DNA of 64,000 nt, from positions 496,001 to 560,000 of the forward strand of contig CP126201.1 in the NCBI GenBank assembly GCA_030272155.1. The letters are read 5' to 3'. Source of the DNA: Tetradesmus obliquus (taxonomy: Eukaryota; Chlorophyta; Chlorophyceae; Sphaeropleales; Scenedesmaceae). Under the pieces are notes generated by a model, which was not told the DNA's origin, searched no databases, and saw nothing but the letters and a program-made list of their open reading frames with translations. Numbering within the stretch: position 1 is the stretch's first letter; the number at the start of each line of letters is the position of its first letter. The position numbers and the translations under genes were made by a program. Below, one piece after another: positions 1 through 64,000 of this stretch.

Positions 1-665
1 GTGTTAAACAGCAGTTGTGGTTCGTGACTTTGATGCATCTGAACAAAGGCTAACCCTTGCCCTTGCAACAAGTGTTTTAAGCACCACTTTCCTTAGCAGT
101 GCACCACACAGCTTGTGTAGCCTTCGATAAGCACATGATCACTACAGCCAGCAAAGTTGGACCATATCTGCCGCCTCGCTCCCCCATGAAGTTCAGCAAG
201 CACTACCCAGCTGGCATTACACACGGCAGGGGTCTGCACTTAGAAGTTGTTGATGTCAGAACAGCTGTGTTGTCACTCACCCCCTTTAGGAAGCTCAGCA
301 TGCGTGCCACTGTGGCAGGCTGCTGCTGCGCCAGCAGCGGCATCACCACCTTGAGCGTGTCTGCAGGCACGCCTTGCACCATGGGAGTGAGAGCGTTTAG
401 CTCGTTGCTTGACAGGGAGAAGAAGGGCTGCAGCAGTAAAAGCAGCAGGGCCAGAAAACAAGCAGCAAACTGGGTGATGTGTACTACTGGTGCACACTCT
501 GGCACCAACCACGCAGTGCAGCAAGCAAGAAGCCAGCGCCACAGACTACTGCTGCAACAAGCCTGCCACAGGGACAAGTGTCATCAGACACATCTGGCGC
601 CGGCCACCATGCACCTTGAGCTCAGCAGGTGAGCGTGTGCCACTTAGGCTTTGCTGGACAAGTGG

Positions 666-716
<51 letters not shown>

Positions 717-2025
717 GTCCTCACATGCACCCACCTTGAGCTCAGCGGGTGAGCGTGTGATGACGACCTTGATGAGCTCCGGCAGCTGCTGCAGCTGTCG
801 CTGTCACTCTGCTGCAGCTGCCGCTGCCAAGTCCCATGAATCAGGTGCACCCCGCCCCCTTCCCCACACCCTCTGCCACCCACCTTGAGCTCAGCGGGTG
901 AGTGGGTGATGACGACCTTGATCAGCTCTGGCAGCTGCGGCAGCTGTCGCCATCACTTTGCTTCTGCCCCTGCTGCTGCCAACTCCTGTGAATCACATGC
1001 ATTTCCCTTCATCACTACCATCACCCACCTTTAGCTCGGCAGGGGAGCGTGTGATGACCACCTTGATCAGCTCCGGCAGCTGCTGCAGCTGCTGCAGGTC
1101 CATGTTCTTCAAGTTGGCTGACAGCCTGTTCATGGTGTCCACCAGGTTGACAGAGGCAGGCACCTTGCAGGCAAGCTCGCCCAGAGCTGCCACAAGCTTC
1201 TCATCGCCCAGGGCATCTCCCTGCGGTTGTTGAACACAAGACAATCAATTATGATGAAAGCGGCACACCATGGTACAAAATGAAAGAAGTATCACGAGGC
1301 AGCATTTGGATGTTATTGGATTAGCAGGGTGGAATGGTTGGCTGGCGGTGGCAGCTGGCTGGGTAACGGTGACACCAAGCGAATGACTAGCTGTTCTGGT
1401 GTATGCCGCAAGAGTCCAGCACAAATCAAGGGTGGCGTATGAAGAGAGTTTAAAAGCTGGCACGTCTGCCCCTGGATGCCATGCAATAATACATCTATGC
1501 ACCCACTGGTGCTGTGCAGGCAGCAGCAGCAGCTACAGCCAGCTACAGCACTGCCTGCTGGCAGTGTCCCATGCTGCTGGCAAGAGCTCAGGGGCTGAGA
1601 ATACTTACCGCAGTTGCAGGGTTGCAGTTCTGCGCCTGCGGTCAGTGAACGATATATGGTCAGAAAAGCACATTTGCAAAGCAGCCCAAGTGCAGCAAAG
1701 CGTGGGTTACTCGAAGTCGAGCCAACCGATGATGCAATACAACCGGAAAGTCAAGCTCGTTGACAACCGTTGTGGTTTCAATCATTGCCTGCCGCTGCTT
1801 TTGCTGCTTTGGCAGCGAGTGACTCCGGTGACACTGCTGCACAGCCCTGAAAGGGCCTCACCTGGGCACCTGTAAGCAAAAGCAAACGATTATGAGCAAT
1901 CTAATACTTCAAACGGCATGTTGATCCGATTCACAAGTGTTGCAGGTCGCTGCCTGCGCACCTGAAGCCAGCAGAACGCCCACCAGGCATACCACTGCCA
2001 CCAATTGAAACCCGCTCTTAAACAT
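1..2025 (-). CDS. Secreted repeat protein A (partial, runs off left edge)
   Basis: The ATG at 2025 opens a signal peptide (MFKSGFQLVAVVCLVGVLL, then ASGAQA as likely cleavage site). A very short exon (about 1609-1635, reading AQNCNPATA) follows, then a 64-codon exon at 1029-1220 (contains KVVITRSPAELK) and a 49-codon exon at 281-427 (contains GVPADTLKVVMPLLAQQQ). The last two have GCAG acceptors and GTGRGT-type donors and keep phase 0. The donor of exon 1 is unresolved, because GAQA matches GADA in the paralog and implies that the exon extends past the first GT. The gene is a tandem paralog of the gene at 3128-7949, with the same exon order. Probably extracellular or secretory pathway; the family is not recognised. 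The 3' part lies outside the window. Confidence 0.65.
610..1100 (-). repeat. Tandem copies of exon end plus donor, secreted protein A
   Basis: The segment encoding QLPELIKVVITRSPAELK followed by GTGGGT occurs in the true exon (about 1029-1090) and again near 880-945 and 732-795, with a shorter remnant at 612-640. The two larger copies keep the reading frame and the donor and have a CAG just upstream, so each could be an 18-codon cassette exon. A pure CTG tract (667-716) sits between the remnant and the next copy. Confidence 0.75.
667..716. repeat. (CTG)n microsatellite
   Basis: Uninterrupted CTG/CAG tract of about 50 bp in an intron of secreted protein gene A, between two copies of an exon edge. 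Confidence 0.95.
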
Positions 2026-3127
2026 CCTTGTGAAGTTGATGGAGTTGTGTTTGAAGTGTACAGCACAGGCAAGAGGGGGCAGACCGTGTGCACACACCTG
2101 AGCGAACCACGAATGTTTGCAGCAGCCAACAAATCAGAAGGATCAAAGAAGTATGATAGACTGATAGACCTCGATCATCGGTCAGCCCCTTCAACAGCTG
2201 CTGGCGTCTGCTTCAAAGCTGCATGACAGTCATGTGAGTGCGCCTGTTCAGTTCCAAGGAAACACTCGAGCGATAACAGCAGCTTGCATGCGGCTCACTT
2301 GTGGGATAAATGCCATTGTCGTTTCATGTTGTCGTTTTCACGGGTGCGACTCATGGAATCATGACACAGCAAGCATGGCTTGTGGCCGGCCCAGCCTGGC
2401 AGGACAGATTTTGCTCTAGCCTGGCAGCCCGTCACGGATCCTCCATCAGCAGTACTCATGTTCACAAGGAAGTGATGTACAGAGCATGGAATCACGACAT
2501 ACAGTCCACACAGACTGTTGGTGATTAATCCGGTGTTATACATGCTGAATTCGGCGCCACCTTGCCTGTTGCGGCACAGCTCAGCCCAGCAGTGGCCGGC
2601 CCAAGCCCAGCACCCTGAAAACCAGAATACGCCACACCACCCACCCCTCCTGCACACCACTGCCGCTGCCGCCCACAGTAACCCGCACCAGAGGCGCTAT
2701 GTTGAAGCTGCTGCCCCTGCTGCTGGCGGCAAGGATGCTCTATACAATGTCGCCCGATGCATTCACCCCAGCATGCCAAGCCGCAGGCCACCGACGCCCA
2801 CACCACCCGCGTTGCCGCCGCCAATTGTCACGCGCACAAAGGGCCCGATATTGAAGCTGCTGCCCCTGCTGCTGGCGGAGTGAGTGAGCGAGTGAGTGAG
2901 TGACTACCCAGGCAGCTCTGCAGCTCCTGGGTAAGTTAAGGCTAAGAGGGTGTGTGTGGCCAGGGGCGGGGCCCCTGGGCTCCACACCCTCTACCCGTGC
3001 TGGCGGCAGGGATGCTGGTCCCGATGTTTTCCACACCGAAATTGAACTTCTCCAGCAGCTGCAGCGCCAGCACCATCTGGCTAGCAGCGCAACAGGATCA
3101 CCAAGTAGCCTTTTGGATAAAACAGCA
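2026..3127. other. Intergenic: copies of the terminal exon of gene B and promoter of gene A
   Basis: The part from about 2680 to 3127 holds extra copies of the last exon of the gene at 3128-7949 (see the repeat entry). The rest, about 2026-2680, has no recognisable gene and should contain the promoter and 5' UTR of the minus-strand gene starting at 2025. A short GAGT repeat lies at about 2877-2904. Confidence 0.6.
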
Positions 3128-3260
3128 TTACCCCAGCAGGCCCAACCGCAGGCCACGCACGCCCACACCACCCGCGCTGCTGCCGCCCACAGTCACGCGC
3201 ACAAAGGGCCCGATGTTGAAGCTGCTGCCCCTGCTGCTGGCGGCAGGGATGCTGCTCTGA
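2683..3260 (-). repeat. Tandem copies of the terminal exon of secreted protein B
   Basis: The C-terminal coding block (GSSFNIGPFVRVT, then a Gly/Val-rich end and stop) of the gene ending at 3128 recurs at about 2770-2880, with LRLGMLG and a stop at the equivalent place, and again at about 2590-2720 as a diverged copy. The preceding segment encoding QMVLALQLLEKFNFGV also has a second copy at about 2990-3090. The copies could be alternative last exons or decaying duplicates. Confidence 0.7.
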
Positions 3261-5302
3261 ATGTTGTCCACGCCAAAATTGAACTTCTCCAGCAGCTGCA
3301 GCGCCAGCACCATCTGACCCGCGCTGAGGGAGTTGAGCAGGCGTGACATGGTGGCTGCTTGGCGGTCGCTGATGCTGGCAAACAGGTCGACCAGCATGCC
3401 CAGTTTGTCAGCAGGCACCTGCGGCCATGAAAGGCATGGCAGCAAATGGCACAGGGGTGGCGGGCAGGCGCGAAAGTCAACACCCCAGTTGATAACCAAT
3501 CCAACATGTTGGTGGCCGGCGCTGAGGGAGTTGAGCAGGCGTGACGTGGTGGCTGCCTGGCGGTCGTTGAGCCGTGCAAACAAACTGACCAGCATGCTTA
3601 GCTTGTCAGCAGGCACCTGCGAGCAGCATGAAAGGTGCCTGCAGGTCAATTATGCTTGCAAACAAGTCGACCAGCATGCCCAACTTGTCTGCAGGGACCT
3701 GCGGCCATGAAAGGTGTGGCAGCAAATTACACAGGGGTGGCGGGCAGGGGCAAAACTAAACACCCGAGTTGATTACTAATCAACATGTTGGTGGCCAGCG
3801 CTGAGGGAGTTGAGCAGGCGTGACATGGTGGCTGCCTGGCGGTCGTTGAGGCGGGCAAACAAGTCGACCAGCATGCTGAGCTTGTCAGCAGGCACCTGCA
3901 AGCAGCATGAAAGTTGCAGCAGCACATACGACCGGGAAGACAAGGCGGAACGACATTCAGCTCAATAACAATTATGACATGTTGGTGGCCAGTGCTTAGG
4001 GAGTTGAGCAGCCGCGACATGGTGGCTGCCTGGCGGTCAGTAATGCGTGCAAACAAGTCGACCAGCATGCCCAGCTTGTCTGCAGGCACCTGCAGCCATG
4101 AAAGGTGTTGCAGCAAATCACACAGGGGTGGCGGGCAGGGGCAAAAGTCAACACCCCAGTTGACAACCAATCCAACATGTTGGCGGCCGGCGCTGAGGGA
4201 GTTGAGCAGCTGCGTCATGGTGGCTGCCTGGCGGTCGTTGAGGCGGGCAAACAGACCCACCAGCATGCTTAGCTTGTCAGCAGGCACCTGCAAGCAGCAT
4301 GAAAGGTGCAGCAGCGCATACAACAGGGACGACAATGCAGAACGACATTTGTCTCGACAACATTTATGACAAGCTGGTGACCGGCGCTGAGGCAGTTCAG
4401 CACGCGCGACATGGTTGTTGCCTGACGGTCAGTAATGCATGCAAACAAGTCGACGCAGCATGGCCAACTTGTCTGCAGGGACCTGCGTGCAGCGGGCAAG
4501 TTGCAGCGGCAAACAAAAGCAGCGTCGGAAAGGAGGTGTGGTGTAACTTCTGTCCCTGTCATTGGCATCTGAGCAGCACCGGATTGGCAATGCCTGCAGC
4601 ACCTCAACGCAACTGCTTCATCAATCCCATATATTGATCAGTGTGATGAAACTGACTCACATTGCCTGTGAAATAGACCAGCTTGTTCAGTGTCTCCGCA
4701 TCCTGGGCTGCCAGCGTCTTCAGCTGTGCCACGACCACATTGGAGTCGGCGCCTTGCACTGACAGCAGCGCAGCCAGTGTGGGGCGCGGGATGCGGGCGA
4801 TGGCCTGCATCACACACACACACACACTGAAATCGCATGAACCAGTAGGCACGAACGTGACATACAAACAGCACACAAAACCACAGGGTCGTTGCCACTG
4901 AGCATGCTATGGTGTGCTTGTAAGTGCGGACTCCACCACTCAAGCTGCAGCATTGGAAGCCAGTTACAAACACGTGCAGCCCTGTCGGCCCCTGCAGACA
5001 CCCACCATGAGGACTTCTGGCTGTGTGGTTGCCAGCAGGTCTGCAAATGCTGGCAGGCTGGCCAGCGTTGCGCTGCTCTGCTTGTTCAGCACATCCAACA
5101 GCCGACCCATCACAGGGGCCAGCTTTTCAGGCGTGAACTTGCACACAGCAGCGCCCAGGTCAGCACTGGACAGCAGCTCAGCACCAACCTCAAGACCCTG
5201 TGACGCAGCAGCAGCATGACAAAAGCTGTGCTTAAGTGCTGGTGCACACAGCAGCAGTGTAATATCAACAACAGCGCTGCTTTGACCTCGCACATCTATG
5301 GG

Positions 5303-5360
<58 letters not shown>

Positions 5361-6251
5361 TTCCTTCTGCACAGTCCTCGACACCCATAGCAACCACAAA
5401 CCCAAGCATTTGAAGGTAGCACACTACCACAGCAGCGCCAGAAACCTGCTGATGTTGCTGGTGCTGCTGTGCTGGCCTTGCTGCTGCCTGCAGCTCACCT
5501 TCACAGGGTCACACCCAGCAGCAGCAGCAGCAGCGTCCTGCAGCAGCCGCCTGCCGAGCAGCACACCTCTGCCACGCAGCAGCCCACCACCAAGACCAAT
5601 GCCTCCGATCTTGCTGACTCGGCTTTGCCCAAACAACCCAGTGCTGCTGCTCCTGGTGGTGATGCTGCTGCCGCCGCCAAAGCCAATGCCGCCAAGCTTG
5701 CCCAACTTATGCTGACCCAGGGTGAAAACAGGTGTCATGGTCAGCCCTCCTGTCCTTATAGTTGCGCCACCTGCATCGCCTTGCTGCTGTTGCGGGCTGG
5801 CTACAGCCACACTCTGCACTGGGCCAAGGCCTCCAACCAGAAATGACAGCTTTTCAAGCAGGTGGCCTGGCAGTGTGTTGAGTGCTGTTACCAGTAGGTT
5901 GACTTGGTGCTGGCTGATGCTGGCAAACAAGGGCGACAGCTGCTGCAGCTGGCTGCTAGACACCTGCAGCAGCAGCAGCAGCAGCAGCAGCAACTCATAA
6001 TGTGCGCTGCAGGAAAGACTGCACTGTCTGCATGCAGCACTTGCCTCATACAGGTGTGAAGGCGGCGCCTGCTGCTGACAGCAGAGTGTGCAGCATACAT
6101 AGCAGCTTACTTGCTTGTCCCATAGGGCCAAGGAAGTGTGCATCAACCTGGTTACAAGGTGTGCAGCAGGCTTCGTCGTCATCATGTCACCATTGAGCCA
6201 TACTAGTAGCGACCTCGCCATCTGCCCCGCAGCAGGCTTGTTGTCAGGGAG

Positions 6252-6299
<48 letters not shown>

Positions 6300-6460
6300 G
6301 CTCGCGCTCACCCCCTTGAGGAAGCTCAGCATGCGTGCCACTGTGGCAGGCTGCTGCTGCGCCAGCAGCGGCATCACCACCTTGAGGCTGTCTGCAGGCA
6401 CGCCTTGCACCAGCGGCATCAGTGTGCCCAGCTCCTTGCCTGACAGGGAGAAGAAGGGCT

Positions 6461-6492
<32 letters not shown>

Positions 6493-6658
6493 GAAAGCGC
6501 ACGTGTTGGTAGTGAGTAGACCGTGCAGCCAGTCTTGCTGCTGCTGTGCCAAGTCGAGCACGGCGGGTGACACCAGATAAGCCGGCAGCGATGTCAAATG
6601 GCACGGGTCAGGCCACGTCCTTTGACAGCATCGCCAGGTGCACTCCTCTGCTAACACG

Positions 6659-6697
<39 letters not shown>

Positions 6698-7949
6698 AAG
6701 CAGCTCTTACCAGCCAGCTGCCAGCCACCTGCGGCCCAAGCAGGCGCATACACATAGTACACTACAGCACAAACAAACAACCCTCCACTCACCTTGAGCT
6801 GCGCTGGCGGCCTGCCGATGGCCAGCTCAGTAACTTGCGGCAGCTGCTGCAGCTGCTCAAGTGGCAGGCTGCCAAGTGTCGACGTAAGCTTGCCCATTAC
6901 TGCTACCAAATTGACGGAGGGTGGCGCCTTGCATCCCAGCAGGGAGATCTTGTCTGTGAGGCTGGCATCCACAGAGGGCAGCAGCCCAGCCTGCAGCAGC
7001 AAGGCGCAGCAGTACATGCATTAGAACAGGGTAGAGAGTGGTCATGAGGTTTTGTTTGTCAGGCTGACATCCACTGAGGGCAGCAGCTCAGCCTGGCAGC
7101 AGAGAGCAGCAGTACATGCATTAGAACAGGGTAGAGAGTGGTCATGAGGTTTTGTTTGTCAGGCTGACATCCACAGATGGCAACAGCCCAGCCTGGCAGC
7201 ATCAGGGAGGAGTGCATGCAGCAATACAGGTGTAGAGGCGGCATAAGGTTTTGTTTGTCAGGCTGGCATCTACAGAGGGCAGCAGGCAGCCTTGACAGCA
7301 GCAGGCAGCAGTGCACGCAGCTATTTGGGCAAAGAGGGTGCGTATGAGACCTTGTCTGTCAGGCTGGCGGCCACAGGCAGCAATGCAGGCAGCAATGTGT
7401 GTACTACAGCGGCAGCGGCTGTATGCTGTTGCTCAGCAACAGCAGTAGCAGTGCTACTGCTGCTGCGGCGCAGTACAGCATCGAGGAGTGACAGCTGCTC
7501 TCTGCAGGCTGTTGATACCCTGCTTACCGCTTCTGCCGGGTTGCATCCTTGTGCCTGCACAGCACAACATACGGGTGAATGGTTGGTTGTTCATACAGCA
7601 GCTGGGCGGGAGAGAGGCGTGTGGGGGTTACCCGATAAGCATGTCGCTGCAGGAGGGATCCGGAACATAAATAAAATCAATTTAAGTATTTGACTATGTG
7701 CTGTTTAGATGATGCCAGTGTCGTTCCTCTGGTGCAGCGCATTTGAATGCGACCTGCTGCAAGTGAGACAGCCACTTCGATACCAAATCGCCTTACCGCC
7801 GCCCCTGCACCATCAGAATGAAAGTTGGTTGTGGTCAAGGTTCGTTTGCTTTCTGCATACAACAGCTCTTCAAGTGCAGGTGCGTCCGCACCTGACAACC
7901 ACAACGAGACCAGGGAGATCACGATCCATTTGATGCCGACAGGATGCAT
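3128..7949 (-). CDS. Secreted repeat protein B
   Basis: The ATG at 7949 starts a signal peptide (MHPVGIKWIVISLVSLWLSGADA). Well-supported exons are 6793-6990 (66 codons, contains GKLTSTLGSLPLEQLQQLP), 6312-6458 (49 codons, PFFSLSGKELGTLMPLVQG), 5499-5963 (155 codons, Gly-rich with LGKLGGIGFGGG), 5006-5197 (64 codons), 4661-4804 (48 codons), then an array of about 34-residue modules beginning VPADKL, and a last exon ending LRLGLLG at the TAA at 3128. A short exon reading AQGCNPAEA lies near 7525-7550. The five long exons all keep phase 0. The 49- and 66-codon exons match exons of the tandem paralog at 1-2025. The modules look like alpha-helical hairpins (VPADKLxMLVxLFARxxDRQ). A secreted role is inferred from the signal peptide; the family is not recognised. 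Splicing between modules is unresolved. Confidence 0.65.
3310..4482 (-). repeat. 196-bp tandem array of VPADKL modules
   Basis: Module starts (minus strand) fall at 4482, 4287, 4089, 3895, 3698, 3616 and 3418. All but one are spaced 194-198 bp; the copy at 3698 is truncated to 82 bp. Each unit has about 100 bp encoding VPADKLxMLVxLFAR..LLNSLSAG plus about 95 bp of linker or intron. The copy at 4482 has one extra base after ATGCTG, which shifts the frame to a stop. The linkers in 3410-3616 and 4090-4287 have no stop in the module frame, so read-through coding is possible. Confidence 0.85.
5304..5359. repeat. (CAG)n microsatellite
   Basis: About 18 CAG units, uninterrupted, in an intron of secreted protein gene B between the exons at 5006-5197 and 5499-5963. 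Confidence 0.95.
6252..6299. repeat. (CTG)n microsatellite
   Basis: About 16 CTG units immediately next to the donor of the 6312-6458 exon of secreted protein gene B. Confidence 0.95.
6961..7400 (-). repeat. 100-bp tandem repeat spanning an exon start, gene B
   Basis: Units begin near 6961, 7061, 7160, 7261 and 7361. Each contains a version of the exon start encoding LLPSVDxSLTDK and the adjoining upstream intron, including the string GAGGTTTTGTTTGTCAG. Only the unit at 6961 continues into the full exon (6793-6990). The others carry the acceptor but read into stops. Confidence 0.85.
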
Positions 7950-8668
7950 ATTTACTGATGAATTAACGGTGTTACTGCTTCTAAAAGTAGCAAAGGCGTG
8001 TTGCAGCCGGATCTGCAGTGCAAGAGAGTGCCGGTGAAGAGCTGTGGTGGCAAGCTGTAGAGCAGCAAACAGGAAGCGCGATATCGATAACGAACAAAGT
8101 TAGCTGATATGCAACCGAAGTGCAAGAGTGGGTCAAGCAGGAGACTTGGTCAGTTGACAGAATTGACGGAAATGCTAGGTCACCAGCTTCCAGCTTCATC
8201 ACAGCCAGGGCAGTGACACTACTGCAGTGACGGTGTGAGGTAAGCTTCCTGCAGCTACTGCTGGAACAGTCGCGTGTTTCGACAGGCGCGCTTTTACCGA
8301 GAGTAGTGCATCAACTATTCGTTAGCAGCTGCCAAACATGTGACTGCGGGGTATAATCAGCAACGAGTGCACCACAAGGTGCGTCAACACAGCTGTGCTG
8401 CAGCCAGCAAGAGCTGCGGTGTTCCTGGTGTATGTTGCATGTAATTGTCCAAGGTGAATGAAATTTTTTTTACTTCTACTCAGGAGAAGTAGTACTGTCA
8501 TGACAGGTTGCCGCACTGTTGACATGAGTCAGTTACAACACCAACGCATCAGCCCAGGTGTAAGCTTGCAGCCATGGCCACCACGGCACGAGGCGGCAGC
8601 AGCTGCTCTTACTGCCAGCAATGTCTTCAAAGTTGATACCACCATGTCCATGATACATGTTGGTCAAC
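7950..8668. other. Intergenic, no gene seen
   Basis: Lies between the start of secreted protein gene B (minus) and the 3' end of the FCP1-like gene (minus). It has no recognisable coding segment, and should contain the promoter of gene B and the 3' UTR of the phosphatase gene. Confidence 0.6.
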
Positions 8669-11600
8669 CTATGCTGCTGCATCAAACGCAGCGCCAAGGC
8701 CTGCCAGGCTACCGCCACCACCCAGGTCATTGCTGCTGCTGCTGCTGCGCCGCCGCTTGCCGCCTGGGCTCTGCCTGCCCAAGCCCAAGCCCAGACGTGG
8801 GCTGATGCCCTTCCTCCTGACCGCCACATTGTTGGCCCTGGGGCTGCCGCGCAGAGGGCTGCCTGTAGATGCGCTTGCGTCATATGCACTGCTGGTTATA
8901 CATGTGCTGCTGCTGGGGCATGTGCTGTTGCCGGAAGCTGCGCTGTCGGTGCGCTGCAGGGCAGCCAGCGCCTTGGGCAGCAGGTGCGCTGGCAGTGAGG
9001 GTGGCATGATGGGTGGCAGCTTGGCCTCAGCCTCAACGAGCTCCTGCAGGAAAGCATGTACAATGTACAGTGAGACACCCAGTCAGCTGATGCTGCAGCA
9101 CGGGAAATGCAGTGTAGCAATGCCCTAAGGCTTTTTGCAACGCAAGGGCTCTGAAGGAGCAATGTTGGACATGCTTGCAGGAACAACTGCTGGTATGAAC
9201 GAATCGGTTGGCGCCCAACCACTCAGCCGTGCCATCTAGTGCCTGGTTGCTACGCACCTTGGCCACCAGCTTCAACACCTCTGGCAGCAGCACGGTCAGC
9301 CCCTGGGGGGGCACTGGAAGCACTGCAGCTGCTGGCCTGGGGCTGCTGATGTACGTGATGACAGGCGCCTGCTGCTGCTGCTGCTGCTGGATGGTCTCTG
9401 CTGTGCTATCTCCTGTTGTGGTTGCTGCTGTTGCTGCCTCTGCTGCCTCCTGCGCAGCCAGTGCTGCCAGTGCAGCATCTTGCTCATCATCGCTGTCAGC
9501 GCTAGCGCACACATTGCTGCTTGGCTGCGGCCAGCGGCCCTTCCAGCTAGTGGTGGGCATCAGCCGCACTGCATCCTTGGCTGGATCCAGGCCCCACATC
9601 GCCAGGCAGTCATCCAGCACCAAGCGGGGGCAGATGCAGCCAGCTGCAGGGCGCGCAGCAGCACAAAAGCAGCATAGCGTCAGCCGGCTCAACAGCACAC
9701 TGCAGAACTTGCTGCCAGGTCAGCAGCGAGCAGGACCCACATCATCTCCGAGATACTGAGTCAGTCACAGGCAACACGCATCATGAGGATGACATGTTGC
9801 TGCCGCAGCAACACAGCAGCACAGGCTGTGCTGCAGTGCTTGCAGGAAGAGCCAACCATGTGCAGCAGTGCATTGGAGTGTAACCACTCGGCACACATCA
9901 GCGCTGATGAGCAGTCTGCTGGCTATATTTGCTGCGCTGTGTGCTAGGCAGCCTGCAACATCCCATCCAGTAGTGCTTACGTCCAGTGTGCCGCAAGCCG
10001 GTGAATGGCGCCAGGCTCTTGACACCCTTGCAGCTGGCATACGTGCCGTCGTTCTTGAAAGCGTTGTGCTCCACGAAGACCCTGCCGCCATGCTCGCAGC
10101 TCAGCACCTGCTGCAGGATGTCTGCGATCTTGGCCACATAGCCCCGGCTGCCACAGCTCGCCAGCCGCAGCTCCACCTCTGTGTGCCTTGCAGGACAAAC
10201 AGCCAGGCAAACAGCACATCAGGAAGCTGCAGGACACCATGGCAATCATCAGCTGGTCTAGAACTTGCAGGAGAGATTTACACTGCCTGCAGGTGCGACA
10301 CAGTGTACGCTGCTCGCTGCATGCATCATGCTTGCAAGGACATGACCAGCCACGGCATCCTGATATACTCACCCTGCAGAACTAGTGCAAGCAGCTCCTT
10401 GCCAGCTTGGCGTGCCGTGCTGCCGTCTCCTGCAGTCCAGGTCGGCTGCCAGCTCATAGTGGATGTAGGCCAGAATGGTTATCTCTGCAGGGATGACAGA
10501 CATGGACTGCAGGCAGCAGCAGCAGCAGCAGTGAGACAACAGTAACAGCTGTTACAGCAGTGTTGAATACGGCACAGCAGGATGCAGCTGCAAGGCAAAT
10601 CACTAAGCTGTAGTTGCAAGCAGGCATAGCAGATCTGTGCAGGGGCTGCACAAAAATGGCAAGCAGAAAGGCATGGTGCTAGCAAGCTTGTGGCCAGTTC
10701 TGCCTGCCCAATGCAACTATTGCAAGCTGCTGCTAGATAATGTTCCTCACCTGCATGCAGGTCAGGGTCGGCTTGCCTCCTGAAGTGGTGGCGCCTGACT
10801 CACTCCAGCTGCCGTACATGCAGATGTAGTGCGTGAGGGTACCATTTGCGTCCCACATGGGAGCAATGAACTCTGGCATGGGTCGAAGGAAAGCTGGGTT
10901 GGCCTCAGGCAGCCACATGGTGCACGTCCTGCAAGCAGATGGATGTGCAGAAGGCATGCAGCAGCAGATGGCACAGGTCAGGCCAGCCACTGCACCACCA
11001 TGCTAGCGCTTGCAAGCAGCACACTGCAGACAAAACAGCACACGGATCACTGGCAGCGCAGCACAAGACGGCCACATACAAACACAGCATGTGTCCCACC
11101 TGCCCTCCACCTCTGCTGTCGGCATCCATGTTGGCCAGGGCTTGCCATGATCATGGGCATCCAGTGCGTCATCGGTCCACTTCCAGAACTGCTCTGCCAG
11201 GTTGTAGAACTTCTGCAGGTCTGGATCCTCAAACTTGCTGGTGCCAGACTTCGCTGCAGCAGCAGAGCAGCAGGAGATGCCAGCAGACACAGTAACACCG
11301 CACCGCGTCTCAGCTGCACCTGGCAGTGCTAGTTGTGGTGTTGACTGTTTATGCGGCGCACACTAACAGCTAACGGTGCTTGCAGGAAGAGCCGCCACTG
11401 GTGGGGAGAGCACTGTTGGAGAAGCAATTCGCTGGATGTGTGTCCTGGAAGCACCCAGCTGATGCCATGCTGCTCTCACCATCAAATGCATCAGACAAGA
11501 AGGTTGAAGAGACCAGTGTCTGGTCAATGTCCAACAGCAGCTGCAGATTGGTTGTGGCTTGGTGCACCGCAGGACTGCCTGCAGGACAGTACACATGGCT

Positions 11601-12231
11601 GGGTTGCTGCATGGCAGCAATCACATGGCTGGTTGTTGCATGGCATCAGTGGCATGGCTGTGACAGCATGATGAGCCTGGCACTGCAGCCATCAATACAC
11701 TGCAGTGCACCAATGCAAACCGCGGTGCAATTAGCATGCTGTGATGACATTTGCAAGCAGCAAATGCAGACTGGTGCTACTTGCACGTCAACTGCCTTTC
11801 GTGTGCTGACACATTGTGCCCTGCTGGATGATGACATAACATAATGCGCAGGGCCTGTGCATGTGATGCATGTGGCCTGCTGTTGCCGGCAATTTCTCAC
11901 ATGTGCCCAGCACTTGCTGCAGCTGCTCCCAGAGGGCTTCTGTCAGATGATTGTATGTCTTCAGCATGCTGTGTCTGTGCTGAAGTGCCCGCTGTAGCTC
12001 CCGCATGCTGTCATCACCCATGCCACAGCTACAGCTTGGCTGTTGCACTGCTGCTGACACCCTGCCAACCTGTACAGCACCTTGAGCTGACGGCTCGGCT
12101 GCGCTCATTGGCAAAGGCAACTGCTGGTACGCATTGTGTGGTGCGAATAGCTGGTTGTCAAACACAGTGAAGACGCCGTTGGCCCCAACAGCTGATGACT
12201 CCATCTTGGCGGGTGACGGTGCAGGCATCAT
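8669..12231 (-). CDS. FCP1-like HAD-family protein phosphatase
   Basis: Approximate exons: 11901-12231, about 11430-11578, 11100-11253, 10751-10928, 10373-10506, about 9981-10178, 9258-9643 and 8669-9043. Exon 1 joins exon 2 in phase and gives LQLLLDIDQTLVSS, the DxDxT nucleophile motif of the FCP1/SCP phosphatases (Asp127 and Asp129 of this model). Later exons give LRLASCGSRGYVAKIADIL, matching the FCP1 motif around a Thr/Ser-Met-Gly-x-Arg, and LVLDDCLAMWG, matching its second Asp pair (DD..xW). These residues argue for an acid phosphatase acting on phosphoserine proteins such as the RNA polymerase II tail; the substrate is inferred. No BRCT domain is visible, and the C-terminus is a low-complexity Ser/Arg/Gly tail (GKRRRSSSSS). 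The middle exons (EQFWKWTDDALDAH; EITILAYIHYELA) are unusual for the family. The donor of exon 2 and the exon 5/6 junction are uncertain. Confidence 0.7.
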
Positions 12232-13168
12232 ATAACGTGTCTAACTACAAATGTTTGATGACTGTAATAAACCTTCAGTTTGGGCCTTGCAGTGCTCGGC
12301 CTGAGACTTCGCAAGTTGACTCCAGTCTCTTTTCGCAACAGACAACGCAGCTTCCACACCTATGAGCCGCACACGCGCAAATACGAAGGAAACCATCAAC
12401 AAAGATTCTGAGAGCTATTTATACTGCAACACCCGCCTTCTTCGCATTATCGAGGTTCAGCAGTACAACTGCCAACCGTGAAGCTCATAATCAATTTCGA
12501 GCGTGTCTGCTGCACGTAGTAACCTGTTTGAACGTGTGAAACCAGATAAATGTTGCTCAATACTTCCTGTGCAATGCTACAGTGCAGTGAGCATGGCACT
12601 GAGCAGGTCCATGTTGCCACAGTGAATGATCAGGAGCTGGCAGTGCAGTGCTGCACCAGCGATGGGCCCAACGTGGGATCAGTGGGAGATGCAAGTTTTG
12701 ACTGCAAGCGAGTTCTAGCAAAACCAGCTGTCAGCTTAAGGACTGCAACACGTGTGGCTTCGGCATGGCAGTCAATCAGCATGCACTGCACTGCCTGGCA
12801 GTCAGTTGACTGCAGGTACAAAACCCTAGCATCAGTTGCTTCTGTGAGAGCTCGTCACGTGCTCCTTTAACCAAGCAGAGAAGTTTTCTCAGCATATTTG
12901 CGGCTCCAATCCGTATCCGGTCTCTCGTCTCCAGGTATCGGCGACGAGCAGACACGGTCAGCAAACAGGTCTTCAACGCGAGCACATTCCATTCGAGACG
13001 TGGACACAATTTGTTCCTTACAATGTAACGGATGTTTTTGGCAGCTATGACTGCACTGGTGACGCTTCTACCCTATGCAGATGAGCACTTGCAGCAGCAC
13101 AACTCAGCAGCAGAGCAGTAGCTGGCTCTCAGGGCAGCAGGAGGCAGCAGGCGACAGTCGAAGGTGCC
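12232..13168. promoter_or_regulatory. Divergent intergenic region, phosphatase and WNK kinase
   Basis: Separates the minus-strand start at 12231 from the plus-strand start at 13169, so it should hold both promoters and 5' UTRs. It is less CAG-rich than the genes. No convincing coding segment, TATA box or other named element was identified. Confidence 0.5.
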
Positions 13169-16100
13169 ATGGCAGCGCTTACACAGCGTCAGTGCTGCCC
13201 TCTGCGGCCTGCTGTTGCGTTTTTAACCAGCGGAGACCACAATGCTGATGCTGTGGAGACAGACCCCTCGCAGCGCTATCTGCGGGTGAGCAGAGCAGCA
13301 GTTGAAGCGCCACATGGTTCTAATAACCACCCCTGGCAACAGTAACAATCTTTGTACGCGTTGGTCTGCAGTACCCGGTGCTTCTTGGCAGAGGCGCTTG
13401 CAAGCGCGTGTACAAAGGTGAGTGTGAGATCACTATCTGCAGCATCCGCCAGCAACCCGCTCATTACCACGTTCATGGCACATGCTACAGATGAACGCTG
13501 CATCATATAGTAACTGCCATTGTTCCAGTGCTTGAACCTGACCCAAATGTGGATTTTATGCCCATTGCAGCTTTTGACCAGGTTGACGGCATTGAGGTGA
13601 GTGCAGCAGCAGTCCTGAAAATTCGACCCAACCCCCAGCTATAGCTGCATCAAGCATTTTGCATGCGACCCATCTGTAGTTCAGCATAGTGTTGGTTGTT
13701 ACCTTCATCAGTCAGCAGGAGCCGATTACATGTTCTTGTTGTCTATGCAGGTGGCATGGAACCAAGTGGACCTGGGCAGTCATATGGACCAAGAGTCCAG
13801 GGAGCGTCTGTTCTCAGGTGTTTTTTCTTCCTCTGCACCAGCAGCAGCAGCAGCAGCCAGATACTCTTGCTAAGCTTGCTTCAGAAATAGAGCAGAACTG
13901 CCCACACTACACCAAAAGCAACTGCCCAGAATCAGCATGGCTATTGTCATTAACAGCAGGCAGCAGCTGGGCTATCCTGCAGGAACACCCAGTAGCTCAT
14001 ACACACGGTTGATTGCACCCAATGAATAACAGTTCCTCTTGTTGCGGGCCATTAGCGTGCAATGCCTATTGGCTGCTGCTCCTGCAGAGATCCATGTGCT
14101 CAAGAGTCTGAAGCACCGCAACATCATGAGCTTCTTTGACTGGTGGTATGATGGCAGCAGCCAGACCATCAACTTCATCACAGAATACTTCACAAGCGGC
14201 AACCTGCGCCAGTGAGTGGTACCCGGGACAAGGCTTTCGTGATCACTGCCAGCAGCAGCGTCACCAGCAGTTGCGGCAACAGCAACAGAGATGCTGGATG
14301 CTGGCAGCTGCTTTCAGTGGTGAAGTAGTTGGACGTGCATAATGCTAGCAGGGTTGCTCCATCTCTAGTACTGCAGTAGCTGGCTGGGCTACCTTGTCGC
14401 TAATGCTATGCCGCTGCTGCTGCTGCTGCCTGCAGATACCGCAAGAAGCACAAGCTCATCAGTGAACAGGCCATCAAGCGCTGGGCCTTCCAGATCCTGG
14501 AGGGCTTGCTGTACCTGCACGCGCATGATCCGCCCATTGTCCACAGGGACCTCAAGTGTGACAACATACTGGTCAACGGCACCAGCGGGCAGGTCAAGAT
14601 TGCTGACCTGGGGCTGGCCAGCTGCCAGCGGGGCTTATCTGTGGTGGGCACGCCAGGTGCGTGCATCTTTCCTGCTAGCTGCGTTCACAGTGACCGTGGC
14701 TGACAGAGCCACAGAGCCCTATGCACACAGGGTGCAGCTGTGGCAGTTGCATAGCAGCACAAGTTTACTGCTTAAACAAATTGGCACCTAACCACTGTAC
14801 TAATGTCAATGTTGGTGGTGCGCACAGTGTCAGTGCTTTGTGATTGCTGTGCTCATCAAGAGCCTGTGTGCCTGTCTGCTTGCCTGCATCAGAGTTCATG
14901 GCGCCAGAGATCTACGACGAGGTGTACAACGAGAAGGTGGACATCTACAGGTGAGGATGGCATGATGCCGCAGTCAAAGAGAGATTGGAGATGCCCTGCT
15001 GCTCTCCACCTGCTGTCAGCATCTGCGGTTGAAGACGCAAAACACGCACAGCAGATAGAGGTAGCAAAAGCAACAGCAGATGCTCTCGTGGCAGCAGATG
15101 CTCCATGATACTGCACAACACAGTTCATGGTGCTGCTTTTGTGCATCCCTTCTGCGAATGCAGCTTCGGCATGTGCATGCTGGAACTGGCCACCCTGGAG
15201 TACCCCTACAGCGAGTGCAGGAGCGTGCCAGCCATCTTTAGGAAGGTCTCGCAGGTGCGGCCCTGGCTGGCACAGCCGGGAGTGTGCTGTAATTGCACAA
15301 GCGGCAGCGCAGGCATCTTCAATTGTACAGCAGGACATGTCAGCAGCCCACATGACTGCAGAGGCATTGCGTGTATGCTCTGTTACTCTACATGAGCAAG
15401 AGGACGTGCCGCTATTGTGCACATCATGGCGGCTCATGCTCCGTTGGCGTGTGTTGTGGTGTGCAGGGCATCCCTCCTGCTGCGCTGTCCAAGGTCAGCA
15501 GTCAGTCGCTGCGGGACTTTGTCACGCTGTGCATCAACCCTAACCCTGTGAAGCGGCCGTCAGCACTGGACCTGCTGAAGCATGAGTTCTTCGACAGCCT
15601 CAAGCTTGGTGAGTGTGCAGATGATCAGTGCTGGCATGCATGGCATAGCTTCTCGTGAGCACTTCTTCATCTATTGCAAGGAGAGAGAGGATTGCGAGGG
15701 CTCTATTGCAAGGGCCACTGCTCGATGCTGACATACGGCAGCTCTTGATGACGAGCTTGCTTTGGTTTTAGTTGTGCTGCGCGGCGCAGCGCTTGCATTT
15801 CAGCTACTCTCTGCTGCTTCGCCCCCGCAGATGCATCCAACATGGGCAGCCCCACTCACGCAGCCAAAGGCGGCTGCTTCGGCCTGCCGTTTGGCAGCTG
15901 CGGCAACCTGCAGGCGCTTGGCAGCAGCCATGCCAGCAGCAGCCACGCGCGCAGTTTGAGAGCAGGGGCGAGCGCAAGCTGCTCTGGCAAATTGAACGAG
16001 GCCAGTGTAACAAATGCGGTGTGTGCATCAAGCAGCCCTGGCAGTACAGAAGTATCAGCAAGTTCCAGGACAGCAGCAGTCACCACAGGGCTGCAGGCTG

Positions 16101-18417
16101 CAGCTGCCGCATTGGCAAACCCACCTGCAGCCAGCAGTAGCAGCAGCAGCGCCATGGCCAGCAGTACTTGTGTTTGTATTGCTCAAGCTGCAGACGCAGG
16201 TAACAGCAGCAGCAAAGGCACTGGCTTCAGAGAAGTCAGCAGCAGCAGCTTCAAGCAGTCCTCCCAGCAGCAACAACAGCAGCAGCAGCAATCTGGCATT
16301 GCTGACAGCACCAGCGACAGCGGCAACCGCTTTTCAGAAAGGACTGCGGCAGTCAGGCCCAACAGGCTTGACATGCAGCTACTACAGGACGACACTGATG
16401 GAGGTGGTGGCAGCAGCAGCTATGTGCGGGGGACAACAGTCTGCCTGGCAGCGCTGGGCAAGAGCAAAACAGCCAACGATAGCGGGGAGGTAGGTGTCTG
16501 CAATCAGGGCCTGGCGAGGTACCAACATGACCTGCCTGTGACAATTGTAGCCGCTGCTAGTGTGAAAACCTGGTGTGCCTCCTTTTGGCTACCCCATCAA
16601 CCCTGTAAGTGTAAGACGTCTTCAGCATAAGTCTTGATGCGGTCCATGCGTTTTGCGTTCCTGCAAGCTTGAAAGCAGTGCTTGTGTTCTGGTTTGTGCA
16701 GATTGATAGGTAACGTTTGCATGGATCCTTGCAGGATACTGGTGACACCGTTGTGCATGGCTGCTTGCAGGACACTTATGACAATATTGTGCATGGCTGC
16801 TTGCAGGACTCTGATGACGAGGTGCTGGTGTCACTGGAAGATGTACTGGCACCACACCCTGAGGACTTGCTGGACCCTGAAACCTACCACCTGCATTCAC
16901 AGCTGACACATGCTGGCAGCGGCTGCATGGTCATGTCCCATGCCGGCTGCCCCATTGCAGCCGGTGCAGAAATGCCCCTGGAGTCAAGGCTGTCAGGGTT
17001 CCAGGGACTGGTGGCGAGACCCGATGCATCTGGGGTGTCTGTCACTGGCAGTGACGCACTTGCTGGCATGCTGTCGCGCTACGCCTCCTCAGTTGCAGCA
17101 CAGCACCAGCAGCTGCAGCACATGCTGCAGATGCAGCAGCAGCAGCAACCGCAGCAACAGCAGCTGCAGCAGCAGCACAGCTTGCAGGGCGCCCTAGCGT
17201 TAGCAGTGGCTGGTGCGCAGTGTGGTGAGAGCAGTCTGCCGGCTGCGGTGCTGTGTGAGAGCCCTGCACCTGCTGTTAAGCACCGCTTCACCTTCGCAAC
17301 CCCCAGTCCCATCTCAACTGCAGAGCAGCAGAGTCTCAATGTGCTTTGTGCACCCCTGTTGAGTTCAGATGGAGCTGTGGACGCAGCAGATGCAGATGTT
17401 GCTCTGCTTGGCAACAACAGCAGCAGTGGCACTGCAACCAGCACTAGACGCAACAGCTCGTGTGATGCACCAGTCAGCAGCAGCTTCATCCGACGCCGAG
17501 GGCAACTTTCTCCTGGAGCGCGTTCAGGAGCAAATAGCACCAGCGGCAGCATACTCAGCGTGTCAGCACCACTGTTCAGCTTCAGGAGTGAAGCTGCAGC
17601 TCTTGCTGGGGCACTAGCAAGCAACAGTGGTGCGGTGCGCAGAATTGCTGACAGTTCTACGTTCCGTGCCACTGCTGACAATGCAGCTGAGTCGCCGCGG
17701 CAGCTGCTGCGCACGCTGAGCAACAGCAACCACATGCGCAACGCAGGTGCACTGGCAGCTGCAGGGCTGCTGCAGATGTCCCCTGGCCTGTACCTGACAA
17801 CACCACCGCTGCTTGGCAAGCTGCTGAGCAAAAAGGCTCGCAACTTCCAAGGGATGGGTAGTGCAGCAGCAGCAGCTGGCCCACAGTGCCATCACGGCAG
17901 GGGCCCAAGCCATGACAGTCTGGCCAGCTGGGAGTTCTCGCAGCTCTCTGTGAGCTCGGCAGCAGTGGAGCAGCTGCAGCAGCTGGATGCGAGTGGCGCA
18001 TGCCTCACGAAGCGCAGCAGGGCGGGCAGCTGGGATGCTACTGGGCAGCCTGGCTCGGCTGGCAGTGTTTGGCCAATCAAGCCGGAGCACGGCAAGGACA
18101 CCGGTGCGTTGAGCAGCTGGGGTGTCGATGAGGATGCAGCTGCCGCACCCCTAGCAGCGGTGTATGGCGATCCTGCGGCAGCAACGAAGCCTGCTGCTGT
18201 GCAGCTGAGCAGCGATGCAGTGGCTGCCACGCCGCTGCTGTCGCCTGCAGCTGCGCGGCTGGCAGCGGCTGATGCAGTGTTCAGCAGCAGCATGGGCAGC
18301 TCACCAGCCGCGGGTGCGTCACCCGTGTGTGGCATGCCTGGCGGGTTTGGCAAGATCCTGGTGCGGCGCAGATTTGCCCGCAACCTGCACCCAGTGGCGC
18401 TGACCATCAAAAGGTGA
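13169..18417 (+). CDS. WNK: WNK-family serine/threonine protein kinase
   Basis: Eleven exons in consistent phase: 13169-13285, 13372-13417, 13571-13596, 13751-13817, 14088-14211, 14436-14656, 14893-14950, 15164-15254, 15467-15608, 15831-16489 and 16807-18417, giving about 1053 residues. The kinase domain sits close to the N-terminus. The glycine loop reads [10 protein letters not shown], with the WNK-specific Lys (K50) in subdomain I instead of strand beta3, followed by VAWNQV as in plant WNKs. HRDLKCDN (H163-N170) and IADLGLA (DLG, not DFG, at 184-186) are typical of the family, as are [27 protein letters not shown] and YPYSEC. From about residue 300 the protein is low-complexity (Ser, Ala, Gln). 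The start is the ATG in GCCATGG at 13169, which gives a 39-residue leader. WNKs act in osmotic and ion signalling; the role here is inferred. The last codons overlap a possible donor (AAAAGGTGAG), so the C-terminus could extend. Confidence 0.92.
16735..16818 (+). repeat. Three tandem 3' splice sites, 36-bp period (WNK)
   Basis: The string GTGCATGGCTGCTTGCAGGA or a close variant ends at three acceptors, with exon starts at 16735, 16771 and 16807. The spacing is exactly 36 bp, and the frame stays open across all three ([12 protein letters not shown] / [12 protein letters not shown] / DSDDEV). Use of the upstream acceptors would add 12 or 24 residues without a frameshift. Confidence 0.85.
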
Positions 18418-19861
18418 GAAGAGACATCCATCCAATGCTGCAGTAGCAGCTGTCCAGGCTTGTGTTCACTACTAACGTTAGAGTTGCACTGAAGCTGCTG
18501 GTGGCCGCTTTTTCTAATTTGACGCTAACACATGTTACGTCGCTGCCGTTTGGCTGCAGGTCTGCTTCTGTGTGATGTCATTAGCGCATTCAACCCGGCG
18601 GCCGCTGCACCACTGCTCATTTGCCACAGCATGTTGGCAGCTAAGGAAGTATAGGTCAAATTTTCTGCCGTGGATACAGCTGGGGCGGGTGGTTACAGGT
18701 GGATGTATACTTGCCACCATATGCCAGATTAATACCCTGAACTGCACCAAGTGGCAGCAGAACAAGCAGCACAGTGGATGACTGTGGCTTCTCCTGAGAC
18801 AGTCGAAAGTGGGGATGGCAACGGACTAGCGTAGGTAGGCATGCAGGAAGCTCTGGCGCTTTATGCACAGTCGCATTGGTGCGGATGTCTTATGGCTTTT
18901 GACAAGCTTTCATGGTGTGGTAAGCGTTGCATTGGGACACCATTGATGCAGCATAAACGTATGGGGTGACAAAGCTGTAGTCGGGTGTATGTTGGGCATT
19001 TGTGTGCTCTTGTTCTATGCAGGTGTGAATGTGGGAGTCGTGCACATGGCACAAGTAGTCAGGGGCATGGACGCCCTATGATAATTTTGGGTTTTTGAAA
19101 GCTTGGAGCTGGCCACCTCGTGTCATGCACCTGTGAACCAGGCGTCAGCGCTGAGCGCTACAACGGCATAATGACTAACGCAGTTGTCTAGGCAGGCTGC
19201 TCCTGTGCATGCCATGGCATGCGTGCATACTGGCATGTGCCAAGCGGCTGCCGTGCTTCTGGACTGACGGACTGTTGAACACACTGTTGGCGTGGCCTTG
19301 CTGCAAAACTGCAGTCATGGAGTGCAAGGCTTGTAAAGTGTTTGAAGCATGTTCCCATGTTATAAATGGGGCAGATTTCGGGGCTGACAAGTACACACGC
19401 TGTTTCAGATGATTCCTGCAAGCATCATGCTGTGATGATCACGACTGTTGCGTGTGCAGCCTGCACTCTTGTAATATCCTGTCACACCTCAAGGTGCACC
19501 TCCAATGACTTCGTGAATTATACAGCGCGGTTTATACATGGGTGCAGTACTGAAGGCTGAGCAACCTAGAAGTGCTCTGCAAGGGGCAGTAGTACACCAG
19601 CGCGAGCCCCCACTGGGCCACTGGCCAGTCACTGACACCTGGTGACATCTCACTGACTGTCAGGCAGACCCTCGCTTCCCAGATACTCTTGCAAGCATAG
19701 CTGCACAGCTCAGCACATTACACTTATCTACGCAAAGGACAAGGGTGGCACACGGACTTTGAGAGGCAAGAGAGCAGCATCACCAGAGAGTGAAGTACAT
19801 CATGTTTGTTGCTGGGGCGGTGGATCGCGATCGACTTGTAGTATGATGTAACACTATAAGG
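18418..19861. other. Intergenic, no gene seen
   Basis: Between the WNK stop and the start of the SNAPC4-like gene. It probably contains the WNK 3' UTR and the promoter of the next gene. Short open frames here lack family similarity and splice context. A GCAG at 18555-18560 after the WNK stop could mark an additional terminal exon. Confidence 0.5.
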
Positions 19862-21186
19862 ATGCCGGCAACCGGCGTTGGGAGCGACTCCGATGCAGGA
19901 GAGTTGGACTACCTGGAGGACTGCACGCAGGCGCTGCATCAAGAGCTCGAAGCGCTAAGAGCGGCTTTGGGGGAAAAATACGTAAGTGAAGTTCATTCTT
20001 TGCGGCGCATGACATGCAGAGTGAAAAAGCCCTTGTTTGAAGCACTAGTTGGCGCCTGGTGTCTGCTGCAAGCACTTGTTCCCATGCATGCAGCAACTGT
20101 TGACATGGCTTGCACATCATCACCTTCTGGCAGTGATATGCGTATGATTTCGGCCAGCTGCGGCCTCTCCTGCAAGTCCAGTGCTGCACCAGATGCCTCA
20201 CTGCTGCTACTGTTGCTTTGGGCACTGCAGTCGCCTTCCCAACTGACCGCCTGTAGCTTGTACTGTAAAGCAGGTTGCAAACGATGCATGCACGCAACTC
20301 GGTAACCTCATGCCTGCAATGCCTTGTGTCTCTCTCGCTTGTGCAGCAGAAAGAAGAGCGCGCTGGCAGCCAGTCTGGCACAGATGGCGAACAGCCCTCA
20401 GGCCCCCAACGTCAAGCCAGTGGAGGCTTGGCACAAGCAGCAGGCCAGGCCGCTGCGGCAGCTGCAGAAGCAGCTGACGGAGCGCATGCTCGGGTAGCAA
20501 CCTCTTTGCAGCTGCACAGCACAGGTGGTGCTGATGCTGCTGCTTTCGCTGCAGCAGCCAGCGGGGCAGCACCATACAGCAGCTTTCACCCGCAGCAGCA
20601 GCGGCAGCAGCAGCAGCAAGCACATCAGCAACTCCTGTGGGGTCCCCTCAAGCCCAGAGCAGCGGCAGCAGGCAAGCGAGGCGCAGCAGCTGCTCATTCG
20701 AACTCGCAGGACTCTGGGGATGACAGCGACTGGGCAGCAGACAGCACTGACCTAGCATCAGATGACTCAGGCCTCATTGGCATCACTGATGACATCGATG
20801 ACGATGATGAGGCCTACAGCGCTGGCCTGGGTGCTGCAGCCGCATACAGCTTGCCCGGTGGTGGCAAAGCGGGTGCAGCAGGCATTCTAGGTGGCCTGTT
20901 AGGTGCTGGCGCTGCTGCTGCAGCTGCTGGTGGTGCGCGCAGAAACAGAACAGCACCTGCTACCAAGCACATGCACCACCGCAAGAGCAACAGCAGCAAG
21001 CGTGCAGCAGCAGCTGCTGCTGCTGGTGGGGCAGTGCTGCAGCAGCGGAGGCAGCGGCAGCGGCCGCAGTCAAGCCGAGCTGCTGGTGGCCGTCCCGGCT
21101 TTGGGCGCTTGCAGGAAGGCTTTGCAGGAGTGCTAGGGTTGGATGGCATGGGCGGCAGCCTGTTGTCAAGTATCCTGCAGGAGTCT

Positions 21187-21226
<40 letters not shown>

Positions 21227-22210
21227 CGGGTTGTGAGGCTGGCGTAGCAGCTAAGCCGCTGCATGCGAGCAGACGCAAGGCACCGGCAGGACAGGAGCAG
21301 CAGCAGCAGCAGCAGCGGGACAGCGGTCTTGCAGCCACAGCAGCACAGCACACAGACACGGACGGTGGCTTCACCAGTGGCCTTGAGGACGAAGTTGACC
21401 TGCTATTGCAGCTGGTGCCTCCGCGTGCTGCTGCAACAGCAGCCGCAGCACGCATGCGGAGGGTGGCGAGCGACGTTGATTTCGGCACCACAACAGACGA
21501 TGCAGCAGCAACAACAGATGGCGATGGTGATTGCGACAGTGCAGCAGACAGTGATGCAGATGATGACCTGGGGGTTGGCGAGGTGGTTGCAAAGTACCAA
21601 GACTTGCTGGCGCAGGTTCAGCAGGGAGCAGCACAGCTGGCCCGTACCAGAGCAGAGCTCAGTGCTGGCACTGCTGATGCTGCTGGTGGTGGGCGTGGCT
21701 CGACTGCTGCGCGATCGGCTGTCAGCGCTGCCGGCAGCAGTGGGCAGGGCATGCCGGCTCCTGGCAGCAGCAAGACTAGCAAGCCTGCACATGCAGCAGC
21801 AGCTGCAGCGCTGGCTGCTGCAGGGCCATGGGCGCATGCAGCGCCACAGCCGTTGTCATCTATGCACAGCGATGTGACAGACTCGAGCCGCTTTGATCGC
21901 CCGCAGTCATTCAAAGCGCAGCAGCAGCAGCAACACCAGGAGCAGGATCACCAGCCGCACATCCACAGGCGGGTGCTGCATCCTGTGCAGCTGCAGTCGC
22001 AGTACGCGCATGCTCTTGGCAAACAGCAGCAGCAGCAAGGGCTGGAGCACCAGCAGCAGCATCAGCAGCAGGAGTGCCAGGACCGGCTTGCAGCTGGCAG
22101 TCCTGATGTGTGCATGTTGGACGCTGCTGCTGATGGCACTGGTGAGGCGGCTCCTGAGGAGCATGACCCCGAGTTCGCTCAGCTGCTGGACGAGCATCTG
22201 TTTGCTGAGC

Positions 22211-22245
<35 letters not shown>

Positions 22246-22376
22246 GCAGCAGCGGGGTCTGATGGTGGCTGGAGTGAGGACGAGCCTGCAGCAGGCGGGG
22301 GCAGAGGCAGCCGCAAGGGAAAGGGCAGGGGCAGCAAGGCAGCGCTGCAGCCCAGACCCAGCAAGAGCCGCCGGAG

Positions 22377-22410
<34 letters not shown>

Positions 22411-25400
22411 GGTCTACAGCAAGCCGCTGAGCAGCAGCGGCAGCAAGCAGCACACACAGCGCTGTCAGCAAGCTTCGTAGTTGATGCTGCCGCAGACATG
22501 CAAGCGGCAGCTGTGGACACAGCAGCAGCAGCAGCAGCAGGTGGTGAGGGGCTGCAGCCGCTCCCCAGCTGGGTGCCGACTGCTGCTGGCGGCTGGCGCA
22601 AGCGGCTGGCTGTGATGCAGCAGGCGCTGCAGGCCAACCGGGAGCTGCAGCAGCGGCTGCGGGGCATGCTGGCGGGCGTGGACCAGGTGCGGTTGTGGCG
22701 ATGTGCTTTTGCCAGGGGTGGGGGTGCTGCTGTTGCTGAAGAAGACATGCTGGCGGGCGTGGACCAGGTGCGGTTGTGGTGATGTGCTTCCGCCAGGGGT
22801 GGGGGTGCTGCTAGTGCTGAAGAGGTCATGCTGTTGGCTGGTTTTAGACAGGGTTTGCCTTTATGCAGGGGATGCTGGCGGGCGTGGACCAGGTGTGATT
22901 GTGAAACTAGTTAGGGAGATTGCATAGCTGGGTTGAGGTTGTTTGGTTGAGCGGCTGGGGGGGATGCTGGCGGGTGTGGACCAGGTGCGGTTGTGGCGAT
23001 GTGCTTTTGCCAGGGGTAGGGGAGCTGTTTTTGCTAAAGATGACATGCTGGCGGGGGTGGACCAGATGCGGTTGCTCGGATGTTATGGTTGGTGGGGTGG
23101 AGAGGATCTCCAAGATGCTGCTTATATTGACAGCTTGAATCACGTGCCTGGGTGTGCACGTGGATTGCACTGATTGCTATGTTTGTTCGTTTTGGGGAGG
23201 GGTGGCTGGTGAGGTGGGCTGGGCAGCGCTGTTGCGCTGAAGAGATGAACACATGCTTAAGCCTTAGCAATGTGTAAACAGCTGGCATTGCACATGCTAT
23301 GGTTGCATGCATGCCGCAAGCCTGTATCTTTAGCAGCATGCTGTCTGGAGCGCTGACGGTTTGAAAGTCTTATGTTGTTTTGTTGTGCTGCTGCTGGCTT
23401 GCAGGCCTTGGATGCGAACTGGGGCATGCAGCTGCGCGTGAAGGGAGCAGAGGCAGCGCGGCGCATGGGGCCCGCGGCTGCAGTAGCAGCACGGCAGCCT
23501 CTGTCAGCAGCAGCAGCAGCAGCAGCTGGGCGGCAGCAGCAGCAGCGTGCTGGCGGGAGCTATGCTGGTGACGTTGCTGTTGATGAGGATGGCGGTGAGC
23601 AGCGCCAGGAGAATGAATGTAGAGCTCACAGCTCGGCTAGCGCATCACGTGTGCTGGCTGGTTAGCTTGTTTGCTGCCGCTACACTTCAAGTATGTGTGC
23701 ATGTGTGCTATGAGGTTGTAGCATCTCACGGCACAGACGACAATGTGGGCTGTACATTGTAGTCAAGGCCGCCGGTGTCTCCTGGCACTGACCCTAGACA
23801 TGCGCCCTGTCTGCTCTTGCCCTTCTTATGTGTATGCACAATCAAACGCGTCAACCCCTCCCTCCCTGTCTCCTGCATTTGCAGCCATGCTCCCCTTCCG
23901 CCGCACCATACCACACACATATGACCCGGGACCCTCCACCGCCATCACCCTGCCCGGGCCCGCAACCCTCGGCCCCAACCGCCCGCTGCTGCGGTCGCGC
24001 TTCTGGTCCCTCCCCGGGGGCGGCGGCTGCGCGCCGCTGCCGCCCGGCGGCCGGCGGCTGCTGGCGGCTGATCGGGGGCAGCTGGTGGGCCGGCTGTGGG
24101 CGTGCCGGCTGGGCAAGTGGACGCCTGGCGAGGAGGCTGCGCTGAGGGAGGCTGTGCGGCTGGCAGCGATCAAGGTGCTGTACACGCACGAGCTGCAGGT
24201 ACGTTCAGGGGCTCTTTAGCTCTATGTTTAGGGCTTTGTAGTGTCAGGTGTTCATGAGCGAGGACGCGGCGTTGCGGGAGGCTGTGCGGCTGGCTGCAAT
24301 GAAGGTGCTGTACACGCGCGAGCTGCAGGTGAGGTCAGGGCTGGGGTGTAAGGTGTTTGGCTTTGTAGTGTCTGGTGTTAATGAGCGAGCTAAAGCAGTG
24401 TTCAGGTGGGCTGTGTGGCTGGCGGCCATCAAGATGCTGCACACGCGCGAGCAGGTGAGGGTGTTGTGCTGTTCAGGGCTCGGAGCTTATTGCTTGGTGC
24501 TTAGAGATTTGAACAACAAGGGCTCACAGCTTCGAGGTACTGGGCTTGCAGGGTTGAGGCCAGCTGCGGGTGCTAAATGTTGCAGCGAGCCAGCCCGCAG
24601 AAGTGTGTTTTGTGGCCATCACTGCTTGTACAGCTCACTGCTTGTGTGGCGTAATTGGTTGTACAGCCACAGCAGCCATGTAAACCATCATCACCAACAC
24701 ATCTCGTCTGCACCTGCTCGCCTTTCTCCACCGCAGGCTCTGGAAGACGCCTTGTCTGCGCCGAACCTGCTGCAGCAGCTGCACCAGCGCACCGAGGCGC
24801 TGCGCAGCGCCCGCCTAGAGGAGCCGCGCCTGCGGCTGGCGGTTGAAGGGTTCAGTGCTGCTGACTGGAACAGCATCGCTGCTGACATGGCGTGTGGGCG
24901 CAGCGGAGGGGAGCTGGCGCGGCACTGGGCGTGCAGCCTGAGTGAAGCAGCGCTGAGGGACTGGAGCGCTGGAGAGCTGCTGCGGCTCGGGTGAGTGTCT
25001 TGGGGATCGGGTTGATGTGATGTGGATTGTGTGTTGCAGTGGTTGGTGTACTGCACCTGCAGCCTTAACAAGAGCTGTGCTGAGGGACTAGAGCGCTGGC
25101 GACCTTACTAAATTGAGGTGGCGCATGCAAATACTCGACCCTTGCACTCACCTCGCATTTGCACGGTTTTCTTCTCAGCGGCGTTGCAGGGGGCTTTTGA
25201 AGCAGCACGGCACCTCCAATTGGGCCGTTGTGGCTCAAGAGCTGGGCACTAACAGGCGCCCTGGGGTTGTGGTCAAGGCCTGGCTGACACACACATGGGC
25301 TTGAATCTTGCACTGACCATTGATTGTGCTGCTCTGACCCTTGCAGGGAGCTTGTGAAGCAGCATGGTACCTCCAACTGGGCGCTGGTAGCGCAGGAGCT

Positions 25401-25628
25401 GGGCACTAACAGGCCCCCCGGGGTGGTGGTGAAGGCCTGGGTGGCTGAATGTGCTGGCAGGGCTGCACAGACGGCCCCCTCTCGGCTCAAAAAACAGGAG
25501 ATGCTGCAGCTGACATACGGCAGTGATGCCCAGCAGCAGCAGCAGCAGTGGTTGCAGGATGGAGATGCTGAGGAGGTGATGGCGCTAATTGCACAGGCAT
25601 CAGGTGACGTCAGTGACGCTGCTGCTCT

Positions 25629-25663
<35 letters not shown>

Positions 25664-28600
25664 GGCGACATGGCAGCAGCGGCGACGCAGATCTGGAGAA
25701 GAGGCAGCTCGTTGCATTGGTGGGGCAGCACGGCAAGAACTGGCGGGTGGTGGGGCGGGCGATGGGCAAGTCTCCCTCACAGGTAAGGGCGTGCGCAAGT
25801 TTAATCAAACGTTGTGGTAGCTCCCAGCTAGCAGTGTGCAGCGGTAGCGGGAGTGCAGGGCTTTCGGCATGTTTGAGCTCTCGCTGACGCCGCCGCTATT
25901 TCCTGCAGATATGCTTGTGCTTCCTCGCCTGCAGCGCTGCTCCTCATGTGTGTACTGATGCGCACGTCTCCTGTATCCTGTCCGCAGGCCGGCAAGATGT
26001 ACAAGTCGATGCTTGAGTGCGTGAGCCGCGCCAACTCACGGCCCTGGACAGACCAACAAGATGTGATGCTGCTGCAGCTGTGTTCCTCATGTTTTACTGC
26101 TGTGCGCGTTGCAATGTGCTTGCCCGCAGGCCGGCAAGATGTACAAGTCGATGCTTGAAAGCGTGAGCCGCGCCAACTCTGGGCCATGGACGGACCAAGA
26201 AGATGTGATGCTGCTGCGAGCAGTGCACAGCCATGGCACAAAATGGCGCGACATCGAACAGCTGGGGGTGCTGCCGGGCAGGACGGCGCGGCAGATGAAG
26301 GAACATTTTGCTTCGGTGTTGGACCCTGCCGTCGACCACAGCCCCATGGGCGCAGAGGTGAGGGTGAGGGTTTTGTGCTATGTGGGGTCTTGTGGTTTTG
26401 CTGTTGGGGGCTTAGGGGGGTGGGTTGATTGGTGAGACATTGAGCAGCTGGGGGTGCTGCCTGGCCGGACGCGGCGGCTTATGAAGAAGCGCTTTTGCTT
26501 CAGTGTTGGACCCTGCCGTTGACTACAGCCCCATGAGCGCAGAGGTGAAACTGGATTTGGGGTTGAGTTGTGGTCCAAACTAAGTTGTGCCGGGTGTATT
26601 GCAGTAGGCGGCATGGGGTGGGGAGTGGAGGCCCTGCAGTGGAGTGATGCCTGCAGGAGGTCGGGTACACTTGGTTCAAGCAATGTGCATCGCTGCGTCA
26701 ACATGCTGTGTGTTGCCTAGCAGCTGCTGCTCAATTGTGCATTGTAAGGCCCACTGAACGGCTCTTACAGGCCTTTCCTGACGTCACCTAACCACTGCTG
26801 CTGCCGCTGCTGCTGCTGCTGCTGCTGCTGCTGCGTTCTGTTGTGCAGGAGATCGTGATCCTGCAGCAGCAGGCAGAGGCCCACAGCGCCACCTTTGGCA
26901 GTGTGCTGTGGGACAAGCTGGCTGCAGAGCACTTTGGGGGGCGACGCAAGCCAGCCAAGCTGCGCACAGTCTATGGCATGCTGCAGAAAGCAGGGGTGAG
27001 TGGCATTGGTAACAGCAGCAGCAGCAGCAGGATCAGCCTTAAACTTGCTGCAGCGGGCAGGGTTGTCATTATCAGCATCAGCAAGATCAGTCCACAACAT
27101 GCCGCAGCGGGCAGCGCTGAGTGCAGCATGGCGGTAGGGCATGTATAAGAACGAATTTACACATCCTCCAATTCCTCACGGACCGCAGTGGATGCGAAAC
27201 TGAGCATGTGCATGACATGGGGTGTCACCCGTCAATGTGTTTGTGTGTTGCATAGTTTTTCCAGGCACTGACACTTCACCTAGATCAACTTGCTACGCTG
27301 CGCTGCTCTGCGCTCCTGTGCTGCCTCTAACAATCTGCAGGGTGATGTGCAGCTAGTGGTGCTGCGCCAAGCCCAGGCGAGATTCAGATTGCTGAGCCAA
27401 ACTCCCGGCAGCGAGCAGCACAATGCAGCAGCAGCAGCAACACCCATGGCAGCAGCTGCAGCGCATCTCCTGGGGCAGCATGGCAGCAGCAGCAAGCAGC
27501 AGCTGCTGCCCCCAGCCTCGCATACTGCACGACAGAAGCGGCGCTACCAGCGCAACAGTTCAATGGCGGCAGCTGCCAGCATGGCGCTGTGTCCTGAAGA
27601 AGAGGCAGCAGCAGCAGCAGCGCCTGGTCGGGCCCTGTTTCGCAGCAGCAGCGAGGCAGATCTGGATGCTGCCGGCGCAGCTGCTGCTGCTGCTGCTGCT
27701 GCTGAGCCTCAGCTGCAGCATCAGGCCAGCTTGCCAGGGCGGCCGCGGCGGGGCTGCAAGCAGAAGAGCGTGGCATGGAGCATCGAGGAAGTGCTGGGCG
27801 TGTTCCCCACAGCCTATGTGGTGGTGCCGTCTGTTGGGGTGCGTGTGCGGCTGACTTTGCATTCAATGTTTGTGTATCTCAATTCTGTTGTGTGGAGCAT
27901 CGAGGAAGTGCTGGGCGTGTTCCCTACAGCCTACGTTGTGGTGCCGCCTGCAGAGGTGCGCTTGCCTGCTTTGGTGTTGCGTGCTTTGGTGTTGCAACCT
28001 TTGTGTATGATATCCCAGTTCTGTTGTGTGAAGCAGCGAAGAAGTGCTGAGACTGTTCCCCACAGCCTACGTTGTGGTGGTGTTGCATGTTGTGTCGCCA
28101 CGCAGCTGTTTCCGCATGTAACTACGCTGACGCATGTCCTGCATCACTATGCTGTGTCTCTGTTCAACACACTCGCTGTCTCTGTGTCATCAGTGACTCA
28201 CTGCCACTGCTGTCTGCTGTTGTTGCTCTGTTCTGCAACTGCAGGGAGTGCACCGCTGTTCCACCTGGGAGGCCTACGCGCAGAGCCCAGACACGCGCTC
28301 CAAGCATGGGAGCATCTGGGTGTCATGGCCTGACAGGCCAGTCATGCCCACCCCGGAGCAGCACCAAGCTTTCTTGCAATGGCTCGGGGAGAAGCAGCAG
28401 GAGCAGGCAGCCTGGCAGGCGAGCTTGCTGGCGCGTTACGCTGTGGGCGCGGGAGCGGGAGTGAGGGCTGCGCAGCTGCCACTGCAGCAGCAGCAGCAGC
28501 AGGGGCGGTTAGATGCAAGATCAGATGCAGCAACAGCAGCTGCAGGCGGTGGCTCTGCTTCCGCTCATCAGGCAACTCCCTCGCCGGCAGCAGCAGCAGA

Positions 28601-30770
28601 GCAGGAGGCAGCAGCTGCTGCAGCGCTGCCGCCCCTGCCGCGAGTGAAGCGCTACTCTGCAGATGGCCGGCCCAAGCCGCGCTATGCATCACCCGGTGGA
28701 GCTGCAGCCTCAGCAGAGGCGCGGGCGCAGCGGCAGCAGCAGCAGGCCGCGAAGACGCAGCAGGAGCTGCAGACGCTCATAGCGGAGCTCGGCATGGATC
28801 ATCACCAGCAGCAGCAGCTGCAGCAGCCGCTGGAAGCGCTGATGCAGACAGGCGGGAAGGTGATGCTGAACACTAGTACTGGGCTGCTGGAGCTGCATAA
28901 AGATGGGCAGGCGTTCCATGTCAGCCCTGATGTGAGTGCTGCTGTATTGCAGCAGGTGCAGCAGTGGAATGCATGGCTGCAGCAGCAGCGGCAAGTGCAG
29001 CAAGATATGCTAACGTCTGGACTGCTGCAGCTGCAGCCGGCAGCCGGCGCGCCGCAAACCGACACGGCAGCAGCGCGGCTCCAGCTGGAGCAGCAGCGGC
29101 TGATGCTGATGCAGCAGCAGCTGCTGCTGGGGCAGTTTCTGGGCCGGGTGCAGCAGCAGCAGCAGCAGCAGCAGGATGCTTCTGATCAGAAGGAGCCTGG
29201 GGTGCGGCCCATCCAGCCCAGCTTCAGTACTGCTGGTTCACGCGCAACCACGCCCCCAGCTGATCCATTCATGCTGCAGCAGCAGCAGCAGCAGCGTGGC
29301 GGCACTACACCCAGAATGGGCTTAAGCCGCGCTGACAGCGCTACATCCTTGTCCGCGGGTGCAGCTGCAGCTGTACCGGAAGCGGGCGCCACACCAGCGG
29401 TCTCCTCCCGGCGGACAGGCGCAGCAGCAGGCGCTGTTGCAATGAGCCCAGCAGATGCCGCAGCGCTCGATGCAGTGGACTCGCTGCCTCTGGATCACCT
29501 GGCGGCTGCACAATCTCCTCCTGCAGGACAGCTTGCAGGACAGCTTGCAGGACAGCCTGCAGGACAGCTTGCAGGACACGGTGGCCTCACAGCACACAGC
29601 GGGATGCTGCTACAGCCTGGCGGCTGCTTGGCTGAAGCCCTGCTACAGCCGCCCAAGCAGCCTGAGGAGCTGCGCTTCCCCCTGCCGCCTGCTATTGGCG
29701 AAGATAAGGCGAGGGATGAGCTCATGGTGCCATTTCTGGCGTGGCTGTTTGGGGAGAATGGGGCGCCGGGGCAGCTGCTGCGGGCGACTGCGCAGCGGCA
29801 GCAGCTGGAGGCAGCGCTGGAGCAATTCAGCAGCCAGGCGCAGCAGCAGCAGCAGCAGCAGCAGCAGGGTGCGCAACAGCCGCCTGAGGCAGCCCTGCAG
29901 GTGCTGCAGCAGCAGCAGGTGCAGCAGCATATGCAGGATCAGCCTGCAGATGCAGCGGGGCCAGCTGCACCAGCACCACTCGAGCCAAGGGTGGAGAGTG
30001 CAGCAGCGGCAACACCAGCAGCTCCAGCCGTTGCCACAGCTGGGGAGGATGTTGCAGCTGCTGCAGCAGCAGCAGCAACGCCAGAGGCAGCACCAGCACT
30101 GGCAATGTCATCTGGGGAGGGTACTGCACTGGAGGCTGCAGCAGCAGCGCCAGCAGCAGCAGCAGCAACACCAGCAGCGCCAGCGACAACAGCAGCAGCA
30201 GCAGTGCGGCCAGCTGCCAAGCCTAAGCCCAAAAGCAAAGCCAAGCGCAAGCGCAAGGAGCTCATTAGCTCTGACGACTTCGACTTTGATGACACAGATC
30301 TAGATCTGGAACATGCTGATGATGAAGATTATGCAGCGCAGCGTGCACAGCAGCCACGCAGCAAGGGCAAGGGCAAGGGCGCCAAAAGCAGCAACTCTGC
30401 GCGGAGGAAACAAGAGAAGATCAACAACACGGCGCCAGCCAGCATCAAACCCATCGAGCTGCAGCGGCTGCGGAGGTCTGTGGCTGCTGCGCAGAATGCT
30501 GATATGCTGCTGCAGCTGATTGCGCAGCTGCTGGTGCTGTTTCCCACCCCGCAGCACTACGGACTGTTTCTGCAGTGGGCGGAGCAAACTGGGCAGCAGG
30601 TGGCGCATGCCCCTTTCACAGTAAATGATTTGAAGGTGGGGGCACTGCCTATGAAGAAATGGAAGGCGGGGGCACCTCCCAACTTCCATTACACGGCAGC
30701 AGCAGCAGAGGCGGCAGCAGCAGCAGCAGTAGCAGCTACAGGGGCCCTGGGGCTGGCAAGCCAAGGCAGC

Positions 30771-30801
<31 letters not shown>

Positions 30802-32031
30802 ATTCTGCCGCTGCTGCTGCTGAAGCTGCTGCTGCGGAAGCAGCTGCGGCTGCTGCTGCAGCTGCGGCCGCCAAAACGGCCTGCAGGCCTAGCAGGAGGG
30901 CTATGACTGCTGCAGCTACAGCAGCAGCAGCAGAGGCAGCAGCGACATTGCCCCAGAGCAGGAGCACCCGGGGCGGCAGTGTGATTGATCAGCTACAAGG
31001 TCACCCTGAAGCTGCTGGCGGCCGCCGCAAGCGCAGTGCTGCTGCTGCTGCTGGCTGTAGCACAGGTGCAGCACAGGAGCAGCAGCAGCAGCAGGGGCAG
31101 CGCAAGCGCAGGCGTGCTGCGGATGGTGCGGCTGCGGCGGCAGCAGCAGCAGCCAGAGCTGCGCAGGCCAGTGAGGACAGCGACTGGGGCTCACCCGGCC
31201 AGGCAGTGCATGTGCTGGATGCCTCAGCAGCAGCGCTGGCACAGCTGCAGCAGCAAGTTCAGCAGGCCCGCGGTGCTGCTGCAGCAGCAGCAGCAGAGCC
31301 TGGTGCGCAAGTGCAGCAAGCACAGCAGCAGCGTTGCGCACAGCAGCACCGGGCGGATGAAGGGCAGCCACCGCAGCTTCCGCAGCCTGCTGCTGTTGAT
31401 GGTGCAGCTGCTGCAGCCGCAGACGTACAGCATCAAGGTGGCACTGCTGGTGCGGCTGCGCCCGGATCAGCAGCAGCAGCAGCAGCAGCAGCAGTGTCGG
31501 CCAAGCGCCCACAGGCTGCCAAGCGCCGCAAGTCTGTCAAGCCTGCTGCTGCTGCTGGAGCTGCTGCTGCTGGAGCTGCTGCTGCTGCTGGAGCTGCTGC
31601 TGCCCCTTCTGCAGCTCAAGCCGCTGTGAGAGCAGTGTTCAAGCCGGCACAGAAGCGTGCGAAGGGCACACTGTGCCCCCGCAGCCTTGCTTCATTTAAA
31701 GCAGCAGCAGGCTTGTTGGTTCCTGCCGAAGTCAGTGCTGCTGCTGCTGCTGGTGCAGCAGCAGCACAGGGCATCACAGCTGCACCTGCAGCAGCAGGTG
31801 CTGCTACAGCTGGCACCCAGAATGCAGCGGCAGCAGCAGAGGGCATTGCAGCTGCAGATGGCGCCCAGAATGCAGCAGCAGCAGAGGGCATCGCTGTTGC
31901 ACCTGCAGCAGATGCTGCTGCTGTTTTGGAAGCACCTCCACAGGCCCTTGCTGCTAGCCTGGGCATGTCTGTGGTTGCTGCTGCAGCTGCCATGCCAGAG
32001 GATGGCCAGCAGCAGCAGCAGCAGGTTGGAG

Positions 32032-32064
<33 letters not shown>

Positions 32065-32252
32065 CTGGGAGGCAGCAGCAGCAGCAGGCTGGAGGCAGCC
32101 AGCCGTCACCTGCAGCCAAGCAGCGCAGCGGCAGCAGCCCTCCGAGTCACGGCAACAAAGAGCTTGATGTGCTGCTGCAGACTGCTGCTGGCTCAGGCGG
32201 GGCTGCAGAGGGCAGGCGAGCAAGGAAGCGCACCAAGCGCATGGACTTGTGA
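19862..32252 (+). CDS. Large Myb-repeat protein, SNAPC4/MYB4R1-like
   Basis: Ten exons keep phase: 19862-19981, 20347-22686, 23405-23594, 23885-24198, 24737-24990, 25347-25782, 26130-26357, 26849-26995, 27341-27838 and 28245-32252 (about 2844 residues). An acidic, Gln/Ala-rich N-terminal region leads to a helical segment (LQANRELQQRLRGML..ALDANWGMQLRV), then AMLPFRRTIPHTYDPGPS and WTPGEEAALREAVRLAA. Several SANT/Myb-like repeats follow: LVKQHGTSNWALVAQELG, LVALVGQHGKNWRVVGRAM and PWTDQEDVMLLRAVHSHGTKW. A helical leader before four or more Myb repeats resembles SNAPC4 (SNAP190), the DNA-binding subunit for snRNA promoters; that assignment is inferred. The last exon (1335 codons) is mostly Gln/Ala runs with basic and acidic patches (KPKPKSKAKRKRKE, SSDDFDFDDTDLDLE) and ends KRTKRMDL. 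Exons 9-10 could belong to a second gene, but the phases join. Confidence 0.65.
22663..23086 (+). repeat. Five copies of an exon end plus donor (SNAPC4-like gene)
   Basis: The segment GATGCTGGCGGGCGTGGACC followed by AG|GTGCGGTTGTGG and the next intron bases (CTTTTGCCAGGGGTGGGGG) occurs at about 22663, 22745, 22870, 22962 and 23043. The first is the true end of the 780-codon exon (encoding MLAGVDQ). Spacing is 80-125 bp. All keep a GT after CAG or CAGAT. Confidence 0.85.
24120..24453 (+). repeat. Tandem copies of a Myb-like exon end (three)
   Basis: The segment encoding EEAALREAVRLAAIKVLYTHELQ at the end of exon 23885-24198 is repeated at 24248-24328 (EDAALREAVRLAAMKVLYTRELQ, preceded by CAG, followed by GTGAGG, 81 bp, so a frame-neutral cassette) and at about 24405-24453 (shorter, WAVWLAAIKMLHTREQ). 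Both extra copies have both splice sites. Confidence 0.85.
25187..25440 (+). repeat. Duplicated start of a Myb-repeat exon
   Basis: Bases 25187-25285 encode LLKQHGTSNWAVVAQELG and following residues, a near copy of the exon start at 25347 (LVKQHGTSNWALVAQELG). The upstream copy has a GCAG acceptor but no donor at the matching place. Spacing is about 160 bp. Confidence 0.8.
25980..26215 (+). repeat. Duplicated start of a Myb-repeat exon
   Basis: CCGCAG followed by GCCGGCAAGATGTACAAGTC begins both at 25988 and at 26130. The copies stay near identical for about 85 bp (encoding AGKMYKSMLE.VSRANS.PWTDQ), then diverge. Only the second continues through the Myb repeat to a donor at 26357. Confidence 0.85.
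26240..26545 (+). repeat. Duplicated end of a Myb-repeat exon
   Basis: The block encoding IEQLGVLPGRTARQMKEHFASVLDPAVD and ending at the donor GCAGAG|GTGAGG (26357) recurs at about 26435-26545 with GCAGAG|GTGAAA. The second copy has a frame-altering difference near CGCTTTTGCTTCAGTG. Confidence 0.8.
27770..28075 (+). repeat. Three copies of an exon end (SNAPC4-like gene)
   Basis: The segment encoding WSIEEVLGVFPTAYVVVP occurs at 27773-27838 (true exon end, donor GTGCGT), at 27893-27955 (donor GTGCGC) and, decayed, at about 28030-28075. Spacing is roughly 120 to 135 bp. Confidence 0.85.
29522..29580 (+). repeat. 15-bp coding minisatellite (AGQL)
   Basis: Four to five units of GACAGCTTGCAG plus three bases, encoding AGQLAGQLAGQPAGQLAG in the last exon of the SNAPC4-like gene. 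The unit contains GCTTGCAGGA, a string found at many acceptors in the window. Confidence 0.9.
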
Positions 32253-32502
32253 TGCAGCGCTGATGTGTTTGCCGCGTCAAGGCGCGCTGGGGTTGCTGTG
32301 TTGGGGGCGTAATCTCACTGGCTGACCGCACAGCAACAATTGGTGTTTTCAACGGCCCAGAGTCAAAGGGTTGCTTGGAAACGTGTGATCTTGCAGCTCG
32401 TGGCAGCAGGGAGCTTGATGTGCTGCTGCAGACTGCTGCTGGCTCTGTCAGTGCGGCAGAGGGCAAGCGAGCAAGGAAGCATAGAAGCCGCTTGGACTTT
32501 TG
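32160..32502 (+). repeat. Copy of the terminal coding segment, with stop, downstream
   Basis: The last codons of the gene (ELDVLLQTAAGSGGAAEG..RARKRTKRMDL, stop at 32252) recur at 32411-32502 as ELDVLLQTAAGSVSAAEG..RARKHRSRLDF with a stop at the equivalent place. A weaker third trace lies near 32690-32740. The copy lies beyond the annotated stop. Confidence 0.8.
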
Positions 32503-34064
32503 ATGCAACAGTGTGTGTGTGTGTGCGCACCCCGTCAGTGGCTGTAAATGGTGAGCTTGCAGCGTGCAACACCTAGGAACGGCGGCAATGTTTCCTGGAG
32601 CTTTGCAGGACTGGTGATGTTTGTACGGGAGGGTAGTTAGATGTGGGTCACTACGTGTGTGACACTAAGTGACACACCCTGGCATGATGCGAGTGATGAG
32701 GCGCTGCAGCAAGCGCTCAGACTTGTGCCACAGCGCTGTGTGCGGAGCCGGAGGCGATGTGGCTGTGGCTGCTTCGTGGAGCATTTGTGGGCAATGGTCG
32801 ATGGCATCATGCAGCGCTGTGGCACCACAGCGCTGCTTTGCAGTGCCGTGCACCGCTTGGGCTGCTCTGAACAACTGTGTGCTTGTTGATGCGACACTTA
32901 GGAACCTAGGCCCAGCAAGCGCGTAGAATTGTGACGCATGTGTGCCCTGCGTTGAGGCGCGTACGGCTGGGGTTTACTGGGAGTATGTGCTTGCAGCGTG
33001 CAGCATGTTGGTGTACGCCTAGGAGCGGTGACATTGTTCTTCAAGCTTGAAACACTGCCTGTTGGTTGGCTGGTGACCAAGTGCACTGTGCTGGCTCTGT
33101 AAAATTCTCAGTGACGCATACTATCAAGGTGACTCATCTTCGTGATATGGCTGCCGCTAGCACGACCTTCTCTCTTGCCCTGTGAGGCGAAGGAACAGTT
33201 CACACGCACATCTCATCAACATCACACCTGGCACACCGACTAGAGTTCAAGGGCTATGGCATGCAGCACATGCATAACATTGCTTTGTTGCCAGGCCCTG
33301 CTAGGCCTTGTGGCAGAACATTGGAACTGAACTTCACCATGCACGTGCAGCTTCTCGCACATTAGATACATAGACAGGGGGTGCCTGCTGACAGAAAACT
33401 GGTTCAAGGTGCAGCGACTAAATGGCAGCATACAGCGCTGCTGCTAGCTCTTCATCTTTTGATGCCTGAGAAAGGCAGCAACTGTTGGCACAGGAATCCG
33501 GGGGTCGCAATAACCATCGACGCATAGCATGTGTTTATCCCGCCTCAACTCACGCCATCTTGAAGTAGAGCCAGAACCACCGTGCCACAGTTGGCGGCAG
33601 TGCCGTAGGCCACCGTCATCATGATCATGATGATCAGTGAGGTTTGCTTGTATGTTGAGTATGGCCAGCCAGCAGGGTTTTGCTCCCCCTGTTCACAACA
33701 AAAAACCAGCTCATACCCTCATCTTGAAGTTCTCACCAGATGGCCCCAGGAAAAAAATGTATCCACACCTCATTCCAGCTGCTGCGCTCAGGACGTGGAG
33801 CCACCAGCCGGTGCCACCCTGAATCGCACCTGGGCATTCCAATGACGCACACTGGTCCTCAAATTAACACTACGGCCTGGCAGGTGGATCGAGCCCAGCA
33901 GCCACCCACTCGGAGCTCGTTGATCCGTGTGAATCCAGCAGCCATAAAATTTGTCCTTTAACAGCACCCTACGTGTTCATCCCATCACGACTCATACCAA
34001 CTTGAGTTGGAGCCAGAACGCACATGTCACAGCCCAAAGGCACGGGCATACAACACGACCCTGC
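32253..34064. other. Convergent intergenic region with decayed terminal-exon copies
   Basis: Lies between the stop of the SNAPC4-like gene (plus) and the stop of the Cys-rich gene (minus). It holds downstream copies of the last exon of each neighbour (32411-32502 and about 33770-33900) and a short TG repeat near 32510. No independent gene was recognised. Confidence 0.6.
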
Positions 34065-34165
34065 TCAGCACGTCCTCAGCCACCAGCCAGCGCCACCCTG
34101 GGTTGCACCCGGGCAGTCCGATGATGCACGCTGGTCCTCAAAATAACACCACGGCCTGGCAGGCG
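33760..34165 (-). repeat. Downstream copy of the Cys-rich gene's C-terminal segment
   Basis: The segment 34080-34165 (encoding RPWCYFEDQ and the bases around it) has a diverged copy at about 33790-33890 with the same order of landmarks (GCCACC, GCACAC/TGGTCCTCAAA, ACGGCCTGGCAGG). The copy has lost the reading frame. Confidence 0.75.
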
Positions 34166-34940
34166 GGCTGGCAGTGACGCGGCCAGATGGGTTGGAATAT
34201 CCGCAAGGCCCGCATGCACAGTTATGGTAGTATGCTGTACCAATCTGGGGGGCAGCTGTGGTTGCCATTGCACCGTTGTTTAATAGGCCGCCGAGTCCCA
34301 AGAGACCTGACAACAGCCCGCCGCCACCACCACCACCACCACGGCTTGAGGTAGCAGCCGTAGGTGCTGCTCTTGCTACTGCTGGGGTGGCCGCTGCGCG
34401 AGGTGCAGGAACAATGGGGACTCCAGCCATGGGGATGCCAGCACGCCTTGCTGTTGTGATGCCACCAACTGAGGGGACTGCTGCTGGCAACAAACCACCC
34501 AGAAATGGAATGGCCAGGCCAGCAACAGGGCCAGCCTGGGACACCGCAGGAGTCTGGCGTGCTGGCTCATCAATAGATACTGTGTTGACATTGCTTTGAC
34601 CAGATTGACCGCAGTTACAGGATGCCTGGAAGTTGTTGTTGCCGTCGCACTGGCGGTAGCTGCTATCACATTCGCCAGTGCAGCTGCAGCTGCTGCCTGA
34701 TGCAGAGGTGCCAGTGCAGCTGCAGGTGGGGTCATTGCAGTTGCGCAAACTGGAGGCACCTGGCACTACACAGGTCTGCAGGTACAGCAGCCTCATGCGG
34801 GTATTGGCGTGGGTTTCAGCTGCAGCCAATCGTGATGCTGCTGTCGGAGGGAAGCAGCAGCACAGTAAGGCCACTGTGCACAGCACAGCAGCAGCTGGCC
34901 AGGTTGGCTTGCTGCTCGCCGGGCATCCGTTATGCGGCAT
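34065..34940 (-). CDS. Secreted Cys-rich protein, unrecognised family
   Basis: A single open frame with the start placed at 34940 because it opens a signal peptide (MPHNGCPASSKPTWPAAAVL, then a Leu/Cys-rich core ending PTAAS). The upstream in-frame codon at 35000 would bury that signal. The mature part begins with a Cys-rich block (DPTCSCTGTSASGSSCSCTG and CDGNNNFQASCNCG), passes through a Pro/Ala/Gly linker with a polyGly run, and ends with a second Cys-rich module (NCACGPCGYSNPSG; RPWCYFEDQ; WWLRTC). The RPWCYF core recalls kringle or fibronectin-II-like folds, but length and spacing do not settle it. Probably extracellular or cell wall. Total length is 291 codons. Additional introns cannot be excluded. 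Confidence 0.65.
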   Translation of the reverse strand: MPHNGCPASSKPTWPAAAVLCTVALLCCCFPPTAASRLAAAETHANTRMRLLYLQTCVVPGASSLRNCNDPTCSCTGTSASGSSCSCTGECDSSYRQCDGNNNFQASCNCGQSGQSNVNTVSIDEPARQTPAVSQAGPVAGLAIPFLGGLLPAAVPSVGGITTARRAGIPMAGVPIVPAPRAAATPAVARAAPTAATSSRGGGGGGGGLLSGLLGLGGLLNNGAMATTAAPQIGTAYYHNCACGPCGYSNPSGRVTASPPARPWCYFEDQRASSDCPGATQGGAGWWLRTC

Positions 34941-36694
34941 GGCGACAAGATGTAGGCAATCTAAACGCGTAGTTTTAGGGTCCCTGCAGCGCGTCAGCAC
35001 GCCTGCTAATGGCAGGAGGACAGGAGCCGTGACCTCCGAATGACCGAAAGACCGAAACTACGTGTACCCGCTCGTGTAAAGGCTCTGATGTTTTACGGTG
35101 AAGATGCAGAGGTGAGAACTCATCAATCGAAACAATCCATGTTTATTCCGTGGCGGTGTCGGTTGTCGGTTCTAAGTCTCTTTGCTTGCCTGGATGTTTC
35201 GTAGTATCGAGGATCCGCGAGGATGGGCAGGTTGGAAAGCTGACACTTCAACCTGAACTTTGGGCGTTGAAACTTGAACATGGACGATGCCTAGGGCCTA
35301 CAGCACCAGCAACACTTGTTTTCCTTACCATCCACCACTTTCAGTGACACCTGCACCTGCCGTGACGGTGACATTGACCGAGATTGCTGCACGCAAGCCC
35401 CTGCAAGGCTTCCGTGACTGTCAAAGCAACGCAATTGTTGCATAAAGTCCGCTCGGACAACACGCACCTCATGAGGAGCTGCAGTGCCACTCGGTGGCAG
35501 TTTTGGGCTGCTGTCTGAACAGTGTTTACAGATGGATTTACGCAGACCAACGCGCAAAGAGTTGCGGGAAGCACATTAACCGAAACACAATGCAAGATAA
35601 TGCTCACTAAACGTCTGATGGGGTCCCCGCCACTGTCCCTGCTAAGGCAGTTCAGCAGCTACTGTGGCAGCAGCAGTGACAGCTTTTTTTCAGTGACAGC
35701 TTGGGTTGCCTGTTCAATCGGACAGCAAAGCTTCAACCTCAGCCAAATAAACCATAGCTTATTTCAGAAGTTGCAGGAAAGACAATGTAGGTTAAGCACA
35801 GGGCATCACAGAACTTCCCTTTGCTGGAAGAAAACGAAGTCACTATCTGAACATGCCGCATGCCGCCAGAACAGTGTTCTTTTGGCAACACCAGGGGCAA
35901 GACGAAAGGCATGCGCTGCGATGCAATCAGTTGCCTGCCTGCTGATGTAAAGAGTAACACAATCTCAGCCCAGACCTGTCAGCAGTCAATGCAGACAGCA
36001 GGCATCAGACACACCTTCTGCTACCACTGCCAACCCCAGCTTGTAGCATGCAGCCTTTCCAAGCGCACTAGAAGGAAGCCACATTGACTTTGGCACATTG
36101 CGCTGGCAGCTGCCAGCATGCAACATGATGCATCCATTGCACTGCCAGCAGCTGCCACACTCGACACTCAACAGTGAGTACTCAAAAGGCAGCAGCTACC
36201 GACCAGACCTAGATGAACCCAGTTTCTGCCAGTCGGCTCAGCATTCAACCCAGCGCCTGCAGCAGCGCACCGCTGCATCCTCAATGTGCCACGCCAGCCG
36301 GCGCTGCACCATTCAAGCTGCCGCTGCTGCTGCTGCCGTTGTTGCTCGCGTCCAGCAGCGCCTGCAGCAGCAGCTGCTGCGTGCCACCAGCGCCACTACC
36401 TCAGCCTCTACCCCACAGCAGCGCAGCCGCTGAGCCTCATCTGCATAACCTACAGCCCTGTCATCAACCAGCTGCCAGTGCCAACCCTAGCTTGCAGCTG
36501 TGGCAACCCAAAGAAAAGTAGCCGTAGCACACTAGCAGCTACCAGCATGCACATTGATGCAATCGCTACACAGCCAGCTTTCCAAATCACACATGGCACT
36601 GAGATTCAAAGGCGCCAGGTACCTACAAAACCAAACATACTGCTTCCAATGCCGATCAGCTCAACAGCTGCAACCTAGCGCAACCGCTGCATCT
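34941..36694. other. Intergenic, with a copy of the RibBA terminal exon
   Basis: Holds the promoter side of the Cys-rich gene and, near 36283-36445, a copy of the last exon of the RibBA gene. A minus-strand open frame at 35291-35557 (88 codons) ends near a possible donor GTAAGG but has no family similarity; it is not called. No other gene was seen. Confidence 0.5.
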
Positions 36695-36880
36695 TCAATG
36701 TGCCACGCCAGCAGGCGCTGCACCATTCAAGCTGCCGCTGCCGCCGCTGCTGCTGCTGCCGTTGTTGCTGGCGTCCAGCAGCGCCTGCAGCTGCTGCCGG
36801 CTGCTGCTGCTGGCCGGCAGCGCCACTACCTCAGCCTCAACCCCACAACAGCGCAGCCGCTGAGCCTCATCTGCATCATC
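36283..36880 (-). repeat. Duplicated terminal exon segment of RibBA
   Basis: The sequence at 36690-36880 (end of the RibBA coding region) is repeated at 36283-36445. Read on the minus strand, the copy encodes [26 protein letters not shown] and the same TGA stop, shortened by a few residues. Confidence 0.85.
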
Positions 36881-38760
36881 TGTCATAAGCCGCACACTGC
36901 TAACCCCCAAGTGCCGCAGCATGTGTGCTGCAACAGCCGTGTCCCTTAGGTCAACCGACAAGCTACTGCTTGCCCCTGACCTGTTAGCTCCATCTAGCGC
37001 CTCACTACTGCTGCTGCTGCTGGATGCGTCTACTGCGCTGCTGCTGCTGATCCCACAGGCTTCCTGCGAGCGAGCAAAGGCCTGAAGCTCTGCTGCTAAG
37101 CCCTTGCCAGGTCCGCTACTGTCATGGCCCTGCACGTACAGTACCACTCCGCTGCCTGCTGCTGCAATAGCTGCCATCGCCTGGTCTAAAAAGGGACCCT
37201 GGCCGCAGTGCAGCGAGCCAAACACGTCCATCAGATGCTGCTGCATCTGCACGCGCGCCAGCACCGGCGTCTGCTGCTGCTGCTGCTGCTGGCTGTGGCT
37301 GCTGCTGCTGCTGCTGCCGATGCCGCCTGCTACAAGTGCGGCATGCTCTGCTCCATCAACCACCGACCTACGGCAGCAGCAGACACAAGGAACGCCAAAT
37401 GATCAAGGTGTGCAGCAATGCTGAGCTGGCACTGCGCATGTCCAAATCACGCACATGCACGGTTAGGTAAACCCGGCAATTGCGCGCAGTGTACATCGCC
37501 TTCAAGCTGCCCGCCGCACACCACTCGGTCGAATGCCTCCAGCTGCTTTACATGCTGAGAACTTAGCAAACTCCCCTGTCAGCACCAACCGACACAACAC
37601 CTTCCACCAGCAAGCAGCCGCACCTGAAGCAGTACACCGTGAAGGTGCCGTGCAGGTGTGCAGCAAAGCTCAGGAGGCACTGCAAACATCGTCATTACGC
37701 ACATGCATTGCTCATCTCATGCACTGCTCGTCACCATGCCGCACCTGAAGCAGTATGCGGTGAAGCTGCTGTGGCGCATCTGACACATTAAACAAATGCC
37801 ATGCTGACCGATGCCATTTTGTCACTCGTAACATCAGCTGACAAGCTACTAGCATGCAGCCGCACCTGAAGCAGTATGCGGTGAAGCTGCCGTGGCGCGT
37901 CTCCAGCTGCGTGGCTGCCACCTGCTGCAGCAGCTGCTCGTGGCGCAGCCTGTAGCGGATCAGGTCTGCGATGGTGATGATCTTCAAGTCATGCTGCTTT
38001 GCAAACTGCATCAGCAGTGGCGTGCGAGCCATGCTGCCGTCTGAGCGGTCCACAATCTCGCAAAGCACGCCAGCTGGGTATGACCCTGGGGAAGCAGACA
38101 GCAAACGGAACGGGGAACAGCGTACAGGTTGGGGTGCTGCCAGTGGGTGTGCGGTGATTTTAACAAGGGCGAGGCGGTGCTGTTGCACTGGCATACCCCT
38201 CGCGCATGCAGTCATGCAGCAGCAGCAGCGGCAGCAGCCATCCAAACCATAAACACATAACAGCCCCACCTGATGCGCGCGCCAGGTCCACTGCCGCCTC
38301 TGTGTGTCCCGGCCGCACAATCACGCCGCCCTGCCTGTATCGCAGCGGGAAGATGTGCCCGGGCCTTCTGAAGTCATCTGCATGTGAAGCCGGGTCTGCC
38401 ATTGCGCGCAGCGTGGCTGCCCTGTCTGCTGCTGAGATGCCTGTGGTGGTCCCGCTGCGCAGGTCGACTGTGACTGTGAATGCGGTGTACATGGACTCGT
38501 CGTTTTCTGTGGAGGTGACCATGAGGGGCAGCTTCAGGCGCTCCATGTCCTTGCCTTCCATGGATATGCAGATCTGATTGGTGTGAAAGTGGATGTGCAC
38601 AGTGCAGCAGCAGCAGCAGCAAAGGGTCAGAGGGATACACGAGAGAAAGCAGAGTTCGGTGGAGGTGACCATGAGCGGCAGCTTGAGGAGCTCCATGTCC
38701 TTGCCCTCCATGGAGATGCAGATCTGATTTGTTTGTAAGGTAAGTGCAGATGCGCAGGGT

Positions 38761-38793
<33 letters not shown>

Positions 38794-39896
38794 AGGGGGT
38801 TAGAGGGACGTATGGGAGGAGGCAGGGTGCTGGTGGATGTGACCATGAGCGGAAGCTTGGGCCGCTCCATGTCCTTGCCTTCCATGGAGATGCAGATCTG
38901 AAGAATGCAAGTTGAGTTGTGAAGTATGGGAGGGAAAACGAAGGGTGAGGCAGGAGGAACTGACGACTTGCAGGAATGCAGCAGGTGACGTGGGCTGACA
39001 GGTAAGCACTGTGCAGCCGATGCTCCTCACAGCCTGCTATACATAGCAGTGAGTGCTGCTGGTGTATGCTTTGCCACACCGATTTGCTGCAATGCTCTGC
39101 GACTATTTCACTGTCCACTCTAATACAGCCTGTTGACAGTCTGGTGGTGCTGCAGGCCATACAATCAGTCACAGGCTGTCCTCCAGCAGGTAGATGCTGC
39201 TGCTGCTGGCGCTGCTGTGCAAGCGCCGCTGCTGCTGCTGCTGCTGCTGCTGTTGCTCTGCAGGTGCTGCTCACCACGCCGCTGGTGTGCTCCACCATGA
39301 ACGCCATGGCTTCTGTTGTGATTTTGTCAGCGTTAATGATGAGGTCTCCCTCATTCTCGCGGTCCTCGTCATCCAGCACGACCACAAACTTGCCTGAAAG
39401 GATTTGAAATTTAAAAAGACAGATGGGCGGGATTGTGGTCAAGTGAAGGAACGATTGCTGGAGTGTGTGCATGTGTGCAGTAGCAGCAGGGGCCTGAGGG
39501 GCATGTAGTAGATGGTGACAGAACAGGCCAAACCGGCCTATGAGTGCTACTGCTGAAGCCACAATATGGGATATGATTGCCAAGTCAATGAAACGCACCT
39601 GCTGCCAGGTCCTCAAGGGCAGATGCAATGCTGTCGAAGCCTGGTGTGGGCTCGTCCAGGCGTGTGGGTAGCTGCGTGTACAGAGATTGCTTGCTGGAGC
39701 CTGCAGCCACCACTAACGTTCTCTGGGTGGAATTGATCGTTTTGTTGCTGCATGGTGCAATGCCGGGGGCCAGCGCGTGCACTGCTGCTGGCGGCACCCT
39801 GCTGGCCACGTTAAGCAGGGTACCAGGTAAATGAACAGTCTTATTTGTCACATTCAGGCATCGTATTTGGTTTCGGTGCATGTGAAGGGCAGCCAT
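36695..39896 (-). CDS. RibBA-type riboflavin enzyme (GTP cyclohydrolase II half degenerate)
   Basis: Five exons in phase: 39599-39896, 39275-39393, 38270-38573, 37866-38085 and 36695-37367, 537 residues. The first 90 or so residues look like a plastid transit peptide. The DHBP synthase half is intact: [10 protein letters not shown] (107-116), [56 protein letters not shown] and [17 protein letters not shown]. It should convert ribulose 5-phosphate to 3,4-dihydroxy-2-butanone 4-phosphate plus formate. The C-terminal half is recognisable as GTP cyclohydrolase II ([38 protein letters not shown]), but the Cys-x10-Cys-x-Cys zinc site is His358, Cys368, Gln370, and the family's EGRGIGL is replaced by SSGPGKGL. 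Polyser inserts interrupt it. By analogy with Arabidopsis RIBA2, this half is probably inactive. Confidence 0.9.
37635..37890 (-). repeat. Three copies of an exon end plus donor (RibBA exon 4)
   Basis: The string CCGCACCTGAAGCAGTATGC / GGTGAAG (minus strand: the end of FTAYCFR plus donor GTGCGGC) occurs at about 37860 (true), 37740 and 37618. The two extra copies are within the following intron, about 120 bp apart. Confidence 0.85.
38510..38900 (-). repeat. Three copies of an exon start (RibBA exon 3)
   Basis: The acceptor CAG plus ATCTGCATATCCATGGAAGG and codons through LPLMVTSTE appears at the true exon (high end 38573) and at about 38722 and 38898 in the upstream intron. Spacing is about 150 to 176 bp. 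Both extra copies keep the CAG and about 60 bp of coding match. Confidence 0.85.
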
Positions 39897-40262
39897 TGTG
39901 TGCGACCTGTATCAGAAAGTGAAGTGCGAGCAGCCTGAAAGGATGGGAAAAGGCAAGGATGGATTCATAGCACACAGGACAAAACCTGATAATGCTGTTC
40001 TCCACAATCTGTAACCCTACAAGTCACATGCTCCAAGGACAGGAGGCACATGCCAGCAAGATGACAAGTCGCCCAGATGACAAGTCTTCCCATCCGAACG
40101 CCGATGCGCGATCCATCCGCAACAACACTGCCACGACTATGAATTGCCACGGCACGACATTCAGGCGGTGCAAACAGCATCGTGCAGAGGACCATGGCCG
40201 TCACAAGGCACCAGGTCAAAGCCCTACTTTGACCAGCAGTGGCTCGAGCAATCCAGTGCCAC
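39897..40262. promoter_or_regulatory. Intergenic, upstream of RibBA
   Basis: A 366-bp gap between the RibBA start and the stop of the upstream methyltransferase gene, both minus strand. It should contain the RibBA promoter and the methyltransferase 3' UTR. No specific element was identified. Confidence 0.5.
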
Positions 40263-41449
40263 TTATCTCAGCGGCGGCAGCCCCATTGCTGCTCTTGCTT
40301 CATGCCAAGCTTCACTGTGCTTGTCATCAGCATGCTGCACCAGGAACAGCTGCTCACAGCCCTCCAGCTGCCCAGCAGCAACCTGCTGCTCAAACGACTG
40401 CTGCACACCTGACACATCACCCCCTACAGTTGCCTGCTGCTCCTGCAGCCAAACTTGCTGCTGCTGTGTCCAGTACTGCTGTTCCTGCAAGACCTCTTCA
40501 GCTGCCCGCATCACATACACTGCAAACAGAGGCGGCTTGCCCTCCCGAGTCACAACTGTCACCTGCCGGACCACTACTAGACCTGCTGCTGCTGCTGCCA
40601 GCTGCGCACGCCGGCCTTTAAACCGCGCCGGCTGCCCCTGTATGCCGCCACACACCACAAAAACGCCACCTGGAGCCAGTGCTGCTGCTGCAGCGCTGCA
40701 GTAGTCCTCGATGCCACCCCGGGTCTCTAAGCAGCAGGGGGCCTTCTGAGGCCTGTCTGACCTGCCGCCAGCACCCTGGCAGCACATCCAGCGGAAGAAA
40801 CACCAAGAGCAGCAGCAGCAGCAGCAGCGGTTACATGAAGGATCCGTAACATCATGTTAGATGCTGAGACTCTGCTGCACTGCCAGGCAGCAGGGGGCTT
40901 CTGAGGCCTGTCTGCCCTACCACCAGCACCCTGGTGGCACAGCAGCAGGGCACATTCAATGCACAGCACCAGGAACAGCAGCAGCAGCAGCAGCAGCTGT
41001 GGTCAGATCGTCTCCAGGCAGCAGGGGGACTTCTGCGGCCTATCTGACCTACCACCAGCACCCTGGTAGCACAGCAGGAGGGCATCCGGTGGACCAGAGG
41101 AAAAACACCCAGAGCAGCAGCAGCAGCAGCTGTCATGAACAGGGGCCATATTGCTGCCTGCATACCACACCAGGGATGCATATGCTGGCACCGCTGCTGA
41201 TACCAGCCACCGCAGAACAGTGACAATGGAAGAAACCTTGCTGCACGCTGTCAAACATGAAAATTGTGACCAGCCCTGCAGCACATATGTTGCTGTGCGC
41301 GACGCGCCTCTGGTATCATCATCAAATTCCAAGCTACCAATTAAGCCAAAGTAGTAACAGACGCACCTCTGGTATGTAGGGTGGCGTGCCGGTGACCAGC
41401 TGGAAGCAGCGGCCCCACGGCAGCGGTTGCCGCAGGTCCTGGTTTATGA

Positions 41450-41517
<68 letters not shown>

Positions 41518-41883
41518 GCATAGTCAGCCAACAGCTAGCTTTGCAGCCGTAGTTCTACCTGCAACACTACAGTCCAACTGGATGCGCGGCACATGCAATC
41601 CTTGGCGAGCAGCCGCACTAGGGCAAGACCTGCAGGACACACTTGTGACTACACCCAGCCAGGTGGGTACAGAGCTGCTGCACAGCAATCCCTTAGTGTG
41701 CTGCTGGCTGCTGTGAGCAGCGAGGCCTTGAATTCTGACCATTTGCACCGCCTGCCTCACCTGCACCTGCTGCTGCTGCGCTGTGCTCCCCAGATTGTAG
41801 CGGATGCTGCGCTGAGCCAGCTGGAAGCTTACTGCCTGGGCCTCAACACCACGCGCCCTGATGCTGTATGACGCCAGCTGATC

Positions 41884-41936
<53 letters not shown>

Positions 41937-42535
41937 TGTGCTGCCTGCGCAGGCCCCAGGCCACCATCAGCAGCACAGAGCCGATGCCACAGCCGATGTC
42001 CAGAGTGTGGCTGATGCATGCTGATGCACCAGGTGCTGCAGATATTTGGTGGCCACCTGCTGCTGCTGCTGATGATGTTGATGATGATGATGTGGCGGCG
42101 GCTTGGTTCATTGCTGCTGCCTCCTGTAGGGCTACATATGCAGTCATCATGTCATCCATTGACCAGCTGCAGCAGCAGCAGCCGGCAGCAAGCAGCAGCA
42201 TGGCGTTGATGCGTGACAGCTGCTGGAGGAAATGTGTGCCGTTTAGCAGATGCAAAGCTGTCAGGCTGAGCACAGGTATGGCAAGGAAGACACATGTCAG
42301 ATGTGTGCGCGCTTGGGGATGCATACTGGAGCTCATTCAGAGGTCTAGCAACTGGCACACCTCACTGTTGACTATGCACTGCGCTGCACTGCTGGCAGCA
42401 ACAGGCTGTGCAGGACTGCAACTTGCAGTTGTCAGGCCAGCCACTCACCGGTGCCCATCTTTGAGCTGAAAGATGCGCCAGTCGCCAGTCAGATACGACA
42501 GCGTCTCATTGGCCCCAGGCTGCAAGCTAGGGTTA

Positions 42536-42566
<31 letters not shown>

Positions 42567-42969
42567 AGTCCTGCAGCCACGCTGGGCTTGGCCCAGGTGC
42601 TATCCAGCCTGGCGGCCGCTTGTGTTTGGCTTTGACCTCAGGAGGAAGTTTGACGGCCGGTGTAGCACTATCCGGTGAAGCTGTTGCTGCTGCTGCTGCT
42701 GCTACAGCTGCTGAATTGGTGGGAGCAGCTGCAGCGGGTCCAGCTGGTCTGCGCCTTGGCTGCCTTCTGACCTTGCCTGATGCTGTGCTGCCATGCTCAC
42801 TGGAGCTTGCACTGCCCAGACGTGCGGCGATTGCGCGACCGTTCGGGGACAGCAAAGCAAACTCTGCTGCTCTTCTCGGCGTGATGGCATGGCAGCAGCA
42901 AGGGTTGTGGCGCCCTGCTGCTACTGCTGCTGCCTGCGAGATCCATGGCTGGGCTCCAGGCCTCAGCAT
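40263..42969 (-). CDS. TrmN6-like tRNA adenine methyltransferase
   Basis: Four exons in phase: 42449-42969, 41761-42166, 41367-41450 and 40263-40775, 507 residues. The N-terminal 60 residues look like an organelle targeting peptide. LSYLTGDWRIFQ..RWSMDDMMTAYVALQ matches the N-terminus of the TrmN6/YfiC group (tRNA1Val adenine-37 N6-methyltransferase). The SAM-binding motif is LDIGCGIGS (229-237). The catalytic N/D-PPY motif reads GTPPYIPE (330-337), with Thr in place of the usual Asn. The remainder (QRPQ/DRPQKAPCCLETRGGIEDY, PGGVFVVCG) fits the family. A 16-residue polyGln interrupts strand 1-2 of the fold. The Asn-to-Thr change leaves activity uncertain; the substrate is inferred. Confidence 0.82.
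40725..41080 (-). repeat. Three copies of an exon start (methyltransferase exon 4)
   Basis: The block with acceptor CCAG and codons GAGGRSDRPQKAPCCLET (true start 40775) is repeated at about 40885-40935 and 41015-41065 in the intron, each with CACCAGCACCCTGG upstream on the plus strand. Spacing is about 130 to 160 bp; CAG tracts sit between copies. Confidence 0.85.
41454..41517. repeat. (CAG)n microsatellite
   Basis: About 21 CAG units with one CAA, in the intron just upstream of methyltransferase exon 3; it abuts the acceptor. Confidence 0.95.
41885..41933. repeat. (CTG)n microsatellite, coding polyGln
   Basis: Encodes a 16-Gln run inside exon 2 of the methyltransferase gene (minus strand), between the SAM motif and the next strand. 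Confidence 0.95.
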
Positions 42970-43413
42970 GTCCTACTTCTGTTAATATTTACGACTTTCA
43001 AAGGATGTATTGGGCTGGAAGCTTCAATCGGTTGTGTGTTTGCTGCTGACCAGCAGTCGACAAAGAGGAACTCAGAGACAATCGCAGAGCAGGCGTGGCA
43101 ATGGCTGGCAAAAACAAACTCGGAGCCCTAGTCAGTTATTACACAAAAGTAGCCGGGGAAATGAATCCACAGCGCCAGTTTCACCAGCAGCAGCAGCTGC
43201 AGTGACTGCTGAGCAGTCTGTTGCACAACAGCCTCAGGCACAGTGTGTTGCTGCAATTGAAGACCTCACACAAGGCTGGAAAAGTGGACGGGCAGGCCTG
43301 ATACGTCCAGTGGTTGTTATATCAAAATGTGGCTGAGCCAGACGAGCCCATCGCAATAGTAACTGCTGCTAAGGCTTGGCACAACAACCAACGTAACACC
43401 ACTGGCAGCGCCG
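42970..43413. other. Intergenic, upstream of the methyltransferase gene
   Basis: A 444-bp gap between the methyltransferase start (minus) and the stop of the GLTSCR1-domain gene (minus). It contains no recognised gene; presumed promoter and 3' UTR. Confidence 0.5.
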
Positions 43414-45686
43414 CTACTGCTTCTTGGCTTGCTGCTGTTGCAGCAACTGCTGCTGCTGCATTAGCTGCAGGTACGCATACTGCTGCTGCTGCTGCTGCTG
43501 CCGCTGTAGCAGCTGCTGCTGGAGCAGTTGCTGCTGCAGCATCTGCTGCTGCGCAGGCGGCAGGTGCTGCATCGCCGCACGCTGCGCCGCCAGCTGCTGC
43601 TGCGCCGCCAGCTGCTGCTGCAGCACCAGCTGCTGCTGCATGCCCAGCTGCGCAGCAGCAGGGTTGACCATCATCTGCGGGCCAGCTGTGGGTGCACTAG
43701 TCCCGCCAGCCTTGCCTGCTGCCGCCGCTGCGGCTTGCTGCTGCTGCTGCTGCTGCACTTGTGGCGGCGCCAGCTGCGCCAACGCTGCCTTCTGTGCAGC
43801 CACCTTCCGTTTCAAATCCTCCTGCTGTAGCTTCACCATTGCTAGCCTGTCCAGCGGCCTACTGCCTGACAGTGCCTCTGCCTCTATCTGCTTCTCGAGT
43901 GCCGCTATCTGCGCTGCGCTGTTGTCGGCGCGCTTGCGCAGGTCGTTGGCTTTGGATATGCACAGCTCCCGCCAGGCCTCGTGGCGGTTGGACATTAGGT
44001 CTGCGCCGCCGCAGTCTGGCGTGTCGTCTAGGTCAGCATCCGCGGCATCTACTGCACCAAAGAGCTGCGGGTAGGGTGCGGGCAGTTGTGCGGGCAGCAG
44101 GCAAGCAGTGCAGTAGGGTAAGCGCAGTGGGTGTATCAACTAGGTCAGCATCCACGGCATCTACTGCGCCAAGGAGCTGCGGGTAGGGTGCGAGCAGTTG
44201 AGTGTGCAGCAGGCAAGCAGTGCAGTAGGGTGAGCGCAGTGGGTGTATCGTCTAGGTCAGCATCCACGGCATCTACGGCGCCAAAGAGCTGCGGGTAGGG
44301 TGCGGGCAGTTGAGTGTGCAGCAGGCAAGCAGTGCAGCAGGGTGAGCGCAGTGGGTGTATCGTCTAGGTCAGCATCCACGGCATCTACGGCGCCAAAGAG
44401 CTGCGGGTAGGGTGCGGGCAGTTGAGTGTGCAGCAGGCAAGCAGTGCAGTAGGGTGAGCGCAGTGGGTGTATCGTCTAGGTCAGCGTCCGCGGCATCTAC
44501 TGCGCCAAGGAGCTGCGGTAATGAGGTGGGACAGCAGTACAGCAGTGGCAGCTGATGAGTTGTTAAGCAAGCTTGCAGTCTGGTGCGTCGTCTAGGTCAG
44601 CGTCCGCGGCATCTACTGCGTCAAAGAGCTGCGGGTAGGGTGCAGGCAGTTGGGCGGGCAGCAGCCAAGCAGTGTGCAGTAGGGTGAGCGCAGTGGGTGT
44701 ATTGTCTAGGCCAGCGTCTACAGCATCTACTGCACCAAAGGGCTGCGAAATGAGGTGGGTACAGCAGTGCAGCAGTGGCAGCTGATGAGTTGCTAGAGTA
44801 AGCTGGTAGTCTGGTGTGTCGTCCAAGTCAGCGTCTGCAGCGTCTACTGCGCCAAACAGCTGCAGTAATGAGGTGGGAAAGCAGTGCAGCAGTGGCAGCT
44901 GATGAGTTGCCAAACAAGTTTGCAGTCTGGTGCGTCGTCTAAGTCAGCGTCCGCGGCATCTACTGCGCCAAAGAGCTGCGGGTAGGGTGCTGTCGAGTGT
45001 GCAGCAGGCAAGCAGTGTGCAGTAGGGTGAGCACAGTCTGATGTGTTTTGTTTACGAAGCATCTGCAGCATCTCCTGCACCACAGAGCTGCAATGTATGA
45101 TGGGGTGTGATGTCAGTGGACCGTGCAGCGGCAAGGTACAGCAGTGGCAGCAGCTAACACTGCTGCAGCAGTGTTAGCAGCAGCTGCTATTGCAAACAGT
45201 ACATAAGTACAGATGGGCTGACTGTTACTACAGATGGTTCCGCTGCACCTGCTGCGCCATTCAGCTGAGCTAGTCAGCTACTTTATAGCAAACACTTGCA
45301 TGCGGCGATGCTGCTGCCCCTCATTGAGATGCAGACGAACCAACGAGTGTGTCTGCTAGTGTGGATATTTAAGCAAAGCAATCTTCCATTTTGAACCCAA
45401 TACCCAGCCGTACACACGGGTGCAGAGCACAAATTCCAGCAGCTGAGCTACCAACAGCAGCTGCCAACCAGCACACTAGCCAGCCACTCACATGGAACGG
45501 CAGCAGCCGCTGCACTGCATCCTGCACACTCTGGAAAGGCTTCTCTACGTCTATGCCGCTGAGCATGCGCACGTCGCCCTGAATGAACTCTCCCTGCTTC
45601 TTCTGCACCCACTGCTCCTCTGCACTGAACTTGGGCAGGCTGTACTGGGGCGCAGCCCCCGCCTGTTGCCCAGGCCGGCCTGCCAT
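43414..45686 (-). CDS. GLTSCR1/BICRA-domain chromatin protein
   Basis: Two exons: 45492-45686 (65 codons) and 43414-44064 (216 codons), 281 residues, joined at [19 protein letters not shown]. The segment GIDVEKPFQSVQDAVQRLLPFH followed by an acidic stretch matches the conserved GLTSCR1 region of animal BICRA/BICRAL and plant BRIP proteins, subunits of SWI/SNF complexes. A helical, charged segment (NDLRKRADNSAAQIAALEKQ) and a long Gln/Met/Leu-rich C-terminus follow. It is expected in the nucleus with a BAF-like remodeller; this role is inferred from the domain. The start chosen (45686, MAGRPGQQ) avoids an upstream open frame. The 1.4-kb intron is mostly tandem copies of the exon 2 start. Confidence 0.65.
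44040..45095 (-). repeat. About nine extra copies of an exon start (112-120 bp)
   Basis: The acceptor GCAG plus the codons [17 protein letters not shown] (true exon high end 44064) recur at about 44176, 44289, 44404, 44514, 44632, 44745, 44861, 44982 and, decayed, 45085. Each unit also includes upstream intron (GTGCAGTAGGGTGAGCGCAG on the plus strand). Copies differ by scattered substitutions. It is the longest array of this kind in the window. Confidence 0.9.
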
Positions 45687-46116
45687 AGTTTGACTATCAC
45701 GACGTGGCTTGATATGCTTTGATGCTTGACTAGCCAGGGAGTAGATGGCCAGCAGCAGTGTGAGCACACAAAAATGAGCAGTGTGGCAGCAGCACCTTCA
45801 CCCAGATTTGCTATATATGCCTTACGAAGCTACAACGAAGAATAAGCTGGTAAGGTCGAACCTTTGTGTGTCCCAGGCTGCGAGAGCCGGTGACAAAGTG
45901 TGCTAGGTCTTGCTGGTTTGCACATCGTCGGCAATAGGGGACCGGTCAATGCGCTTAGAATATGCTTTCGAAGATCGCGATGGCAGCGTAACGCTGCATT
46001 GAACTGGCTCTTGCACGGACCCAACCTTGTTCCCGCATCTCGACACTGCAAAACGCCTGTGCTGGATACTCCACCGAGCCTTGAAACAAGTCTTGGGTGC
46101 TGGTGGCTTCGACGTG
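45687..46116. promoter_or_regulatory. Divergent intergenic region
   Basis: A 430-bp gap between the GLTSCR1-domain gene (minus) and the Mit_KHE1-like gene (plus), so a candidate bidirectional promoter. No named element was identified. Confidence 0.5.
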
Positions 46117-47009
46117 ATGCAGCGGCTGCAGGGGTGGATGAGCTATGCTGCTCAAATTACGGGCAGCAGCACAGCAGGAGCCCGGGGCAGCAGTGCAGCT
46201 CAGCAGGCCGACTCAGATGATGAGGACTTCATATATGGAAGGCTAGAAGTCCATTCAGATGACGAGGATGCGGGTACGTGGTATGATGTACATATGCCCA
46301 CATGCGTACCATGTGGCAGGTGCTGCAGCTGCTGCTCAAGGACGTGTCTAGACAGCATGCTCAGCCCCACCAATTGCTGTCAATGCTCTGTGCTTACGCC
46401 AAAGACCAAAGCCTCTGTACATCATGCATGTGAGAGTCAGCAAATGTAGGTCAAGTGCATGTTGTACAGCGCAGCAGTGCACAGTACACGCAGTGACTTC
46501 CTGGAGGGTAGACCAGCATCACAACTGTGTTTAGGATGAGCACTACGATTGACACGCATGGCTTGGACCGCTGAATTGTTCTTGCTGCAGGTCCTCACAA
46601 CAAGCAACCGCGGCAGCCACGCTTCAGTGCCCCTGACAAGCTTACCTCTGAGGGCGGCGCAGCAGCAGCAGCAGCACCTGACAGCTCGCTTGCAGGAACC
46701 ACTGGAACGCAGCAGCAGCAGCAGCAGCAGCAGCTTGCAGGACTCAATTGCTTGCAACAGCAGCAGGGGCAGCTTGCAGGACACAGTCAGCAGCAGCAGC
46801 AGCATGGTCGGCAGCAGCACCAGCAAGGGCAGCAGCTGAGTCATCTGCACTGCCACAGTGATGGGGAGCTGCTGAAACTAGATGCTAGCTGCCTGCACCA
46901 GCAGCTGCCACGACATACAGGTACAAGCAGCCACTGCACAGGCAGCTTGATTAGGCTTGATAGCGAGGGTCCTGCTTGGATGCCGGACTTTGAGGGACAG
47001 GATAGTGTT

Positions 47010-47063
<54 letters not shown>

Positions 47064-50032
47064 GTAGAACAGCAGCCAGACACGCTGCAGCAGGGGCAGT
47101 TGTCAAGCAGCAGCAATAGCCACAGACCAAACGGTGGTGCTGCAGAAGGCAGTACAGGGGCAGCAGCAGCAGCAGATGAGCTAGACCCTGGCGATGAGCA
47201 GCAGCAGCAGCTGCCTGATGACTTTGACTACAAGGGGGAGGTGCCGGACCACGACCACAGCCAGAAGCGGCAGGAGCTCCTGATATATGCGATACCGCTC
47301 ACACGCGGCAAGGTCAGCAGGCTCGCAGTGTAGCAAGCTAGCAGGCAGTGGGCAAGCAGGCAGTGCCAGCGTGAGGGCGGCGTGCATGCTGTGTTGTTGG
47401 TCTTTTCTTTTCTGGCCAGGGTGCTTATTCTCATGTATCATCTTGTGCAGTTTTGATGGAAGCAGGGGTCAGGTGCAGCAGGCTGGCAGCTGGAGCTTTG
47501 GGCTGTTGTCACTCCCGTTCATTGCCGCTGCGGGTGGTCATTACACACTATGCGGATTGCAGTCGTGCTGTGCATGTGTGGCGAGTGCAGTGGGCATGCT
47601 GTTCTTGATGTCAAGGTGTTCACTTGTTGCTTGCAGGTGATTTTTCTGCCGGTGTGCCCCTGGCGCACGGAGCCTGAGCAGGCCAAGGGCTGGAAGAAGG
47701 CAGTGGTGGGCCACGTAAGTCATGTGACAGTTATGACATGTCATTCAACATAAACACACGGCAGCAGGGTACAGGAGACTAGCTGCAGTGGTGCCAACAA
47801 TCGCAGTGTCATGTGCTCCTTGAGAAAAGCAGTCGAGCTGGTCACAGTTGCTGTCCGCATTTGCCCTTGATGCAGCACCGTGCAACTTGTTACATATCTG
47901 TACATGTGGGTCTGACTGTTTGAAGCTGCTTACGCACGCATCTGACTGGTTGCCAACTGGGTCGCTGCTGCTGCTGCTGCAGGTGGGGCGGGTGCAAGGC
48001 GAGGCGTCTGAGCTGTGGGAGAAGTTTGCCACCGCGGAGCAGGGCACCGTGGCCAACAAGGTGTACAGGTGCGGCGGCAGCAGCAGCAGCAGCAGCAGCA
48101 CAGTGCATGCATACCAGCCAGCAGCAGTTTGGTCGTCATTTGTTTTTAGCTGTTCTGTGGCATGATGCCAGTGGCATCAAGCTTGGCTAGCGTGTGCTGG
48201 ACAGTGTCTCCTCCAAGGTGGGAGGTGACAATTTGACGGGCTGTCATTGTTGTTTCTCTTTGTGTGGCTGCAGGCTGGGCAAGCGCGTGCTGGACAGCAT
48301 CTTCCCTGAGGAGCGGCTCATGCGCGGTGTGCCCAAGGACATCAGCAAGGTCATCATCCACCACACAACCTTTCTTTTGCCCTCCCTGCTTTGCGTGCTC
48401 ACACAGGCTGGGCAAGCGCGTGCTGGACAGCATCTCTCCAGAGGAGCGCTTGATGCGTGGTGTACCCAAGGACATCAGCAAGGTCATCATCCACCATCCA
48501 AGCCAGGTCAGCCCAGAGAGCATCATGGAGCAGATGCACACCATGACCAAGAGCTATGGACTGGCGGCGGTGGGCAGGGCGGCAGCAGCCACTGTGATGC
48601 TGCCGCTGGCGGTTGGCGTGGACCTGGTCATTCTGCCGGGGCCGCAGGTGCGCTGCCGCTGGCTGTCTGCTTGCTGGCACTTCTAGTTGCTGCAAGGTGC
48701 AAGCAGTCATGCAGAGGGCTTCTGATGTATGCAGAGCAGCGGTAGCAGCAGGTGGTGGATGTGGACGTGGTGATACTGCCAGGGCCGCAGTTGCGCTGGC
48801 ATTGACTGGGTTGATAGGTTGTGTGGAACCTCGCGCAATCTTTCTCATGACCCTCATGTCTGCCAGACCACCACACATGCATGATTTTTTTGTCTCCTCA
48901 CCGTGCAGGTGCTGACCTACCACACCATGTGGCAGCTGTACCGCAACACGGCACTGGTATTATCCTTGCTCTGTTTTGCCACTGCTCTACTCTGCCCTCC
49001 CTGTGCCATGACCTACATGTTGCCCATCCCTCTTATTGCTATTGCACACTGTCTGCGCCCTGCAGGTGCTGACTTACCACACCATGTGGCAGCTGTACCG
49101 CAACACGGACAGACTGACGTGATCACACATCTTTTGTGTCTGTTGCTGGACCATTATGCATCCATCTTGTGCTTGTCCTCTTCTCACCGTGCAGGTGCTG
49201 ACCTACTACACCATGTGGCAGCTGTACCGCAACACGGACGGCGCGCTGGGCACCACGCGCATGACCAAGTTCATCACACAGGGCGGCAGCAGCGAGAACA
49301 TCAGGGTGAACTACGCCATTGATCCCAGGTGAGCCAGCCGCACCAGGCATTGTTACTGTCGCATTATGCATATGTACATCCGCATGACATGTTTGAGCAC
49401 AGCTCCTGCAGTTCGCATCGCTTTGAAGGTCAGCTGCTGGAGGAGTGCTTGCAGGAACAACACGTGCCTGCCTCACCTGCCGGCCTGCTCTCTGTTTGCC
49501 TTTCTGTAGGCTGGACTGTTACTACGACTCAGCGCTGGATTGCCCAGAGGGATTGCTGCCAGCAGACGACATCGACGCACTCGTGGCTGACCTGCGTGAG
49601 CCCAGCCTGCAGGAAGCGCTGCACTCGCTACTATGTCTAACACTCATGCCTGCCTGCCTTCCTGTCTACCCACCTGCCCTGCCTGCTGGCCCTGCCTGCA
49701 ATACCCTCCTGCCATACCTGGTTGTGGCTGAATGCCCCCATTCTCTGCCTGGCCGCCTGCCTTTCTGTAGGCTGGACCGCTACTACGACTCAGCGCTGGA
49801 TTGTCCTGAGGGAGTGCTGCCAGCCGACGACATCGACGCGCTCGTGGCTGACCTGCGTGAGCCCAGCTTGCAGGAAGCGCTGCACTCGCTGCGCACCAAA
49901 GCGCTGAGGGACAGCAACCGCAGGACCAGCAGGGGTGGGGACGAGTATGTTTCGCTGCCGCCTGCAGACCCTGCTGCTGCGCCGAGCGGCTTTGGCGGTG
50001 GTAGCGGTGGCGGCAGCAGCAGCTTGATTTGA
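46117..50032 (+). CDS. Mitochondrial K+/H+ exchange-related (Mit_KHE1-like) protein
   Basis: Seven exons in phase: 46117-46273, 46591-47312, 47637-47714, 47983-48068, 48407-48647, 49195-49328 and 49771-50032, about 559 residues. The first 280 residues are low-complexity and acidic with long Gln runs. The conserved part begins ELLIYAIPLTRGK, then IFLPVCPWRTEPEQAKGWKKAVVG, LGKRVLDSISPEERLMRGVP, LPLAVGVDLVILPGPQ and LTYYTMWQLYRN. This layout matches fungal and plant proteins of the mitochondrial K+/H+ exchange-related family (yeast Mrs7/Ydl183c group). Its molecular role is poorly known even in yeast. Exons 5, 6 and 7 each have extra copies nearby, so the gene may produce alternative exons; the model uses the copies that keep both splice sites. 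Confidence 0.75.
47010..47063 (+). repeat. (CAG)n microsatellite, coding polyGln
   Basis: About 18 CAG units in exon 2 of the Mit_KHE1-like gene, encoding an uninterrupted Gln run between acidic segments. Confidence 0.95.
48180..48490 (+). repeat. Three copies of an exon start (Mit_KHE1-like exon 5)
   Basis: CAG plus codons LGKRVLDSI..PEERLMRGVPKDISKVIIHH begin at 48275 and at 48407 (the copy used), with a decayed fragment at about 48181-48240. The 48275 copy encodes SIFPEERLMRGVP and then runs into intron sequence without a donor at the matching place. Confidence 0.85.
48620..48790 (+). repeat. Copy of an exon end with the donor lost (Mit_KHE1-like)
   Basis: GTGGACCTGGTCATTCTGCC..GGGGCCGCAG|GTGCGCTG (exon end 48647) recurs at about 48758-48800 as GTGGACGTGGTGATACTGCC..AGGGCCGCAG followed by TTGCGCTG. 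The G-to-T change removes the GT donor from the copy. Confidence 0.8.
48903..49240 (+). repeat. Three copies of an exon start (Mit_KHE1-like exon 6)
   Basis: CCGTGCAG or CCTGCAG followed by GTGCTGACCTACCACACCAT and GGCAGCTGTACCGCAACACG occurs at 48909, 49066 and 49195. Only the third continues to a donor (49328). Spacings are about 157 and 129 bp. Confidence 0.9.
49505..49890 (+). repeat. Duplicated last exon (Mit_KHE1-like)
   Basis: TTTCTGTAG followed by an exon encoding LDxYYDSALDCPEGxLPADD and LVADLREPSLQEALHSL starts at 49510 and 49771. The copies match over about 125 bp. The first then reads to an early stop; the second continues to the 50032 stop. Mutually exclusive terminal use is possible. 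Confidence 0.85.
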
Positions 50033-50856
50033 ATTTTGTTATGTGCGCCTGCAGCTGTTTCGGCCAGCAAGCGGAAGTGGCATGGTGAGTGGTGCAGGCA
50101 TTGGCTGCAGCTTGCAGGATGCGGTACACAGTGTTGGCCACTGCAGCCAGACCAGTGCAGGGCTTATGCCCAGCACTGGCAAGCAGCGGATGCAAGCAAT
50201 TGTATTTGTTGCCAAGTTGGGTCAGTTTATGGCGTTCTCAGCGATCGGATTGCTTTGCTGCTGACACAGCATGTTAACTAGTGGCTTTTGGATAGGCTGC
50301 AGCTACATGTGCGTTGTTCGTGCTTTGTTTGCTTCATTTGTTGCGTGTACGTTTTCTTTTTTGATATGTGCTCTATAGGATCCATCATCAGCTTCACACA
50401 TTGGTCAAGCCAAGCACTGTTGTATATGTCAGCATAAACAGGTTTGCAACAGCTGAACGGTCAACGTTCATGTTGCTGGCGGCTTCCCTGATGATCAGGC
50501 ATCTGATGTTGTCAGCGCCACTCATGCCAGCCAGGTGAACGCTTCGAAGTGTTCGAACGTGTCATTTGGCATTGTATCAGGCATATTTGTGCGGTGGCTT
50601 GCTGCACCGCAGACCACATGTAAGGTGCTGTGTCCTCTTACAAGACATGCCAGGGGTGTGGAGCCAGGACTCTGTGGTCATCTCTTAAACGATGGTACCC
50701 TCACCAAAATAATAATTTGTCATGAATGAAACGGGGTTCTGACGAAATCATGTGAGAATTTGTCTCTTTCGATGGCTAGGGTTTGGAGTCTAAAGTTCCC
50801 TCGCTTGTATCAGAACACGCCCTGTTGAACGGTTTTCGCAGTCTTTCCTATCACCA
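50033..50856. other. Intergenic, no gene seen
   Basis: Tandem gap between two plus-strand genes, AT-richer than its flanks. It presumably holds the 3' UTR of the Mit_KHE1-like gene and the promoter of the next gene. Confidence 0.55.
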
Positions 50857-52499
50857 ATGGCGAGTGAGCTGCAGACTACATGGCCTCAGCACGTCGAGAT
50901 GGCGGAACAGCAGTTGCCAACGCAGGAAGAGCGAAGGCAAGAAGTAGAGCAGCTCAGTGCAGCTAAGCTCACTGATGAAGTGGAAAGAGTGCGGGAGCAG
51001 ATAAGCAAGCAGATTCAGGCGAACATAAGCCAGAAACAGCGGGAGGAGGAGCAAAGGAGGGCAGCACAGCAGGTGGAGAGGCTCAAGCAGATAGAAGCGG
51101 CATCAGCAAGGGCATTTGAGGCACACAAAGCAGATGAGGAGAAGGCCTACCTGACATGGCTCAGTGAGCAGAAGCTGGATGTGAAGAACGGCATACCCAA
51201 CAGGCCTATGTTCAAGGAGGAGTTTGAAAAGCACTGGAAGAAAAAGAGCGTTGCTGTTCCTGCCTGGGACTTGGGCATCTTCGGCACAGCACCACAGGCA
51301 CAGCCAGCACCAACCTACAAGGTAAGGGGCACCACCAGCCAAGCAGCAGCTGAAGGCAGTACAGTACAGCCTGTAGCAGCTAAGTACTGGCAGTAGCAAG
51401 GTGCAGTTGGTGAAGACTGACACTGCATGCTGTAGCTTGCAACACCAGTGGCACCGTTATGGAGCAACTGCAGCTGAGGCAAAGTCTTTTAGCAGCACAC
51501 TCAAAGATGAGCAGCATTATGTTGCAGGAAATCCACGATGCGCCACGTGTGTGGCTGCCCGGCTGTCTTTGCTGTTGCAGAAGCGGGAAGATGGCAGTTG
51601 GAGGTGGGAGGAGCGTGACTATGCAGCGAGTGTGTACGAACAAGCAAGCAGACCGCTGTGCAAGAGCAGCAGCAGAAAGCTGTCAGCTCTGTTACCTGTT
51701 AAGGTGAGACGCCATGCGCCTGGGCTTGCTTGGCAGCAGAGCTTGCAGGTGGGGAGCAGCGCGCATGTTCTGTGCTTGCAGGAACAGCAGCTTTCTGTTG
51801 CTATGTGTAAGTGCTTGCTTGCTGATCGTTGTACGTGAAGTGCACCACTGCGTCAAGACAGTACCACAGAAATGGCAGCACCAGTGCAACGTTGAAAGGC
51901 TTGACAATGTTGTAGGGCCCCAGCATGCTCTTACAGCAATGGTGTGCAGCTGCTCATGCAAACATTCTTACGTGCGCTGCATGCAGCCTGCCCCAGCACC
52001 TGACCCAGACACCCTGGCTCGGCTGGCGGCTGAGGTAGCAGAGGCAGCCAGCAAGGAGGCTGCAGCAGTAAGGCAGCAGCGCAGGAGGGAGGCAGGCAGG
52101 ATGCCAAAGAAGACATCCAGCCAGCACACCAGTCAGCACACATGCAACTCCCGCACACCTGGCGCCCACAGGCCCAAGCGGACAGGTGGAGCTGAAGAGG
52201 GCAACGCCGCAGCTACAGCAGGCACCTCTAAGGCTGGCAAGCTTGGTGTAACAGGCGCTAACACAGCTAGTGCTGCTGATGCAGAGGCCAGCAACTCGAC
52301 ATCAGCTGCAGCGTTTGACAGCAAGCTGCTTGAGATTCGAATGTTGACAACAACAGCAGCAGCACCAGCAGCGCCAGCGCCATCACCAGCAGCAGTGACA
52401 GCAGCACGGGCTGTCAAGGAGCAAGAGGAGCAGGCCACTGAAGGTCTGCAACAGCAGCGGCGACAGCAGCAGCAGCAGGCAGCCGACACCCGCCTCTAA
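50857..52499 (+). CDS. Coiled-coil protein with WxxxDY..CKSxSRKLS motif (paralog 1)
   Basis: Three exons in phase: 50857-51321, 51581-51703 and 51987-52499, 366 residues. The N-terminal half is a long charged coiled coil (EERRQEVEQLSAAKLTDEVE and following Glu/Gln/Arg heptads). Exon 2 (41 codons) carries WRWEERDYAASVYEQASRPL then CKSSSRKLSALLPVK. The C-terminus is low-complexity Ala/Gln/Thr. No known family was recognised. The short protein 1.1 kb downstream has the same three-exon plan and a related second exon, so the two are paralogs. Conservation of the exon 2 motif despite divergence elsewhere implies a functional core. Confidence 0.75.
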
Positions 52500-53566
52500 G
52501 CAAGGGCAGCAGTGCAGACTTCAGTGGGCGCCTGTCATGAGCACTACACAAGGCAGCAAGGAAGCTGAGAACCTTTGGCAGCTTGAGTTCATCTGCCAAG
52601 CACAGTGGCACCAGCAACACTGGCAACTGATGTGCTAGCAGCGGTGAGGTGCAATGTTTGCAGCATGCAGCTGCGGCCCAAGCATAGTTTTTCGGCATAC
52701 TCTGCTCTTTTCTGCTCCCAGCACAGATTTTGGAACCAGCAGCTTACTGGCTGCCGGTAGTGGTCGCTGGGTTGGTATGCTTGGACGTTTCTCCCCTGCT
52801 TTGATGTTTACATCTAATATGCAGTGCAGGGTCCCACCTGCTTGAGCTGACCGCCAGTCAGGCTGCCTGGCCAGCCTGCTATGAGAGAGGATAGTTACAT
52901 GTGGGTCCCGGACCAGGCTGGCACCAACTTGGATGGTATAAAACCTAAACCCTAAACCTCTGCTATGGCTTTGAATTCCTATTGTTCAGCCTGAGGAAGG
53001 GTCTGCTTGGCACACAAGTGAAAAGGGCATTGTTCACGTGGGGCATGTGACAATTAGCATGGCTGTTCAAACACAGGCCTGGCAGGTTGGAGACAGCATG
53101 GCCCAGATCTGTATACAGCGGATGGCCCGCATCCCATCCAATGTTTTAAGGACCGGCACATGGTTGTGATCACCCACATTTGCCCAACGAGGGTGATGGT
53201 AGTTTCGTTTCATACGGAACTTACTTTTTTTTGAGTTGTTTTGCCCTGTGTTGGCATGGATCAACAGGCGTTGGACAGCAGCACACGGAAACATGCCTGC
53301 TTCTCAACAAGTGATCACAGCTGTGCATGGCGGGTCCCACCGCACAGCCGTGATCATGGTATTAAGTAAGCAACGTCACACGTAAGCAAACGTTTCAAAA
53401 CTCTACAGCGTGTCTGCCATCGGTAACCTGCGTAACGTGTCCTGGCAACGCCTGCTGACTTGACAGCTGCAAAAAAACCCACTTCTCTGCCGTGCCTTCT
53501 TTTTGATGCACGCTAGCAATCTATCAACAACAAAACATCAACACGTACGCTACAACTTCTTACACC
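52500..53566. other. Intergenic, with a short telomere-like motif
   Basis: Between the two paralogs. No gene was seen. Contains AAACCTAAACCCTAAACC at 52941-52959, two to three units of the plant-type telomere repeat. Confidence 0.6.
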
Positions 53567-54736
53567 ATGACGATGCTGGACAAACTGCTATTCTCAAAAA
53601 CAGCAAGGACGTCTAAGGACAAATCAGAGCAGGCCAGCCCTCGCCACATTGAGGTGCACCGAAAATCTTCATCAGAGATTCTGTCGAAAGCCTTTGCTGG
53701 CAGCCCCCGTATGTCAGAGAGCGACCAGCTCGGCCAGGTCAGCACAGCTGCGTAGCGTCCACGAATCCACAGCGGCTCGTGCTTGCTTGATCACCTGCAG
53801 CTGGCACTGTGCATAATATAATAGCAGAACCCGTGAGGCAGCGGCCTGTCAGCAACGGAGTTCTGGCAGGGGCCCCCCAGCACCTGCTGCTGTTGCAGTG
53901 TGCCTGACCTTCGACACGGCATGCCACGCGGTTTTGCACACCCACTTGCGTTTTCAAGTCGGACACGCCTGCTGTATGACACAAAGCACAAACATCAGCA
54001 GTCACGATGCCCTTTGGTGTGAAGCCATATGCTTGCACCCCTTAGCTGCTGCTTTGGCCCTGGCCTGGCTGTTGCTGTCCTTGCGCAGGTGCCTGTGCAC
54101 AGGTGGCAGTCATGGGACTACAGCGACCCTGTGTATCAGATCGACCGCCACCCTGTTTGCAAGAGCCACAGCAGAAAGCTGTCTGACCTAGGAGCTGTGC
54201 AGGTGGGAAGCAGCGCAGCAGGGCAGCAGGCAGCAGCAGGACAGCACTGGACAGCATGTTGCTGCCAACAGTATGGCTGTCAGCACTCCTCAACGCATGC
54301 ACCACATCTTGGTCTTTAGCTTCGATGCTTGACTGTGCGTGATGTGGCTTGCACTTGAATGCAATGCACTGTAATCCTGGCTGCAGCTGCAGAGCAGGGC
54401 TTGCCTCGTGCTGATGCAAAACGTGTTTGAGGTACTACCTGTTGCTGACCTTGCCTGCTTGCATTGCCAACGCATCAACTTTGCGCCCCCGTTCAAGTGT
54501 ATGCGTGCTACTTATCGTTGCGTGCTGTTGTTCCCCTTGCTGTCATGCAGCCTGTGGAGTTAGCAGCAACAGCAGCAGCGCCCAAAGGAGCAGCAGCAGC
54601 AGCAGCACCGGCACAGCATCAGAAGCAGGCAGCACTGAAGGCAGTGCTGTCTCCTTGCCTGTCCGCGCAGCAAGAGCAGGAGGAGGGCCCAGATACAGCA
54701 GCAGCCACAGAGCAGGCGGCGCCTGAAATCCAGTAG
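53567..54736 (+). CDS. Small protein with WxxxDY..CKSxSRKLS motif (paralog 2)
   Basis: Three exons in phase: 53567-53737, 54089-54202 and 54551-54736, 156 residues. Exon 2 encodes WQSWDYSDPVYQIDRHPV then CKSHSRKLSDLGAVQ, aligned with exon 2 of the gene at 50857. Exon 1 is basic (SKTARTSKDKSEQASPRH) and lacks the coiled coil of paralog 1; exon 3 is Ala/Gln-rich in both. The first intron uses a GTCAGC donor. Function unknown. The shared plan suggests tandem duplication followed by loss or gain of the coiled-coil exon. Confidence 0.7.
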
Positions 54737-57452
54737 CACAGACACCACCAGGGCAGCTGCTGCAGCAGCAGCAGACGCATTTGTCAGGCCGTGGTTTTCA
54801 CCACCACTTCTGTTATTACGCTGGATATTTGTGCAGCTGCGGCTGCAGGAATGCAGCAGCTTTTTGGCTAGGCTCTGTGATTCGGTCGCCGCGGTGTGGG
54901 CACTGGCCAGTCAATTGAGCTGGTCATGAGATCATTTTGGTGCATCTTGATCTTTTGCAATCTCTGGAGCAGCATACATACAGCACATGCGCAGCATGGC
55001 TGCTGAGGAGACAGCAGCAGCAGAAGCACCACCAGCAGCAGCAGCAGCAGCAGCATGAACCCGGACAAGTCATGGCAGGCGCAGCTATATGTCCCCAGCA
55101 TGGCAGCTGTGTGCTGCATCAGGTGCTGGTATGCAGAGCAGTGCGCCAGCGTCTTTCACCGTTTCGTTGCCTTGCAAGCGCAGCTGCACATGCATCGCAC
55201 GCTGACGGCTTTTCCAACAGTACAATGCTTTTGTGATTGCACCGGCCACCTTGGCAGAGCTTTACGAGTGCGGGTTTGCCTTCACCTTGTGTCCTGCATA
55301 ATGTCCTGCAAGGCTTGTGGTGCAATGACGGAGCCACAGCCAATGCATGGAGTGGCCGCCTGAGGAGGCATGTGGCAGGGCGGGCCATTTTTTGGGAACG
55401 TTGTTCTCAAGGTTGTGACCACGTTCTGAGTGTCTGGCTAATGTATTGCGGTTGTTAGGCATATTTGGGTGGTGCTGCAAACACATTGCGAGGATGTTAG
55501 GACTCTATGATGCAGGGATGATTCTTTGTTGCGTGTTGTAGCTGCTGCGTGTGCTGCATTCGTGCATTGCCCTGAAGCCATGGAGTGTGCAGCTGCGGCC
55601 TGCAGCAAGCGTTTAGCATTGGGGTTGAGTGCTGGGCGTGTGGCAATCGTATGGGGTTGGCATCAAAGCTGTAGGCTCCACTCACGAAACATGATGTGCT
55701 GTCTGAGCTGCTGCTGTTACGTAACACACGCAGCGCATACTGGTGCTGCTGCTGAACACACTTTCTTTATTGTCACAAAGAAGTTCTGCAAGTAGCCAGT
55801 CTAGCGGGGCTGCAGCCCTTGCTTTGTGTATGCATGCAGCGTATCCTCCTAGGTTCCGCTTCACACCGGCATGTACGCATCACTGCCACAGCATGCATGG
55901 CGGCTTTGCTCATGCAGCAACCATGTGCGCAGGGTTTCTTCCCTGTTTGTTGCAGTGGTTGCGTTGGAAAGCCTGCAGCCGTTCAGCATCTGTGTTGCGT
56001 CTTTGGTAAGCCGGGCTGCGCTAGGCAGCTTGCCTTGACAGGCTGTGTCAGGTGTGTGACTGGCAACTCATCACTGTGCAAGTGCAGGAGAGGTTGTGCA
56101 TGACTCCGACATCAGGCAGTTTTGCACCAGTGGTTTTGGCGGGTTTTTTTTCAGTGTGGCGTCCCTAACCCGCCAATGACAGCACGCGTGACGGGTTGGC
56201 AGACGTGGACATAACACAAATCACATTACATACGCGTTCTTTGTTATACCGGTGAGTGGTAATGTGCACACTATTGCAGTGCCATTCATACACATGTGTC
56301 TTGTGCGCTGACTTGGTGCTTTCAGAGCTGTGGTGTACAACAGATGTGGAGTGTGCCATCTTTGGGCGCTGCATCATTTTGGCTGCAGCCGCCAGCTATC
56401 AGAGTCGTATGTTGGTAAGTGTCGTAGAACAGGTTGTGGCCTTCAGCTCACAATTTGTTGGCAAAATATTTGGCGATATTTGGCGAGATTAATCTGCTGC
56501 CTTTTTTGTGATGTCAGAGACGACTTTGTCTGGTCATGCTGCTCTGCTGTTGAAAGCATATCTGGCTATGATCCCTCTTGATGAAAGTCCTCGATGAATG
56601 TGATCAACCTTGCTCCCTGCCTGTTCACAGCCTCCTACGAGGCAGGCCTGCCAGCTACAGCTGTAGTGCAATCAGCCTTGTAAAGCCTGCCACTGGCTAT
56701 GATAGCAGCCGACAGTGCACATGATAAGTTACCATCATGATATCATTATCATGCCAGCAGTCGCGGCAGCCATCTGTCGCATTAACGTTGCTAACGCGCC
56801 GGGCGTGTGGCCAGCTAGCTGGCGGCAGCAATATCGATGGTCGCAAGTTGCCACCAACAGCCTGAACAGCCAGGTTATACTCCGCACAGTGCTAACAAAG
56901 CCTGCGAAGCTCCAGTGCGTTAGAGCTCTACGGCAAAACACATTAGTATAGCTGCAGGACTGGAAACCTGCCGCCAACTTGATTTTGAAAAACACCATGC
57001 CTCACGCAGCAGCCTAGCCAGCCGCCGCCCTAGCACAAACATCTACTGCACCTTCAGCCGATGCCCCAAACACAAACATCCACTATGCTGACCACCTTAC
57101 TCCCTAACTCACTGACATCGACTGCACTGCCAGGGCTGCGAAACTGCCTCAGGCACCAGCTCAGACAGCCGCCGCCCTAGCACAAACATCTGTTGTTTAG
57201 CACAGCCATCTACTGCACTGCCAGCCACAGACATCTACTGCACTGCCAGCCATCTACTGCACTGCCAGCCGCTGTAGCCTGCCCTGAGTGCTGAAGCGCT
57301 GCCTGTTCTGCTGCGCCAAAATCTGCCTGCAGCCAGCCAGCCAGCCAGCCGCGGTTCCTAACAGGCTGCAGCACATCTATCCCAATGCCAGCCGCTGCAC
57401 CCTGCCCTGAGCGCTGAAGCACTGTCTGTTCTGCTGCGCCAGAATCTGCCTG

Positions 57453-57485
<33 letters not shown>

Positions 57486-57511
57486 GCCGTTCCTAACGGG
57501 CTGCCGCACAT
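54737..57511. other. Gene-poor convergent intergenic region
   Basis: 2.8 kb between a plus-strand stop and a minus-strand stop. Short open frames are present, but none has family similarity, a signal peptide or consistent splice context. The right end (57230-57511) holds tandem copies of the OPR gene's terminal segment and CCAG tetranucleotide runs. The middle shows nothing recognised. Confidence 0.55.
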
Positions 57512-57580
57512 CTATCCTAATGCCAGCCGCTGCAGCCTGCCCTGAGCGCTGAAGCGCTGCCTGTTCTGCTGCGCCAGCAA
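57230..57580 (-). repeat. 115-120-bp copies of the OPR gene terminal segment
   Basis: The block GCCGCTGCAGCCTGCCCTGA, then GCGCTGAAGCGCTGCCTGTT and CTGCTGCGCCA, occurs at about 57524 (end of the coding region), 57390 and 57271, joined by CCAGCCAGC runs. It is the coding end plus stop of the minus-strand gene, repeated downstream. Confidence 0.8.
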
Positions 57581-58237
57581 GCCAGCCACAAACTGCCCCA
57601 GGCGCTGCGCGGATCCTTCCTCATATGCATCTCCAGCAGCACAGCTAAACCGCAGCAGCCACTGCCGCTCAGGCCTAAGCCCTAGGTGGCTAAAACCCCA
57701 GATGACCATGGCTAAGCCCTGGGCGCTGAACTCTGGCAGGGTTTTGGTGATGGAGGCGGCTAGGGTTTGCATCCAGGGCTCTGGTGGGGTGTAGCGCAGG
57801 CGGGCGAGTGCCCAGACTGTGTCTGCAAGGTCTGCGGGGTGCATGGTGCCAAGCTGCTGTTGCATCGCTGCAAGTAGAGACGCATGAAATACAGCACAGA
57901 CGCAGCAGCAGCGACAGCAGCTTAGTACTACTAGTAGCCCGTCAATGTGACACACCTTTACAGGAGAGGTTCAGCGCGACGATAATCAGTTGCAAGCTGG
58001 CTAGCTGCTGCTGGCTGCACAATCAGCACATCCGCTTGTCCCAACCTGCAACAACCACAAAACCTGCTTGCAACATGAAGTGCCTGCTGCTGTGATTGTT
58101 TCTGCTGCTGCTGCCACTGCCGCAGCCGCCTACCTGCCAGCCAGTCATCCATCCAGGCCTGCCCAGGCCAGCAGCGCAGCTCTGCAAAACCCCACAGCAG
58201 CCGGGCCAGCCGCTGGCCCCCACACTGCTGCTGCTGC

Positions 58238-58282
<45 letters not shown>

Positions 58283-59660
58283 AGATCATGCAGCCAGCCT
58301 CGTGACTGCAGCAGCGCCGCCTGCAGCCATCGCCCCGACACGCCACCCGGCACATCTGCACCAGGTTTTAGCATTCCCAAAGCCTGCAGGGACTGCGAGA
58401 GGCTCTGCGGGGTGAAGTCCTGCATGCGTGCTGCTGCTGCACGGTACCAGCACTCCATGAAAATGAGGTCTGGGGTGTGGTTGAGTGCTGCCATGCACCA
58501 CAGAAGGCTGGAAAGCTCTGCTGGCTGCATCTTGTCGATCTGGCGACGGCATTCAGCTAAGAATGCTGTGGTCCAATTTGGGCTTGGAAGGAGGCGGGGC
58601 GTGGCTGCTGCTGGCTGCTGCGATGATGCGGCTTGACAGCCCCTGCCGCTGCTGGTACTGCTGCTGTCTGACGCAGGCAAGCAACCTGAATCAGACAGGT
58701 TTTCTCCTGGTGACCGCTGCTGCTGCTGCTGCTGCTGCTGCTTCTCAAGGGGCTGGTGCGCATGATCAGCAGCCTCTGTTGCAGCTTGCTGCACTACATT
58801 CAGCAGTGGCTGGTCCATCTGGCTGGTCTGATCACCCTCTGGCACAGCTTGCAGCATGCCAGGCTTCCCGGGCTGGTGCTGGTGCTGGTGCTGCTCCTCA
58901 GGGTGCTGGTGCACATGACCAGCACTCTCTGCTGCAGCTTGCAGCATGCCAGGCTGCCCCTCTGGCAAGCAGGGTGGTAGCTGAGTCAGCGCAAAGATGA
59001 AGCGCAGCAGTGCTGGTGCATGGCAGTCTGCTGAGCCCCAGTGTCCCCTGAAAGCAGTGAGGCAGCGCTGCAAGAAGGATTGGCTGAGCGGCCTGCGCCA
59101 CACTGCCAGCGCAAACATGAGGTTGGCTAGGTCCTGCAGGGGCAGCAGTTGCAGGACAGGCAGAACAGCAGCAGCAGCAGCCGCAGCCAGCAGCATCAGC
59201 AGCTGGGCAGTATAAGTCGGGGCTGGTGGGAAGTTTGCATCAATGCAGCTGAGTCAGTGCAAAGATGAAGCGCAGCAGAGCTGGGGCGTGGCAATCTGCT
59301 GAGCCCCAGTGGCCCCTGAAAGTAGCGAGGCAGCGCTGCAAGAAGGATTGGCTGAGCGGTCTGTGCCAGACTGCCAGGGCAAACATGAGGTTGGCTAGGT
59401 CCTGCGGGGTCAGCAGTTGCAAGACAGGCAGAACAGCAGCCGCAGGGCAGGCATGACAAGCTTCAAAAAGAGCGAGGGTGCTTGCATGCAGCGGCGTGAT
59501 CTTCAATAATGCTACAGCCACTTGCAGTTGACGTTGTGTGACGTGCACCATAAAATAGATGATCCACTGCAGAAATTGGCTGAGCGGCCTGCACCAGACT
59601 GCCAGGGCAAACATGACGTTGGCTAGGTCCTGAAGGGACAGCAGCACACATGGCAGGCGT

Positions 59661-59710
<50 letters not shown>

Positions 59711-60698
59711 GGCAGTACAACTCGGGGCTGGTGGGAAGTATGCATCGATGACACAGCGACACAAGCAGTGGAGCATCAAGCAAATTTACTCGCAGACAAG
59801 CACATACTCTACTCTGACCAGCGGACATGCCGCAGCCCTACCTGTGCCCCAAGCCTGACAGCTGCGCAGCCGCCTCATCATTCAGCTGCTGCTGCCACGC
59901 CTCGTTTGGTGCATAGCCCCAATGAGCCAGGCCAAACGCCAGGCAGGCAAGCGCGTGCGAACAGCCGGCCGCTGCTGCGCTGCACGCAGCCAAGCATCAA
60001 AAACATTGCAACCAACAGCAGAAATCCACACGAACAGCTACCGCAGAAAGCAGCGGCTGCGCTACAGCCCTACCTGTGCAGTGAAACCTGACATCTGCGC
60101 AGCTGCTTCATCGCACAGCTGTTGCTGCCACGCCTCATGCGGCGCATAGCCCCAATGAGCCAGGCCAGCAGCCAGGCAGGCAAGCGCATGTGGAGTGGCT
60201 GCTGACAGCTGGCCGCTGCTGCTGCGGTCCGCTGCTGCTTTCAAGAGGGCTGGCATGTGCAGCTGCAGGCGGGCTAGGCTGTAGATGGCCCTGCAAGACA
60301 GAAGGATGAATAAATAAAACACGTTGAGGAATGCTTTTGTGACGATGGGAAAACGGTGTGAGGTGCAGCGAGCTGCACAAAACATGCAAGAAAAAGCTGT
60401 GCGCTGCCTTGCAGCAAAAATCAGCAGGTGCGGCAGCCAGGGGCACAACCAAGCTGAAGAGACAGAGGGCCGAGGCTGGAAAATCAACAAGCACAGCAGT
60501 AGGCTGCTGCCTACAGGAATGGTGGTTTGAGTCCAGCAAGCAGCAAGGAGCTCATGAAAGCAATTGTACACAAACTTCTGCATTTCATCTGTCAGGCTTG
60601 ACCTTCGCACCTGGCACAGTCCGTTACTGAAGCCTGCTCCATGTGCGCTGCCAGTAGCTCCGCTGCCATTGCTGCAGGTACATGGTAGGCCTCTTGAA

Positions 60699-60748
<50 letters not shown>

Positions 60749-62135
60749 ACTTGCTGCGCTGCCATCATGCCAGCTAGGTGTGATATGGCTGCCGCGCAGT
60801 GTGCTGCTGTCAGGTGGGAGCCACAATCCTGCAGCAGCTTCCGCAGCTGGCTGCAGTGCATGCAGAGAGCAGAAGGCAGCACAGCAAGCAGCAGGAAGAC
60901 AGGAGAAGCAGCAGATGACACGTGAGCACAGGAAGCGTGCGTGTCATTGTCTTTGATACATGCAACATGGCTGCAAAGTGATGCTGGGTTGTCTACATGA
61001 CAAGGAGCTCCTACAGCTCAAAGCCTCAAAGCCCGCTGTAGTAACAGATTTGCTGCCAGCTGTGCAAGCGCAGGTGCAGCAACGCCTCTGCTGCAGCTGG
61101 CGCCACTGCTAGCCGCTCTGCACGCCAGCTGCTGTGCTTGCTGTCTGTCACTTGCAGTCACACAAAACTGCCACTGCATGCCCCTCAGCTGCGGTTGCAG
61201 TACTCCAGCATCCAGTGCAGCTGTCAGCCGATTCTACTGACAGCTGTGGTTTCAGTCACTTTCAGTCAGGTAAACCTGCCACTGCATCCTCTTGAGTCAT
61301 ATGTATACGCACCGTGGCTCAGAGCAGTTGCTGACCTCACTGGCGAGCTTGGCTGCGAATGAAGGGTCCTCAGGGCTGGTGCTGATGCTGATGTGGCGAG
61401 GCTGGTCAGCAGCTGCTGCCTTGCGCACGCGGTACCTGCATTCGTGCCCGCGGTGCATATACATGGGGTAAGTGGCGCATGGTAATGATGGTGATGGTGG
61501 TGGTGGTAGTAGTGGCAGAGTCAGAGCATGAGGTCAGCTGCGCTGTGGTTCCAGTTGGTGGTACTGTATGAGGAAACTGCTCATCCATTGGCCAGCCGTG
61601 TAAGCCCCCAACACACACAGCAGCATAATGCTACCCACCTTCGCTGCGCCACTCGAGTTTTGAGCAGTGCGCCTCTGCGGCTGCCATGCCTCAGGTTGCA
61701 TACCGCCCTGGCTCTGGCTGCTGCTGCAGGACCATTTATACTGCTGCTGCTGCCGCTGCTGCTGCTGCTCAGTGGTGTGACAAGCTCGCTGTTGGAGTCC
61801 GCAGGAATACTGAGCTGGTCCTGGGCACTGCTGCTGCTGATGTTAGAAGTGCGTTGCTTTCTTCCTGCACAGCATACTGGCGCTGCAGAGTTCCGTCGGG
61901 TGTTCTGCAGCAGGTGAAAGCAAGCAACTGCGCTCCCCCTGGAGCATGCTGCAGGGCCAGCTCTGCGATGGCTTGCATGCGCTGCTACACTGCTGCTGGT
62001 ACCTAGCTGCTGCAAATTGCTGATGTAAGCGTCGAAAGAGGGACGAAGAAGGCTGGTGTGGTGGCTGCAGTGATTCTTTAGCATGTGTTGCTGTAGCATG
62101 CTGCTGCCACTGCTGCTGCTACTGCTGAATTCCAC
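57512..62135 (-). CDS. OPR/FASTK-like helical repeat protein, probably organellar
   Basis: A gene of at least seven exons. Well-placed ones are 61639-62135, 61336-61435, about 60628-60853, 60074-60290, about 58134-59190 and 57512-57867. The N-terminus is Ser/Arg-rich, fitting an organelle targeting peptide. The body is a series of helical repeats: LACLAAGLAHWGYAPHEAWQ, LANLMFALAVWRRPLSQSFL, LLWCMAALNHTPDLIFMECW, LARLLWGFAELRCWPGQAWM and LADTVWALARLRYTPPEPWM, then FSAQGLAMVIWGFSHLG. This W-A-L-A/PPxxW pattern is that of OPR, HPR and FASTK-type proteins, which bind plastid or mitochondrial RNA; the RNA target is unknown. No RAP domain was found. PolyGln interrupts two repeats. The exons at 61060-61200 and 59240-60000 are uncertain because of duplicated segments. 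Confidence 0.7.
58224..58282. repeat. (CTG)n microsatellite, coding polyGln
   Basis: A CTG tract with one CCG interruption that encodes a Gln run within the large exon of the OPR-like gene (minus strand). Confidence 0.95.
58982..59660 (-). repeat. Copies of an OPR-repeat coding block
   Basis: The segment 58982-59170 (encoding LQLLPLQDLANLMFALAVWR through RFIFALTQL) recurs at 59251-59440 with about 90 percent identity by eye and, truncated, at 59571-59660. The 59251 copy encodes the same residues but lacks a donor after ALTQL. Spacing is about 270 bp, the largest period in the window. Confidence 0.85.
59662..59710. repeat. (CAG)n microsatellite
   Basis: A CAG tract with one GAAG interruption, next to the truncated copy of the OPR block. 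Confidence 0.95.
59843..60190 (-). repeat. Duplicated exon end (OPR repeat)
   Basis: The end of exon 60074-60290 (LAHWGYAPHEAWQQQLCDEA..Q|GTAGGG) recurs at about 59843-59960 as LAHWGYAPNEAWQQQLNDEA..Q|GTAGGG, about 230 bp away, with the donor kept. It could serve as an alternative exon. Confidence 0.8.
60700..60748. repeat. (CTG)n microsatellite, coding polyGln
   Basis: About 16 units encoding Gln on the minus strand within an exon of the OPR-like gene. Confidence 0.95.
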
Positions 62136-62925
62136 TCAAGACGTTGCTGCAGCTTCCAGCTGCAATGAAAACTTTTATAATGTTCAGTAGGAACGAATGT
62201 GACAAACAAGATGTGAAGCGAGCCTTGAACAGCAGACACAGTGAGATGAGACGACGGTCTTCCAGCCTGGGTTATGTCACAGTGCAACAACTACAGTAAG
62301 CTCCTGCACAATGTAAAGCATTCATTCCCTTTTTCAAAGTCAAGCTGTAAAAACACGGATCGGCAGCACCACGAACAAACAGCCCTAGACACTGCCATGA
62401 CTAAACACCACACTCACTTCACGTGACAGCTGCTTCAAAAACCATAAAGATGTTGTGATAGATTGCATAAAGAGCTCGATCAGATGACTGTGGTTCTGCC
62501 GAAGCAGCTTTGACCATCAAGGCGGGACTCACCTTACCAGTATCAACGCCGACATGATCTATTCACGCTGCCGAGAAAAGCAATAAGCCGATTTTTCAAT
62601 TTGCTATCCGGATCCCCGTGGGTGTTGCGAACAGACAAGTGAGTGCTGCAGCCTGGCCATCAGCCAGCTCACAACCTGCTGTCGTGACATCAAAAGCTGC
62701 TCTACTGCAGCACTCGAACCTGCAGCCAATACGTTACCGGTCCTAATATGATATAAAAAACAATGCTTTCAGTTTGCTGAAGCTCCTGCACACAGTGCCT
62801 GTCCTGCAGCACAGTTCAAGCGCCACAACCCTGAATTGTGCTGCCACAGGTTCTTGTCGGTCCACCAGCACCTCTGAGCAGAGCTCCAGGCTCGTTGGCC
62901 AAACGAGAAGCTTCAGCTTGCCAAC
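62136..62925. promoter_or_regulatory. Divergent intergenic region, AT-richer
   Basis: Separates the OPR-like gene (minus) from the membrane-protein gene (plus), so a candidate bidirectional promoter of 790 bp. It is visibly poorer in CAG than the genes. No named element was found. Confidence 0.5.
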
Positions 62926-64000
62926 ATGGGGTTAGGGATGAGGCGTGCCGTTGGCACTACTGTAGCAGCACAGTTCCAGCATGACAATACAGAGGTAATA
63001 GCCAGCGTCAACTTCCAACGCAACAGCAAGCAGGTAAGCAAGCAGCTGCAACGTACCACCCGCAACAGAGAATTTATCGGCTGCATGCTGCTCCTGCAAG
63101 CAACATGCATGCCATGCTAAGCTGCGTGTGCTGTAGACAACACAGCAGGTGCTTGCATGCCTTTCCTGCAAGCTGCCAACTCACCTTAGCCTATCATCAT
63201 CATCATGTTACCATTTAACTCACCTTAGCCTATGTATGTACTATCTATGTCACCAGCAGATGTGCTGCCCTCTCAACCTGTTGCACCCTGCAGAAAGGCG
63301 ATGATGGAGAGGATGGAGTTCCTGTGCAGCCAAGGCTGATAGTCAGAGCCATCCATGCCAAGTGGCAGGCGCAGCTGGAGAAGTGGGCAGACTACCGCAG
63401 CCTGTTTGGGCTGATAGCATTCATCACTGTGTTCCTGGGGGTGCTGTATGCACAGCGCGGCGCAACAATCGCCTACTCTGTGCACTCGACCATCGCTTCA
63501 GTTGTGCTGCCCGGCAGTGACACGCTGCAGAGCACAGATGATGTGTACAGCTGGCTGCAGAACCTCCTACAGGTGAGCAAAAAGTTCATGTGGCTGCAGC
63601 AGTCATGTCATCTCACATGCCAGAAAGCACTGGCACGGCAGCGCAGCACTGGGGGTGTGACTGCGCTGATAAACATATAAAAAGCCGAACAAGCAACGCC
63701 AGGGCATGGCAGCGGCGCTTTTCCTGCAAGCAGTAACTGCAGCGTCATGCTCTCCTCATGCAGCGTAAGTCATGCTAGAGCCAGAGCAGTTTATGCACAA
63801 CTCTGCAGCCGCCGCTGCGAAACCTGAAGTTGTATTTCTGTGCTATGTCACCTCTCAAAACAGATACAAAGCACTGACCACAATCTATTTGCCGGATGCA
63901 GAATGTCTGGAAGGACCCCAACTGCGGTGATGGCATATGCGAGGCGCCGTTTGAATTTGCAGCTTTCAGCCGCTTCGGCTGCAAGGCAGATTGCGGCCGC
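62926..64000 (+). CDS. Predicted membrane protein, N-terminal part (polycystin/TRP-like?)
   Basis: Exons 62926-63036 (ATG at 62926, donor GTAAGC), 63295-63573 and about 63900 to the window edge, all in phase 0. The product has a basic cytosolic start (MGLGMRRAVG), one clear membrane segment (SLFGLIAFITVFLGVLYAQ), then a loop with VYSWLQNLLQNVWKDPN and a Cys-containing module (CGDGICEAPFEF then FGCKADCG). A short N-terminus, one helix, then a large extracytosolic loop with VYSWL resembles the start of polycystin/TRP-type channels, which are common in green algae; this is inferred from the first 130 or so residues only. The rest lies beyond the window. Confidence 0.6.

Follow-up and report, generated by a model that had tools for sequence, protein, structure and literature searches.

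The window analysed here is a stretch of 64,000 nucleotides from the green alga Tetradesmus obliquus (assembly GCA_030272155.1, contig CP126201.1, positions 496,001 to 560,000 of the forward strand). A sequence-only reading of it had described imperfect tandem copies of exon edges together with their splice sites, and self-comparison, Tandem Repeats Finder (TRF) and random placement demonstrated that these copies are real and far from chance. The whole sample comprised 344 kb, namely the window and fourteen 20-kb blocks elsewhere in the 104.7-Mb genome, which were positioned blind to their content. Exons, introns and junctions are those predicted by our own ab initio gene models, with Pfam support for five of ten window proteins; the gene finder fuses adjacent genes. 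Models omitting the spare edges needed no large insertion when aligned with PDB chains of RibB and LHC. The features of the window are given below, with exon assignments partly from an earlier version of the gene finder; junction statistics are from the corrected version.

728..1091, no strand assigned: 149-bp tandem array of 2.5 copies (TRF, self-BLAST)
2653..4511, minus: complex exon-edge array with periods of about 82, 197, 280 and 391 in the gene 2581-7949; the peptide VPADKL..NSLSAG is repeated within it
6944..7393, minus: 102-bp array; the intron that precedes the exon with its end at 6990 holds four acceptor-edge copies
16712-16818: 36-bp array (TRF)
22652..23074, plus: donor-edge copies with periods of 81, 217 and 298 after the long exon ending at 22686
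24128..24460, plus: 130-bp array with an exon edge (TRF)
25184..25443, plus: Myb gene, acceptor-edge pair of period 157 (spare 25184-25286, working exon start 25341-25443), with 11 synonymous and 5 nonsynonymous differences
25929..26225, plus: Myb gene, 143-bp contiguous pair across an acceptor (TRF)
26244..26548, plus: Myb gene, donor-edge pair (working 26244-26361, spare 26430-26548, with a stop inside the spare)
27776..28079, plus: 117-bp array at an exon end (self-BLAST)
32151..32521, plus: donor/exon-end pair of period 251
36264..36876, minus: 413-bp spaced pair, exons 13-15 of the model 35927-42458
37606..37902, minus: donor edge of RibBA, followed downstream by two copies
38505..38901, minus: RibBA (DHBP synthase, Pfam) exon start (working 38505-38577, spares 38655-38727 and 38833-38901); the model aligns in PDB without a large insertion
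40723..41133, minus: 156-bp array in the model part upstream of RibBA (self-BLAST)
44010..45144, minus: 112-bp exon-edge/intron array in a GLTSCR1-domain gene (TRF, self-BLAST, Pfam); overlapping TRF rows give 6.4 and 4.4 copies, the former (112 bp x 6.4) at 44024-44747
48271..48496, plus: Mit_KHE1-family gene (Pfam), acceptor-edge pair of period 133, with 6 synonymous and 2 nonsynonymous differences
48893..49239, plus: Mit_KHE1-family gene, one acceptor edge (VLTYYTMWQLYRNT) in three copies
49497..49890, plus: acceptor-edge pair of period 261, 94% identical over 133 bp, with a spacer that differs from the flanks and 6 synonymous and 2 nonsynonymous differences
56998..57577, minus: 3' end of a FAST/OPR-like gene, 147-bp pair at 56998-57191 and 122-135-bp array at 57247-57577 (TRF, self-BLAST)
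58719..60222, minus: exon-edge repeats of the FAST/OPR-like gene at 58719-58946, 58979-59750 and 59833-60222

The gene carrying the last two features, which we take to be OPR-like, matches Pfam FAST_1 at E 0.00051, a value that fails the family cut-off.

Frequency and position of the local repeats

Self-comparison of the window yielded 57 direct matches less than 1.5 kb apart and no inverted ones, which merged into 24 arrays covering 11 kb; 26 pairs were left after removal of redundancy and low complexity. After exclusion of pairs separated by over 1200 bp or with more than 30% low complexity, the full sample contained 110 non-redundant local repeats, and matches within 2 kb were direct in 234 cases and inverted in 13. 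The period lay between 100 and 160 bp in 69 of the 110 pairs, with a mode of 120-130, and was below 100 bp in only three. Strict adjacency was found in 43 pairs and a spacing of at least 25 bp in 67, and the range of periods was common to both. Direct orientation, nearby copies and a common period are thus the features of local tandem duplication, and the view that the copies arose in place rather than from a single mobile element is supported. The period range of 36 to 270 bp given in the sequence-only reading holds at its lower end, where the 36-bp array lies, and is too narrow at its upper end, since periods reach 496. Repeats were also less general than claimed: not nearly every multi-exon gene but six of nine of our window models, and 27 of 55 genes with at least three exons overall, carried them. 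Nor is the window exceptional, with 0.41 repeats per kb here versus a mean of 0.30 per kb (block range 0 to 0.7) in the fourteen other blocks. A fixed insert size was rejected as the underlying quantity: the length of the exon copy did not correlate with that of the spacer (r -0.14), and the period was narrower than permuted by inter-quartile range only and in short-spacer subsets only (p about 0.02); across all 39 pairs it was not narrower than permuted.

Enrichment at splice junctions, as opposed to random placement, was borne out. When both copies of each pair were treated equally, 84 of 98 pairs (12 of the 110 lay outside gene spans and were dropped) held a junction, against 53 +/- 4.2 under the null, a value reached in 0 of 400 placements. 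When the second copy of spaced pairs was masked before gene prediction, a junction was found in 54 of 62 (five of the 67 lay outside gene spans), against 19.9 +/- 3.6 under a null that is somewhat lenient because the kept copy was the more exonic one by the unmasked models, and the null places single intervals. Contiguous arrays alone were only weakly enriched (33/38, a value that 19 of 400 placements reached under a null of 28.7 +/- 2.3). In the masked test, spare acceptor edges lay upstream of the working edge in 20 of 21 spaced pairs and spare donor edges downstream in 15 of 18, and the spare therefore lies in the intron; in the common arrangement, seen also in a comparison of edge geometry from which overhangs above 30 bp had been dropped, both copies hold the same kind of site. 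A copy of its own exon edge was present in 52 of 327 introns, and the reverse-strand control gave none. The first 50 exon bases were copied in 9.1-9.5% of cases and junction-adjacent intron segments in 1.6-2.6% (introns of at least 250 bp). With growing distance from the edge, copied exon segments fell from 33/349 through 8/224, 3/147, 1/98 and 1/70 to 0/50 on the acceptor side, and from 30/330 through 9/214, 1/129, 0/81 and 0/51 to 0/31 on the donor side, a fall that matches units of about 125 bp. Exon-free pairs were rarer than chance (5/98; null 20.3). Introns with copies had a median length of 362 bp (187 bp once the outermost period is subtracted), and others 260 bp.

Spare edges, spacers and introns

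The splice sites of the spares were largely intact (GT in 25 of 30, AG in 24 of 29, together 49 of 59), and GT/AG was lost at about the rate of the remaining mismatches. Periods modulo 3 (0/1/2) were distributed as 24/28/20, without a reading-frame preference. In 14 contiguous pairs, the nonsynonymous fraction was 0.544 versus 0.573 expected for an untranslated copy, and in 35 spaced pairs it was 0.40 with 0.58 expected (z -5.5), that is, a synonymous excess. Two edge pairs contained stops, and others showed radical changes. Decoy donors scored 6.0 and working donors 5.9; decoy acceptors were weaker, at 4.9 versus 6.5. Eight decoy acceptors were preceded by A-poor, T-rich sequence as in real intron ends, partly inside the copied tail, and the RibBA spares share one open frame. 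By most of these measures, the spares appear to decay roughly neutrally, which argues against a general use in alternative splicing; the synonymous excess of the spaced spares leaves room for it.

As tallied by eye, 61 of 65 spaced pairs had a spacer unlike both flanks (z<5; nine of the 61 reach 3-5). Among ten pairs of at least 95% identity, seven had no intron half, and the other three comprised one of z 5.2, one of z 4.9 and C6 16211, in which the intron was duplicated too; these identities come from best-scoring short segments, which may look younger than they are. One junction with an intron tail of at most 20 bp was present in 36 of 60 spaced pairs (null 5.3 +/- 2.1), but when matches were extended leniently, the intron was entered by over 20 bp in 33 of the 59 outermost copies and by over 48 bp in 13. 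In RibBA and at C14:3505, the outermost copy begins near the splice site, yet the inner units match through the intron. In an anchored comparison, the intron flanks of 37 pairs showed no residual similarity on the acceptor side (z 1.3) and a slight one on the donor side (z 3.0 over 80 bp).

Tandem transporter paralogs differ in their exons by 0.076, 0.025 and 0.182 at codon positions 1, 2 and 3, and their five introns could not be aligned (10 windows, best z 3.2); one exon is identical over 136 coding bases, and six other compared exons differ by about 8-13%. In ordinary paralogs of block C8, most matches stop 0-15 bp outside the exon. A mobile element in the spacers was considered and discarded, as comparison with the sampled blocks gave only matches of at most 30 bp at E<=0.01. 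A short-word search with 25 spacers at E<=1 returned 268 far matches as a raw count and 12 near ones, a few of them internal repeats. Two spacers were searched genome-wide: one matched only itself (very common words skipped), and the other matched four further places at 74-83%.

Origin of the exon-edge copies

The explanation we prefer, to which we give about an even chance, is that local tandem duplication of about 125 bp is frequent, that it is tolerated where the extra copy is spliced out through use of the original site, and that the introns of this genome turn over fast. Short direct duplications would often arise locally, displaced by about 100-170 bp, through replication slippage or staggered-break repair. 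Within an exon, a duplicated piece would usually disappear, since it disrupts the protein. If it covers an exon edge, the mRNA would be restored by splicing at whichever copy is still attached to the remainder of the exon, and the other copy would become intron; the spare then lies upstream of the acceptor or downstream of the donor, so that the intron would grow by one period. Unequal exchange between paired repeats may subsequently amplify them again, giving contiguous arrays. Fast intron turnover would soon make the intron half of an old duplication unrecognisable, whereas constraint on the working copy would preserve the likeness of the exon half for longer, so that old duplications would come to look like mere exon edges carrying a few bases of the splice site. 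The frequency, period, orientation and geometry of the copies, their mostly neutral decay and the unalignable transporter introns are direct observations of this analysis; support for fast intron turnover in general comes from that one paralog pair. Several observations do not sit easily with this explanation: the spacers are unlike the flanks, most pairs of at least 95% identity are without the intron half expected of a young tandem duplication, copies of intron segments and exon-free pairs are few, and the synonymous excess of the spaced spares is unlike plain neutral decay.

A copying process specific to exon edges, by template switching at splice-site-like motifs or by repair templated on pre-mRNA or cDNA, is rather unlikely in our estimation. 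It would place an edge of 30-130 bp, together with a few bases of the splice site, in the neighbouring intron at a distance of about 125 bp, leaving a spacer that is original and never duplicated, as the short intron tails, the unrelated spacers (one of which matched only itself genome-wide), the paucity of intron-only pairs and the outermost RibBA and C14:3505 copies might suggest. However, contiguous arrays with duplicated intron occur at the same period, lenient extension carries many outermost copies into the intron, and the ordinary paralogs of block C8 show similar edges. CTG/CAG runs, rejected as a trigger, were not enriched in affected introns (0.25 versus 0.35 length-matched), which also speaks against such copying. 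The broader proposal, that exon edges are the preferred template of continuous local copying and that introns are steadily rebuilt from flanking exons by pasted 30-130-bp modules with a splice signal, we hold to be unlikely; if true, it would explain long introns as well as the unalignable introns between paralogs with about 90% identical exons.

It is improbable that the spare edges are used as alternative acceptors, donors or part-exons with a regulatory or protein function and kept by selection. The synonymous excess of the spaced spares, the donor-like scores of the decoy donors, the composition upstream of the eight decoy acceptors and the single RibBA frame are consistent with use, but site loss at the rate of other mismatches, the absence of a frame preference, the stops and radical changes, the weak decoy acceptors and the neutral appearance of contiguous spares are not. 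Gene conversion or recombination restricted to exons, with diverged alleles or paralogs as partners, by which exon parts would stay alike and introns differ after old primary duplications, would account for both the unrelated spacers and the synonymous excess, and the transporter exon without differences points to it; we nevertheless consider it improbable too, marginally more so, since this is a single exon in paralogs rather than in exon-edge copies, and conversion would add to local tandem duplication without replacing it. An assembly or consensus artefact is extremely improbable, as the sequence-only reading had argued: copies are diverged to varied degrees, by substitutions and indels as it had described (confirmed by self-BLAST of the window), local repeats are present in 13 of the 14 other blocks, and their geometry relative to genes is fixed.

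Intron lengthening and known systems

The origin of intron sequence is a long-standing question, since the sequences from which it derives can rarely be identified. About one in six of the introns examined here (the 52 of 327) still reveals its source, the neighbouring exon's own edge. Extrapolation of 0.30 pairs per kb from 280 kb suggests very roughly 30,000 local duplications genome-wide. Intron gain of the AGGT type, which had been put forward as an outcome, is not the main one: a donor in the upstream copy and an acceptor in the downstream copy at the same offset occurred in 2 of 110 primary pairs, and additionally in two secondary matches (window 37606/37848, in RibBA, and C6 5663/5871). 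The main product, as judged from these arrangements, is longer introns.

In the tandem-duplication cases described in PMC4974935 (Hellsten et al., ATP2A1; potato RdRp), a gene-internal duplication is likewise made harmless by splicing and the duplicated piece supplies the splice signals; here, unlike in those cases, the site is of one kind in both copies and it is an existing intron that is lengthened. Internal gene duplication (Gao and Lynch 2009, as presented in PMC4974935 and PMC3443670) also takes place within genes, whereas the present copies are exon edges on the correct intron side, with a period peak near 125 bp. The dual-specific splice sites of human UBC (PMC10809524) are tandemly repeated as well, but their units are whole coding monomers, whereas those described here are partial, decaying and without frame preference. 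Introners, as outlined in PMC9860276, resemble the present copies as a source of intron sequence acting genome-wide; here, however, copies come from the neighbouring exon and almost no sequence is common to genes. An introner or mobile intron, recognisable by the same sequence at many unlinked genes, was therefore set aside: at E<=1e-8 only one of 58 window matches joins different genes. The earlier statement that genes share no sequence thus largely stands, the exception being this match (264-448 / 6295-6479, 88%); at E<=1e-6, two further short between-gene matches appear in the window. Small tandem duplications as such are already known; what is added is that they occur genome-wide, with new intron sequence traceable to its source. 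We recognised no genome-wide account of exon-edge copies in green-alga introns in the open-licence literature; subscription papers were outside this scope, and absence is unproven.

In an LHC paralog of block C16, an intron with spare edges lies where five other paralogous places match uninterrupted; the copies stand in an order other than that of Rogers, and the intron may represent a gain here or a loss elsewhere. The genome may serve as a test bed for intron lengthening, for the choice of splicing among near-identical adjacent sites and for the mutational origin of duplications of about 125 bp. For annotation, spare exon edges draw false exons into ab initio models, as happened in our own.

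Gene models and sampled blocks

The genome that holds the window (G000:C11:496001-560000) comprises 17 contigs and 104.66 Mb, with a G+C content of 0.57 and genes rich in introns; table values for Tetradesmus obliquus are 57% G+C, 7.8 introns per gene and a mean intron of 462 bp (PMC5966456), so that the source would probably be a Tetradesmus-like member of the Sphaeropleales. Fourteen 20-kb blocks were sampled at round coordinates, blind to content (contigs C1-C10 at 2.00 Mb and C11-C14 at 1.00 Mb; C15-C17 left out). Gene models were predicted by a splice-aware gene finder trained on the window and sample sequences, which converged on CAG/GTGAG-like donors and CTGCAG/G-like acceptors and yielded 60 genes, 722 introns and 32% coding sequence in the two together; exon ends are predictions, except where homology supports them. 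Pfam families were accepted for 5 of 10 submitted window proteins or parts, and no family exceeded the cut-off for the remaining five.

Pfam families accepted for window proteins
DHBP synthase, 1.3e-82
Protein kinase, 5.6e-53
Myb, 5.2e-30
Mit_KHE1, 7e-14
GLTSCR1, 4e-9

An LHC peptide of this genome matched chlorophyll a-b binding proteins, and the RibBA and LHC peptides minus their extra copies aligned with PDB chains without large insertion. CAG/CTG-type runs were very common across the window, in exons (poly-Q, poly-A) and introns, and the low-complexity mask covered about 4% of it.

Local repeats at splice junctions

The sequence-only reading had claimed tandem arrays of exon edges at splice sites throughout the window, and these were borne out by TRF and by self-BLAST, which found 57 direct vs 0 inverted matches (E<=1e-8, within 1.5 kb), merging into 24 arrays. 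Window and sample together gave 234 direct vs 13 inverted matches within 2 kb and 110 non-redundant pairs in total, that is, 26 pairs (0.41 per kb) in the window and 84 in the 280 kb of sample (0.30 per kb), with individual blocks ranging from none, in one block, to 0.7 pairs per kb. The pattern is real, non-random and genome-wide. Periods fell at 100-160 bp in 69 of 110 pairs (mode 120-130), and only 3 were under 100 bp, the remainder being longer.

Each pair was classed by whichever copy contains most exon and compared with random placement. A junction was held by 33 of 38 contiguous arrays (null 28.7 +/- 2.3; 19 of 400 placements as high) and by 51 of 60 spaced pairs, whose copies lie 25 bp or more apart (null 24.6 +/- 3.7; no placement as high); 36 of these 60 combined one junction with an intron tail no longer than 20 bp (null 5.3 +/- 2.1). 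To limit circularity, genes were also predicted with the second member of each spaced pair masked. The excess was again found: 54 of 62 pairs held a junction (null 19.9 +/- 3.6, maximum 30), 39 were of this edge type (null 3.6 +/- 1.8, maximum 10) and 2 lacked exon (null 28.7 +/- 3.8), and within the window itself a junction was present in 12 of 15. Among the 39 edge-type pairs, the spare lay upstream of the working copy for 20/21 acceptor edges and downstream of it for 15/18 donor edges.

Introns of 130-1500 bp were searched for copies of their own edges, whether donor or acceptor, which occurred on the same strand in 52 of 327 (score 42 or more), vs 0 in the reverse complements of these introns and 0.000 for edges of other genes. 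Copies became rarer as the exon segment moved away from the edge, both on the acceptor side (33/349, 8/224, 3/147, 1/98, 1/70, 0/50) and on the donor side (30/330, 9/214, 1/129, 0/81, 0/51, 0/31), and five intron segments, tested in introns no shorter than 250 bp, gave 4/254 to 8/279. Among genes of at least three exons, one or more edge copies were present in 27 of 55, and in 6 of 9 in the window. Copy-bearing introns were longer (median 362 vs 260 bp); with the outermost periods subtracted they measured 187 bp, below the 260 bp of other introns.

Origin of the copies

Contiguous arrays include part of the intron, and most spaced pairs consist of an exon edge and a few splice-site bases; in 61/65 the spacer is unlike either flank. 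Copying specific to the exon edge, instead of plain tandem duplication, would describe such pairs directly, and we consider it a less likely explanation. Under lenient extension, the 59 outermost copies reaching the junction ran into the intron by 20 bp or less in 26, 21-48 bp in 20 and more in 13, and 15 of 94 copies stopped short of it, so that the exon-edge limit is less sharp. Calibration came from two tandem transporter genes in the C8 block, whose similarity lies in the exons; most of the matches stop 0-15 bp beyond predicted exon ends (two end 39 and 48 bp outside, where the predicted end may be wrong). Their coding differences at codon positions 1, 2 and 3 were 30/396, 10/397 and 72/396, and five introns gave no alignment (10 windows, best z 3.2). 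Ordinary divergence in this genome can therefore look like sharp exon-edge homology, as judged from this one pair of genes.

The best account, in which we place about even confidence, is one of plain local tandem duplications that would arise frequently, be filtered by splicing and, where they survive, lengthen introns, in a genome whose introns would turn over fast. Intron gain by duplication of AGGT sites, the known route named earlier, was not supported as the main result, plain AGGT gain being a minor outcome.

Decay, use and age of the spare edges

GT was intact in 25/30 donor spares and AG in 24/29 acceptor spares, a retention that matches neutral decay at the observed mismatch, and the period modulo 3 showed no bias. 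Contiguous spares (14 pairs; nonsynonymous fraction 0.544 vs 0.573 expected) behave like an untranslated copy opposite a constrained one. In spaced spares (35 pairs) the fraction was 0.400 vs 0.580 expected (z -5.5), a synonymous excess for which simple neutral decay does not account; candidate causes are deep allele coalescence, gene conversion limited to exons, and partial use of the spares. A stop-free stretch was observed at RibBA in the window:

38160-39026, minus strand: 288 codons running through the RibBA exon, its two spare edges and the intron between

One transporter exon showed 0 coding differences in 136 bases (C8 4312-4447 vs 11190-11325), vs 8-13% in the six other exons, and this identity appears to be a sign of exon-limited gene conversion. 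Both transporter paralogs copy the same exon start, at C8 4495-4530 and about 11383-11401 (the second by eye), at similar distances of 80 and 76 bp; hence, some spares may predate the gene duplication or have been kept by conversion.

In one LHC paralog, on C16, an intron interrupts a region that matches continuously in five other paralogous places, and this intron carries two spare acceptor edges (spacing about 113 and 122 bp) as well as spare donor edges (by eye). Several exon edges of this light-harvesting gene (C16:1494650-1495900) have spare copies. A 185-bp match (88%) between two adjacent genes, at window 264-448 and 6295-6479, is probably an old tandem gene duplication.
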